From contig JACRDP010000010.1 in assembly GCA_016212855.1 (NCBI GenBank), forward strand, positions 1-42,953: a stretch of DNA of 42,953 nt, read 5' to 3'. The translations under genes and the position numbers were made by a program. The DNA is from Elusimicrobiota bacterium (GTDB lineage Bacteria; Elusimicrobiota; Elusimicrobia; UBA1565; UBA9628). The notes under the pieces were generated by a model that had not been told where the DNA came from, did not search any database, and saw only the letters and a program-made list of their open reading frames with translations. How positions within the stretch are numbered: the first letter of the stretch is position 1; the number at the start of each line of letters is the position of its first letter. Positions 1-42,953 of this stretch are shown piece by piece.

Positions 1-1
1 C

Positions 2-373
2 GCCGCGCCCGCGACGTCGTTCTCCAGCGCGGCCGCCGCGGTGCCGCTCAAGCGCGATCCGACTTTGTCGCCCTACGATCAGGTGCGCCTGCTGGAGGAG
101 GAAGAGTCGCGGCGCCGCGCCGCCGAGGAGCTCGAGGCGCTCAAGAACAGGAAGAACACTCCGAGGAGAATTCCCAAAGTCGATCCGAAGACTCTCGTCG
201 AACTGCAGGGCATCATCAGCGGCGCCGACGGGTTCAAGGCCATCGTCAACGGCGACCTCGTCGGCGTCGGCGAGACCATCAACAAGGTCCGGGTGGTCCG
301 CATCAACGACGCCGGCGTCGTGTTCGATTACAAGGGACAAAAATTTACCAAGACGGTGAGCCGGGATGAGTAG
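2..373 (+). CDS. PilP/GspC-like pilus or secretion assembly protein (5' end outside window)
   Basis: The reading frame is open from base 2, so the gene probably starts left of the window; an in-frame GTG at 41 would give 110 residues. The visible part has an Ala-rich stretch, a charged helix rich in Glu and Arg, then a compact C-terminal domain with the pattern LQGIISGADGFKAIVNG followed by GVGETI and a VV-F-Y-G-KF strand. That pattern is typical of PilP and of the GspC homology region, which link the inner-membrane assembly platform to the secretin. It overlaps or abuts the secretin gene, and the pilM-N-O-P-Q order is the usual one, so the missing upstream genes are probably pilM, pilN and pilO. 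PilP versus GspC cannot be decided here. Confidence 0.7.
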   Translation, partial: AAPATSFSSAAAAVPLKRDPTLSPYDQVRLLEEEESRRRAAEELEALKNRKNTPRRIPKVDPKTLVELQGIISGADGFKAIVNGDLVGVGETINKVRVVRINDAGVVFDYKGQKFTKTVSRDE

Positions 374-389
374 AGACGCGGGAGGCACC

Positions 390-2090
390 ATGATTCGCAC
401 TCACGAGAGCCGCTGGAAGAAAGTCGCGAGGGGCGCCGTCGCGCTGCTCGTCTCGCTGGTTTTGGCCGCGTCCGGCCCCGGCGAGGCCTTCGCCCAGCGG
501 CGGCGCGCCGAGCCCGAGGCGAATCCTCAATTTAATCAGGCCCCCGCGGGGGGAGGCGGCCCGATCGGAGAGGCCGAGCCGCAGGCGCCGACCGGCGGAG
601 CTCCCGCCGACGACGACGCGCCCACGCCCCGCCAGGTGCAGGGCGTGCAGATCGGCGCCTCCGCGCCCGCGCGCGGAGGCGGCACGGCGTCTTTGGCGCC
701 GCTCGACATGCGCGTGACGGTGCGCGTCAAGGGCGCTCCGCTGGCGACCTTCCTCGACACCATCTCCGCCCAGGCCAAGGTGAACTTCATCATCACCGAG
801 GGCCTCGAGTCCAAGCGCGTGACGGCATTCTTGCAGAACGTCACCGTGCGCGAGGCGCTCCAGGTCCTGCTCGAAATCAAGGGCCTGACCTACCAGCAGA
901 TCGGCAAGAGCAACACCTACGTGGTGACCCCGCGCTCGAAGCAGGTCGAGAACCTGATCACGCGCATCTACACGTTGAGCTTCATTCCGCTCATCGCGCT
1001 CGCCGGCGACTCGAACTCCTCGGTGCCCACGCCCGGTGGTGGCGCGCCCGGCGGCGCCGCCGCGGCGCCGGCGGGGCCCGGGGCGCCCGGCACCGGCGCG
1101 GCCACGGCGTCCGACGTCGCCATCATCAATGTCCTTAAAAGCGTCCTGTCCAAATCGGGCCACGTCGAGATCGAGCCGCGCACGAACGCGCTGATCGTCA
1201 CCGACATTCCAGAGGTGTTCCCTCAGGTCGAGCAGATCATCGCCGAGCTCGACAAGAAGGCGCCGCAGGTCTTGATCGAAGCTCAGATCGTCGAAATCGA
1301 CTCCCAACGTTCCCGCGAACTCGGCTTCGAGTGGGGCGGCCCCAACGGCGAACTCGGGACTTTTACCGGCGGCCAGCGCGACACGACCTTCCCGCTCAAC
1401 CTGCCGGGCAACCTCAACCGCACGCGCTTCTTTGATCCGCTGAGCCCGGGCAACGGCATTATCAGCACGCTCGGCAGCTCGGACAGCAAGCCCACCGAAG
1501 GGGTCTTCGTCACCAGCACGGGCTTCTTGAAGACGAGCGTGCTCGACCTGACCTCGCTGAAGATCGCCCTGCGCGCCTTGATCTCCCGCTCCGAGGCGCG
1601 CTTCCTGGGCAAGCCCAAGATATTGACGCTCAATAACAAGAGCGCCGTCATCGAGATCAGCGCGAAGGAGGCGACGAACTTTGAAGTGTCCCAGGCCGGT
1701 GCGAGCGGCGGCACCAGCCTGCAGATCGCGGGCGTGCATCGCGAGGACACCGGGCTGATCTTGAAGGTGACGCCTCAGGTCAACAAGGAGGGCTATATCA
1801 CCATGCTTGTCCAGCCCTCCTTCACCGACGTGCAGGAGGCGTCGATCTCCGTGACCAACAGCCGGGTCTTCAACCCGATCAAGCGCTCGGCGTCGACCTT
1901 GGTCCGCATCAAGAACGGCCAGACCTTGGTTCTCGGCGGCCTGCTGCGCTCGACCGAGACCAAGGTCGTGCGCAAGGTCCCGTTTTTCGGCTACATTCCG
2001 ATCATCGGCTGGCTGTTCACCAGCTCCTCGACGCGGCGGGCCAATTCCGACCTCGTCATCTTCATCACTCCGACGATCGTGTCCGATTAA
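390..2090 (+). CDS. Secretin, PilQ/GspD family
   Basis: Outer-membrane secretin forming the multimeric channel for a type IV pilus or type II secretion. I chose the ATG at 390 because GGAGG lies at 381-385, four bases upstream; an ATG at 366 in the same frame would overlap the previous gene by 8 bases. The 566-residue product starts with a basic then hydrophobic signal peptide ending near FAQRRR. An STN/N0-like domain follows (about 100-180), then an N-domain interrupted by a Gly/Ala/Pro-rich insert (about 212-240), and the conserved secretin core from VLIEAQIVEI to the end, including NGQTLVLGGLLRS and the closing VIFITPTIV. No lipobox is visible. It is followed by pilB-, pilC- and pilin-like genes, which favours a pilus-type machine. 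Confidence 0.92.
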   Translation: MIRTHESRWKKVARGAVALLVSLVLAASGPGEAFAQRRRAEPEANPQFNQAPAGGGGPIGEAEPQAPTGGAPADDDAPTPRQVQGVQIGASAPARGGGTASLAPLDMRVTVRVKGAPLATFLDTISAQAKVNFIITEGLESKRVTAFLQNVTVREALQVLLEIKGLTYQQIGKSNTYVVTPRSKQVENLITRIYTLSFIPLIALAGDSNSSVPTPGGGAPGGAAAAPAGPGAPGTGAATASDVAIINVLKSVLSKSGHVEIEPRTNALIVTDIPEVFPQVEQIIAELDKKAPQVLIEAQIVEIDSQRSRELGFEWGGPNGELGTFTGGQRDTTFPLNLPGNLNRTRFFDPLSPGNGIISTLGSSDSKPTEGVFVTSTGFLKTSVLDLTSLKIALRALISRSEARFLGKPKILTLNNKSAVIEISAKEATNFEVSQAGASGGTSLQIAGVHREDTGLILKVTPQVNKEGYITMLVQPSFTDVQEASISVTNSRVFNPIKRSASTLVRIKNGQTLVLGGLLRSTETKVVRKVPFFGYIPIIGWLFTSSSTRRANSDLVIFITPTIVSD

Positions 2091-2131
2091 AGGCCGATAT
2101 GGTCGGAATATGGATTATATAGGGAGGGGGC

Positions 2132-2159
2132 TTGACTTCCCGCAGGGGGGGGCTATACT
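2132..2159 (+). promoter_or_regulatory. Sigma70-type promoter for the ATPase gene
   Basis: TTGACT at 2132-2137 and TATACT at 2154-2159 are separated by 16 bases. The start codon is at 2191, giving a leader of about 25 bases with a GGGAAGG purine run at 2172-2178 as a possible, rather distant, ribosome binding site. It suggests that the ATPase onward can be transcribed separately from the secretin. Predicted from sequence only. Confidence 0.6.
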
Positions 2160-2190
2160 TCGGTAAGTAAAGGGAAGGTAAAAAACCCGA

Positions 2191-3918
2191 ATGTCCAACC
2201 TCGCCGAAATACTCGTCAGCAGCGGCGTCCTCACGGAAGACCAGCGCGACAAGGCCCAGAAAGCCGCCGTGCAGAGCCGGTGCCACTTCAGCGAAGCCGC
2301 CGTGAAGCTCGGCTTCACGAAGGAAGACGACATCGCCGTCGCCCTCTCGAAGCAGTTCGGCATCCCCTACGCGTCGCGCGAGAACAAGATCCTCAAGTCG
2401 GAGAAGGGTCAGAACCTCGAGAAGGTCGTCCCCGAGAATTACGCGCGCGAGAATCTCGTCCTGCCGCTGTTCCTCGACGAGAACGTGCTCGCCGTCGCGC
2501 TGTCCGATCCGGACAACGTGCTCCTGATCGACAACCTCAAGCTTCTCAGCGGCCACGAGATCCAGGCTTTCATCGCGACGAAGACCCAGATCCTGAAGGC
2601 GATCGACGAGTTTTACCTCGGCAGCAGCGCCATCGACACCACGCTCAACGCGAAGAAGTCCGAGGACGAAGTCGAGGACGTGCCGACGATGGGCGACGAG
2701 CGGCTCAACCTCGACCAGGTCACGGTGGACGCCGCCGGCGCCCAGACCGTTTCACTCATTAACGCTATTCTCAAACAATCCATCCAGGAGCGCACGTCGG
2801 ACATCCATATCGAAAAATACGACGAGCGCGTAGCCCTTCGCTTTCGAATTGACTGCATTCTTTATGAGCGAAGTCCTCCGCCGAAGCACCTGTTCCCGGC
2901 GATGATCTCGCGCATCAAAATTTTGTCCAAGCTCGACATCGCCGAGCGCCGCCTCCCTCAGGACGGCCAGTTCTCGATCAAGGTCCAGAACCGGGTCATC
3001 GACCTGCGCGTCTCCATCTGCCCCTGCGTGTTCGGCGAGAAGGTCGTCATGCGCTTGCTCGACAAAGGCGCGGTCGAACTCGACATCAACAAGGTCGGTC
3101 TCGATCCGAAGCAGCGCGACGACATCATCGAGGCGGCCAACAAGCCGCACGGCCTGTTCTTCATGACCGGCCCCACGGGTTCCGGTAAAACGACCACGCT
3201 CGGCGCCATCCTGAACACGATCAAGAGCCCCGACATCAACATCATGACGATCGAGGACCCGGTCGAGCTCAAGATCGAGGGGATCAACCAGGTGCAGGTT
3301 CGAGCGAATATCGGCCTCACGTTCGCGTCCGCGCTGCGTTCCTTCCTGCGCCAAGACCCCGACGTCATCCTCGTCGGCGAGGTTCGCGACCAGGAAACCG
3401 CCCAAACCTGCCTGCGCGCCGCGCTGACGGGCCACTTGGTCATCTCAACTTTGCACACCAACGACGCCCTGTCCTGCGTCGCCCGCCTCATCGACATGGG
3501 CATCGAGCCCTTCATGCTCGCGAACTCGCTTCAGCTGGCGGCCGCGCAGCGCCTCGTGCGCCTGCTGTGCCCGCTGTGCAAGAAGCCCGCGAAGGTTCCC
3601 GCGGACCTGGCCGAACAGGTCGTGCGCGAGGCCTTGCTCGAGACGCCCCCGGACCCCGCCTCCGTCGTTTTCTATGAAGCGCGGGGTTGCGACAAATGCT
3701 CCCGCACGGGTTACGCCGGACGAAAGGCGATCTATGAAGTCTACAAGCTCAACGCCGCGATGAAGGAGATCATCTATCGCTACGGCGCCGACGTGGGCAA
3801 GCTCAAGAAGGCCGGCGAGGAAGCCGGGATGTGGACGATGCGGGCTTCGGGCTTCCGCAAAGTCATCAACGGTTTGACGACGATCGACGAAGTGATGTCC
3901 GTGACCGTGTCGGATTGA
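2191..3918 (+). CDS. pilB: Type IV pilus / type II secretion extension ATPase, PilB/GspE family
   Basis: Cytoplasmic hexameric ATPase that powers pilin polymerisation. The 575-residue protein has the full family layout: an N-terminal MshEN/GspE-N domain (about 1-150), the linker and N2 domain with SDIHIEKYDERVALRFRID, Walker A GPTGSGKTTT near residue 327, the Asp box TIEDPVE, Walker B with DPDVILVGEVRD near 389, and the His box STLHTNDA. A four-cysteine zinc site is present as CPLC near 460 and CDKC near 500, which is typical of PilB/GspE and absent from PilT. Gene order secretin-ATPase-platform-pilin supports the role. PilB versus GspE rests on context. Confidence 0.93.
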   Translation: MSNLAEILVSSGVLTEDQRDKAQKAAVQSRCHFSEAAVKLGFTKEDDIAVALSKQFGIPYASRENKILKSEKGQNLEKVVPENYARENLVLPLFLDENVLAVALSDPDNVLLIDNLKLLSGHEIQAFIATKTQILKAIDEFYLGSSAIDTTLNAKKSEDEVEDVPTMGDERLNLDQVTVDAAGAQTVSLINAILKQSIQERTSDIHIEKYDERVALRFRIDCILYERSPPPKHLFPAMISRIKILSKLDIAERRLPQDGQFSIKVQNRVIDLRVSICPCVFGEKVVMRLLDKGAVELDINKVGLDPKQRDDIIEAANKPHGLFFMTGPTGSGKTTTLGAILNTIKSPDINIMTIEDPVELKIEGINQVQVRANIGLTFASALRSFLRQDPDVILVGEVRDQETAQTCLRAALTGHLVISTLHTNDALSCVARLIDMGIEPFMLANSLQLAAAQRLVRLLCPLCKKPAKVPADLAEQVVREALLETPPDPASVVFYEARGCDKCSRTGYAGRKAIYEVYKLNAAMKEIIYRYGADVGKLKKAGEEAGMWTMRASGFRKVINGLTTIDEVMSVTVSD

Positions 3919-3943
3919 CAGGGCTTCCAACGCCTGTTACACT
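3915..3943 (+). promoter_or_regulatory. Strong promoter overlapping the pilB stop codon, driving pilC
   Basis: TTGACA at 3915-3920, a 17-base spacer and TACACT at 3938-3943, with TGT just before the -10 (extended -10). The -35 contains the TGA stop of the ATPase gene. The predicted transcription start is near 3950, only a few bases before the ATG at 3953, so the mRNA would be leaderless or nearly so. A GGGG at 3944-3947 could alternatively act as a weak ribosome binding site on longer transcripts. Confidence 0.65.
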
Positions 3944-3952
3944 GGGGAAATA

Positions 3953-5170
3953 ATGGCACGTTACGCCTACACCGTCCAGGACAGCAAGGGAGAGACGTCC
4001 TCCGGCGCGCTCGAAGCGGAAAACGAGAACGAGGCCATCAATTCCCTGCAGGCGAAAGGATATTTCATCCTTTCGATCATCGCCGACAAGGCCGGCGGCG
4101 GCGCCGCCGCCAAGGCGTCGGGCGGCGGCGGCACGCCGGCCCTGCGCGACCTGGTCTTCTTCGCCGAGCAGCTGTCGACCCTTCTCAACGGCGGCGTGCC
4201 CCTCGTGCGCGCGCTCTCTCTTCTGGGCGAGAACTCGAGTTCAAAAGCCCTCCAATACGCCCTCGCTCAAGTCACCAAGGACGTGTCGAGCGGCACGGCC
4301 CTGTACCGCGCGCTGGAGCGCCACCCGAAGGCGTTCGACACCTTGTGGGTCTCGCTCGTGCAGGCCGGCGAAATGGGCGGTCAGCTGCCCAAGGTGCTCA
4401 AGCAGATCGGCGCCTACATCCACTCTCAGGCCGAAATCCAGGGCAAGATCATCACGGCGATGGCCTATCCCGGCGTGCTGATGACGGTCTCCGGCGGCGT
4501 GCTCCTCTTCTTCATCATCAAGATCGTCCCCGTGTTCGCGGAGATCTTCGCGAGCTTCAACGTGAAGCTCCCGCCGCTGACCGCGGCCATCATCGTCGTC
4601 TCGAACCTCCTGGTCCACCACCTCGCCGGCCTGATCATCACGATCATCGCGATCTGGTTCGTGTGGAACGCGTACGTCTCCACGGAGGCCGGACAGGAAA
4701 CGCAGTGGAACATCCTCTTCGGGCTGCCGCTGGCCGGCGACTTCCTGAAGAACATCATGATCGAGCGCATGCTGACGACGCTCTCCACCCTCATCGAATC
4801 CGGCGTCAGCATCCTCAACGCGATCACCGTGCTCGAGGGCGTCTTCGCCAACAACATCATCTTCAAGCGCGTGCTGCAGCAGGTCAAGAGCGACGTCGCG
4901 GGCGGGAAGTCCATCTCGCAGTCGTTCAAGAAGACCGGCGCGCTTCCCTCGCTGGTGACCGAGATGATGTTCATGGGCGAGGAGTCGGGAAAGCTCCCCG
5001 ACATGCTCGTCACCTTGTCCGGATTTTACAAGGAGCAGATCGACCAGTTCACGCGCCGCTTCAACGCGATCATCGAGCCGATCATGGTCGTCGCCGTCGG
5101 CGCCCTCGTCGGCGTCATCGTGCTCGCCGTGTTCCTGCCGATCTTCAAGCTGTCGAGCCTGGGGAAATAA
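3953..5170 (+). CDS. pilC: Inner-membrane platform protein, PilC/GspF family
   Basis: Polytopic inner-membrane protein that couples the ATPase to pilin assembly. The 405 residues contain two T2SSF domains (about 66-190 and 270-395), each with a GVPLVRAL or GVSILNAI-type helical bundle, and three hydrophobic segments (about 170-195, 215-240 and 370-395). The N-terminus MARYAYTVQDSKG is the usual short PilC N-domain. A Gly/Ala-rich linker lies near residues 48-60. The stop TAA shares a base with the ATG of the pilin gene (TAATG), so the two are translationally coupled. Length matches the family. Confidence 0.93.
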   Translation: MARYAYTVQDSKGETSSGALEAENENEAINSLQAKGYFILSIIADKAGGGAAAKASGGGGTPALRDLVFFAEQLSTLLNGGVPLVRALSLLGENSSSKALQYALAQVTKDVSSGTALYRALERHPKAFDTLWVSLVQAGEMGGQLPKVLKQIGAYIHSQAEIQGKIITAMAYPGVLMTVSGGVLLFFIIKIVPVFAEIFASFNVKLPPLTAAIIVVSNLLVHHLAGLIITIIAIWFVWNAYVSTEAGQETQWNILFGLPLAGDFLKNIMIERMLTTLSTLIESGVSILNAITVLEGVFANNIIFKRVLQQVKSDVAGGKSISQSFKKTGALPSLVTEMMFMGEESGKLPDMLVTLSGFYKEQIDQFTRRFNAIIEPIMVVAVGALVGVIVLAVFLPIFKLSSLGK

Positions 5171-5667
5171 TGAACAATCAAAAAGGCTTCACTTTGATCG
5201 AGCTGCTCGTCGTCGTGCTCATCATCGGCATCCTCGCCGCGGTGGGCGTGCCGTCCTACCTGAAGAGCGTGGAGACGACGAAGGCCGACGACGCCGTCGC
5301 GATGGTCAACATGATCGGGACGACGAACAAGATGTTCGCCCTCGATCACAACAACTCCTACGTGGTCGGCACCTTCCCGGTCGCGGCGAACACGGGCTGC
5401 GGCGCCGGCGCCTGCCCGGCGGCCGGGCCGTACACGACCGCCTGCTTCCTGGTCTTCTGCAAGTACCTCGCCGACCAAAACTTCGGCTCCAAGCCCTACA
5501 CCCTCAATGCCTGCGATCCCGGAGGCGCCGCGTGCGGTTCCAGCGGCGTCCAGGCGACGGCCGACGCGAAGCGCAAAGCGGGCGCGTACGCCGCGTGGGG
5601 CTACTATCAGACTTCACAGGGGGTGATCACGGGTTATGGCGCAGGCGTACCGGCTCCGACGTACTGA
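5170..5667 (+). CDS. pilA: Type IV major pilin-like protein
   Basis: Structural pilin or major pseudopilin of the apparatus. The 165-residue product has a six-residue leader MNNQKG, then the class III N-methylation site FTLIELLVVVLIIGILAAV with Glu at mature position 5 and the hydrophobic spine helix. The globular part is rich in Gly, Ala and Cys (seven Cys, several as CGAGAC, TACF, FCK, NACD and AACGS), suggesting disulfide bonds. A TAATG overlap couples it to pilC. A strong RNA hairpin follows directly after the stop (5669-5698). I call it the major pilin from its position and intact leader; expression level cannot be judged from sequence. Confidence 0.88.
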   Translation: MNNQKGFTLIELLVVVLIIGILAAVGVPSYLKSVETTKADDAVAMVNMIGTTNKMFALDHNNSYVVGTFPVAANTGCGAGACPAAGPYTTACFLVFCKYLADQNFGSKPYTLNACDPGGAACGSSGVQATADAKRKAGAYAAWGYYQTSQGVITGYGAGVPAPTY

Positions 5668-6184
5668 GGCCCCTTTCCGAACGGATTTCGGAAGGGGCGC
5701 TTCCTCGCTTACCGCTCGGTCGAGCGCTGCAGGCTACACCCTCATCGAGGTGATGGTGGCCATGCTGTTGACTTCGGTGATGGTCACCTCGGTGTTCAGC
5801 GTGGCCCTCACCGTCAAGACCGGCGGCAATAAGGGCGAGCGCAAGCTCAAGGCGGCGGCCGGAGCGCGCCTGATCGCCTCGCAGCTCAAGAATTTCGTCA
5901 CCGGCGACCCCACCAGCACCGTCGCGGGCCTGACCGGGCCGGGAGTGGGCACGAACAAGTGGTCCATGGACGGCGGCGGCGTGGACGACACCAGCTGCGT
6001 GGACTGCTACGCGCTGACCCCGGGCAGCCACACCTTGACCGGCATCCTGGGCGCGACGTTCGAGGGGGCGCCGTTCAACGCCCGCGTCATCTATTTCGTC
6101 ACCGCGACGGACACCATCACCGACGGCGTCAACACCCGCCCGGTCCCCTCGGTCAGCATCACCACAACCTGGACGGATCCATGA
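5636..6184 (+). CDS. Minor pilin / pseudopilin with unusually long leader (PilV/GspI-like)
   Basis: Prepilin-like protein of 182 residues. The only start codon in frame before the prepilin motif is the ATG at 5636, inside the end of the pilin gene, giving a 33-residue basic leader before the cleavage site AAG|YTLIEVMVAML, with Glu at mature position 5. Classic leaders are 5-10 residues, though long leaders are known for some minor pilins. The mature part has a hydrophobic helix, then a Gly/Thr-rich region with TSCVDCY. It ends in TGA overlapping the next ATG (ATGA). Probable role: part of the pilus tip or priming complex. Confidence 0.75.
   Translation: MAQAYRLRRTEAPFRTDFGRGASSLTARSSAAGYTLIEVMVAMLLTSVMVTSVFSVALTVKTGGNKGERKLKAAAGARLIASQLKNFVTGDPTSTVAGLTGPGVGTNKWSMDGGGVDDTSCVDCYALTPGSHTLTGILGATFEGAPFNARVIYFVTATDTITDGVNTRPVPSVSITTTWTDP
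5669..5698 (+). other. Stable RNA hairpin between major and minor pilin genes
   Basis: The arms 5669-5681 and 5687-5698 pair over 12 bases with one bulged T and a CGGAT loop. It begins one base after the pilin stop codon and lies inside the leader-coding region of the next gene. No T-run follows, so it is not a clean intrinsic terminator. It more likely stabilises or processes the pilin mRNA, or lowers expression of the downstream minor pilins. Inference from sequence only. Confidence 0.6.
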
Positions 6185-6870
6185 ACACGAAAGCGTTCTC
6201 GATCATCGAGCTCGTCATCGCGATCTCACTGGCTTCGTTCGTGCTCGTCGGCGTGGCCTCGATCGCCGCGCAGATGGCGCGCAGCCAGGTCGAGGGCATC
6301 CGCGGCGGCACGGCCACCGGCTGGTCGCTCGTGAGCTATCTGTCCATGGCCAAGGAGATCGAGGACGCAAACGTCCTGGCCTACCCGATCGCCAACGGCG
6401 CGGCCGCGGACTCCCTCGTCGTCTGCAAGAACTGGTCGCGGATGCAGGGCGCTTTGCCGGGCGGGCCGCTCGACACCAACGCCGGCGCGATGGAGGCCGT
6501 CGTTCAGTACTGCGTCGACACGACCGACCCCGCGAATCTCGTCGTGCGCCGCTTCGCGAACGTCAGCACCGTCGCGGCCAACGCCGCTCCCTGCCCGTGC
6601 CCCGGCGCTCCCGGCCCCTGCGGCGCGGCCCCGGTCACGTGCACCTCGGCTCCGACGGGCACCTGGACGGAGACGGGCGTGATCGGCTACCGCATGGAGC
6701 GGCTCGCGGGCTTCCCGTCCATGTTCACGCGCGACGACGGCATCGGCGGCGTGCGCGTGCGTTACGTGATCGGCCGCCAGACTCCGACCGTGAACGACCC
6801 CAATCCGAAGAACACCCCTTTCAATTTCGGCATCGCGATGCAGAAACAGTACAGCAGCACTCTTGATTAA
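6181..6870 (+). CDS. Minor pilin / pseudopilin (PilW/GspJ-like)
   Basis: A 229-residue prepilin-like protein. The leader MNTKA is followed by FSIIELVIAISLASFVLVGV with Glu at mature position 5; the residue before the cut is Ala rather than the usual Gly. The globular domain contains paired Cys (VVCKNW, QYCVDT, CPCP, PCGA, TCTS) and a Pro/Ala-rich loop. The ATG overlaps the previous stop (ATGA). Size and order after a PilV-like gene suggest the PilW/GspJ position in a minor pilin tip complex. I do not recognise a closer family. Confidence 0.75.
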   Translation: MNTKAFSIIELVIAISLASFVLVGVASIAAQMARSQVEGIRGGTATGWSLVSYLSMAKEIEDANVLAYPIANGAAADSLVVCKNWSRMQGALPGGPLDTNAGAMEAVVQYCVDTTDPANLVVRRFANVSTVAANAAPCPCPGAPGPCGAAPVTCTSAPTGTWTETGVIGYRMERLAGFPSMFTRDDGIGGVRVRYVIGRQTPTVNDPNPKNTPFNFGIAMQKQYSSTLD

Positions 6871-7234
6871 GAAACCTTCCCGCGGCTCCGTCCTGATCCA
6901 TGTCCTCGTCACGGGCATCATCGTCGCTTTCATCGCGGCGGGGCTCTTGCGCATGGTGCTGATGAACTACATCGCGGTCGACCGCGCGAGCAAGGGCGCG
7001 CAGAACCGCAAGGAGGCCGAGGCGATGCTCCAGCGCGCGCTGACGTACTGGAACAAGAGCAACATCGTCTGCTCGAGCGACCCGACTTATTTCGTGTGCG
7101 CGCCGGCGTCCGTGGCCGTGCCCGGGACCTGCAACTGCTCCTGCCCCAGCGCCGCGGCGGTCCCCCGCGTCGTCGTCACCGGCGGCGCCGCGCCGCCGTG
7201 CACGATCACCATCATCTCCTCCGATCCCAATTGA
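6863..7234 (+). CDS. Short pilin-like protein (PilX/GspK-like tip component, tentative)
   Basis: The 123-residue product probably starts at TTG 6863, overlapping the previous gene by 8 bases; no ATG is available. The N-terminus has a basic leader then RG|SVLIHVLVTGIIVAFIAAGLL, one long hydrophobic helix. The fifth mature residue is His, not Glu; absence of Glu5 is a known trait of GspK/PilX-type tip subunits. The rest contains a Cys-rich segment (VCSS, FVCAP, GTCNCSCPS, PPC). It is much shorter than PilX or GspK, so the family call is tentative. It runs into the hpnK-like gene with a TTGA overlap. Confidence 0.6.
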   Translation: MIKKPSRGSVLIHVLVTGIIVAFIAAGLLRMVLMNYIAVDRASKGAQNRKEAEAMLQRALTYWNKSNIVCSSDPTYFVCAPASVAVPGTCNCSCPSAAAVPRVVVTGGAAPPCTITIISSDPN

Positions 7235-8010
7235 CGCGCCGACTGATCATCACGGCCGACGATTTCGGCGACACCCCGGGCGTCAACGCGGCGGTGCTCA
7301 AGGCCTATCGCGAGGGCGTCCTGCGCTTCGCGAGCCTCATGGTTCTGCGGCCCGCGGCCGCGGCGGCGGCCGAGATCGCGAAGGAGCACCCCGGACTGGG
7401 CGTGGGCCTGCACCTCGAACTGTGCGCCGGGGCGCCCGGGAAAGCGGGCCTGCGTTATTTCTTCGACTCGAAGGCCCGCGCGGGCCTAGAGGGGGAAATC
7501 CGCTCTCAAATCGAAGCTTTATTGAAGCTCGGCGTGACGCCGACTCATATCGACGGTCACATCAACGTCCACGTCCACCCCGTGATCTTTCCCGCGGTTT
7601 GCCGCTTGGCCCGCGAATACAGCATCCCGCGCGTGCGTCTGCCCTCCGGCGAGTGGGAGGCCCTCAAGGGCTTCCCCGGCGCGGAAACGGCCGGCACGGC
7701 CTTCCTGGCGGGCGTTTTCGGGACGATGGGCTCTTGGGTCGGATGCGCGGCCGCCGAACTCGACGTCCCCCGCACTTGGGGCCTGCTGCGCTCGGGGATC
7801 ATGAAGGAGGACTACGTTCTCTGGCTGCTGTCCCGTCTGCCCGAAGGGACGACCGAGCTCTATTTTCATCCGACTACGGATGAGCGCCTGAGAGCGACCG
7901 ACGTTCCCTCCCCCTCGCATCAAAGCGTCACGGAGCTGGAGACATTGATGAGCCCGCGCGTACGCCGCGCGATCGAAGACGGCGATATCGAGCTGATCAA
8001 GGCCCGTTAA
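7231..8010 (+). CDS. hpnK: HpnK/ChbG (YdjC) family hopanoid-associated deacetylase
   Basis: Predicted metal-dependent deacetylase of 259 residues. The N-terminus RRLIITADDFGDTPGVN holds the Asp pair that binds metal; GLGVGLHLELCAG and THIDGHINVHVHP supply the His ligands. In hopanoid clusters HpnK removes the acetyl group from N-acetylglucosaminyl-bacteriohopanetetrol made by HpnI, before HpnJ contracts the ring. The start is TTG 7231, overlapping the previous TGA (TTGA), with no clear ribosome binding site, so translation probably depends on coupling to the pilin-like gene. ChbG acting on chitooligosaccharides is the alternative, but hpnI and hpnJ homologues lie within 3 kb on the other strand. 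Confidence 0.82.
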   Translation: MTRRLIITADDFGDTPGVNAAVLKAYREGVLRFASLMVLRPAAAAAAEIAKEHPGLGVGLHLELCAGAPGKAGLRYFFDSKARAGLEGEIRSQIEALLKLGVTPTHIDGHINVHVHPVIFPAVCRLAREYSIPRVRLPSGEWEALKGFPGAETAGTAFLAGVFGTMGSWVGCAAAELDVPRTWGLLRSGIMKEDYVLWLLSRLPEGTTELYFHPTTDERLRATDVPSPSHQSVTELETLMSPRVRRAIEDGDIELIKAR

Positions 8011-8026
8011 ACGGCGGTTGCCTGAG

Positions 8027-8048
8027 CAACTATCCTTGAGGATAGTTG
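8027..8048. terminator. Bidirectional terminator-like hairpin between convergent hpnK and hpnL
   Basis: A perfect 9-bp stem (CAACTATCC / GGATAGTTG) with a TTGA loop. An outer GGCGG/CCGCC pair at 8013-8017 and 8051-8055 could extend it. It lies in the 72-base gap between two genes facing each other, where a shared terminator is expected. There is no clear T-run, so strength is uncertain. Confidence 0.6.
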
Positions 8049-8082
8049 TCCCGCCTCGTAGGGTGGAGCGGGCGCCGGCTCG

Positions 8083-9048
8083 TCAGGCGCGCTTGATGTT
8101 CCGCTGGTGCGAGGCATACAGCGCGAGACCGGCCCCGGCCCACAGCATCTCGCGCGCGTGACGGATCAGGCCCACGGTGAAGCCGACTCCGGAGTCCATG
8201 CCCAGCCCCTTGAAGATCACGGTCTTGCCGGCCTCCTGCGTGCCGATCTTCGCGGGCACCATGAAGGCGAAGGAGTCGACGAGGTTCGACAGGAACTCGA
8301 CGCACAGCGCCGTCTCGAACGTGAGCGGGGCGCCGAGGAAGCGGCAAATCAGCCAGATCTCGGCCGCGCCCCAGGCGTAGCCGAGCATGAAGAAGCAGGT
8401 CGACCCGAAGAGGCGCTCGGGATACTTGCCGAGAAAGGCGCGCAGGTGGCGCCGCACCGGCTCGGACTTTTCCATCGCTCCCGGGAACTTGGCCTTCAGC
8501 CACGCGGGAGGGCGCATCGCGAAGAGGCCGACGCACAGCGCCACGCCGAAGAGGATCACGCTCATGCCGGCCGCCGCCCAGCCGGCCTGACCCGCCGCGA
8601 AGGCGTAGGCTTTGACGTTGAGCAGGTAAATCAGGCCGAAGAGGACGAAGAGGGCCTGGCCGATGGCCTGGGTCGCTTTGGCGATGACCACGCTGCTGAC
8701 CTTGGCGTCGTCGGGCAAGGCCGAGCGCAGCATGCCGGGGCGCACGAACTCGCCGGCGATGTTGCCGCTGGGCGTCAGGTAGTTGACCCCGTCGCCGGCC
8801 ACGCGCACGCGAACGAGGTCCCAGAAGCGCACGCGCGGCGTCTCGGCCGGCGTGAAGGCCAGGAGCCAGCCCAGCGCGTTGAGCATGTGGTCGAAGATCT
8901 GAAACGGCAGGACCACGGCGAAGCCCCAGCCGAAGCCCTTGAGGCGGTCCCAGACCTGCATCGGCCCGAAGCTCCAGAGGAGGTACAGAAACGTGCATGT
9001 GCCCAGGGCGAGCACGAAGACGGTGAACCAGCGGCGGGGCCCCTTCAT
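8083..9048 (-). CDS. hpnL: HpnL-like membrane protein (lysylphosphatidylglycerol synthase TM / YbhN family)
   Basis: A 321-residue polytopic inner-membrane protein with about seven or eight hydrophobic segments. It has the signature GVNYLTPSGNIAGEF, matching the N-Y-x-P-x-G-x-x-G-E motif of the LPG synthase transmembrane family, and near the C-terminus VPAKIGTQEAG followed by GLIRHAREMLW. Members next to hopanoid genes are named HpnL; their exact role is not established, and lipid transport or flipping is a common suggestion. It lies 6 bases downstream of hpnI on the same strand, so hpnJ-hpnI-hpnL form one transcription unit. Assignment to HpnL rather than a generic family member rests on this context. 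Confidence 0.82.
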   Translation of the reverse strand: MKGPRRWFTVFVLALGTCTFLYLLWSFGPMQVWDRLKGFGWGFAVVLPFQIFDHMLNALGWLLAFTPAETPRVRFWDLVRVRVAGDGVNYLTPSGNIAGEFVRPGMLRSALPDDAKVSSVVIAKATQAIGQALFVLFGLIYLLNVKAYAFAAGQAGWAAAGMSVILFGVALCVGLFAMRPPAWLKAKFPGAMEKSEPVRRHLRAFLGKYPERLFGSTCFFMLGYAWGAAEIWLICRFLGAPLTFETALCVEFLSNLVDSFAFMVPAKIGTQEAGKTVIFKGLGMDSGVGFTVGLIRHAREMLWAGAGLALYASHQRNIKRA

Positions 9049-9054
9049 CGGGGT

Positions 9055-10281
9055 TTAATAGTGCGCGGTCCGGGCGTGCCGGAGCGGGGCCGGGGCCGCG
9101 GCGGGCTTGAGGAAGCCCTGGGCTTCGACGACGAACAGTTCGCCGCGCCAGAGCACGGTGTTCGAGGCGCAGGCGCCGAGCCAGGCCGCGAAGGAGAACC
9201 ATTCGGAGAGGGGGAGAAGCCACAGGGCGCGCAGAGGTTGGCGCGAGCCGAGGCCCGCGTTCAGCGACGTGCTCGAGGCGGCCTTGGCCGCCCAGATGCC
9301 GGCGAGCAGGCTGAGGCCGGCCGCGTCGGGGCCCGAGACGAGCAGGCGCAAGGTGAGCAAGGAGAAGCCGTGCTGGATCAGGCTCGCGTAGAAGCCGGCG
9401 GGCTGGCACAGGCGGATCGTGCGCGCCCAGCGCACGAGATGATTGAAGTGGCCGAGCGCGCTCGTGATGCCCGGAACCGAGTCGACACAGCCTTCCGCGG
9501 TTTCGAGCTTCCAGCCGGCCTCGCGCACCGACTCGCCGAGCCAGAAATCGTCGGCCAGGTGGTCGGCGAGATTGAGATACGCGCCCGAGGCCTCGAAGGC
9601 CTGGCGGCGGACCATCATGGCCGCCCCCATGGCGAAGCGCATGCCGAAGGACGCGGCGCAGGCCGCTTGGGGCAAAAAGTGGGCGTTGATCGACAGGGAC
9701 TCCATCCAGCCCCACAGGCCGCGCGCGCCGCTGGCCTGATAGAAGGACGTGACGAGGCCGACCGCGGGGTTCTCGAAGGGGGCGGCCATGCGCCGGAGGA
9801 AGTCCTTCTCGACGTGTATGTCCGCGTCGGACATCAGGAGGAGATCGTACTTGGCGAACTGGTACGCGTTCGCCATGTTGTTGACCTTGGGATTGTAGCC
9901 GATGCGGTTCTTTGAAACCACGACCTCGACGTCGACTTCAGGGAACTCCTTCTTCAGACGGGTCACGGCCGCGAGCGCGGGATCGTCGGGGCTCGCGAGG
10001 CAGAACAGGACCTGGAAACAGGGGTAATCCTGCCGCAGGAAGCTGGCGAGGTTCTCGTAAAGGCCGAGGTCTTCTCCCTTGAGGGGCTTGATGACGGTGA
10101 TCGCCGGGTACGCCGTCGCGTGCTTGCGCGGCGGCGCGAGCAGAAAGCGCCGCGAGAGCACGCCGGCGACGACGACGAAGGCGAAGGTGAACAGCCCGCA
10201 GGCGAGCGCCGCGGCCGAGAAGACGGCCCGTCCTCCGACGGCGGCGGCCAGCATGAACAGCCCGAGAATTTCCCACTCCAT
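9055..10281 (-). CDS. hpnI: Hopanoid-associated glycosyltransferase HpnI (GT21, ceramide glucosyltransferase-like)
   Basis: Membrane-bound glycosyltransferase of 408 residues, predicted to move GlcNAc from UDP-GlcNAc to bacteriohopanetetrol. An N-terminal membrane helix (MEWEILGLFMLAAAVGG onward, two segments to about residue 50) precedes the GT-A domain: AITVIKPLKGEDLGLYENL, the DxD motif SDADIHVEKDF, an Asp in HLADDFWLGE and the final FNHLVRWARTIR, fitting the D-D-D-(Q/R)xxRW pattern. Several C-terminal membrane segments follow. I start at ATG 10281, which abuts the end of hpnJ (8-base gap); a longer upstream frame exists but only overlaps hpnJ with low-complexity Arg/Pro sequence. True ceramide glucosyltransferase activity is the main alternative. 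Confidence 0.85.
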   Translation of the reverse strand: MEWEILGLFMLAAAVGGRAVFSAAALACGLFTFAFVVVAGVLSRRFLLAPPRKHATAYPAITVIKPLKGEDLGLYENLASFLRQDYPCFQVLFCLASPDDPALAAVTRLKKEFPEVDVEVVVSKNRIGYNPKVNNMANAYQFAKYDLLLMSDADIHVEKDFLRRMAAPFENPAVGLVTSFYQASGARGLWGWMESLSINAHFLPQAACAASFGMRFAMGAAMMVRRQAFEASGAYLNLADHLADDFWLGESVREAGWKLETAEGCVDSVPGITSALGHFNHLVRWARTIRLCQPAGFYASLIQHGFSLLTLRLLVSGPDAAGLSLLAGIWAAKAASSTSLNAGLGSRQPLRALWLLPLSEWFSFAAWLGACASNTVLWRGELFVVEAQGFLKPAAAPAPLRHARTAHY

Positions 10282-10289
10282 GGGAAAGA

Positions 10290-11768
10290 TCAGGCCGCGA
10301 CCGGGTCCTTGTGCTTGGTCTCGCCGGGGGCGAGACGCGAGACGGCCGGCTTCTGGCGGCCGCGCAGGTAGTCGAGGAACTCCTTGCCCTCGCGCAGGCG
10401 GCGCGTGCGCTCGAGCGGGTCCTTGGCCATGCTCACGAGCATGCGCATGATGGGCGTCGGGCGCGCGTAGAAGCGCGAGTAGAAGCGCTTCACGCCCGCC
10501 TCGATCATCTCGGCCGGGAGGTGGGGATACGTGATCGCGGAGGCCTGGGTGCCGTCGTTGCGCACCATGGTGCGCTCGTCGTACCACTTGTTGGTCATGG
10601 CCTGGCGGTACAGCTCGGTGCCGGGGTAGGCGGCGGCCAAGGAAACCTGGATGGTGTCGACGTTCAGCTCGCAGGCGAACTTGATGGACTCCTCGATAGT
10701 GTCCTTGGTTTCACCCGGCAATCCCAAGATGAAGGTGCCGTGGATGGTGATGCCGAGTTTGCGGCAGTCCCTGGTGAACTGCTTCGCGATGTCGGTGCGC
10801 ACGCCCTTCTTGATGTTGTTCAGGATCTGCTGGTTGCCGCTCTCGTAGCCGACAAGCAACAGTCTTAACCCGTTCTCTTTGAAGATCTTCAGGTACTCGA
10901 AGGGGACGTTCGCGCGGCTGTTGCACGACCACATGATCCCGAGCTTGCCCAGGCCCTTGGCGATCTCGGCGGCGCGGGTCAAATCGGCAGTAAAGGTGTC
11001 GTCGTCGAAGAAGAACTCCGCGACCTCGGGGAACATCTCCTTGGCCTTGGCCATCTCCGCGATCACGGCCTTCGCGGACTTGGTTCGGTACACGTGGCCG
11101 CCGACGGTCTGGGGCCACAGGCAGAACGAGCAGCGCGCGGGGCAGCCGCGGCCGGTGTAGATCGACAGGTAGGGGTGCTTCAGGTAGCCGATGTAGTAGT
11201 TCGGCACCACGAGGTCGCGCTTATAAACGTCCAGCACGGACGGGAGGGCGTCCATGTCGTCGATGAGCATCCGGTCGGGGTTGTGGACGAGTTCGCCGTC
11301 CGCCGCGCGGTAGGACAGGCCCGCGATCTGATCGTAGGGGCGGCCCTCGGCGACTTCCTTGATGGTGTAGTCGAACTCCTCGCGGCCCACGAAGTCGAGC
11401 ACGGGGGCGTTTTTGAGCGATTCGGCGGGCAAAACGGCCACGTGGGCGCCCACGAAGCCGATCTTCATGTCGGGGTTCTGCTGCTTGAGGGCCTCGGCGA
11501 CCTTGGCGTCGTTATCAAAGGAAGGAGTGGAGGTGTGGATGATGCACAGCTCGAAGCCGCGGGCGCGCTGGAGGACCTGGTCGAGGGTGAGGTCGTCGGC
11601 CGGGGCGTCGATGAGCTTGGAGGAGGGGATGAGGGCCGCCGGCTGGGCCAGCCAGGTCGGGTACCAGAAGGATTTGATCTCGCGGCGGGCCTGATAGCGG
11701 GCGCCAGCTCCCCCGTCGAAGCCTTCAAAAGAAGGGGGGTTCAGGAACAAAGTGCGCATGGTCGCCAT
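10290..11768 (-). CDS. hpnJ: Radical SAM protein HpnJ (hopanoid cyclitol-ether ring contraction)
   Basis: A 492-residue radical SAM enzyme. The N-terminus LNPPSFEGFDGGAGARYQ then WYPTWLAQPA is characteristic of HpnJ. A B12-binding-type alpha/beta domain (about 45-180) comes next, then the [4Fe-4S] motif CPARCSFC near residues 207-214 and the SAM barrel with FFFDDDTFTAD and GTFILGLPGET. In studied bacteria HpnJ converts the deacetylated glucosaminyl group of bacteriohopanepolyol to the cyclitol ether. ATG 11768 is preceded by GGAG six bases upstream; ATG 11759 (MRTLFLNPP) is an alternative. It is first of three genes (hpnJ-hpnI-hpnL). No squalene-hopene cyclase is in the window. Confidence 0.88.
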   Translation of the reverse strand: MATMRTLFLNPPSFEGFDGGAGARYQARREIKSFWYPTWLAQPAALIPSSKLIDAPADDLTLDQVLQRARGFELCIIHTSTPSFDNDAKVAEALKQQNPDMKIGFVGAHVAVLPAESLKNAPVLDFVGREEFDYTIKEVAEGRPYDQIAGLSYRAADGELVHNPDRMLIDDMDALPSVLDVYKRDLVVPNYYIGYLKHPYLSIYTGRGCPARCSFCLWPQTVGGHVYRTKSAKAVIAEMAKAKEMFPEVAEFFFDDDTFTADLTRAAEIAKGLGKLGIMWSCNSRANVPFEYLKIFKENGLRLLLVGYESGNQQILNNIKKGVRTDIAKQFTRDCRKLGITIHGTFILGLPGETKDTIEESIKFACELNVDTIQVSLAAAYPGTELYRQAMTNKWYDERTMVRNDGTQASAITYPHLPAEMIEAGVKRFYSRFYARPTPIMRMLVSMAKDPLERTRRLREGKEFLDYLRGRQKPAVSRLAPGETKHKDPVAA

Positions 11769-11865
11769 CGAGATCTCCGTACAGCGGTGGTGTCAGGCTT
11801 TTACTTACTCAGTACCGACGGACATTTTACCAAAATACCGCCTGGCAGACAACCTAAAACCGGGA

Positions 11866-11871
11866 TACACT
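11866..11871 (+). promoter_or_regulatory. -10 box directly before the secreted protein gene
   Basis: TACACT ends six bases before the GTG at 11878. No good -35 is seen. Spacing predicts a leaderless transcript, as at several other genes in the window. Confidence 0.45.
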
Positions 11872-11877
11872 GGGTCC

Positions 11878-12534
11878 GTGGCGTCCTCTAAAACACTTAT
11901 TTGTGGCCAGACCGCGCTTTGGCTGTTGTTCCATGCCTCGGCACATGCCGGAGGCCTCGATGCCAAATTCGAAGGGGAACTATTCCCATGGACGAACGGG
12001 ATTTTCCGGCTCTGCGAAGACGCCCGGATGACATGCGGAGTCATTGAAAACTACGATCCCCGAATCTATGCTCCGTTGGTCAGTAAACCCGTTAATAGCA
12101 AGACGGTTCGGGGCGCGTTCGATGAACTGCTTCAGCCCTACCCGAATTATGAATGGGCGGAAGTTGGGACATCGATTATAATCCGGCCGAAAAAGATGAG
12201 TCGGGCCGTGACCGAGAAGCTCTATCACTCGCCTGTCAGCATCACGTTCAAGGACGCCGACACGCACGGCGCTTGTCGCGGTGTTTTGGAACGGGTGAAA
12301 ATCTATACGAATTTCTCCTCGAGCGGGATGGCGCCGAAGTATGGATACATCTCGGCTGAGATCCAGAATCAGAGCGTCGTGGCCGCCCTCAATGAAATCG
12401 CGAAGAGAGACGGGCAGGTCATGTGGCATGGGGGCTACTGGGATGGGTGGCTGTATGCGGAATACACCTTCGGCCTCTCAAGTTGGAGGAGGGAGCGAGC
12501 GATGGATCCGGCGCAACACAGCCGTTCGAAGTGA
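11878..12534 (+). CDS. Small secreted protein of unknown function
   Basis: A 218-residue protein. I choose GTG 11878 because it gives a clean signal peptide (MASSKTLICGQTALWLLFHASAHA, cut before GGL) and sits six bases after a -10 box; longer frames upstream run through the repeat-like and promoter sequence. The mature part has two Cys near the start (RLCEDARMTCGV). Segments such as GAFDELLQPYPNYEWAEVGTSIIIRPKK and AALNEIAKRDGQVMWHGGYWDGW look like the small alpha/beta folds of secretin N-domains (STN), but the match is weak. Base composition is visibly less GC-rich than the hpn genes, and it lies beside two toxin-antitoxin modules, which suggests an accessory gene. No confident family. Confidence 0.6.
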   Translation: MASSKTLICGQTALWLLFHASAHAGGLDAKFEGELFPWTNGIFRLCEDARMTCGVIENYDPRIYAPLVSKPVNSKTVRGAFDELLQPYPNYEWAEVGTSIIIRPKKMSRAVTEKLYHSPVSITFKDADTHGACRGVLERVKIYTNFSSSGMAPKYGYISAEIQNQSVVAALNEIAKRDGQVMWHGGYWDGWLYAEYTFGLSSWRRERAMDPAQHSRSK

Positions 12535-12591
12535 AATAGCAGTAGCCGATGCGCTTCGTAACCCGTCTGGCGGGCAATGGAGTCGGGGATT

Positions 12592-12921
12592 TTAGGCGGT
12601 GAGAAAGCGGGCGAGCTCCGTTTCGGGTATCAGGACAACCCGGCAGCCGAGGGCCTTTGCCGCTCGGGCGACCATTTTGGACGTGAGGTTCTCGTTCTTC
12701 CTTTCGAGACGCGCGACATTGGACTGCCGGAGGCTCATCCGCTTGGCGACTTCTTCCTGGGTCAGTCCGAGCCGGTGCCTCAGCACGGCCAGTTGCGTGT
12801 TGATGGGCTCTTTGGCTAATTCCGCCAAATACGCCAGTTTGAGCAGGGGGTCTTTCTCGAAGACTCCGTCCACATAGCGATCAAACCCGCCCCGTCTCTC
12901 TTGTCGAGCCATAGTCTTCAC
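12592..12921 (-). CDS. XRE-family HTH antitoxin (HigA-like), module 1
   Basis: A 109-residue DNA-binding protein. Residues about 40-95 form an XRE helix-turn-helix: LAVLRHRLGLTQEEVAKRM then LRQSNVARLERKNENLTSKMV. It follows the toxin gene and starts with an ATGA overlap (ATG at 12921 over the toxin TGA), the toxin-first order typical of higBA. It probably neutralises the upstream RelE-like toxin and represses the promoter at 13269-13312. An internal ATG at 12912 is possible, but the overlap favours 12921. Confidence 0.83.
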   Translation of the reverse strand: MKTMARQERRGGFDRYVDGVFEKDPLLKLAYLAELAKEPINTQLAVLRHRLGLTQEEVAKRMSLRQSNVARLERKNENLTSKMVARAAKALGCRVVLIPETELARFLTA

Positions 12922-13268
12922 CTTCCCTGGACGATATTCGCCATCCGGCTTCTAGCCGCGTGCAAATCCCGCAGCGGCGTCTTTTGCGTCGTCTTCTCAA
13001 AAGCATGAAGGAGCCATATTCCATGCCGGTGAACGCAGAACAAAATCCGGTAATGCACCCCTTGGTACGCCCGCCGCAACTCCCATAGGCCCTGCCCTAA
13101 CGATCGCACGGATGTTCTTGGACTGAGCAGGCCTTCTTGAACCAAGATGTCGAGATCGGCGAGAAGTCGGGACAAAGCCTTGCGTCGATCTCCACGACCG
13201 CGCAGGGATTCGAAGTACTCCTGCACCGGACCGTGGCTGCCATCGGGATAGAACTCGATGGTCAGCAT
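12918..13268 (-). CDS. RelE/HigB-family toxin, module 1
   Basis: A 116-residue protein starting MLTIEFYPDGSHGPVQEY. It has the RelE/ParE/HigB layout: SLRGRGDRRKALSRLLADLDIL, RSLGQGLWELRRAYQGVHYRILF and HAFEKTTQKTPLRDLHAA. The motif G-LWELR ... YRILF ... HAF-KKT near the C-terminus is the usual core of mRNA-cleaving HigB-type toxins bound to ribosomes. I take ATG 13268; the frame continues upstream but runs through the promoter. It is co-transcribed with the HTH antitoxin. Target and activity are inferred from the family. Confidence 0.83.
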   Translation of the reverse strand: MLTIEFYPDGSHGPVQEYFESLRGRGDRRKALSRLLADLDILVQEGLLSPRTSVRSLGQGLWELRRAYQGVHYRILFCVHRHGIWLLHAFEKTTQKTPLRDLHAARSRMANIVQGR

Positions 13269-13312
13269 GAATATACTGTATATAGTATATACCGTATACT
13301 GTATTCTGTCAA
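13269..13312 (-). promoter_or_regulatory. Promoter-operator of toxin-antitoxin module 1
   Basis: On the minus strand TTGACA (13312-13307), a 17-base spacer and TATACT (13289-13284), 15 bases before the toxin ATG. The whole 13269-13306 stretch is an AT-rich imperfect palindrome that begins and ends in GAATA-type arms and contains ATACAGTATA twice. Such a repeat over the -10 and spacer is the expected binding site for the HTH antitoxin, giving autorepression. Confidence 0.75.
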
Positions 13313-13484
13313 GAGTCCGCCCCGCTTCGTTTCCACATCCATCATACGAACGAGAGGGCCAAATTGTTCCCTGTGCCTGGGCTTGATCAGGCCTCACTGA
13401 CGGCCGCCTGGCCGGAACAAAACGCACCCCTCAATCGTATGGATAGGGGGGATTTGACGAGCGACCTGCGGCCCGATAGTCCCC

Positions 13485-13513
13485 TTGACAGATAGTAGCT
13501 TCTGAGCTACTAT
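13485..13513 (+). promoter_or_regulatory. Promoter-operator of toxin-antitoxin module 2
   Basis: TTGACA at 13485-13490 and TACTAT at 13508-13513, spacer 17. A perfect inverted repeat ATAGTAGCT-TCTG-AGCTACTAT covers 13492-13513, so it fills the spacer and includes the -10. GGGAGG at 13515-13520 is the ribosome binding site for GTG 13528. A repressor on this repeat would block RNA polymerase. Confidence 0.75.
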
Positions 13514-13527
13514 TGGGAGGTAGCTGC

Positions 13528-13863
13528 GTGGACATTGCGCCGGTCGAGATTCGGTATTACCAAACGGCTTCCGAGAAGCGTCCGTTCCAGGTGTGGCTCG
13601 ATTCCTTGGATGCATCCGTGCAGCAGATCGTGGCCGTACGGTTGGCGCGCATTCGCCGGGGCCTGTTCGGCGATGCCGAGCCGGTGGGAGAAGGCGTCTT
13701 TGAGCTTAAGATCGATGTCGGTCCCGGTCACAGGATTTATCTCGGTAGGGACGGGAAGGTCGTGGTTATTCTGCTTCATGCCGGCGATAAAAAGCGGCAG
13801 TCGGCGGATATCGAGCGGGCACAGGGCTTCTGGCAGGACTATTTGCGGAGGACAAGAAAATGA
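13528..13863 (+). CDS. HigB/RelE-type killer protein, module 2
   Basis: A 111-residue toxin of the phage-derived Gp49-like/HigB killer group. Start is GTG 13528, seven bases after GGGAGG; the TTG at 13513 in the same frame lies inside the promoter. Visible core: IRYYQTASEKRPFQVWLDSL, VAVRLARIRRGLFGD, GEGVFELKIDVGPGHRIYLG and VVVILLHAGDKKRQSADI. The pattern V-ELR/K-I-GPGYRIY-G ... LL-GGDK--Q--DI is diagnostic for this family of putative addiction module killers. The stop overlaps the antitoxin start (ATGA). Confidence 0.85.
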   Translation: MDIAPVEIRYYQTASEKRPFQVWLDSLDASVQQIVAVRLARIRRGLFGDAEPVGEGVFELKIDVGPGHRIYLGRDGKVVVILLHAGDKKRQSADIERAQGFWQDYLRRTRK

Positions 13864-14159
13864 AATCAACGGTCAGTGCGTCGGTCGGCTACCGAGATGA
13901 TCTGCTTCGCCGTTTGAAGGAGCCTGAGTTCGCCGCCGGTTATCTGAGCAAAAGTCTGGAGGATGACGAGGCGACTTTTCTCGTCGCGCTGCGCGACGTG
14001 GCGGAGGCTCACGGCGGCATTCGTGAAATGGCCAAAAAAACCCGTCTCAACAGGGAGCATCTCTTTCGGATGCTCTCGAAAACCGGCAATCCCCATCTGC
14101 ACAGCCTACGGCAATTGGTGGGGGCGGTCGGCCTCAAACTCACCTTGCAGCCCGCCTAG
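13860..14159 (+). CDS. HigA-type antitoxin (addiction module antidote), module 2
   Basis: A 99-residue protein. Residues 11-40 (YRDDLLRRLKEPEFAAGYLS, then LEDDEATFLVALRDVAEAHG) and the HTH IREMAKKTRLNREHLFRMLS followed by GNPHLHSLRQLVGAVGLKL match the putative antidote family that pairs with Gp49-like killers. Start ATG 13860 overlaps the toxin stop. Together with module 1 it makes two independent toxin-first pairs reading away from each other across a gap of about 260 bases. Confidence 0.87.
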   Translation: MKSTVSASVGYRDDLLRRLKEPEFAAGYLSKSLEDDEATFLVALRDVAEAHGGIREMAKKTRLNREHLFRMLSKTGNPHLHSLRQLVGAVGLKLTLQPA

Positions 14160-14188
14160 ACTTAACGGTGGCGAGCCCGTGCTTCTTC

Positions 14189-14197
14189 TGTTAAACT
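14189..14197 (+). promoter_or_regulatory. Extended -10 box for the secreted peptidase gene
   Basis: TGT followed by TAAACT (14192-14197), five bases before ATG 14203. No clear -35. Predicts a leaderless mRNA. Confidence 0.5.
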
Positions 14198-14202
14198 GCG
14201 GC

Positions 14203-15144
14203 ATGCGCGGCGCCCTCTTGGCCTTTCTGCTCGTTCTTCCGGCCCGGGCCGCCCGCGACGGCGAAGGTTGGGCCTGGCGGGACAGCACGACGCCCCATTT
14301 CCTGATCAAGCACCAGGCCTCCTGGTTGCCCGCCGGGTTCTCGATGGGAGCCGAGCGCGTCCATTCCCGTCTGCGCATGGACCTGGGGATGTTCTCGCCC
14401 TGGATGGCCAAGGAGAAGATCAACCTGTTCATCTACGCGGACAACGAATCCTTCCTCAAGGGAGAGTTCGCCCCGCCGAAGTGGTCCAACGGCCTGGCCA
14501 TCTACGAGCGCAAGGCCGTGGCCATGCCGACCATGAAGGACCCGCGCAAGATGCTGCAGGTGATGGCCCACGAGACGACCCACCTGCTCTTCGACAGCTA
14601 CTGGAAAGAGGTCCACCGCGAACCGCCGTCCTGGATCAACGAGGGTCTGGCCATGCTCGAGGAAGCCGACTCCCCGGACAGGCCGGAGACCTCGAATTGG
14701 TACCAGCAGATGGCCTACGCCGATCCGAAACGCTTCGCGGACCTTGAGACGTTTTTCTTGGTCTCCCCGACCAAGGACCTGCACGACAATCAGACGGCCG
14801 TCGCCGAGTGGTACGTGCAGGCGTACTCCGTGACCCACTTCCTGCTGCGCAAGCACTCCCGCCTGCAGTTCAAGAGCCTGTGCACGCAGCTGCGCGACGG
14901 CAAACCCGTCGCCGAGGCCCTGTGGCTGACGTATCGCTACAAGAAGGTCTCCGATCTCGATAAGAAGTGGCGGGCCTGGCTGAACGACCCCATGCACAAG
15001 CGGCGCGTCGCGGCGCTGGCGGGCGACGCGCGCAAGGGCGTCGACGAGAGCGTCGTGGGCAAGTCGGGGGGGCTGAAATCCTCGTCCTTCAAGAACTTCA
15101 CCACCGGCTTCGCCAAGCCCGCCAAACCGCCCGAAAGCGAGTAG
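14203..15144 (+). CDS. Secreted gluzincin-type metallopeptidase (peptidase MA-like)
   Basis: A 313-residue protein with a short signal peptide (MRGALLAFLLVLPARA, cut before ARDG). The zinc motif HETTH is at residues 123-127 in MAHETTHLLFD, with the downstream Glu ligand in WINEGLAMLEE (Glu near 147), the HExxH...NEG layout of the MA-like gluzincins. YVQAYSVTHFLLRKHS and FKSLCTQLRDGKPVAEAL fit the helical second half of that family. The C-terminal 40 residues are basic and Ser/Lys-rich. Probably acts in the periplasm or outside the cell; substrate unknown. Start ATG 14203 is supported by the -10 box just upstream and by the signal peptide. Confidence 0.75.
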   Translation: MRGALLAFLLVLPARAARDGEGWAWRDSTTPHFLIKHQASWLPAGFSMGAERVHSRLRMDLGMFSPWMAKEKINLFIYADNESFLKGEFAPPKWSNGLAIYERKAVAMPTMKDPRKMLQVMAHETTHLLFDSYWKEVHREPPSWINEGLAMLEEADSPDRPETSNWYQQMAYADPKRFADLETFFLVSPTKDLHDNQTAVAEWYVQAYSVTHFLLRKHSRLQFKSLCTQLRDGKPVAEALWLTYRYKKVSDLDKKWRAWLNDPMHKRRVAALAGDARKGVDESVVGKSGGLKSSSFKNFTTGFAKPAKPPESE

Positions 15145-15181
15145 GTCTTAATAATAAAGGGCTTTTTGTAACTAAATAGAC

Positions 15182-15210
15182 TTGAATTCGCCCCGTTTTG
15201 GGGTTATATC
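15182..15210 (+). promoter_or_regulatory. Promoter for the giant secreted protein
   Basis: TTGAAT at 15182-15187, 17-base spacer, TATATC at 15205-15210. The TTG of the -35 is in frame with the gene and can be mistaken for its start codon. The real start is GTG 15215 or ATG 15227, so the leader is at most about ten bases. Confidence 0.6.
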
Positions 15211-15226
15211 GGGAGTGGCCTCCCCG

Positions 15227-18200
15227 ATGCGAATCTCCCTGAAGCGGTTGGCGTTCTTCCTGGCCCTCGCCATGTTCGGCGCCCGTCCGGCGCTGGCGGC
15301 GTTATCGGTCGTGAGCACGATCACCGTGGCCGGATCGGGCGGCGGCGCTGACGCCGTCGAGGACATGGCTCAGGATGCCTCCGGAAACCTCTACGTCGCC
15401 GGTCATCTATCCCAGGCCGGGGGCTCCGACATCTGGGTCGCGAAGTACAGTCCGGCGCTCGTCCTCCTATCGACGTATACCTATGACCGAGCCGGGTTCG
15501 AGGACTATGCCTGGAGCGTGTCCGTGGACACGGCGACGGGCAACGTCTTCGTCGCCGGGTTCGTTTCGACGGCGCCGGCTTCCTCGTCCTACGACATCTG
15601 GTTCGCGAAGTTCGACTCGAGCCTGGCGCTGATCTCGTCGGCGACCATCAACGGCTCGGCCGGGGACCGGGACGAAGCCATGGGCGTTCGGGTCGACGGC
15701 GGCGCGGTGTACGTGGTGGGCCGCAGTTCCGTCACGGGCGGCCCGGTCCATTGGGTCTCACGCTACGACACGAACCTGGTCCTGCTCTCGAGTTCCGCGT
15801 TCGCGCAGTATGACCCCTACAGCTACGACATCGTGGCCGTCTCAGCCTCCAGTCTTTTCGTCGCCGGCGGACGGGGACCCAACGGCACGACTTCGCCGGA
15901 CGCGTGGCTCGGGAAATACGACTGGAACCTCGTCCTGCTGACGAGCGCGGCGCTCAGCGGGCCGGGCGCGAACATCGACGAATTCATGCAGCTCGCCGCC
16001 GACGGAAGCGGCGGGGTCTACGCGGCGGGCTTCATCGACAGCGCCGCCAACGCCTCCGACCGCTTCCTCATCCACTACGACGCCAACCTCGTACTGTTGA
16101 GCTCCGCCTCGGCCAACGGCCCGGGCAATTCCATCGACTACCTCACCGACATCCTGGTCGCTTCGAGCGGCACTGTGCTCGTCTCCGGAAGCGTCAGCGA
16201 CATCGCCGGCGCCGGCAGCAAGAACGTTTTCATCGCCGAGTACACGACCGACTTCGTGCTTATTTCGAGCACGACTCACCGCTCCAGCGGCACGGGTTTC
16301 GATCACGCGAAGACGATCGTGTTGGGAACAAATAACGACCTGTATGCCGCGGGCTGGGTGACCGAGGCAAATCAAGACGCCTGGATCGCCAGGTTGAGCG
16401 TCACGTCGGCCCCCGCCGCGCCTTCGGGCTTCGCCGGCGCGGCGCAGTCGTCGAGTTCGATACTCTGGAGCTGGACGGACAACTCCACGAATGAGACCGG
16501 CTTCCGGATCATGCTCGGCGCCGGGAATCTCTCGGGCGATCTCAGCCCGAACACGACGTACTGGATCCAGGCGGGACTGAGCGCGAACACGGCGTCGGGG
16601 ACCTTGCTTGCGCGCGCTTTCAACGGAGGCGGCACGGCGGACTCGGGCGGCGCCGCGCGCTACACGCTCGCGAACGTTCCCGTCGGCGTGTCCTCCGCGG
16701 GCGTCGGCGTCGGCGCCGCGACTTTGAGCTGGGGCGCGGGGGGAAATCCCGCGGGGTCCTCGTACGCGCTCGAGCGTTCGACGGGAACCGGCTACGGCGT
16801 CAGGCTGACGACGACCGTCTTCGTTTTCGCGGATTCGACGCTCTCTCCCGCCTCCACGTACTACTATCGCGTGCGCGCGTTCAACGGCGACGGGCTCGCG
16901 ACCGCCTATACGTCCACGCTGACGGTCGTCACGCCGCCCCTGCCGGTCCAGCCCGCGCCGGCGTCGATCGCGCCGTCCTCCGGCGCGGCCGGAGCGAGCG
17001 TCGGCGTGACCGTGACCGGGACCGGCTTCGACGCGACGGCGACGTTGACGCTCGAGAAGACCTCCGTGGACGCGGGCGTGTGGACCGCGACCGGCTCGTT
17101 TGCGACGGCTCGCATGCTGGGTAGCCTGACCAAGCTGCGCGACGGCAAGGTCCTGCTCGCGGGCGGCATGCTCGAAGGCGCGGCCCCGGGCCTGCCGCAG
17201 GTCGACGTCTTCAATCCCGTGACCGGCGCTTGGACCGCGGGCGCGCCGTTGCCGGAGGGACGCAATCAGTTCGCCTCCGTGTTGCTCCCCGATGGGCGCG
17301 TGCTGATAGCGGGAGGCCAGGGTTCGAGCGGGACGTTCGTCAACTCTGCGGCGATCTACGACCCGGTCTCGAGCACCTGGACCGCGGCCGCGCCGATGTC
17401 GGTCAAGCGCTCGGGCTTCAATCTGACCTTGCTCCCGAGCGGCAAGGTGCTCGCGGCCGGCGGCTGGGACGGCGCGACGAAGCAGGCGGGCGCCGAGCTG
17501 TACGACCCCGCGACGGACTCCTGGTCCGCGGCCGGGACGATGAGCGCGGGCCGCGTCTCGCCGTCGGCGACCTTGCTCGGCAACGGGAAGGTGCTCGTCG
17601 CCGGAGACTCCGGCGCGACCGCGGCCGGACTCACGGCCGAGCTCTACGACCCGGGCGGCAACAGCTGGACCCTGACCGGCTCGATGAACGTCAAGCGCTT
17701 CTCGCACACGGGCCTGCTGCTGCCGGACGGCCGCGTGCTGGCCGCGAGCGGCAACGACGGCGTATTCGTATCGTCGACGGCCGACGTGTACGACGTCGCG
17801 ACCGGCTCGTGGACCGCGACGGGGCCGATGGCCGTGGGGCGGCGCAGCTACGCGACGGTGCTGGTTTCCGGCGTGCCTCTCGTGATCGCGGGCGAGACCG
17901 ACTCGGCGGCGCTCGCGACGAACGAGAACTACGACGCGGCGAGCCAGACCTGGCGCGCCGGGCCGCCGCTCGGCGGCGTGCGCGCGTACCCGCTCGCCGT
18001 CGTGCTCGACGACGGAAAGGTTCTTGTCGCGAGCGGGCGCGCGGGCTATACGGGCGCGGCCAATCTGAACACGGCCGAGGTCTTGACGATGCCCGTGACC
18101 TCGATCGCGGCGACCGGGGTCTCGGTTCCCAATGCGCTGACCGTCAGCGGCACCGTCAACCTGACGGGCGCGGCGACCGGCTACTGGGACGTGGTCGTGC

Positions 18201-20731
18201 GGGAGTCCGGCGGGCGGGCGGGACGGCTCAACGGCGGCTTCCTGGTCGCGACGGGACCGGCTTCGCCGTCCGGCTTCACGGGGACCACGCTGTCGACGTC
18301 CTCGATTCAGTGGAGCTGGTCGGACAACACCGCGCTCGAGACGGGCTACCGCGTGATGTCCGGCGCGGCGAATATTTCCGGCGACTTGGCCGCGAACACG
18401 ACCGTCTGGGTCCAGACGGGCCTCGCGGTCAACGCGAGCACGGGCCCTTTGCTGGCGCAGGCGTTCAACCCGTGGGGCACGGCGAACTCCGGCGCGGCGT
18501 CGCGCTACACCTTGGCCGCTGTCCCGGGCGTTCCGGCGGCTTCGGGCGTTTATCAGACGAGCGGCACGCTCAGCTGGAGCGCGGGCGGCAACCCCGCCGG
18601 CACGGTCTATCAGCTTGAGCGTTCGACTGGAACGGGCTTCGGTCTGCAGTTCTCCGGGACCGCGACGACCTATTTCGACGGCTACCTGACGCCGGGCGCG
18701 ACGCATTTCTTCCAGGTGCGCGCGCTCAACGGCGACGGGCTCGCCACGTCCTATTCCGCGACGGCGACGGTCGTCGCGGTGGCGCCGCCGCCCGTGCCCG
18801 GCATCGCGGGCACGCCGGCCGGGACGGCTCTCGGAACCTCGTCGCTGACCTGGACCTGGGTGCTGGCGGCGGGCGCTACGAACCACTACCTGCTTCGCGC
18901 CTCGGACAACTCCTTCCTCGGGGCCTCGTCGTCAGGCCCGTTTTTGATGGCGGCGCTGACGCCGAACACCGCCTACGGCCTGCGCGCGGCCGGCGTCAAC
19001 GTCGGCGGCACGGGGCCGCTGTCGCCGTCGGGCACGGCCTATACCTTGGCCGCGGTCCCGTCGTCGCCGCTCGTCTCCTCAATTACCGCGACGTCGTTGG
19101 TCGCGTCGTGGGGCCTCAACGGCAACCCCGGCTCCACGACCGCCCAGCTCGAGCGCTCGACGAACGCGGTCGTCTACTCGACCTTGGCGGCCGGCGTCAT
19201 CACCTCCTACGCCGACGCCGATCTTATAGGCTGCACGACCTACTACTACCGCGTGCGCAACGCCAACGGAGACGGGCTGCTCACGGCCTATACTTCGTTC
19301 TCGGACGTGACGGCGAACACGATCGCGTCGCCGCCCTCCGGGCTGACCGCCGCGGCGAACGCCGGGGGGACCGTGACCTTGGGCTGGAGCCTCTCGCCGA
19401 CCGAAGGCGTGACGGGCTACCGCCTGTACTGGGACGCGGGCACGGGGACGGTGAGCTACGCCGCGCCCATCGCCTCCCTGAGTTCCGTGACGGCCGCGTA
19501 CACGACGGGCGTCTTGACATCGAGCGCCTCGTACACGTTCGCGCTGCGCACGGCCCACCGCTGCGGAGTCGTCGAGACGACGGGCGCGCTGGCGATGTCG
19601 GGCGCGGCCGTCGCCCCGCCCGCCCTGCGCGCCGTGATCAAGGAGCCCGACTCGGGCAAGCGCGTCCACGGCAACCGCTTGACCATACTCGGCGAGCTGA
19701 TCTACGGCGCGCCGTCCGAGGCCCAGCAGGTTCTGTTCCAGTACAAGCTCGCGTCCTCCACGGCCTGGCTCGATATCGACGAGGCCAACGTCAATCATCA
19801 AAATCCGGACTTCTCCTTCCCTTACTTCGTCCATGCCGACGTCAACTCGATCGCGCCCGGCGACTACGATCTGCGCGCCGTCGCCTACAACCTGAGCGGC
19901 GTTCCCGACTCCGCGCCTCCCGCCGTGCGCGTGACGGTCGTGACGGCGAACGCGGACATCGACGAGAACGACGTCGCCGGCGCGGTGAAGAAGGACCAGA
20001 CGGTCAACAACACGGTCACGAGCGTGATCGACACGGCCGGCGCGGGCGCCGCGGATCCGTCGGTGCGCGTCAGCATCCCGCCCGGGGCCGTCAATGCCGC
20101 CACGGCGACGGTCTCCGTCATAGCCAACCCGGCGATCACCACCGCCGCGCCCTCCGGGATGTCCTTGGTCGGCTCGGCGATCAAGATCGACCTGTCGAAC
20201 GGCCAGACCGCTCTCAACGGGACCGCCGCGATCACGTTGACGTATCCCGATACCGTGCGCTTCCCGTCTTTGCTGCAGATCTACTACCTCAACGAAGCCA
20301 CCGGACAGTGGTCGCGCGACTTCAACTCCACGGTGAACACGTCCTCGCGCATCGTGTCGGGCAACACCCCGCACTTCTCGACCTTCGCCTTGCTCCTCGG
20401 CTCCGCCTTCGCGCTCAACCTCGACTCCGTCCTGGTCTATCCGGTCCCCTTCAAGCCCAACGGCGGCAACGCCGACGAGGGCCGCCCGTTCTCCGCCGGC
20501 GATCCCAACTCGGGGATCATCTTCGCCAATCTCGCGATGGGCAGCGAGATCAAGATCTACACGCTGACCGGCCGCCAGGTGGCGACCCTCGAAAACATTC
20601 CGATCACGGGGAGCGTCCGCTGGGACGCGCGCAACCAAGACGGGCGCGACGTCGCCTCCGGCGCCTATTTCGCCGTCATCAAGGCTACGGGGCAGAAGAC
20701 CGTGGTCAAGAAGCTGGTGATCATCCGATGA
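15227..20731 (+). CDS. Giant secreted multidomain protein: beta-propeller, FN3 repeats, Kelch propeller, FlgD-Ig-like C-terminal domain
   Basis: About 1834 residues. ATG 15227 gives a signal peptide ending near ARPALA; GTG 15215 would add four residues. Order: an SBBP-like seven-bladed propeller (to about 16400, blades with YVAGHLSQ, VFVAGFVS, YAAGFIDS); an FN3 pair (16409-16930); an IPT-like piece (ASIAPSSGAAGASVGVTVTG); a Kelch/galactose-oxidase-like propeller (about 17090-18060, repeated VLLPDGRVLIAGG); a second FN3 pair near-identical in layout to the first (18250-18780); three more FN3-like units; an Ig-like domain (KEPDSGKRVHGN); a ZU5-like region (VSIPPGAVNAATATV); and a C-terminal FlgD-Ig-like domain (YPVPFKPN ... 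IKIYTLTGRQVATL ... WDARNQDGRDVASGAYF). Likely cell-surface adhesion or binding. ATGA overlap links it to the PorV-like gene. Confidence 0.85.
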   Translation: MRISLKRLAFFLALAMFGARPALAALSVVSTITVAGSGGGADAVEDMAQDASGNLYVAGHLSQAGGSDIWVAKYSPALVLLSTYTYDRAGFEDYAWSVSVDTATGNVFVAGFVSTAPASSSYDIWFAKFDSSLALISSATINGSAGDRDEAMGVRVDGGAVYVVGRSSVTGGPVHWVSRYDTNLVLLSSSAFAQYDPYSYDIVAVSASSLFVAGGRGPNGTTSPDAWLGKYDWNLVLLTSAALSGPGANIDEFMQLAADGSGGVYAAGFIDSAANASDRFLIHYDANLVLLSSASANGPGNSIDYLTDILVASSGTVLVSGSVSDIAGAGSKNVFIAEYTTDFVLISSTTHRSSGTGFDHAKTIVLGTNNDLYAAGWVTEANQDAWIARLSVTSAPAAPSGFAGAAQSSSSILWSWTDNSTNETGFRIMLGAGNLSGDLSPNTTYWIQAGLSANTASGTLLARAFNGGGTADSGGAARYTLANVPVGVSSAGVGVGAATLSWGAGGNPAGSSYALERSTGTGYGVRLTTTVFVFADSTLSPASTYYYRVRAFNGDGLATAYTSTLTVVTPPLPVQPAPASIAPSSGAAGASVGVTVTGTGFDATATLTLEKTSVDAGVWTATGSFATARMLGSLTKLRDGKVLLAGGMLEGAAPGLPQVDVFNPVTGAWTAGAPLPEGRNQFASVLLPDGRVLIAGGQGSSGTFVNSAAIYDPVSSTWTAAAPMSVKRSGFNLTLLPSGKVLAAGGWDGATKQAGAELYDPATDSWSAAGTMSAGRVSPSATLLGNGKVLVAGDSGATAAGLTAELYDPGGNSWTLTGSMNVKRFSHTGLLLPDGRVLAASGNDGVFVSSTADVYDVATGSWTATGPMAVGRRSYATVLVSGVPLVIAGETDSAALATNENYDAASQTWRAGPPLGGVRAYPLAVVLDDGKVLVASGRAGYTGAANLNTAEVLTMPVTSIAATGVSVPNALTVSGTVNLTGAATGYWDVVVRESGGRAGRLNGGFLVATGPASPSGFTGTTLSTSSIQWSWSDNTALETGYRVMSGAANISGDLAANTTVWVQTGLAVNASTGPLLAQAFNPWGTANSGAASRYTLAAVPGVPAASGVYQTSGTLSWSAGGNPAGTVYQLERSTGTGFGLQFSGTATTYFDGYLTPGATHFFQVRALNGDGLATSYSATATVVAVAPPPVPGIAGTPAGTALGTSSLTWTWVLAAGATNHYLLRASDNSFLGASSSGPFLMAALTPNTAYGLRAAGVNVGGTGPLSPSGTAYTLAAVPSSPLVSSITATSLVASWGLNGNPGSTTAQLERSTNAVVYSTLAAGVITSYADADLIGCTTYYYRVRNANGDGLLTAYTSFSDVTANTIASPPSGLTAAANAGGTVTLGWSLSPTEGVTGYRLYWDAGTGTVSYAAPIASLSSVTAAYTTGVLTSSASYTFALRTAHRCGVVETTGALAMSGAAVAPPALRAVIKEPDSGKRVHGNRLTILGELIYGAPSEAQQVLFQYKLASSTAWLDIDEANVNHQNPDFSFPYFVHADVNSIAPGDYDLRAVAYNLSGVPDSAPPAVRVTVVTANADIDENDVAGAVKKDQTVNNTVTSVIDTAGAGAADPSVRVSIPPGAVNAATATVSVIANPAITTAAPSGMSLVGSAIKIDLSNGQTALNGTAAITLTYPDTVRFPSLLQIYYLNEATGQWSRDFNSTVNTSSRIVSGNTPHFSTFALLLGSAFALNLDSVLVYPVPFKPNGGNADEGRPFSAGDPNSGIIFANLAMGSEIKIYTLTGRQVATLENIPITGSVRWDARNQDGRDVASGAYFAVIKATGQKTVVKKLVIIR

Positions 20732-22080
20732 AACGTCCTCGTTTGATCGCGACGCTATCGTTAGCGGCCCTGCTGGCCGCGACGGCGGCGCGCGCCCAGT
20801 CGTCGGCGGGCGCTGACGCCTTCGACTTCTTGCGTCTGGACGCGGGCGCGCGCGCGGTCGGCATGGGCGGCGCCTATACCGCGCTCGCCACCGACGCCAA
20901 CGCTCTTCTCTACAACCCGGCCGGCCTCGGACGCCTGCGCTCGAGCGAAGCCACCTTCATGCACAACCAATACGCACAGGGCATCGGCCAGCAGTACCTG
21001 GCCGTGGGACTCAAGAACGGGATCGGGGCGCAGTTCAACTACGCCAGCCTGGGCAACGTGCCCCGCACCACGATCTCCGACCCGTCCGGCAGCGGAGGGC
21101 GCCTCAATGTCAGCGACTCTTCGCTCGGCTTCGGCTACGGCGCGGCGCTGACCCCGGATCTCGCGGTCGGAGGCGGGCTCAAATACATCAGCGAATCGCT
21201 CGGCGACGCCACGGCCAACGGTTACGCGGCGGACCTCGGCGGCCTGTACCGCATGCCCGATATGAAGGGGCTGACCTTCGGCGCGTCCTTGCTGAACCTG
21301 GGGCCGGCGGTCAAATTTCAGTCGGTTAGGGAAAAACTGCCCACGACGTTGCGCCTGGGCACGGCCTACGGGATGGCGTTGCCGGGCAACGACGTGACCC
21401 TCGCCTTCGACATCACCAAGGGCGTGCTCGACAAGATACGCATGGGCCTGGGGGCCGAGACCGTGGTCCACGACCAGTTTGCGATCCGCGCCGGATTTAC
21501 CACGCGCCAGGACGCGGGCGTGGGGCTGTCCTTCGGCCTCGGCTGGAAGGGCCCCAAGATGTCGGCCGACTACGCCTTCGTGCCGCTCGGCGACCTGGGC
21601 ACGGCGCACCGCATCAGCTTCACGCTCCGCTGGGGGCAGATCGACGACCCCGCGCAGGCCCAGGCGCCCGAGGAGGGGAGCCCCGAGGCGTACCTGGCCC
21701 GGGCTCAGGCGGCGATGGACCGCGGCGAGACGACGGCCGCGCGTTCCTTCCTGATGGTGGGCCTGCGGCTGCTGCCCAAGGGCGACCGGCGGCGCGTGCG
21801 CTTTCAAGAGAGACTGGGCTCTTTGCTGCTGATGCAGAAGGACTTCCGCGGCGCGGCGCTGGCCTACGCCGAGGGCGTCAACCAGGCCTTCGCCGACGGC
21901 TACTCCGACGAGAGCGTGGCGGACTCCTACATCGGCATCGGCATGTGCTTCACGGCGGGCAAGAACTACGTGGACGCGCAGCGCGCCTTCCAGAAGGGCC
22001 TCGACCTCGGCCCCTCTCCCAAGGCGCTGCAGCTGGCGCAGAGCCGGCTCAAGGCGCTCAAGAGCGCCGAAGCGCCCTAG
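20728..22080 (+). CDS. PorV/PorQ-like outer-membrane barrel fused to C-terminal TPR
   Basis: A 450-residue protein. It has a signal peptide (MKRPRLIATLSLAALLAATAARA), then the conserved start of the PorV/PorQ (UPF0164) group: DAFDFLRLDAGARAVGMGGAYTALATDANALLYNPAGLGRL. Alternating beta strands run to about residue 310, ending HRISFTLRWGQ. Residues about 320-445 are helical TPR-like repeats (YLARAQAAMDRGETTAARSFL, AALAYAEGVNQAF, GIGMCFTAGKNYVDAQRAFQKGLDLG). In Bacteroidota PorV shuttles C-terminal-signal cargo of the type IX system; here the gene overlaps by ATGA the gene for a protein with a FlgD-Ig-like C-terminal domain. Shuttle function is inference. It converges on uvrA with a 4-base overlap. 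Confidence 0.82.
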   Translation: MKRPRLIATLSLAALLAATAARAQSSAGADAFDFLRLDAGARAVGMGGAYTALATDANALLYNPAGLGRLRSSEATFMHNQYAQGIGQQYLAVGLKNGIGAQFNYASLGNVPRTTISDPSGSGGRLNVSDSSLGFGYGAALTPDLAVGGGLKYISESLGDATANGYAADLGGLYRMPDMKGLTFGASLLNLGPAVKFQSVREKLPTTLRLGTAYGMALPGNDVTLAFDITKGVLDKIRMGLGAETVVHDQFAIRAGFTTRQDAGVGLSFGLGWKGPKMSADYAFVPLGDLGTAHRISFTLRWGQIDDPAQAQAPEEGSPEAYLARAQAAMDRGETTAARSFLMVGLRLLPKGDRRRVRFQERLGSLLLMQKDFRGAALAYAEGVNQAFADGYSDESVADSYIGIGMCFTAGKNYVDAQRAFQKGLDLGPSPKALQLAQSRLKALKSAEAP

Positions 22081-24911
22081 GCCGCGACTTCGGCCGGCAG
22101 GTCGAGGTAGCGCCCGGTGTGGGAGGCCTTGATCTTGACCAAGTCGCGCGGGCGGCCCGCGCCGATCAGCTCGCCTCCCTTGTCGCCGCCCTCGGGGCCC
22201 AGGTCGATGAGCCAGTCCGCGGAGCGCATCACGTCCGTGTTGTGCTCGATGACGAGCACCGTGTTGCCCTGGTCGGTGAGGCGGTGCAGCACCTCCAGGA
22301 GCTTGGCGACGTCGGCGAAGTGCAGCCCGGTCGTGGGTTCATCAAGGACGTAGAGGGTCCGTCCGGTGCCCCTGCGAGAGAGCTCGGTGGCGAGCTTGAC
22401 CCTCTGCGCCTCGCCGCCGGAGAGCGTCGTGGCCGACTGGCCGAGGCCGACGTAGCCCAGGCCGACGTCCTCGAGCGTCTTGAGCACGCGCGTCATTTTC
22501 GTGTACGCGCCGAGGAAGACGCGCGCCTCGGAAACGGTCATCGCTAAGACTTCGGCGATGCTCTTGCCCTTATAGCGGACGGCCAAGGTCTCATCGTTGA
22601 AGCGCTGGCCTTTGCACTCGTCGCATTGAACGTAGACGTCGGGCAGAAACTGCATCGAGATCTGCAGCATGCCGTCGCCTTCGCAATTCTCGCAGCGGCC
22701 GCCCTTCACGTTGAACGAAAACCGTCCGGGCTTGTAGCCGCGGGCCTTGGAGGCCGGCAGCATCGCGAACAGCTCGCGCACGGGGCCCCAGAGGCCGGTG
22801 TAGGTGGCGGGGTTGGAGCGCGGGGTGCGGCCGATCGGGGTTTGGTCGACGAGAATGATCTTGTCCAGATTCTTGGCGCCGTCGATCGATTTGTACTTGC
22901 CGGGCTCGTCCTTCGCGCCGTTGAGCTCCTTCGCGAGGGCTTTGTAGATGATCTCGTGCACGAGCGTGGACTTCCCCGACCCGGACACTCCGGTGACGCA
23001 GGTCATGGTTCCGAGGGGGACGTCCACGTTTATGCTCTTCAAATTAAACTGGCTCGCGCCCCGGATCTTCAACCAATCCTTGGGCGGGCGGCTCTTCGAC
23101 GCCGGCGGGCGCTGGCCCTCGCCGCGCAGGTAGGCGCCCGTGACGGAGTCTTTCGTCTTGAGAATGTCGCCGATCTTGCCTTCGGCGACGACCTTGCCGC
23201 CGTGAACGCCCGCGCCGGGGCCGAGGTCGATGATCCAGTCGGCGGAACGGATGGTTTCTTCGTCATGTTCGACGACGATCAAGGTGTTGCCGAGGTCCCG
23301 CAAGCGGCGGAGCGTGGTCAGTAGGCGAGTATTGTCGCGCGGATGAAGTCCAATCGAGGGCTCGTCGAGCACGTACATGACCCCGGTGAGCCCTGATCCG
23401 ATCTGCGTCGCGAGATGTATGCGCTGGGCCTCGCCTCCTGCGAGGGTCTCGGAGGCCCGGTCGAGCGTGAGGTAGTCGAGACCGACGGCGGACAGGAACT
23501 CGACGCGCGAAACGATTTCTTTCATCACCTGACGGGCGATCGTGCGGTCGGTGTCGTTAAGAGTCAGATCCTTGAAGAACTTGCGGGCATGTTCGACCGA
23601 CATCTCCACGATCTTGTCGATCCCGAGTCCGCCGACCTTGACCGCGAGGGCTTCGGGTTTGAGGCGAGCGCCTTTGCACTTGGGGCACGGCGCGCGGCCC
23701 ATGAAGCGCTCGGCGATCGCGCCTTTGACGAAATCCGACTCGGACTCTTTGATGCGGCGCTCGAGATTGCCGATCACGCCTTCGAAATCCTGAGGATTCT
23801 TGGCCCAGGACGGGGTGTAGGTGCCGCCGCCGTGAAGAATGATTTCTTTCTGTTTATCCGTGAGCTTGTTCCACGGCTTATCGAGCGGGATTTCGAACTG
23901 TTCGCAGATCTGTTCGAGAATCTCGGTGTAGTAGCCCGACCAGGACTTCTTCCAGCGGTTGGTGCGAGTGGTGACGGGGTCCGACCAAGCGATGACGGCG
24001 CCTTCTTCTATAGAACGGCTGGGGTCGGGAATGAGCCGATCGATATCAACATTGGTCTTAACGCCTAATCCATCGCATGTGGCGCAGGCGCCGTAAGGCG
24101 AATTAAAAGAAAACAGGCGCGGCTCGATCTCGGGCAGGCTCAGGCCGCATTTGGGGCAGGCGTGGTGCTCGGAGTGCAGGGCGCCGGCGGCGGGGTCGTT
24201 GACGGGCTCGACACGAACGAGCCCTCTGGATTCTTTCAGCGCGATTTCGATGGAGTCGTTCAGCCGCTGTTTTTCGTCGGCCGAGACCTTGAGCTTGTCG
24301 ATAAAGAGTTCGATGGTCTGCTTCTTGTACCGGTCGAGCTTCGGCGGCGCGGCCAGGTCGTGCGATTGACCGTTCGTGCGGGCCGTGACGAAGCCGGAGC
24401 GCTGCAGCCGCTTGTACAAGTCTTCGTAAAGACCGGGACGGGCCTGCACGAGCGGCGCGTAGATCGCGACCGACTGGCCGGAGCGGGTGCGGATGATTTC
24501 GTTCACGATCGCCTGGGCCGACTGTTTCTTGATACGAGAGCCGCAATTCGGGCAATGGGGCTGCCCTACGCGGGCATACAACAAACGAAGGTAGTCATAA
24601 ATCTCGGTGACGGTCGCGACGGTCGAGCGCGGGTTGTGGCTCGGGTTGCGCTGCTCGATGGCGATGGCGGGGGAGAGGCCCTCGATGAGGTCGACGTCGG
24701 GTTTATCCATCAGTTCCAAGAATTGTCGGGCGTAGGCCGACAATGATTCGACGTAGCGGCGCTGTCCTTCCGCGTACAGCGTGTCGAAGGCGAGGGACGA
24801 CTTGCCGGAGCCGGAGAGGCCGGTCACGACCACGATCTTGCCGCGCGGGATGTTGAGTGAGACATTCTTCAAATTGTGCTGGCGGGCGCCGACGACCTTG
24901 ATCACGTCCAT
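22077..24911 (-). CDS. uvrA: Excinuclease ABC subunit A
   Basis: Damage-recognition ATPase of nucleotide excision repair, 944 residues, full length. It has two ABC modules: Walker A GLSGSGKSSLAFD near residue 31 and GVSGSGKSTLVHEI in the second half, with signatures LAGGEAQRIHLA and LSGGEAQRVKLA. Zinc-binding Cys pairs are at CPNCGS, CPKCGL/CATCDG, CPKCKG and CENCEG/CDECKG. The UvrB-interaction and insertion regions are present. It stands alone, with its own promoter (24919-24946), and overlaps the end of the PorV-like gene by four bases in the convergent direction. Confidence 0.98.
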   Translation of the reverse strand: MDVIKVVGARQHNLKNVSLNIPRGKIVVVTGLSGSGKSSLAFDTLYAEGQRRYVESLSAYARQFLELMDKPDVDLIEGLSPAIAIEQRNPSHNPRSTVATVTEIYDYLRLLYARVGQPHCPNCGSRIKKQSAQAIVNEIIRTRSGQSVAIYAPLVQARPGLYEDLYKRLQRSGFVTARTNGQSHDLAAPPKLDRYKKQTIELFIDKLKVSADEKQRLNDSIEIALKESRGLVRVEPVNDPAAGALHSEHHACPKCGLSLPEIEPRLFSFNSPYGACATCDGLGVKTNVDIDRLIPDPSRSIEEGAVIAWSDPVTTRTNRWKKSWSGYYTEILEQICEQFEIPLDKPWNKLTDKQKEIILHGGGTYTPSWAKNPQDFEGVIGNLERRIKESESDFVKGAIAERFMGRAPCPKCKGARLKPEALAVKVGGLGIDKIVEMSVEHARKFFKDLTLNDTDRTIARQVMKEIVSRVEFLSAVGLDYLTLDRASETLAGGEAQRIHLATQIGSGLTGVMYVLDEPSIGLHPRDNTRLLTTLRRLRDLGNTLIVVEHDEETIRSADWIIDLGPGAGVHGGKVVAEGKIGDILKTKDSVTGAYLRGEGQRPPASKSRPPKDWLKIRGASQFNLKSINVDVPLGTMTCVTGVSGSGKSTLVHEIIYKALAKELNGAKDEPGKYKSIDGAKNLDKIILVDQTPIGRTPRSNPATYTGLWGPVRELFAMLPASKARGYKPGRFSFNVKGGRCENCEGDGMLQISMQFLPDVYVQCDECKGQRFNDETLAVRYKGKSIAEVLAMTVSEARVFLGAYTKMTRVLKTLEDVGLGYVGLGQSATTLSGGEAQRVKLATELSRRGTGRTLYVLDEPTTGLHFADVAKLLEVLHRLTDQGNTVLVIEHNTDVMRSADWLIDLGPEGGDKGGELIGAGRPRDLVKIKASHTGRYLDLPAEVAA

Positions 24912-24918
24912 GGGGGAT

Positions 24919-24946
24919 AGTATAGCATTTCGGGCGTATCGAACAA
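24919..24946 (-). promoter_or_regulatory. uvrA promoter (extended -10, nearly leaderless)
   Basis: On the minus strand TTGTTC (24946-24941), 16-base spacer ending in TGC, TATACT (24924-24919), then seven bases to the ATG at 24911. No LexA-type repeat is evident. Confidence 0.65.
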
Positions 24947-25042
24947 GTGTACGGCATGGAACTTTTTGGGGGGGTCAATCGTCTGGTAGGTAGGCTCCAG
25001 TCTCGTTGTCGCTCTGGGGGCCGCGACTTACTATTGATAATC

Positions 25043-25060
25043 ACTATTCCCGGGAATAGT
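25043..25060. promoter_or_regulatory. Perfect 18-bp palindrome before the HNH gene
   Basis: ACTATTCCCGGGAATAGT is identical on both strands. It lies three bases before the GGAGG ribosome binding site (25063-25067). It could be an operator, or an RNA hairpin that limits translation. A weak -10 (GATAAT, 25036-25041) sits just upstream. Confidence 0.5.
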
Positions 25061-25071
25061 TCGGAGGAATG

Positions 25072-26175
25072 ATGAGCGATGGAATGATTCATCCGTTGGC
25101 GGAATGCGAGAAAATGACCGATAAAGAATTGGTTTGCAGCATCCGCTTTCTCGCCGATAGGTCCAGGCACAATGAATTGAGGTTGCTCGCGCATTTAGCG
25201 GAATTCGACAGCAGAAGGCTTTGCCTGGAAGAAGGATTCCGTTCGGCTTATGATTACTGTACGAACACGCTCGGATTCGATGAGCAGGAAGCGTATCGCC
25301 GGATTAGAGTCGCGCGCGTCATTCGGGCGTACCCGGATTATTTTATCGCCCTGGAGGCGCGGAAGGTAACGGCGTCTGCTCTCGTCATCCTGGCTCCTTG
25401 GCTGCAGCGGGACAATGCGGCGGATTGGCTTAAGGCCGTCGAGGGCAAACCCAAACGCGCCGTTGAGGCGCTGGTCGCTGCGAAATATCCTCAGGCGCCG
25501 CAACCAGACCATGTGCGGAACCTCCCATCGCAAACCACGCTCGTTAGCTCCGCGCCGCCTTTGGCCCTTGAGACGGAAGTGCCTGGGTTGCCCGCCGCGG
25601 CCCTGGATTCCTCATCGCCGCTGGTGCCTATAGACGGTGGCCCGCCGCAAATGACTCCCATTGCGGCCGATCGTGTGCGCGTCGGGTTCGATGCGGCCGC
25701 CGCTGTCGCTCAGATGATCGAGCGCATGCGTCAGATTTTGCGCCACAAGTATCCGGAAGGCCGTTTGGAGGATTTAATTCGCGAGGCTCTCGATGAGTAT
25801 CTCGATCGGAACGATCCTCAGCGAAAGCTCGAACGGAGGGAGGCGAAATCAGCCGCGGTCGCGATCATCTGCGGATCGATTTCCGATGATAAGGACCGGT
25901 TGCCGACGCGCTACCTCCGCGCCTGCGCCTCAGGCCGCTACATCCCAGCGAAGGTTAAAAGTCAGGTCTGGGCCCGAGACCGAGGCTGCTGCGCGTGGAA
26001 AAATCCGGATGGGAAGGTCTGCGGCGCGAAAGATTGGATCGAATACGATCATGTGACGCCGTATGCGCGCGGCGGACGCTCAGACGATCCCCGCAACCTG
26101 CGCCTCGTATGCCGTCAGCACAATCAGGCGGCCGCGCTGGCCGCCGGCTTCAGTCTCGGCCCGCCGGCTTCTTGA
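25072..26175 (+). CDS. HNH endonuclease domain protein (DUF222-like helical N-terminus)
   Basis: A 367-residue protein. GGAGG at 25063-25067 gives better spacing to ATG 25072 than to the adjacent ATG 25069. The N-terminal part (about 1-120) is helical with SAYDYCTNTLGFDEQEAYRRIRVARV, as in DUF222/13E12-type proteins; a Pro-rich linker follows (about 150-200) and a C-terminal HNH nuclease with AKVKSQVWARDRGCCAW, IEYDHVTPYARGG (His near 327) and NLRLVCRQHNQAAA. These free-standing nucleases are scattered through many genomes, often as transferred or selfish genes. Its base composition is less GC-rich than uvrA and nadB, and its 3' end overlaps nadB by 26 bases. Biological role unknown. Confidence 0.82.
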   Translation: MSDGMIHPLAECEKMTDKELVCSIRFLADRSRHNELRLLAHLAEFDSRRLCLEEGFRSAYDYCTNTLGFDEQEAYRRIRVARVIRAYPDYFIALEARKVTASALVILAPWLQRDNAADWLKAVEGKPKRAVEALVAAKYPQAPQPDHVRNLPSQTTLVSSAPPLALETEVPGLPAAALDSSSPLVPIDGGPPQMTPIAADRVRVGFDAAAAVAQMIERMRQILRHKYPEGRLEDLIREALDEYLDRNDPQRKLERREAKSAAVAIICGSISDDKDRLPTRYLRACASGRYIPAKVKSQVWARDRGCCAWKNPDGKVCGAKDWIEYDHVTPYARGGRSDDPRNLRLVCRQHNQAAALAAGFSLGPPAS

Positions 26176-27739
26176 TAAACGTATTGCGGCGCCATGAGGA
26201 TTTCGTCGCCGGGTAATCAAGCGTGTAATGCAGCCCGCGCGATTCCTTGCGTTTCATCGCGCAGCGGATGACCATCGTCGCCACATCGGCGATGTTGCGC
26301 AGCTCGACGACGTCGGGGGTCGGCAGGAAGTCCCAGTAGTAGTCCGCGATCTCGCGCCGGAGGAGTTGGAGGCGGGCGAGGGCCCGGTCGAGGCGCTTGT
26401 TCGTGCGCACGATGCCGACGTAGTTCCACATCAGCTGGCGGATCTCGTCCCAGTTCTGAGAGATGACGACGGCCTCGTCGGAGGTCACCGCGCGGCCGGG
26501 GTTCCAGGGCTTGGCCTTGAAGGCGGCGCGCGGGGCGAAGGCGGAGGACGAAGCGAGGTGCTCGGCGAGGCGGTGGGCGAAAACGCAGCCCTCGAGAAGC
26601 GAGTTCGACGCGAGACGGTTGGCGCCGTGCAGGCCGGTGTGCGCGGTCTCCCCGACCGCGTACAGGCCGGGCACCGAGGTGCGGCCATTCGTGTCCGTGT
26701 GCACGCCGCCGCAGAAGAAGTGCGCGGCGGGGACGGCGGGGATCGGATCGACGGCCATGTCGATGCCGAACGATTTGACCTTGGCGTAGATGTTGGGAAA
26801 ACGGGATTTCAGGAACGCGCGCGGATGATGGGTCATGTCGAGGTACACGCACTCATCGCCGGTGCGTTTGAGCTCGGAGTCGATGGCGCGCGCGACGATA
26901 TCGCGCGGCGCGAGCTCTTTGCGGCGATCGTAGCGGGACATGAAGCGCGTCCCGTCTTTAAGAATAAGACGGCCTCCCTCGCCGCGAAGGGCCTCGGAGA
27001 GCAAAAAGTTCTTCGCTTGAGGGTGATAGAGACAGGTGGGGTGAAACTGCACGAACTCCATGTTCGCCATGACGGCGCCCGCGCGCCAGGCCATGGCCAT
27101 GCCGTCGCCGGTCGCGATGTCGGGATTACTCGTAAATAAATAGACCTTGCCGGCGCCTCCGGTGGCCAAAACCGTGGCGCCGGCCTCTAAAGGGGTTATC
27201 TCGCCCGTTGCTCGATCCATGATGTAGGCGCCGCGGCAGGCGCCGCGCGAGTCGAGGAGCAGATCGACGGCGAGGGCGTTTTCGATCAAAGTCACGTTCT
27301 TGTCGCGGCGGGCGCCGGACACGAGCGCGCGCTCGATCTCGCGGCCGGTGATGTCGCCGGCGTGCAGGATGCGGCGGTGGCTGTGGCCGGCCTCGAGTCC
27401 CAAGTCGATCACCGACTCGCGCTCGGAGAAGCGCACGCCGAGCTCCTGGAGCTCGCGCACGCGCTCGGGCGCCTCGGCGACGGTCAGGCGCGCGACTTTC
27501 TCGTCGCACAGCCCGGCGCCGGCGATCAAGGTGTCGCGCACGTGCGACTCGAAGGTGTCGAGCTCGCTCATGACGGCCGCGATTCCGCCCTGGGCGTAGT
27601 TCGTGTTCGATTCCGCGGCCTCTTTTTTAGTGACCAAGGTGACACGGCCGAGGCGGGCCAACTTTTTAGCCGTCAGAAGGCCGGCAATACCCGAACCGAG
27701 GACGAGATAATCGGAACGGCGGGGCGCACGTTTGGACAT
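26150..27739 (-). CDS. nadB: L-aspartate oxidase
   Basis: Flavoenzyme that oxidises L-aspartate to iminoaspartate, first step of de novo NAD synthesis. The 529-residue protein has the N-terminal FAD motif YLVLGSGIAGLLTAKKLA, the family pieces SNTNYAQGGIAAV, GHSHRRILHAGDITGREIE, VQFHPTCLYHP, LLSEALRGEGGRL and the C-terminal FAD-contacting GLHGANRLASNSLLEG, then the helical C-terminal domain. Length fits NadB. The substrate motif and lack of an iron-sulfur partner argue against succinate dehydrogenase. No nadA or nadC is near. It diverges from the carbonic-anhydrase-like gene with overlapping -10 boxes at 27759-27770. Confidence 0.95.
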   Translation of the reverse strand: MSKRAPRRSDYLVLGSGIAGLLTAKKLARLGRVTLVTKKEAAESNTNYAQGGIAAVMSELDTFESHVRDTLIAGAGLCDEKVARLTVAEAPERVRELQELGVRFSERESVIDLGLEAGHSHRRILHAGDITGREIERALVSGARRDKNVTLIENALAVDLLLDSRGACRGAYIMDRATGEITPLEAGATVLATGGAGKVYLFTSNPDIATGDGMAMAWRAGAVMANMEFVQFHPTCLYHPQAKNFLLSEALRGEGGRLILKDGTRFMSRYDRRKELAPRDIVARAIDSELKRTGDECVYLDMTHHPRAFLKSRFPNIYAKVKSFGIDMAVDPIPAVPAAHFFCGGVHTDTNGRTSVPGLYAVGETAHTGLHGANRLASNSLLEGCVFAHRLAEHLASSSAFAPRAAFKAKPWNPGRAVTSDEAVVISQNWDEIRQLMWNYVGIVRTNKRLDRALARLQLLRREIADYYWDFLPTPDVVELRNIADVATMVIRCAMKRKESRGLHYTLDYPATKSSWRRNTFIKKPAGRD

Positions 27740-27758
27740 TGAAAGGGGGGTGATGGAG

Positions 27759-27770
27759 TGCTAGATTCTA
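27759..27770. promoter_or_regulatory. Overlapping divergent -10 boxes of nadB and the carbonic anhydrase operon
   Basis: On +, TGC then TAGATT (27762-27767) ends seven bases before ATG 27775. On -, TGT then TAGAAT (27770-27765) lies 25 bases before the nadB ATG at 27739. The two -10 boxes share bases, so both promoters cannot be opened at once. Confidence 0.55.
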
Positions 27771-27774
27771 ACAC

Positions 27775-28305
27775 ATGATCCGTTCCTTCTCCGGAAGAAC
27801 GCCCCGCATCCACCCGAAGGCCTTCGTCCATGACGCCGCCGAGGTGATCGGCAAGGTGTCGCTCGCCAAGGATTCCTCGGTGTTCCCGGGGTGCGTCCTG
27901 CGCGGGGACATCGACGAGATTAAAATCGGCGAAAGGACCAACATTCAAGATCTGGTCGTCGTTCACACGAGACGGGGCAGTCCCGCGATTATCGGGAAGG
28001 GCGTGACGGTGGGCCACCGTGCCGTCCTGCACGGGTGCCGCATCGGCGATCAGGCGCTCATCGGCATGGGCGCGATCGTGATGGAGGCCACCATCGGAGC
28101 GAGAACTCTTGTCGGCGCTGGAGCCGTCGTGATGGCGGGAGCCAAGATTCCCTCCGGCGTCCTCGTCCTCGGCACGCCCGCCAAGGTCGTGCGCAAGCTG
28201 CGCCCCGAGGAGCTGCGCATGCTGGGCGAGAGCGAGCGCTCATACGTGGCGCTGTCGCGGCGCCACAAGGCCGCTTCGCGGGTCGTTTTCGGCGCGCGGC
28301 CGTGA
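27775..28305 (+). CDS. Gamma-carbonic anhydrase family protein (YrdA/PaaY-like)
   Basis: A 176-residue left-handed beta-helix protein with hexapeptide repeats (GKVSLAKDSSVFPGCVLRGD, TIGARTLVGAGAVVM). The three zinc His ligands are present: H64 in VVHTRRG, H81 and H86 in GHRAVLHGC. The closing GTPAKVVRKL is standard in the family, followed by a helical tail. Members may be active carbonic anhydrases or have thioesterase or other roles, so catalytic function is uncertain. It is first in a five-gene chain where each stop overlaps the next start, so it would be co-translated with the kinase-like gene (GTGA). Confidence 0.87.
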   Translation: MIRSFSGRTPRIHPKAFVHDAAEVIGKVSLAKDSSVFPGCVLRGDIDEIKIGERTNIQDLVVVHTRRGSPAIIGKGVTVGHRAVLHGCRIGDQALIGMGAIVMEATIGARTLVGAGAVVMAGAKIPSGVLVLGTPAKVVRKLRPEELRMLGESERSYVALSRRHKAASRVVFGARP

Positions 28306-29093
28306 CGGCCGCGGCGGCGTTCTGCGCGGGCGCCGCCATCGGCGGCGCCGCCGGCGGGACGGTCGTCTGCCTCTATTTGCGCCGGCGGCAGCGCCTGTTC
28401 GGGCGCCTGCTCTCCTTCGCGATGCACGAGCTCAACACCCCCGTCACGGCCGTGAACATGACGGTCCTGAACCTGCTTTCGGAAGTGTTCGGCGAGCTGC
28501 CCGCCCCGCTCAAGCCCTGGATCGAGATGACGCGCGAGCAGGTCGGGCGCCTCAACGGGCTCGTCGGCGAGATCCGCGATTTCGTGCATATCGAGCTGCA
28601 CCAGGACCTGCGCGTGGGCGGCGCGACGATGACCGCGCAGGAGATTCTCGACGAGGCCCTCGTGTCCATCAAGCGCGGCATGGAGCAGGCCGGAGTGGAG
28701 TTCAAAGTCGAGACCGCGAAGAATATCCCGGGCCTGCGCGTCGACCCCGATCGGGCGGCCCGCTGCCTGTCGAGCGTGCTGTTCCACGCCCGGAAGTTCC
28801 GCACCTCGGGCCCGATCACCTTGTCCGTCACGCGCGTTCCGTCGGGCGCCGCCTTCGCGGTCTCCTACACGGGTCCCCGCCTCAAACCGGGCGCGGCCGA
28901 GGAAAGCCTCGATCTGTATTATCCGGCGCTGCACCGCAACGACCAGATTCTCGGCGCGACCGGGCTGGGGCTCGGGCTGATTCGCAGGGTCCTCCAGCTG
29001 AACGGGGGAGATCTCGAGTATCGCGTCGACGACGAGGGGCGCGCGACGGTGACCGTGGAGCTCGCGGCGGCGCAGGCGGAGGCGGTCCAATGA
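28302..29093 (+). CDS. Small membrane-anchored histidine-kinase-like protein with degenerate ATPase domain
   Basis: A 263-residue protein starting at GTG 28302 (GTGA overlap). One hydrophobic N-terminal segment (about 2-26, Gly/Ala-rich) anchors it, followed by a basic RRRQR. The HisKA H-box is intact: SFAMHELNTPVTAVNM, His42. In the HATPase domain the N-box expected as N-x-x-x-N-A reads CLSSVLFHARKF, lacking the usual Asn; the G1 position reads SYTGPRL instead of DxGxG. The G2 box GATGLGLGLIRRVLQLNGG is intact. It may be a weak or inactive kinase, or a phosphotransfer or phosphatase partner of the response regulator encoded next. No sensor domain is visible. Confidence 0.75.
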   Translation: MTAAAAFCAGAAIGGAAGGTVVCLYLRRRQRLFGRLLSFAMHELNTPVTAVNMTVLNLLSEVFGELPAPLKPWIEMTREQVGRLNGLVGEIRDFVHIELHQDLRVGGATMTAQEILDEALVSIKRGMEQAGVEFKVETAKNIPGLRVDPDRAARCLSSVLFHARKFRTSGPITLSVTRVPSGAAFAVSYTGPRLKPGAAEESLDLYYPALHRNDQILGATGLGLGLIRRVLQLNGGDLEYRVDDEGRATVTVELAAAQAEAVQ

Positions 29094-29464
29094 ATCCGGT
29101 GAAAATTCTGATCGTCGAGGACGAGCCCGAGATCGCCGACAACCTCTCCGCGCTGCTCGGGTCGCGCGGCCACAAGGTCGTGACCTGCGCGGAGGGCGCC
29201 GACGGCGTCGCCCGCGCGCGCAAGGAGCCGTTCGATCTGCTTCTTCTCGACGTGATGCTTCCGCGCATGTCCGGCTTCGACGTGTGCAAGCTGCTCAAGG
29301 CCGATCCCAAAACGGCGAAACTCAAGATCGTGATGGTGACGGGCCTGGGCCGGATGGGCGACGTCGAGGAGGCCTTCCGCGCCGGCGCCGACGACTACCT
29401 GATCAAGCCGTTCGACTCCGTGCGGCTGTTCAAAAAAATCGAAAAGGTCATGGCGACGCCGTGA
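29090..29464 (+). CDS. Single-domain response regulator (receiver only)
   Basis: A 124-residue CheY-like receiver with no output domain. Acidic pocket at E10, D11 and E12, phosphoacceptor D54 in LLLLDVMLPRMSG, T84 in VMVTG and K106 in YLIKPFD are all present, so it should be phosphorylatable. ATGA overlap with the kinase-like gene points to that protein as partner. With no DNA-binding domain it must act by protein contact or phosphotransfer. It ends in a GTGA overlap with the ceramidase-like gene. Confidence 0.92.
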   Translation: MNPVKILIVEDEPEIADNLSALLGSRGHKVVTCAEGADGVARARKEPFDLLLLDVMLPRMSGFDVCKLLKADPKTAKLKIVMVTGLGRMGDVEEAFRAGADDYLIKPFDSVRLFKKIEKVMATP

Positions 29465-30882
29465 GACGCACGCTCGCGCTCGTTTCGCTCGCGTTTCTCA
29501 TATCCCCGCTGCGCGCGCTCGAGGCGGCCGCGACGAAGGTCGACATCACCCCCGATCTCGCCTCGGAGAAAATATGGCTCGCCGGCTTCGGCGCGAAGGG
29601 ACGAAAGCCCTCGGGCGTTCACGACCAGCTTTACGCGCGTCTCGTGCTCCTGCGCGAGGGCAAGACGACCGTGGCGCTCGTCGGCCTGGACCTGCTCGGC
29701 TTTTACATCAACGACACCGAGGCGCTGCGCGGAAGCTGGGCGGCCGGCGACCCGGACAAGAAGCTCTTCGTGCATTCGACGCATCAGCACAGCGGGCCCG
29801 ATACGCTCGGCCTGTGGGGCCGCTTTCCCGGCGTCTCCGGCATCAACAAACGCTATGAGGCCCGCATCGAGGACCGGATCGTCCAGGCGCTGCGCCTCCT
29901 CGAGACCCAGCTCAGACCCGTCTCCGCGACGGGCGGGCGGGGCGCCCTCGACCCGCGCGGCCTTTGCCGCGACTCGCGCGACCCGCAGGTCATCGATCCG
30001 AACCTCGCCGTCCTGCGCCTGCGCGAGGCCGGCGGCCGGTCCGTGGCCACGATCGTCAACTGGTCGTGCCACCCGGAGGTGATCGGCCGCGAGAACCGCC
30101 TGATCACCGCCGATTATCCCGGGCCGCTGTGCGCGCGCGTCGAGGAGAAAACCGGCGGGGAGTGCCTGTTCCTCAACGGCGCGATCGGCGGCCTGCTGAC
30201 TCCGGACGCGAAAGCCGAAAACTTCTATGAGACCGCGCGAATCGGGACCGCGGTCGCCGACGCGGCGCTGGCGCTGAAGGCCGAGTCCGGCGGGCGAGGA
30301 CTGTCGTACCGCTCTAAAAAAATATTTGTCCCGGTTGAAAACTCCCGCTATCTTCTCTTCCTGCGCGCGCTGACGGCGGGGCATACGCTTCACGACGCTA
30401 AAGGCACGGTCCTTTCCTCCTGGCGCGCCTGGCCGCTGTCCTTGCGCCATCTCATCCTCGGGCTGACCGACGCGAACCGGCCCTGGGTCGAGACCGAGGT
30501 GAGCGTGCTCGACATCGGCCCCGCGCGCCTGTTGGGCATGCCCGCCGAGGTGTTCCCGGAGCTCGCGGTCGGCGGCTACGACGGGAAATACGCCTTCGGC
30601 CGGCCGGTCGTCGATCCCAAGGGGCCGGAGCGCGACCTCAAGTCCGCGCCGAAAGGGCCCTACCTGCGCGACCTGATCAAGGCTCCCGTTCCGATGTTCG
30701 TCGGCCTGGCCAATGACATGCTGGGCTACCTGGTTCCGGAATACGACTTCAAGGCGCGCACGAGCAAGCTGCTGCTCCCGCGCTGGCCCGGGCATTACGA
30801 AGAGACGAATTCGATCGGCCGGGCGGCGACCGCCGTTCTCACCGGTACCGCGGCCGCTTTGCTGCGGGAGCCCCGTCCCTGA
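29461..30882 (+). CDS. Secreted neutral/alkaline ceramidase-like hydrolase
   Basis: A 473-residue protein from GTG 29461 (GTGA overlap), with a signal peptide ending near SPLRALEA. The mature start AATKVDITPDL ... WLAGFGAKGRKPSGVHDQLYARLVLL and the motif FVHSTHQHSGPDTLG are typical of the neutral/alkaline non-lysosomal ceramidase N-terminal domain family, where His residues bind zinc. IVNWSCHPEVIG and FLNGAIGG also fit. It lacks the C-terminal Ig-like domain of true ceramidases, so it belongs to the large single-domain group of unproven substrate. Activity on ceramide is not shown. It sits between a two-component pair and serC. Confidence 0.8.
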   Translation: MRRTLALVSLAFLISPLRALEAAATKVDITPDLASEKIWLAGFGAKGRKPSGVHDQLYARLVLLREGKTTVALVGLDLLGFYINDTEALRGSWAAGDPDKKLFVHSTHQHSGPDTLGLWGRFPGVSGINKRYEARIEDRIVQALRLLETQLRPVSATGGRGALDPRGLCRDSRDPQVIDPNLAVLRLREAGGRSVATIVNWSCHPEVIGRENRLITADYPGPLCARVEEKTGGECLFLNGAIGGLLTPDAKAENFYETARIGTAVADAALALKAESGGRGLSYRSKKIFVPVENSRYLLFLRALTAGHTLHDAKGTVLSSWRAWPLSLRHLILGLTDANRPWVETEVSVLDIGPARLLGMPAEVFPELAVGGYDGKYAFGRPVVDPKGPERDLKSAPKGPYLRDLIKAPVPMFVGLANDMLGYLVPEYDFKARTSKLLLPRWPGHYEETNSIGRAATAVLTGTAAALLREPRP

Positions 30883-31967
30883 GAAAGATCAATTTCAACG
30901 CCGGTCCGGCCGCGCTTCCGCTCCCCGTCCTCGAGCAGGCGCAGAAGGAATTCTTGGATTTCGACGGCACCGGCGTCTCGATGCTCGAGCACAGCCATCG
31001 CGGCCCGGACTACGACCGCGTGCACCGGGAAGTCCTCGAGCTTTTCACCGAGCTGATGGGCCTGCCGAAAAGCCACAGCGCGATCCTGGTGCAGGGCGGC
31101 GCCAGCCTGCAGTTCGCGATGCTGCCCATGAATTTTTTGAAAAACGGAAGGTCGGCCGATTACGCGGTGACGGGCCATTGGGCGCGCCTCGCTTATGAAG
31201 AGGCTCGGCGGGTCGGCGCCGCGCGGTCGGCCTGCGACACCTCCGGCGCCGGGGGAAAGCACGTCCGCGTGCCGCGCCCGGACGAGCTCCTGATCGATCC
31301 GAAGGCCGCCTACCTGCACATCACGACCAACAACACGATTTTCGGCACGCAGTGGCGCGCTTTGCCCGACACCAAGGGCGTGCCCCTCGTCGCCGACATG
31401 TGCTCCGATATTTTATCCCGGCCGGTGGACGCCGCGAAATTCGCGCTGATTTACGCCGGGACGCAGAAGAACCTCGGGCCCGCCGGCCTCGCGCTGATCG
31501 CCGTGGACCGCAGCTGGCTGCACGAGGCGCGGACCGACTTGCCCGACATCTTGAGTTACGCCGTGCATCTTGAGGCGCGGTCCATCTACCACACGCCGCC
31601 CACCTTCTCCGTCTATCTCGCCGGCCTCCAGCTCAAGTGGATCAAGGCCGCCGGCGGCGCCGCCGGAATGGAGAAACGCAACAAGGCGAAGGCCGAGCTG
31701 CTCTACTCGACCCTGGACCGCCTGAGCGGCTTCTACAAGGCGCCGGTGGAAGCGACGAGCCGGTCCTTGATGAACGTCGTCTTCCAGACGCGCTCGCCGG
31801 AGCTCGATGAGGCCTTTTGCGGCGAGGCCGAGCAGGAAGGGATCGTCGGCATGAAGGGCCACCGGTCGGCGGGCGGCATGCGGGTGTCTTTATACAATGC
31901 CATCGGCTTGGATGATGTGAAGGCGCTGACGGACTTCATGGACGCGTTCGCGAAGCGGCGGGGTTAG
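30879..31967 (+). CDS. serC: Phosphoserine aminotransferase, apparent CTG start
   Basis: PLP enzyme of serine biosynthesis (3-phosphohydroxypyruvate to phosphoserine). Reading from CTG 30879 gives MRKINFNAGPAALPLPVLEQAQ and 362 residues, the normal SerC N-terminus and length. The first ATG/GTG/TTG in frame is TTG 30954, which would remove 25 conserved residues. CTG overlaps the previous TGA as CTGA, the same coupling used by the three junctions before it. Further motifs: GISMLE-HSHRG-like GVSMLEHSHRGPDY, LVQGGASLQFAM, TTNNTIFGTQW and the PLP lysine in IYAGTQKNLGPAGL. A hairpin follows the stop. Confidence 0.95.
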   Translation: MRKINFNAGPAALPLPVLEQAQKEFLDFDGTGVSMLEHSHRGPDYDRVHREVLELFTELMGLPKSHSAILVQGGASLQFAMLPMNFLKNGRSADYAVTGHWARLAYEEARRVGAARSACDTSGAGGKHVRVPRPDELLIDPKAAYLHITTNNTIFGTQWRALPDTKGVPLVADMCSDILSRPVDAAKFALIYAGTQKNLGPAGLALIAVDRSWLHEARTDLPDILSYAVHLEARSIYHTPPTFSVYLAGLQLKWIKAAGGAAGMEKRNKAKAELLYSTLDRLSGFYKAPVEATSRSLMNVVFQTRSPELDEAFCGEAEQEGIVGMKGHRSAGGMRVSLYNAIGLDDVKALTDFMDAFAKRRG

Positions 31968-31988
31968 GCCGGGCGCGGGACGCCCGGC
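31968..31988. terminator. Hairpin between convergent serC and feoB
   Basis: GCCGGGCG (31968-31975) pairs perfectly with CGCCCGGC (31981-31988) around a five-base loop, starting right after the serC stop. No T-run follows on the + strand. It lies in a 52-base convergent gap and is probably a shared transcription end. Confidence 0.6.
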
Positions 31989-32019
31989 ACAGATGCCGCA
32001 GCGGAAACTCTCATAGCAT

Positions 32020-33990
32020 CTAGAGCCGCAAGGTCAGGCGGTAGGCCGCGAAGGACAGGGCGTACGCGAGCCCGAACAAGAAGACGAACTGCAGCGCGGC
32101 GATCTTCCAGCTGCCGGTCTCCCGGCGCACGGTGACGATCGTCGACATGCACTGCAGCGCGATCGCGAAGAAGACGAGCAGGCTCGCGGCCGTGGCCAGG
32201 CCGTAGCGGCGAGAGCCGTCGGGCTCGCGCGCGTCCTGAAGAGCCTTCACCAGACCGTCGCTCGCGTTGGATTCGCCGCCCAGCGCGTAAATCGTGCCGA
32301 GCGTGCCCACGAACACTTCGCGGGCGGCCAGCGCGGACAACGACGCCACGGACACGCGCCAGTCCCAGCCTAAGGGCCGGAAGACCGGTTCGATGCGCCG
32401 GCCCGTCATCCCCAGAATGCTGCCCTCGATGCGCGCGGCGGCGAGCCGTCCCGCGATGGGCGCGGTGACGGCTTCAGCGGAACCGGCGGCCTTGGCGGCC
32501 GCGAGCTCCGCCTCGATCGGAGCCAGGCGCGCGGCGTCGCGCGGGAACGCGGCCAGCGCCCACAGCACGAGGCTCAAGGTGAATATGATCTGTCCCGCGC
32601 GCGAGAGGAAGTGCCAGCACCGCGCCCAGACGTAGCGGGCGAGCTCGCGCGGGCTCGGAACGCGATACGGCGGCAGCACGGTGGCCGGCGCGGGATGCAG
32701 CTCATGCAGCGAAGTGAATTTCAGCGCGAGCGCCAGCAATAAGGCCATAAAGATGCCCAACACGTACATCGCGCCCATCACCACGCCCTGGCCGTCGAAG
32801 CCCCACGGGCGGAAGGCGGCGGGCACGAAGGCCGTGATGAGCAAGGTGTAGACGGGAATGCGCGCCGAGCAGGTCATCAAGGGCGAGAGCAGGATCGTGA
32901 CGATGCGCCGCTTCTCGTTGGGGATCGTGCGCGCCGCCATGATGCCCGGGATGGCGCAGGCGAAGCTCGAAAGAAAGGGGATGAAGACGCGGCCGTCGAG
33001 GCCGAAGGGGCGCAGCGCGCGGTCGACCATCGCGCCCGCGCGCGGCAGGTAGCCGCTCTGCTCGAGGAATCCGATCATCGTGAACAGGATCGCGATCTGC
33101 GGCACGAACACGACGACGGCGGACACGCCCGGGAGGGCGCCGTCGCACAGGAGGCTGGCGAGCGCCCCGTCGGGCAGGCGCGCGCGCAGCGCCACGGCCG
33201 CGGCGCCGAGCGCGCCCGAGAGGAAGTCCATCAGCGGACGCGCGCCGGTGAACAGCGCTTGAAACAGCAGAAACATGGTCGCGGCCAGTATCACGGGGCC
33301 CAAGACCGGGTGCATCAAGACCCGGTCGATGCGGATCGAGCGGGACAAGGTCGGCAGGACCGCGCCGTGCGGCCAGATCACCGAAGCCGAGGCGGCGCCG
33401 CGGGCCGTCTCCACGGCCGCATCTTGGAGAACATGGAGCTTTTTCTTCGAGACATGCCGGAAGTCCATGGCCTCGGACAGGTCGGCTCTCAGGGGTTTGC
33501 GGTTCAGCAAGCCGTCGATACGGTCGAGCCCCTCGCCGGTCCGGGCCGAGACGCACGCCAGGGGCATCCCCATGCGGCCGGACAGCTCGATCTCGTCGAG
33601 CTTGAGACCGTTGAGCCGCGCCTCGTCGATCATGTTGACGACGAGTGCCACGGGATAGCCGGCGGCCTTGAGCCCGGCGGGAAGGACGAGGTCGTTCTCG
33701 AGGTTGCTCGCCTCCGCGACGCATAGGACGAGCAGGTCCTCGCCCGCCTCGGCGCACTCGGACAGGAAGCGGAAGGCCACGTGCTCGTCCTCGGTCTGGG
33801 GCAGCAGGCTGAACGTGCCCGGGAGGTCGACCACCTCGAAGTCCCGGCCGGCGGAGGTCATGCTCCCGCTGGCCTTTTCGACCGTGCAGCCCGCGAAGTT
33901 CGCCGTGCGCTGGCGCAGGCCGGTGAGGGCGTTGAACAAGGTGGTTTTCCCGGTATTCGGTCGGCCGGCGAGGGCGACGACGCGGCTCAT
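32020..33990 (-). CDS. feoB: Ferrous iron transporter FeoB
   Basis: Inner-membrane Fe(II) transporter with an N-terminal GTPase domain. The 656 residues start MSRVVALAGRPNTGKTTLFN (G1, with Arg where Asn is common), then T36 in FAGCTV (switch I), DLPGTFSL (G3) and VVNMIDE (G4). The helical GDI region before DRVLMHPVLG is short, which explains a length below the usual 700-770. The Nucleoside-recognition/gate core has VVFVPQIAILF, GYLPRAGAMVDR, SFACAIPGIMAARTI and LLSPLMTCSARIPVY, then AAREVFVGTLGTIY. ATG 33990 overlaps the feoA stop (ATGA). Confidence 0.96.
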   Translation of the reverse strand: MSRVVALAGRPNTGKTTLFNALTGLRQRTANFAGCTVEKASGSMTSAGRDFEVVDLPGTFSLLPQTEDEHVAFRFLSECAEAGEDLLVLCVAEASNLENDLVLPAGLKAAGYPVALVVNMIDEARLNGLKLDEIELSGRMGMPLACVSARTGEGLDRIDGLLNRKPLRADLSEAMDFRHVSKKKLHVLQDAAVETARGAASASVIWPHGAVLPTLSRSIRIDRVLMHPVLGPVILAATMFLLFQALFTGARPLMDFLSGALGAAAVALRARLPDGALASLLCDGALPGVSAVVVFVPQIAILFTMIGFLEQSGYLPRAGAMVDRALRPFGLDGRVFIPFLSSFACAIPGIMAARTIPNEKRRIVTILLSPLMTCSARIPVYTLLITAFVPAAFRPWGFDGQGVVMGAMYVLGIFMALLLALALKFTSLHELHPAPATVLPPYRVPSPRELARYVWARCWHFLSRAGQIIFTLSLVLWALAAFPRDAARLAPIEAELAAAKAAGSAEAVTAPIAGRLAAARIEGSILGMTGRRIEPVFRPLGWDWRVSVASLSALAAREVFVGTLGTIYALGGESNASDGLVKALQDAREPDGSRRYGLATAASLLVFFAIALQCMSTIVTVRRETGSWKIAALQFVFLFGLAYALSFAAYRLTLRL

Positions 33991-34214
33991 GCCGTCTCCA
34001 CGCGGATCTGAGCGAGAAGCCGGGCCTCGACGGCGAGCAACTGGGTGCCGACGAGGCACTCGATGGGATCGCGCAGAGGGGTTTTCAGGATCTTGGTGAC
34101 CGTCACGCCCGGCCGCAGACCGAGGCCGGTCAGGCGGGTCTTGTCGCTCTCGCCCATGCCGGAGAAGCCCGACACGCGCACCGGAAGGCCGAGGGCGACC
34201 GACTCGAGGGTCAT
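33987..34214 (-). CDS. feoA: Ferrous iron transport protein A
   Basis: A 75-residue SH3-like FeoA. Conserved pieces: GLPVRVSGFSG, TRLTGLGLRPGVTVTKIL, DPIECLVGTQLLAVEARLLAQIRVE. FeoA binds and modulates FeoB. It starts at ATG 34214, six bases after a TATAAT box, and overlaps feoB by ATGA. No FeoC is seen. No clear Fur box was recognised near the promoter. Confidence 0.92.
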   Translation of the reverse strand: MTLESVALGLPVRVSGFSGMGESDKTRLTGLGLRPGVTVTKILKTPLRDPIECLVGTQLLAVEARLLAQIRVETA

Positions 34215-34220
34215 GGGGAC

Positions 34221-34249
34221 ATTATAGCCTTGTTGAGACAGTATTTCAA
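34221..34249 (-). promoter_or_regulatory. feoAB promoter, consensus and leaderless
   Basis: Minus strand: TTGAAA (34249-34244), spacer 17, TATAAT (34226-34221), then six bases to the feoA ATG. It is the closest match to sigma70 consensus in the window. The + strand -10 of the next gene lies 44 bases away, so the two genes are divergently driven. Confidence 0.75.
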
Positions 34250-34292
34250 TAAGGGGGTCTCCGGGGGACTGGCAAATCGTCGGCGACGGGCT

Positions 34293-34298
34293 TATACT
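34293..34298 (+). promoter_or_regulatory. -10 box of the M48-like peptidase gene
   Basis: TATACT ends six bases before ATG 34305. The -35 is not clear. Predicts a leaderless transcript. Confidence 0.55.
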
Positions 34299-34304
34299 GG
34301 GCTT

Positions 34305-35225
34305 ATGAGAAACCCCTCGCTCGCCTTTCTCGCGGCCGCCTTCCTGGCGGCGTCCGCCTCCGCTCAGACCGCCACTCCGGGAACCGCGAGCCCGCATTCG
34401 AGCGGCGATTGGGGGACGGCGGGCACCGAGGGAGTGTCCAAGAAGGCCAAGGCGATCATGGCCAAGCTCCTGGCCAAGGCCAAGGACGAGCTCGTCTTCA
34501 CGGTGGTCTACAACAGAGGGAAGGCGGGCGAGAAGACCGCGACGCTGAAATCCGCTTACGGGAAGACGCCGGATTTCGAGGTCGATCTCAACAACATCGT
34601 CATCGGCGGCTCCCCGGCCGCGGCGTTCAGCGCGGGGATCGGGATGAACGCTCCCGGGCGTAAATTCAACGGCGTGGACCACAGCGGCAACGACCTGATC
34701 TACTCGACGCAGGCGCTCTATGAGATGGGCGATCAAAACCACGCGGCCGTCTTCCTCGCGCACGAGCTCGGCCATCTCGCCCTCGGGCACGCCAAAAAGC
34801 TCGACGACAAGAAGAAGGCGCTCATCGGCCCTCTATACGACGAATGGGCGGTGAGGAACACCGTCCCCGACGACGAGCCCACCGATGTGACGACGAAGAG
34901 GTTCTTCAAGGACATGGCGCCTAAGCTGCAGGAGCTGCTCGCCAAGGAGCAGGCGCCGATGGAGGAGGAGGCCGACGCGTACGGGCGAGCTCTCGCCCAG
35001 AAGGCCGAATTTCCGGATACGTCGGGAGAGGCCGGCTTCCAGCGCGCTCAGGACTGGCTTTGGGCGCACAAGCTCGAAATGAGCGACCCGAACCACGGCG
35101 GCTCGGTCGCCGACCGGGCCAAGGAGAGCGCGAAGTGGGCCGCCGATCAGCAAGCGGCCAAGGAACGCGCCGCGGCCGCTTCGCGCCGCGCGAAGTGCGC
35201 GACCGAGGGCACGAGCTGCCAGTGA
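34305..35225 (+). CDS. Secreted M48-like zinc metallopeptidase
   Basis: A 306-residue protein with a signal peptide (MRNPSLAFLAAAFLAASASA, cut before QTAT). HELGH is at residues 153-157 in FLAHELGHLALGHAKK, and the downstream EEEADAYGRAL near 220-230 supplies the third ligand, as in M48 family enzymes. No other membrane segments, so it is periplasmic or secreted rather than HtpX-like. The C-terminus is a charged Ala/Lys-rich helix ending in two Cys (KCATEGTSCQ). Start ATG 34305 is supported by the -10 box and signal peptide. Substrate unknown; BepA-like quality control is a possibility, not shown. Confidence 0.8.
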   Translation: MRNPSLAFLAAAFLAASASAQTATPGTASPHSSGDWGTAGTEGVSKKAKAIMAKLLAKAKDELVFTVVYNRGKAGEKTATLKSAYGKTPDFEVDLNNIVIGGSPAAAFSAGIGMNAPGRKFNGVDHSGNDLIYSTQALYEMGDQNHAAVFLAHELGHLALGHAKKLDDKKKALIGPLYDEWAVRNTVPDDEPTDVTTKRFFKDMAPKLQELLAKEQAPMEEEADAYGRALAQKAEFPDTSGEAGFQRAQDWLWAHKLEMSDPNHGGSVADRAKESAKWAADQQAAKERAAAASRRAKCATEGTSCQ

Positions 35226-35237
35226 GCGCGACTGGAT

Positions 35238-35246
35238 TGCTATAAT
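35238..35246 (+). promoter_or_regulatory. Extended -10 box of the TPR gene
   Basis: TGC followed by TATAAT (35241-35246), six bases before GTG 35253. It sits in the 27-base gap after the peptidase gene and predicts a leaderless mRNA starting with GTG. Confidence 0.6.
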
Positions 35247-35252
35247 CCCGCC

Positions 35253-36317
35253 GTGCCCGATCCCTTCTCGCGTCTCGAAACGGCCCGCGAGCATTGCGCC
35301 GCCGGCCGCCCCGACCGGGCCCTCGCTCTCCTGAATACCGCCGTCCCCGCCGCGCTTGAGGCTGAGCGCCGGCTGATCCAAGGCGAGGCCCTGCGCGGGC
35401 AAGGCTATTTCGGCCGGGCCATGAGCGCCTACCGCGAGGCGCTCAAGCGCGTCGAATCCGGAGACCGGGACCTCGCCTTCGACGCCTGGTTCGGGCTCGC
35501 GCGCTGCGCCCGGAGCCTCGGTCGCACCGGGGAAGCGCGGCGCGCCCTCGCGCGCGCGCGCCGGATTCCGGGCGCCGACCGGGAGACGCTCGCGCTCGAG
35601 GACGCGCTCGTCCTGCGCGCGGACAGCAAGCACCGGGCCGCGCTCAAGGCTTTGACTCCGATGCTCGCCGCCGCCCGCCGCCGCCGCGACGGGTCCGCCG
35701 TGGGCTTCCTGCTGTGGGCGATCGCGGGCTCGCGCCGCTTTTCCGGAGATCTCGCGGGCTCTCACCGCGACTTCAAGGAATCGCTGTCCGCGTTCCGCCG
35801 CTCCCGTGACGCCGAGGGCGAGGCCTACGCCCTGTTCGGGCTCGGGGGCATCGCCCGCGTGCGCGGCCTCTTCGCCGAGGCGCGCCGCGCCTACGTCGAA
35901 GCGGGCAAGCGCCTCAAGGGCGGCCCCGACCTGTTCGGCCGCGCCTACGCGCATTGCGGCTTGGCCAATTGTCTACGCCAGCAGGGGTTATTGGACGAAG
36001 CCGAGCGCAATTATCACGCGTCTTATAAGCTCTACGCGGGACTCGACGATCGCGTCGATCTCGCCTTCGTCGACTGGGGACTCGGCCAGATCCATCAGCG
36101 CCGCGGCCAATTGCCCGCCGCGGAGAAACGTTACCGCGCCGCGCTCGCCGCCTTCGGCGGGGGCGCCGAGGACCGCGGCCTCATCCTCGCGCGCAAGTCG
36201 CTCGCCGAAGTCCTCCACGCCCGCGGCCGCACCGCCGAAGCCGAGAAGCTCTTCGACTCCGCCGTCGCCCTCGCCCGCCGCGCCGGCCTCACCGCCCACC
36301 TCGAACCCTACACCTAA
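35253..36317 (+). CDS. Tetratricopeptide-repeat protein
   Basis: A 354-residue protein made almost wholly of TPR-like helix pairs: AREHCAAGRPDRALALLNTA, GQGYFGRAMSAYREALKRVE, GLARCARSLGRTGEARRALARA, ALFGLGGIARVRGLFAEARRAYVEAGKRL, CGLANCLRQQGLLDEAERNYHASYKLY, LGQIHQRRGQLPAAEKRYRAALAAF and SLAEVLHARGRTAEAEKLFDSAVALA. No signal peptide or membrane segment, so probably cytoplasmic. Such proteins serve as binding scaffolds; the partner is unknown. Very GC-rich codon use like the core genes. It ends just five bases before an inverted-repeat element. Confidence 0.8.
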   Translation: MPDPFSRLETAREHCAAGRPDRALALLNTAVPAALEAERRLIQGEALRGQGYFGRAMSAYREALKRVESGDRDLAFDAWFGLARCARSLGRTGEARRALARARRIPGADRETLALEDALVLRADSKHRAALKALTPMLAAARRRRDGSAVGFLLWAIAGSRRFSGDLAGSHRDFKESLSAFRRSRDAEGEAYALFGLGGIARVRGLFAEARRAYVEAGKRLKGGPDLFGRAYAHCGLANCLRQQGLLDEAERNYHASYKLYAGLDDRVDLAFVDWGLGQIHQRRGQLPAAEKRYRAALAAFGGGAEDRGLILARKSLAEVLHARGRTAEAEKLFDSAVALARRAGLTAHLEPYT

Positions 36318-36321
36318 TAGT

Positions 36322-36628
36322 GGTGTCAGGCCTAATAATTCGGTGAATTTCCGGAGGTCAGCTTCGCGAAGCGGCTGGAGTCTTTTGTCCGGCGGCGAAC
36401 ACGAAGGTCAACCGGTGAACATCGCCGCCCGCGCGTTGCGTCAATTCGGGTAACGTGTCGGCCGAATCGATCACAGCTCCCGCCTTGTTCACCGTCACCC
36501 ACTGTCCTGCGTACTCTTCCAGCACCGCCCATATTCGTTGTCCCATGCGTAGAGACTACGACCGTTGCGTTGCGAAGTTGTTACGGAGGAGCTGGAAAAG
36601 AATTCACCGAATTGTTAAGCCTGACCCC
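36322..36628. mobile_element. Small inverted-repeat (MITE/REP-like) element carrying one small ORF
   Basis: Arms at 36322-36349 and 36601-36628 are inverted copies matching at 25 of 28 positions (core GTCAGGC, then AATTCGGTGAATT). The enclosed DNA is less GC-rich than the flanks and holds a 62-codon ORF on the minus strand. No transposase is present, so any movement would need one elsewhere, for example an IS200/RAYT-type enzyme, which is a guess from the terminal sequence style. The element fills the gap between a TPR gene and lptB, with its right end five bases before the lptB stop. Confidence 0.7.
36358..36546 (-). CDS. Small protein in the inverted-repeat element (DUF5678-like, tentative)
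   Basis: A 62-residue ORF, MGQRIWAVLEEYAGQWVTVN onward. The centre (EYAGQWVTVNKAGAVIDSADTLPEL ... RLTFVF) resembles the small DUF5678 fold, in which a G-x-W-V strand is followed by a D-L-x-E-L helix and a final strand. It lies wholly inside the inverted repeats. Its C-terminal codons overlap a 12-bp palindrome GCTTCGCGAAGC (36361-36372). Coding status is uncertain. Confidence 0.5.
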   Translation of the reverse strand: MGQRIWAVLEEYAGQWVTVNKAGAVIDSADTLPELTQRAGGDVHRLTFVFAAGQKTPAASRS

Positions 36629-36632
36629 GAAT

Positions 36633-37352
36633 TCAGATCTTGAAGTCCTTGCCGAGGTAGAGGTCGCGGGCCTGCGGGTCCTCGATCAGCTTCTTGGCGT
36701 CGCCTTCCACGATGATGCGGCCGTCGTAGATCAGGTAGGCGCGGTCGATGATGGGCAAGGTCTCGCGCACGTTGTGATCGGTGATGAGCACCCCGATGCC
36801 GCGGGTGACGAGCTTGCGGATGATGGCCTTGAGCTCGCCCACGGTGATGGGGTCGATGCCGACGAAGGGCTCGTCGAGCAGGATCAGTTTCGGGTCGCCG
36901 ATCATGCAGCGCGCGACCTCGAGCCGGCGCTTCTCGCCGCCGGACAGGGTCCAGGCCTTCTGGCGGCGCATATCCCACAGCCCGAACTCGTCGAGAAGCG
37001 ATTTCACGCGGCGCATCTGCTCGAGCTTGCTGTCGACCTTGCGCTCAAGGACTGCGCGGAGGTTCTCCTCAACGGTGAGGCCTTTGAAGACCGTCGGCTC
37101 CTGCGCGAGGTAGCCGAGGCCGCGGCGGGCGCGCTCGAACATGGGCAGGGACGTCACGTTCGCGCCGTCGAGGAGGATCTGCCCTTCCTCGGGGGTCACG
37201 AAGCCGGCCAGGCTGTAGAACGTCGTGGTCTTGCCCGCGCCGTTGGGGCCGAGCAGACCGACGATCTCGCCGGAGGAGACGTTGAGCGAGATGCCTTTGA
37301 CGACCATGCGCTCGCCGTACGTCTTACGCAGCTCCTTGGCCTCGAGCTTCAT
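36633..37352 (-). CDS. lptB: LPS export ABC transporter ATP-binding protein
   Basis: Cytoplasmic ATPase of the Lpt machine that extracts LPS from the inner membrane. The 239-residue protein has Walker A GPNGAGKTTT near residue 35, the LptB piece FYSLAGFVTPEEGQI, the Q-loop LAQEPTVFKGLTVEENL, signature LSGGEKRRLEVAR, Walker B LILLDEPFVGIDP and the switch LITDHNVRETL. It overlaps lptA by four bases and is last of the eight-gene chain. lptF and lptG are not in the window. The C-terminus YLGKDFKI ends five bases from the inverted-repeat element. Confidence 0.96.
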   Translation of the reverse strand: MKLEAKELRKTYGERMVVKGISLNVSSGEIVGLLGPNGAGKTTTFYSLAGFVTPEEGQILLDGANVTSLPMFERARRGLGYLAQEPTVFKGLTVEENLRAVLERKVDSKLEQMRRVKSLLDEFGLWDMRRQKAWTLSGGEKRRLEVARCMIGDPKLILLDEPFVGIDPITVGELKAIIRKLVTRGIGVLITDHNVRETLPIIDRAYLIYDGRIIVEGDAKKLIEDPQARDLYLGKDFKI

Positions 37353-38032
37353 TTCGCGAACCCCTTGAGCTTGTCGCGGTCCTTGAAGATCATCCAGCCC
37401 TTCACCCGGCCGCGGGCTTCGACCCGGCGGGGGGACTCGGTCGCGACGACCTCGTCGGCCTTGAGCGCGGTGGTCCACTCGCCTTCGACCTTGCGCAGGA
37501 CGGGACGGCCGCCGTTGAGGGTGAGGCGGCCGTCGGCCTTCTCGTACAGGGCCTCGTCGGCGGCGAGCTCGATGCGCGGGCCCCAGACCTTGGCGCCGGC
37601 CGACAAGGTCACCTTGCTCTCGCCGTTCCAGGTGACGCGCCCGCTCTCCCCGCGGTCGGGCTCGAGGCCGTCGGGAGGCTGACGGGTGAAGAGGACGCGC
37701 GCGCCGGGCGCGGGGTCGAGGAAGCCGCGCTTGGTGTTCTCGTCGTGGCCGGCTTTTTCGCCGGTGGCCTCGAAGACGACGCCGTCGTCGGTCTGGCGGC
37801 GCAGGCGGACGGAGCCGCGGGCGCGCCAAGACCGGTCGGCGTGCGAGAACAGGGCCCAGTCGCTCGTCAGGCGCGTGCCGGCCGAATCGTAGCGCACGTC
37901 GCCGACGAACTCCTCTTCCTTGCTCGCCCCGCGCCGGATCACCCACTCCTTGCTGCGCACGACGCTCCCGGCGACGGGCGTGGACTGCGCCGCGGCCGGG
38001 ACGGCCAATAAGACGAGAGTCAGAAGGATCAT
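37349..38032 (-). CDS. lptA: LptA/OstA-like periplasmic LPS bridge protein
   Basis: A 227-residue protein with a short signal peptide (MILLTLVLLAVPAAAQ). The rest is beta-rich with repeated OstA-type strands: VVRSKEWVIRRGASKEEEFVGDVRYD, SDWALFSHADRSWRARGSVRL, KVTLSAGAKVWGPRIELAADEALYEKADGRLTLNGG and DEVVATESPRRVEARGRVKG. It should form the beta-jellyroll bridge that carries LPS across the periplasm. The position between lptC and lptB, with 4-base overlaps on both sides, supports the call; sequence alone is moderately diverged. Confidence 0.82.
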   Translation of the reverse strand: MILLTLVLLAVPAAAQSTPVAGSVVRSKEWVIRRGASKEEEFVGDVRYDSAGTRLTSDWALFSHADRSWRARGSVRLRRQTDDGVVFEATGEKAGHDENTKRGFLDPAPGARVLFTRQPPDGLEPDRGESGRVTWNGESKVTLSAGAKVWGPRIELAADEALYEKADGRLTLNGGRPVLRKVEGEWTTALKADEVVATESPRRVEARGRVKGWMIFKDRDKLKGFAK

Positions 38033-38535
38033 CGGGGCGCGCCGCTGAGGACGGAGCGCTGGTCGAAGATTCGGATCTCGGAGAGGTCGGGGTTGGCTTC
38101 GAGACCCTTGCCGCGCAGCACGCCCTCGGGCCGCTGCACCAGGATGTCGGCCGTGGTCGTGAAGCGCCCTCGCGCGGAGTTGTAGAGAAGCTCGGTGGTG
38201 GTGAGGTGGGACTTGTCTTCGAAGGAGTCGAGCGCCACGGCGGAGGACAGCTTCACGTCGTTGGTCTCGGTCGCGACCTCGCCGGTGAGCGCGGTGACGC
38301 GGGAGACGGCCTTCCCCTTCTTGTAGAACTCCATCACGGGCTCGGTCAACGTCGCTGTCTTCGAGTCTTCGCGCAGGATCGCCAGGGGCGATTTCAAGGT
38401 CCAGGAGGGCTGGCCTTTCTCGGACTGGCTCAAGGTCAGGCCCTCCATACGCTGGCTGCGCTGTTCGGCGGAGTCCGCGGATTTTTTCTTGCAGGCGCCG
38501 GCAAGGAGCAGGGCCGCAAGCAAAGCCCTCTTCAC
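38029..38535 (-). CDS. lptC: LptC-like LPS export protein
   Basis: A 168-residue protein from GTG 38535, which overlaps the upstream stop (GTGA). The N-terminus MKRALLAALLLAGACKKKSA is a lipoprotein-type signal with lipobox LAGA|C, where E. coli LptC has a transmembrane helix. The body has the LptC pattern LTLSQSEKGQPSWTLKSPLAILREDSKTATLTEPVMEFYKKGKAVSRVTALTGEV and later LLYNSARGRFTTTADILVQRPEGVLRGKGLEANPDL. It would hand LPS from LptB2FG to LptA. It sits directly upstream of lptA. Confidence 0.85.
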   Translation of the reverse strand: MKRALLAALLLAGACKKKSADSAEQRSQRMEGLTLSQSEKGQPSWTLKSPLAILREDSKTATLTEPVMEFYKKGKAVSRVTALTGEVATETNDVKLSSAVALDSFEDKSHLTTTELLYNSARGRFTTTADILVQRPEGVLRGKGLEANPDLSEIRIFDQRSVLSGAPR

Positions 38536-38852
38536 TTCGCCGCGGGGGGCGCCGGGGCGTCGTCGGGCGGGGTCTTGAGCTGATCCTCGGTCAAGTGTAC
38601 CTTGCCGCCGGGATGAAGCCAGGGCGTCATCTCCATGGGGATGCGGCGCAGATGATAGGGCTTGGGCAGGAGGCTGAGGGCGTGAGAGACTCCGAAATAC
38701 ACGACGATCAGGATCGCGTAGATGGCGGCCAAGGTGCGCGCGTGCCACTGCGCGTCGGGGAACCACGGGGGGGAGATCAGCGCTTCCTGGGCGGCGGCCT
38801 TCTTGGATTTCTTCGACTGCTGGGACTGCTGGGGATTGTTGGGCTGGCTCAT
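38532..38852 (-). CDS. Unknown small membrane protein inside the Kdo/Lpt operon
   Basis: A 106-residue protein. The N-terminus is Gln/Ser/Lys-rich (SQPNNPQQSQQSKKSKKAAA), then one hydrophobic segment (TLAAIYAILIVVYFGVSHAL, about 42-61), and a Pro-rich tail with PKPYHLRRIPMEM and WLHPGGKVHLTEDQL. It overlaps kdsA and lptC by four bases each. In many bacteria this place holds kdsD or kdsC; this protein has no resemblance to either. Its place suggests a role linked to LPS synthesis or transport, possibly an anchor. No family recognised. Confidence 0.72.
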   Translation of the reverse strand: MSQPNNPQQSQQSKKSKKAAAQEALISPPWFPDAQWHARTLAAIYAILIVVYFGVSHALSLLPKPYHLRRIPMEMTPWLHPGGKVHLTEDQLKTPPDDAPAPPAAK

Positions 38853-39673
38853 CTGAGCTCCTTGGAGAGGGCGTCGAAGCGGCGCACTTCTTTCATAAAT
38901 GCCGGTATAGAAGACAGCGCGAGGGCGTTGGGACCGTCGGACAACGCCTTGTCCGGGTCGGGGTGGGTCTCGAAGAACACGCCGGCCACGCCGACGGCGA
39001 CGGCGGCGCGGGCGATGGGGCGCACGTATTGGCGCTGGCCGCCGGTCGTGGCGCCGTTGCCGCCGGGAAGCTGGACGCAGTGCGTGGCGTCATGGACGAC
39101 GGGGAAGCCGAAGGAGCGCATGATCTCGTAGGAGCGCATATCCACGACGAGATTCCCGTAGCCGAAAGACGCTCCGCGCTCGGTGAGGAGAATATTCTTG
39201 TTGCCGGTCGAGAGGATCTTCTCGACGGCGTGCTTCATGTCCCAGGGCGACAGGAACTGCCCTTTCTTCACGTTGACCGCCTTGCCGGTCCGCCCGCAGG
39301 CGACGAGCAAGTCGGTCTGGCGGCTCAGGAACGCCGGGACCTGGAGCATGTCCACGTAGCGCGCGGCGATCGCCGCGTGCTGCGGCTCGTGCACGTCGGT
39401 GACGCAGGGCACGCCGAACTCGGCGGCGACCTTGGCCAAGGTCCGCAGTCCCTCCTCGATGCCGGGGCCGCGATAGGATTTCACCGAGGTGCGGTTGGCC
39501 TTGTCGAAGGAAGCCTTGAGCACGAATCCGCGCGGGCCCGCGGCTTTCTTCAGCGAACGGGCGACCTTGCGCAGCAGCGACTCGGATTCGATGACGCACG
39601 GTCCGCCGATGAACGACACCGGCTTGTCGTTGGCGAAGAGCACCTTCCCGACTTTTACCTGATTCTCACGCAT
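38849..39673 (-). CDS. kdsA: 3-deoxy-8-phosphooctulonate synthase (Kdo-8-P synthase)
   Basis: Condenses phosphoenolpyruvate with arabinose 5-phosphate to make Kdo-8-P. The 274-residue TIM-barrel protein has SFIGGPCVIESE, LKASFDKANRTSVKSYRGPGIEEGL, VTDVHEP, LQVPAFLSRQTDLLVA, VNVKKGQFLSPWDMK, TERGASFGYGNLVVDMR, VHDATHCVQLPGG and VFFETHPDPDKALSDGPNAL. All match KdsA. Asn in VNVKKGQ at the metal-site position suggests the metal-independent class. It overlaps pyrG by eight bases and the next gene by four. Confidence 0.97.
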   Translation of the reverse strand: MRENQVKVGKVLFANDKPVSFIGGPCVIESESLLRKVARSLKKAAGPRGFVLKASFDKANRTSVKSYRGPGIEEGLRTLAKVAAEFGVPCVTDVHEPQHAAIAARYVDMLQVPAFLSRQTDLLVACGRTGKAVNVKKGQFLSPWDMKHAVEKILSTGNKNILLTERGASFGYGNLVVDMRSYEIMRSFGFPVVHDATHCVQLPGGNGATTGGQRQYVRPIARAAVAVGVAGVFFETHPDPDKALSDGPNALALSSIPAFMKEVRRFDALSKELR

Positions 39674-41282
39674 GAATCGGGTTCCTCGCGTGCGTCTCGG
39701 AGCGGTCCACGCAGGCGGCGACGAAGTCGCGGAACAGCGGGTGCGGCGCCTCGGGGCGGCTCTTGAACTCGGGGTGGAACTGGCAGGCGACGAACCAGGG
39801 ATGGTCCTTGAGTTCGACGATCTCCACGAGGTTCTTGGGCGAGTGCAGGCCGGCGATCGTCATGCCCGCGTCCTCGATGAGCTTGCGGAACTTGTTGTTG
39901 ACCTCGAAGCGGTGACGATGGCGCTCGGAAATCGACAGCGCGCCGTAGGCGCGGTGCGAGAGCGAGCCCTTCTTGAGCGTGCACTCGTACGTTCCCAGCC
40001 TCATCGTGGCGCCCTTGTCCTTGATGTTCTTCTGCTCGGGCAGGATGTCGATGACCGGATAGCGCGACTTCTGGTCGAACTCGGTGGAGTGCGCGCCCGT
40101 GAGCTTGAGCACGTTGCGGGAGAACTCGATGACGGCGATCTGCAATCCGAGGCACAGTCCGAAGTAGGGGATCTTTTTCTCGCGCGCGAGCTGGGCGACG
40201 CGGATCTTGCCCTCGATGCCGCGATCGCCGAAGCCGCCGGGCACGAGGATGCCGTGCACGCCGTCGAGCTGCTCATGAATCTTCGGGTCGGTCGTGTCCA
40301 AGAAGCGGATCTTGACCTTGGCCTCGTTGGCGATCCCGCCGTGGATCAGGGCCTCGTTGACCGACTTGTACGCGTCCTTGTAGTCGGTGTACTTGCCGGC
40401 GAGCGCCACGACGACCTCGCGCTTCGGGTGCTTGAGCCTATCAACCACCTTGATCCAGGAGTCCAAATCCTTGGCCTGGGTGCGAAGCCGCAGCAGCATC
40501 ATGATCTGATCGTCCAGGCCCTGCTTGTGGAACACCAGAGGGACTTCGTAGATCGAGTCGACGTCCGGGGCCTCGATGACCGACTCCTTCGGGACCGAGC
40601 AGAACATGGACAGCTTCGCCTTCATGTTCGCGTCGATCGGCTTCTCGGAGCGGCAGACGAGCACGTCGGGGGCTATGCCGATCTCGCGCAGCTTTTGGAC
40701 CGAGTGCTGGGTCGGCTTCGTCTTCAGCTCCTCGGAGGCCTTGATGTAGGGGATCAAGGTCACGTGCACGTAGAGCGAGTTCTCGCGTCCGGCCTCAAGG
40801 CCCATCTGCCGCGCCGCTTCCATGAAGGGCAGGCTCTCGATGTCGCCGACGGTGCCGCCGATCTCGATGATCGCGATGTCCGCGCCCTTGGCGGCGGCGC
40901 GGAAGCGGTTCTTGATTTCATCCGTAATGTGAGGAATGACCTGCACCGTCGTGCCGAGGAAGTCGCCGCGGCGTTCGCGGTCGAGGACGGTCTGGTAGAC
41001 CTTGCCGGCGGTGAAATTGTTGGTGTGATGCATTTCTTTGTTCAAGAAACGCTCGTAGTGGCCGAGATCGAGGTCGGTTTCCGCGCCGTCCTCGGTGACG
41101 AAGACCTCGCCGTGCTGGAACGGGTTCATCGTGCCCGGGTCGACGTTGATGTACGGGTCGCACTTGAGCATGGTCACCTGCAGGCCACGGGCCTGAAGCA
41201 GTTTACCCAGGGAGGAGGCGGTGATGCCTTTGCCCAGCGAGCTCACGACTCCGCCCGTCACGAAAATATATTTGGTGGTCAT
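39666..41282 (-). CDS. pyrG: CTP synthase
   Basis: Makes CTP from UTP, ATP and glutamine; CTP is the activating nucleotide for Kdo by KdsB, whose gene is directly upstream. The 538-residue protein has the N-terminal synthase domain (KYIFVTGGVVSSLGKGI, DPYINVDPGTMNPFQHGEVFV, IIEIGGTVGDIESLPF) and the C-terminal class I glutamine amidotransferase with the Cys in FGLCLGLQ and His-Glu near FHPEFKSRP. The kdsB-pyrG-kdsA order is common in diderms. ATG 41282 overlaps kdsB by four bases. Confidence 0.98.
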   Translation of the reverse strand: MTTKYIFVTGGVVSSLGKGITASSLGKLLQARGLQVTMLKCDPYINVDPGTMNPFQHGEVFVTEDGAETDLDLGHYERFLNKEMHHTNNFTAGKVYQTVLDRERRGDFLGTTVQVIPHITDEIKNRFRAAAKGADIAIIEIGGTVGDIESLPFMEAARQMGLEAGRENSLYVHVTLIPYIKASEELKTKPTQHSVQKLREIGIAPDVLVCRSEKPIDANMKAKLSMFCSVPKESVIEAPDVDSIYEVPLVFHKQGLDDQIMMLLRLRTQAKDLDSWIKVVDRLKHPKREVVVALAGKYTDYKDAYKSVNEALIHGGIANEAKVKIRFLDTTDPKIHEQLDGVHGILVPGGFGDRGIEGKIRVAQLAREKKIPYFGLCLGLQIAVIEFSRNVLKLTGAHSTEFDQKSRYPVIDILPEQKNIKDKGATMRLGTYECTLKKGSLSHRAYGALSISERHRHRFEVNNKFRKLIEDAGMTIAGLHSPKNLVEIVELKDHPWFVACQFHPEFKSRPEAPHPLFRDFVAACVDRSETHARNPIHA

Positions 41283-41974
41283 GTCATTCCTCGGCGCAAC
41301 ATGGTCTCGGCGCGGCGCAAATCGGCGGGGACGTCCACGGCCACGGGGCGTTCGCGCACCACGGCGGCGCGGATCGTCATCCCGTCTTCCAGGGCTCGAA
41401 GCTGCTCGAGGCGTTCGGACTTCTCGAGCGGCGAGGGCTTCAGGGAGACAAAGCGTTTCAAGGACCGCCGCCGATAGGCGTACAGCCCCAGGTGCTCCCA
41501 GGAGGAGACGGGGGCGCGGGAGAAATAGAGACAGCGTCCGGAGCCGGTCAAAACCGCTTTCACGACGTGGTTCATGCCGCGGCGGGCGTTGTCATCCAGA
41601 GCGATCACCGAGGTCGCGATATCCGTTCCCGGAGTCAGGGCTCGTACGGTCGCCCGCAAGGTTTCCGGCTTCAATAAGGGCATGTCGCCTTGGTAGTTCA
41701 GGATGACGGGTTCCCTTCTGTTCTTCGCCGCCGCCCACACGCGGTCCGAGCCCGACGGGAGCGAGGGGGACGTCATGACCGATTCGCCGCCGAAGCGCTT
41801 CACTTCCGCCGCGACCTCTTTGGAGTCCACGGCGATCAGGACGGGGCCGAGCTTGGCCGCCTTGGCCGCGCGCCAGCACCACTCGAGCATCGTGCGTCCG
41901 CCGAGCTTGGCGAGCACCTTGCGCGGGAAGCGGGTCGAGCCGAGGCGGGCGGGGATCACGGTCAAAACGTTCAC
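41279..41974 (-). CDS. kdsB: CMP-Kdo synthetase (3-deoxy-manno-octulosonate cytidylyltransferase)
   Basis: A 231-residue nucleotidyltransferase. GTG 41974 overlaps the kinase stop (GTGA) and gives MNVLTVIPARLGSTRFPRKVLAKLGG, the KdsB start. Other marks: TSPSLPSGSDRVWAA, VILNYQGDMPLL, CLYFSRAPV, HLGLYAYRRRSLKRFV and PSPLEKSERLEQLRALEDGM. These fit KdsB, though the length is slightly under the usual 245-260. It lies between the heptose kinase and pyrG. Confidence 0.93.
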   Translation of the reverse strand: MNVLTVIPARLGSTRFPRKVLAKLGGRTMLEWCWRAAKAAKLGPVLIAVDSKEVAAEVKRFGGESVMTSPSLPSGSDRVWAAAKNRREPVILNYQGDMPLLKPETLRATVRALTPGTDIATSVIALDDNARRGMNHVVKAVLTGSGRCLYFSRAPVSSWEHLGLYAYRRRSLKRFVSLKPSPLEKSERLEQLRALEDGMTIRAAVVRERPVAVDVPADLRRAETMLRRGMT

Positions 41975-42953
41975 CGGACCGCCTTCGCCAGCTCTCCGCA
42001 GTCGGTCGTCGCGGTGCCGAGCTTGGCGACCACGATGCCGGCGGCGTGGTTGGCCAAGGCGGCGGCGCGCCGCAGCGGCGCTCCCGCGGCGAGCGCCAAG
42101 GTCAAGGTCGAGATGACGGTGTCGCCGGCGCCGGACACGTCGAAGACCTCTCGCGCCCGCGTGGGGATGTGCGTGATCCGAGCCTTGGCGCCGCGCTCGA
42201 AGAGGCTCATGCCGTCGGGGCCGCGCGTGATGAGCACGGACTCGCTCTTGAGGAACTTGAGAATGTCCTTGCCGAGCGCGTCGATCGCGTCGGAGCCGGG
42301 CTTCGCGTCGCGGCGCATGCAAGCCCAGGCCTCGGCGGTGTTGGGGGTCACGCAGGTGACGCCCTTGTACAGCCGGAAGTGCTCGGGCTTGGGGTCCACG
42401 GTGACCGGGATGCCGCGGCGGCGGGCGATCTTGATCGCGCGCGACAGCACGCGCGGGTTGATGACGCCCTTGCCGTAGTCGGACAGGATCACGGCGTCGG
42501 CCTTCGGCAGCTCCGCGTCGAGACGCTCGAGCAGGCGGGCCTCGGTCGCGTGGGACAGGGGGCCCGCGGTCTCGCGGTCGAAGCGCACGACCTGCTGGCG
42601 CTCGGCGATGACCCGGCATTTCTGCGTGGTCTGGCGTTCGCGGTCCGCGCAGACGCCCGCGACGTTCACGCCCCGGCCGCGGAAGTCCTCGAGCAGACGC
42701 GCTCCGGCGTCGTAGTCGCCGACGACGCCCATGACGGAGACCGCCGCGCCGAGCGAGGCGAGGTTGTTCACGACGTTGCCGGCGCCGCCCGGGACGTGCG
42801 ACTCGCCCGTGACTCGCACGACGGGGACGGGGGCTTCGGGGGAGATGCGGCCGACCGAGCCGCGCACGTATTGGTCCAGCATGAGGTCGCCGACGACGAG
42901 GACGCGGCGCCCGGGAAAGCGGGCGATGGTCCGTAGAAGCTCTTGGCGCTCGG
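41971..42953 (-). CDS. rfaE1: D-glycero-beta-D-manno-heptose-7-phosphate kinase (5' end outside window)
   Basis: The frame is open to the right edge; the first residues visible are ERQELLRTIARFPGRRVLVV. It is a PfkB/ribokinase-fold kinase with VVGDLMLDQYVRGSVGRISPEAPVPV, VPGGAGNVVNNLASLGA, VILSDYGKGVI, VDPKPEHFRLYKGVTCVTPNTAEA and the catalytic DVSGAGDTV. This matches the kinase half of HldE. The C-terminal cytidylyltransferase domain is absent, so it is the separate RfaE1/HldA type, used for heptose of the LPS inner core. It heads the visible part of the operon. Confidence 0.93.
   Translation of the reverse strand, partial: ERQELLRTIARFPGRRVLVVGDLMLDQYVRGSVGRISPEAPVPVVRVTGESHVPGGAGNVVNNLASLGAAVSVMGVVGDYDAGARLLEDFRGRGVNVAGVCADRERQTTQKCRVIAERQQVVRFDRETAGPLSHATEARLLERLDAELPKADAVILSDYGKGVINPRVLSRAIKIARRRGIPVTVDPKPEHFRLYKGVTCVTPNTAEAWACMRRDAKPGSDAIDALGKDILKFLKSESVLITRGPDGMSLFERGAKARITHIPTRAREVFDVSGAGDTVISTLTLALAAGAPLRRAAALANHAAGIVVAKLGTATTDCGELAKAVR

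Follow-up and report, generated by a model that had tools for sequence, protein, structure and literature searches.

What does it mean that, along one stretch of DNA from an uncultured Elusimicrobiota bacterium (the window, 42,953 nucleotides in all), TATAAT-like boxes repeatedly end only a few bases before a start codon? A preliminary description of the window had listed nine such boxes, 4 to 9 bases before the starts, and had predicted from them a heavy use of leaderless mRNAs. All nine were found at their positions, and eight of them fit the pattern TAnnnT, the exception being the TATATC of a gene for a giant protein.

On the forward strand, an M48 peptidase gene (ATG 34305; Pfam match) and a TPR gene (GTG 35253; Pfam match) follow TATACT (34293..34298) and TATAAT (35241..35246), both with a spacer of 6 bases and the latter with an extended TGC. 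A Peptidase_MA-like gene (ATG 14203; Pfam match) follows TAAACT (14192..14197) with a spacer of 5 and TGT, and a gamma-carbonic-anhydrase-like gene (ATG 27775; Pfam Hexapep) follows TAGATT (27762..27767) with a spacer of 7, TGC and a -35 TTGAAA (27739..27744; 5/6 match, 17 bp). On the reverse strand lie feoA (ATG 34214; Pfam FeoA), with TATAAT (34221..34226) at spacer 6 and a -35 TTGAAA (34244..34249; 5/6 match, 17 bp), and uvrA (ATG 24911), with TATACT (24919..24924) at spacer 7 and TGC. The remaining three, all on the forward strand, are less convincing. The giant protein (1834 aa, Kelch/fn3 according to Pfam) makes a poor case, its box (15205..15210) lacking the final T and ending 4 bases before GTG 15215, while coding potential preferred the in-frame ATG 15227. 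Weak cases are pilC (T2SSF/PilC, Pfam T2SSF), where TACACT (3938..3943), with TGT and a -35 TTGACA (3915..3920; 6/6 match, 17 bp), stands 9 bases from ATG 3953 in a gene only 34 bp behind pilB, and a "secreted protein" with TACACT (11866..11871) 6 bases before GTG 11878, which is absent from the coding-potential gene calls and for which a Pfam search with the longer open reading frame, beginning at GTG 11752, gave no match.

An extended TGn had been ascribed to five genes, and exactly five carry it (pilC, 14203, uvrA, 27775 and TPR). The -35 elements proposed at 16-17 bases for four genes fared unevenly: those of pilC and feoA stand, the giant protein has TTGAAT (4/6 at 17), and the TTGTTC of uvrA is weak (3/6 at 16), while the TTGAAA of gene 27775 had been overlooked. 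The contrast case pilB agrees with the longer leader ascribed to it, having TATACT (2154..2159, forward strand), accompanied by TTGACT (2132-2137), 31 bases 5' of ATG 2191 and a purine-rich stretch in between. Of the 15 operon-first genes called in the window, seven carry a box at spacer 5-9, which against the background of the genome gives a binomial p of about 9e-8. Neither Rfam nor tRNA scans of the window returned a match, and a 90-bp intergenic probe matched nothing among plasmids.

Box positions were counted in a sample of 1.007 Mb from this genome (2.503 Mb in all), covering 438 operon-first and 412 internal genes whose starts had been called by coding potential only. A -10-like hexamer at a spacer of exactly 6 precedes 68 of the 438 operon-first genes, against 2.53 expected per offset; the genome-wide peak at about -12 from the start codon, which had been named as the test of the prediction, is therefore present. 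Widening the range to spacer 5-9 gives 122 matches (12.7 expected), spread over 118 operon-first genes, and 23 matches in the 412 internal genes (1.7 expected), the latter being in our reading probable promoters inside operons. De novo motif search by EM from random starts returned G-c-TATA(A/C)T with a top spacer of 6. Applied to unboxed first genes it gave no clear second motif, and applied to internal genes it gave no Shine-Dalgarno motif, a low-information pattern winning.

The boxes have the company expected of promoters. Of the 133 genes that carry TAnnnT 5-9 bases before the start, a TTGACA match of at least 5/6 occurs in 28, against 2.2 in shuffles, with a spacing peak at 17 bp, and TGn occurs in 45, against about 8 assumed from composition; 57 have neither a -35 of at least 4/6 at 16-18 bp nor TGn. 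Where TAnnnT stands at spacer 5-7 (107 genes), the start codons are 83 ATG, 23 GTG and a single TTG, while 29 of 331 other first genes start with TTG (Fisher p 0.003). Shine-Dalgarno-like sites, judged by counts of the 4-mers GGAG, GAGG and AGGA, were seen in four of 118 boxed first genes, 78 of 320 unboxed first genes and 163 of 412 internal genes; by this measure such sites are used at other genes, as had been proposed, and more so inside operons. The incomplete genome holds no 16S gene, and the 16S tail is known here from relatives: the anti-Shine-Dalgarno CCTCCTT (CCTCCTA in L137) was read in the ten loci with the anchor found, of 12 fetched. Five sequence features of genomes rich in leaderless genes are found here together, namely a fixed short box distance, concentration at operon-first genes, a sigma-70-type box, hardly any TTG and Shine-Dalgarno sites kept for the rest.

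Leaderless translation is a known mode of protein synthesis that works without a ribosome-binding leader. The TTGACA-like -35 at 17 bp, the frequent TGn, the near absence of TTG and the few Shine-Dalgarno sites make the boxes look like sigma-70-type promoters with a transcription start on the start codon or at most about 3 bases from it. Very probably, these promoters are placed to start the mRNA on the start codon or a few bases ahead of it, giving leaderless or near-leaderless genes. Ordinary housekeeping promoters would be set so that RNA polymerase starts on the start codon's first base or just upstream of it. The resulting mRNA would have little or no 5' leader, and the ribosome, with its initiator tRNA, would have to initiate on an AUG or GUG at the very 5' end, unaided by Shine-Dalgarno pairing. 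We infer the actual 5' ends, and likewise their reading by leaderless (70S or IF2-dependent) initiation. Roughly a third of the operon-first genes, that is, of the transcription units, appear to work in this way, with Shine-Dalgarno-like sites commoner in downstream operon genes and unboxed first genes. The heavy use of leaderless or near-leaderless mRNAs is thus backed, at the level of sequence, by several lines including the peak at -12.

Promoter and start codon could also be related in other ways. The AT-rich box might be an unstructured or bS1-binding translation enhancer rather than a promoter, the mRNAs beginning further upstream; PMC5397173, in the part covered, cautions that a bias near -10 may come from RPS1 binding, and the boxed internal genes would suit such an enhancer. 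Its -35 partner, peaking at exactly 17 bp, the TGn, its far greater frequency in operon-first genes and its rare occurrence together with Shine-Dalgarno-like sites all speak for a promoter, and we hold the enhancer to be very improbable. There is a similarly slim chance that the boxes do act as promoters and the error lies in the start codons assigned, the true ones being further downstream behind ordinary leaders. Called starts are indeed imperfect, since the gene caller matched exactly 80 of 126 annotation-listed E. coli starts (110 genes called), so the start of any single gene is uncertain; these errors dilute the spacer peak, however, and do not create it. Wrong starts give no reason for a sharp spacer of 6, and the peak is stronger for unambiguous starts, with no other start upstream in frame or within the next 15 codons (45 matches in 111 genes, against about 3). 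The UvrA start, moreover, agrees with the solved UvrA 2r6f, its first residue aligning with Met 21 of the chain, and the 20 residues ahead of that Met are taken to be a tag.

As TAnnnT is a short motif, chance or composition in a genome of 66% GC has to be considered as well, and it is refuted by the controls to the point of being negligible. In 500 shuffles of the 40 upstream bases, spacer 6 gave a mean of 2.6 and a maximum of 10 matches, against the 68 observed; E. coli in the same pipeline shows nothing (5 matches against 5.2 expected, 0 at spacer 6), and the own genome has 60 TATANT-N6-ATG against 10 TATANT-N12-ATG. Deinococcus plasmid MP1 gave 6 matches in 78 genes against 1.5, weaker than the own genome.

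At uvrA, box and ATG are kept in 16 of 18 congeners with spacers of 6 to 11, the longest of which mean that in some congeners the leader would reach about 5 bases. A LexA-like element, GTACACTTGTTC on the uvrA strand (24941..24952, reverse strand), overlies the -35 region, and a similar sequence is seen in some congeners; we treat it as a putative LexA box. Within 120 bp of starts in the 1 Mb sample, a scan for LexA-like boxes yielded, besides the one GAACnnnnGTAC of uvrA, three instances of GTACnnnnGTTC at other genes, which is no convincing regulon. At gene 27775, the -35 TTGAAA overlaps the start codon of the divergent gene by one base, and the -10 TAGATT overlaps a TAGAAT on the opposite strand. 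Eight divergent gene pairs have 19-38 bp between their start codons. One of them, the 38-bp pair C2:53792/53831, has a different neighbourhood in congener G011, where the pair is not conserved.

The sample of G011 has 25 matches in 97 first genes (2.0 expected); among its 42 reciprocal best pairs, in which at least some starts are miscalled, both members are boxed in 2 and only one in 5 and 3 (p 0.19). The samples of G019, G024, G036, G037 and G144 were too small taken singly. When the pattern was counted over whole genomes, the own class exceeded a spacer control at p<0.001 in 40 of its 56 genomes, and the phylum's remaining classes in none of 63 (in 2 of 63 when a different control was used). 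The sequence sign of leaderless genes thus appears common in this class but weak or absent elsewhere in the phylum. Counting against a class-wide reading, family f6 (2 genomes) gives a count of 143, below the 164 of the spacer-12 control, families f5, f9 and f10 (1 genome each) show no significant excess, and neither do 5 of 11 genomes of f8. Of 26 further genomes counted, 23 lie outside the phylum, and among these N6 exceeds N12 in 17, three at p<0.01 (Acidimicrobiaceae, Burkholderiales, Gemmatimonas) and none at p<0.001, the strict TATANT pattern being a poor detector in GC-rich genomes; an excess of the box before ATG is not peculiar to the own lineage. A leaderless-rich class lacking bS21 was considered and rejected, since PF01165 matched 111 of the 119 genomes of the phylum; it did so in 54 of the 56 from the own class, whose two misses include the incomplete genome studied here, and in 57 of the 63 from the others.

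We lean, with some reserve, towards leaderless initiation as a class-level trait within one phylum, wide in the own class (which we take to be Elusimicrobia) and not detected in the phylum's other classes, among them the Endomicrobiellum lineage, despite the anti-Shine-Dalgarno kept in the relatives read and the widespread bS21. It would permit divergent genes to share a gap of 19-38 bp made up largely of two -10 boxes, each promoter having its upstream half at or within the beginning of the opposite gene. With both initiation modes side by side and related classes apparently differing in one, a single phylum could serve to study how leaderless initiation is gained or lost. Gene callers that look for Shine-Dalgarno sites may put starts in the wrong place in this lineage, and a cultured member of the class, if it shows the same sign, would be suitable for mapping 5' ends.

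What is new here is the lineage; the initiation mode is known. The suggestion that it is unusual outside Actinobacteria and Deinococcus was too strong, as the parts of two surveys covered here (PMC3160421, PMC9581028) report leaderless genes in many phyla. In the former they were detected in 207 of 953 bacterial genomes, with average shares, where detected, of 26.5% in Aquificae (2 of 5 genomes), 15.8% in deltaproteobacteria (8 of 33), 13.3% in Acidobacteria (3 of 3), 19.2% in Actinobacteria (86 of 89) and 39.4% in Deinococcus-Thermus (5 of 5); the latter quotes 21.6% of bacterial species as predicted leaderless users, from a set with 4,769 bacteria. Elusimicrobiota are unnamed in the parts of PMC3160421 covered, where 8 of 20 "Other Bacteria" are positive without names, and the portions of the literature seen on divergent or bidirectional leaderless promoters and on leaderless mRNA in candidate phyla held nothing on this lineage. 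As in the genes of Zheng et al. 2011 (PMC3160421), a TA-like signal lies about 10 bp upstream of the start, here as TAnnnT with a middle weakly informative in high-GC genomes, and leaderless and Shine-Dalgarno genes are mixed. In Deinococcus-Thermus, too, the -10 region stands a few bases before the ORF and yields leaderless mRNA, about 30% of ORFs having an ORF-adjacent -10 motif that was experimentally tested (PMC12340547, in the part covered). Unlike there, a TTGACA-like -35 is clearly enriched (28/133 at 5/6 or better) in our different lineage, where the evidence comes from sequence. Such a mixed leaderless and Shine-Dalgarno genome resembles the leaderless bacterial class of GeneMarkS-2 (Lomsadze 2018, as quoted in PMC9581028).

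All nine -10-like boxes that the preliminary description placed directly before start codons in the window (pilC, 11878, 14203, the giant protein, uvrA, carbonic anhydrase, feoA, M48 and TPR) were found again on re-reading, with the spacers between box and start codon as described. The extended -10 (TGn) claimed at five sites is present in five, and the claimed -35 boxes hold for pilC (6/6), feoA (5/6) and the giant protein (4/6), that of uvrA being poor (3/6). The weak cases number three: at the giant protein, TATATC has no usual final T and coding potential favours ATG 15227; pilC has a spacer of 9 bases and lies 34 bp behind pilB; and the gene at 11878 is absent from the coding-potential calls. 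Pfam backs PilC (T2SSF), Peptidase_MA_2, Kelch/fn3, hexapeptide, FeoA and TPR, with M48 just above the cut-off. The 1834-aa Kelch/fn3 protein (15227-20731) also shows a weak C-terminal match, under the Pfam cut-off, to CHU_C (a type IX secretion signal). At 11752-14160, GC is lower (56.8% at 12,001-14,000) and gene calls are sparse and low-scoring; this is perhaps acquired DNA.

The genome-wide -10 peak near -12 anticipated in the preliminary description was found. In stretches that include the window and total 1,006,875 bases (40% of the genome), a codon-phase Markov model blind to upstream sequence called 873 genes; 23 at contig edges were left out, and the 850 analysed comprise 438 operon-first genes (divergent, or >20 bp after the preceding gene) and 412 internal ones. 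A box was defined as TAnnnT in which one or more of the middle nnn positions agree with TAA. By this definition, operon-first genes had 68 matches at spacer 6 against a background of 2.53 per offset, and 122 at spacers 5-9 against 12.7 expected, spread over 118 of the 438 genes; internal genes displayed 23 against 1.7 at spacers 5-9. A stricter first-gene set (divergent or >60 bp, n=342) had 59 boxes at spacer 6, and 104 against 13.6 at spacers 4-9, and genes with unambiguous starts (no in-frame start upstream or within the next 15 codons) gave 45 matches in 111 genes against about 3. Expectation maximization (EM) from random seeds recovered the same motif; by its estimate 54% of operon-first genes have it at some position, with about 62% of occurrences at spacers 5-9, so that roughly one third of operon-first genes would be boxed at that distance. 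In the same pipeline, E. coli showed no match at spacer 6 and 5 against 5.2 expected at spacers 5-9 (87 first genes; 110 genes called, 80/126 annotated starts reproduced), while Deinococcus plasmid MP1 gave 6 against 1.5 at spacers 5-9 (78 first genes), less pronounced than the signal of our genome.

The box looks like a promoter element, as judged from its sequence surroundings. Among 133 genes with TAnnnT at spacers 5-9, TTGACA was matched in at least 5/6 positions in 28, compared with 2.2 in shuffles, and -35 matches of at least 4 peaked at 17 bp (33 genes, versus 0-7 at other spacings in the range 8 to 29). TGn precedes the box in 45 of the 133 (about 8 assumed from composition), and 57 have neither TGn nor a -35 of at least 4 at 16-18 bp. 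Given how bacterial RNA polymerase is normally positioned, transcription from a box at spacer 6 would begin (+1) at the first base of the start codon. Start codons of the 107 genes that carry TAnnnT at spacers 5-7 are ATG (83), GTG (23) or TTG (1), compared with 29 TTG starts among the 331 other first genes, and C immediately precedes the start in 65/107 versus 135/331. Shine-Dalgarno-like 4-mers occur in 4/118 boxed and 78/320 unboxed first genes; in internal genes, GGAG, GAGG or AGGA lies at 4-12 in 163/412 (background 32). The anti-Shine-Dalgarno core at the 16S 3' end of relatives was kept in all 10 loci, out of 12 fetched, in which the anchor was found.

Such boxes also occur in compact divergent pairs. 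The sample holds 91 divergent pairs, 16 of them with gaps of 1-45 bp; boxes lie on both sides in 8/16 short-gap pairs (gaps 19-38 bp) versus 8/75 others (Fisher p 0.0009), although start-calling errors could touch individual pairs. The eight, with a box each side within the gap, are C20:88510/88530, C10:19124/19148, C14:62505/62530, C14:100796/100829, C24:165573/165607, C20:26058/26092, C24:207511/207548 and C2:53792/53831. At gaps of 19-24 bp the -35 region lies inside the opposite gene, and at 32-38 bp it coincides with or adjoins that gene's start, with poor -35 matches (at most 4/6). The one pair looked up in congener G011, C2:53792/53831, was not conserved there. In the window, the near-palindromic TGCTAGATTCTAACA (27737-27777) separates two divergent genes 35 bp apart; both strands carry -10-like boxes there, and only that of the + side stands at a leaderless distance.

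The genome is metagenome-assembled (2,503,262 bases, 30 contigs, 72.66% complete), and the window takes up the initial 42,953 bases of its contig C5 (239,203 bases). Among the 80 UvrA matches listed, the nearest from a named genome is that of Elusimicrobia bacterium RIFCSPHIGHO2_02_FULL_57_9 (73% identity), followed by two more Elusimicrobiota loci (63 and 61%) and the remainder at 53-59%; because the highest identities are to Elusimicrobiota, this one protein suggests membership of that phylum and, with it, Elusimicrobia as the probable class. UvrA residue 1 aligns with the Met that occupies chain position 21 in 2r6f. The gene was found in all 19 genomes of the genus examined, and 16/18 congeners keep TGn with TATACT, TATAAT, TAAAAT or, in a single case, TACGAT at 6-11 bases from the corresponding ATG, while sequence farther upstream varies between subgroups. 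Of the two exceptions, G014 starts beyond its contig, and the alignment of G016 (L212) does not open on a start codon and no box was read. Outside the genus, L034 has TAAAAT 9 bases ahead of an in-frame ATG; L035 and L036 have no box at 5-9. Congener G011 (one contig, 200 kb sampled, 97 first genes) gave 18 matches against 0.4 at spacer 6 and 25 against 2.0 at spacers 5-9. Its uvrA match (G011:C1:1835597-1838422) is broken into several pieces, and those of G007 and G003 (L209; L210) each contain one counted stop; sequencing errors, decay or a natural end may explain this. At 24941-24952, 29 bp upstream of the uvrA start and spanning its -35 region, lies GAACAAGTGTAC, which resembles a LexA-type SOS operator; several congeners have a comparable sequence, that of G011 being GTACATATGTAC.

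TATANT-N6-ATG exceeded its reversed control in 38/38 nearest genomes. Across 119 genomes of the phylum, it outnumbered TATANT-N12-ATG in 55/56 of our class (p<0.001 in 40; median ratio 2.05) and in 48/63 of other classes (p<0.001 in none; median ratio 1.09; summed, 7,533 vs 6,857, a slight excess), where, since background climbs with AT content, failure to detect the signal in AT-rich classes does not prove that it is missing. Against the reversed pattern, 31/56 and 2/63 reached p<0.001. At least one genome did so in 4/8 own-class families versus N12 and in 6/8 versus the reversed control; family f6 displayed no excess of N6 over N12. At gene level, spacer 6 gave 17 against 4.33 in G098 of family f7, a smaller share than in our genome, and 12 against 3.0 in six pooled small own-class samples outside the genus; six small other-class samples pooled gave 3 against 4.0, with G074 alone at 5 against 1.3 at spacers 5-9. 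In the AT-richer f7 genomes G098 and G100 the spacer-6 peak is weaker than in ours, and Shine-Dalgarno-like sites are more frequent among first genes. For the named Elusimicrobia genomes, N6 and N12 counts were 53 vs 31 (G176, L035; p 0.011), 133 vs 102 (G175, L034; p 0.025) and 109 vs 96 (G177, L036, Candidatus Endomicrobiellum cryptotermitis; p 0.20); because the counts of the last exactly match those of G118, we presume that it belongs to family f11 (38 genomes). In 23 genomes of other phyla, N6 exceeded N12 in 17 (p<0.01 in 3, p<0.001 in none). Presence of bS21 did not separate our class from the others.

Our search, confined to the main texts of open-access papers and with some of these judged by title, found no published report of leaderless genes in Elusimicrobiota. 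In its available text, PMC10783764 arranges the Elusimicrobiota classes by anti-Shine-Dalgarno type alone; a member of the phylum may be among the 'Other Bacteria' of PMC3160421. By sequence the leaderless signal is real and, as far as searched, its lineage new, while the mechanism would be an ordinary one. A -10 box directly ahead of the start is described for leaderless genes of many bacteria (PMC3160421, PMC12340547, PMC5397173, PMC9581028).
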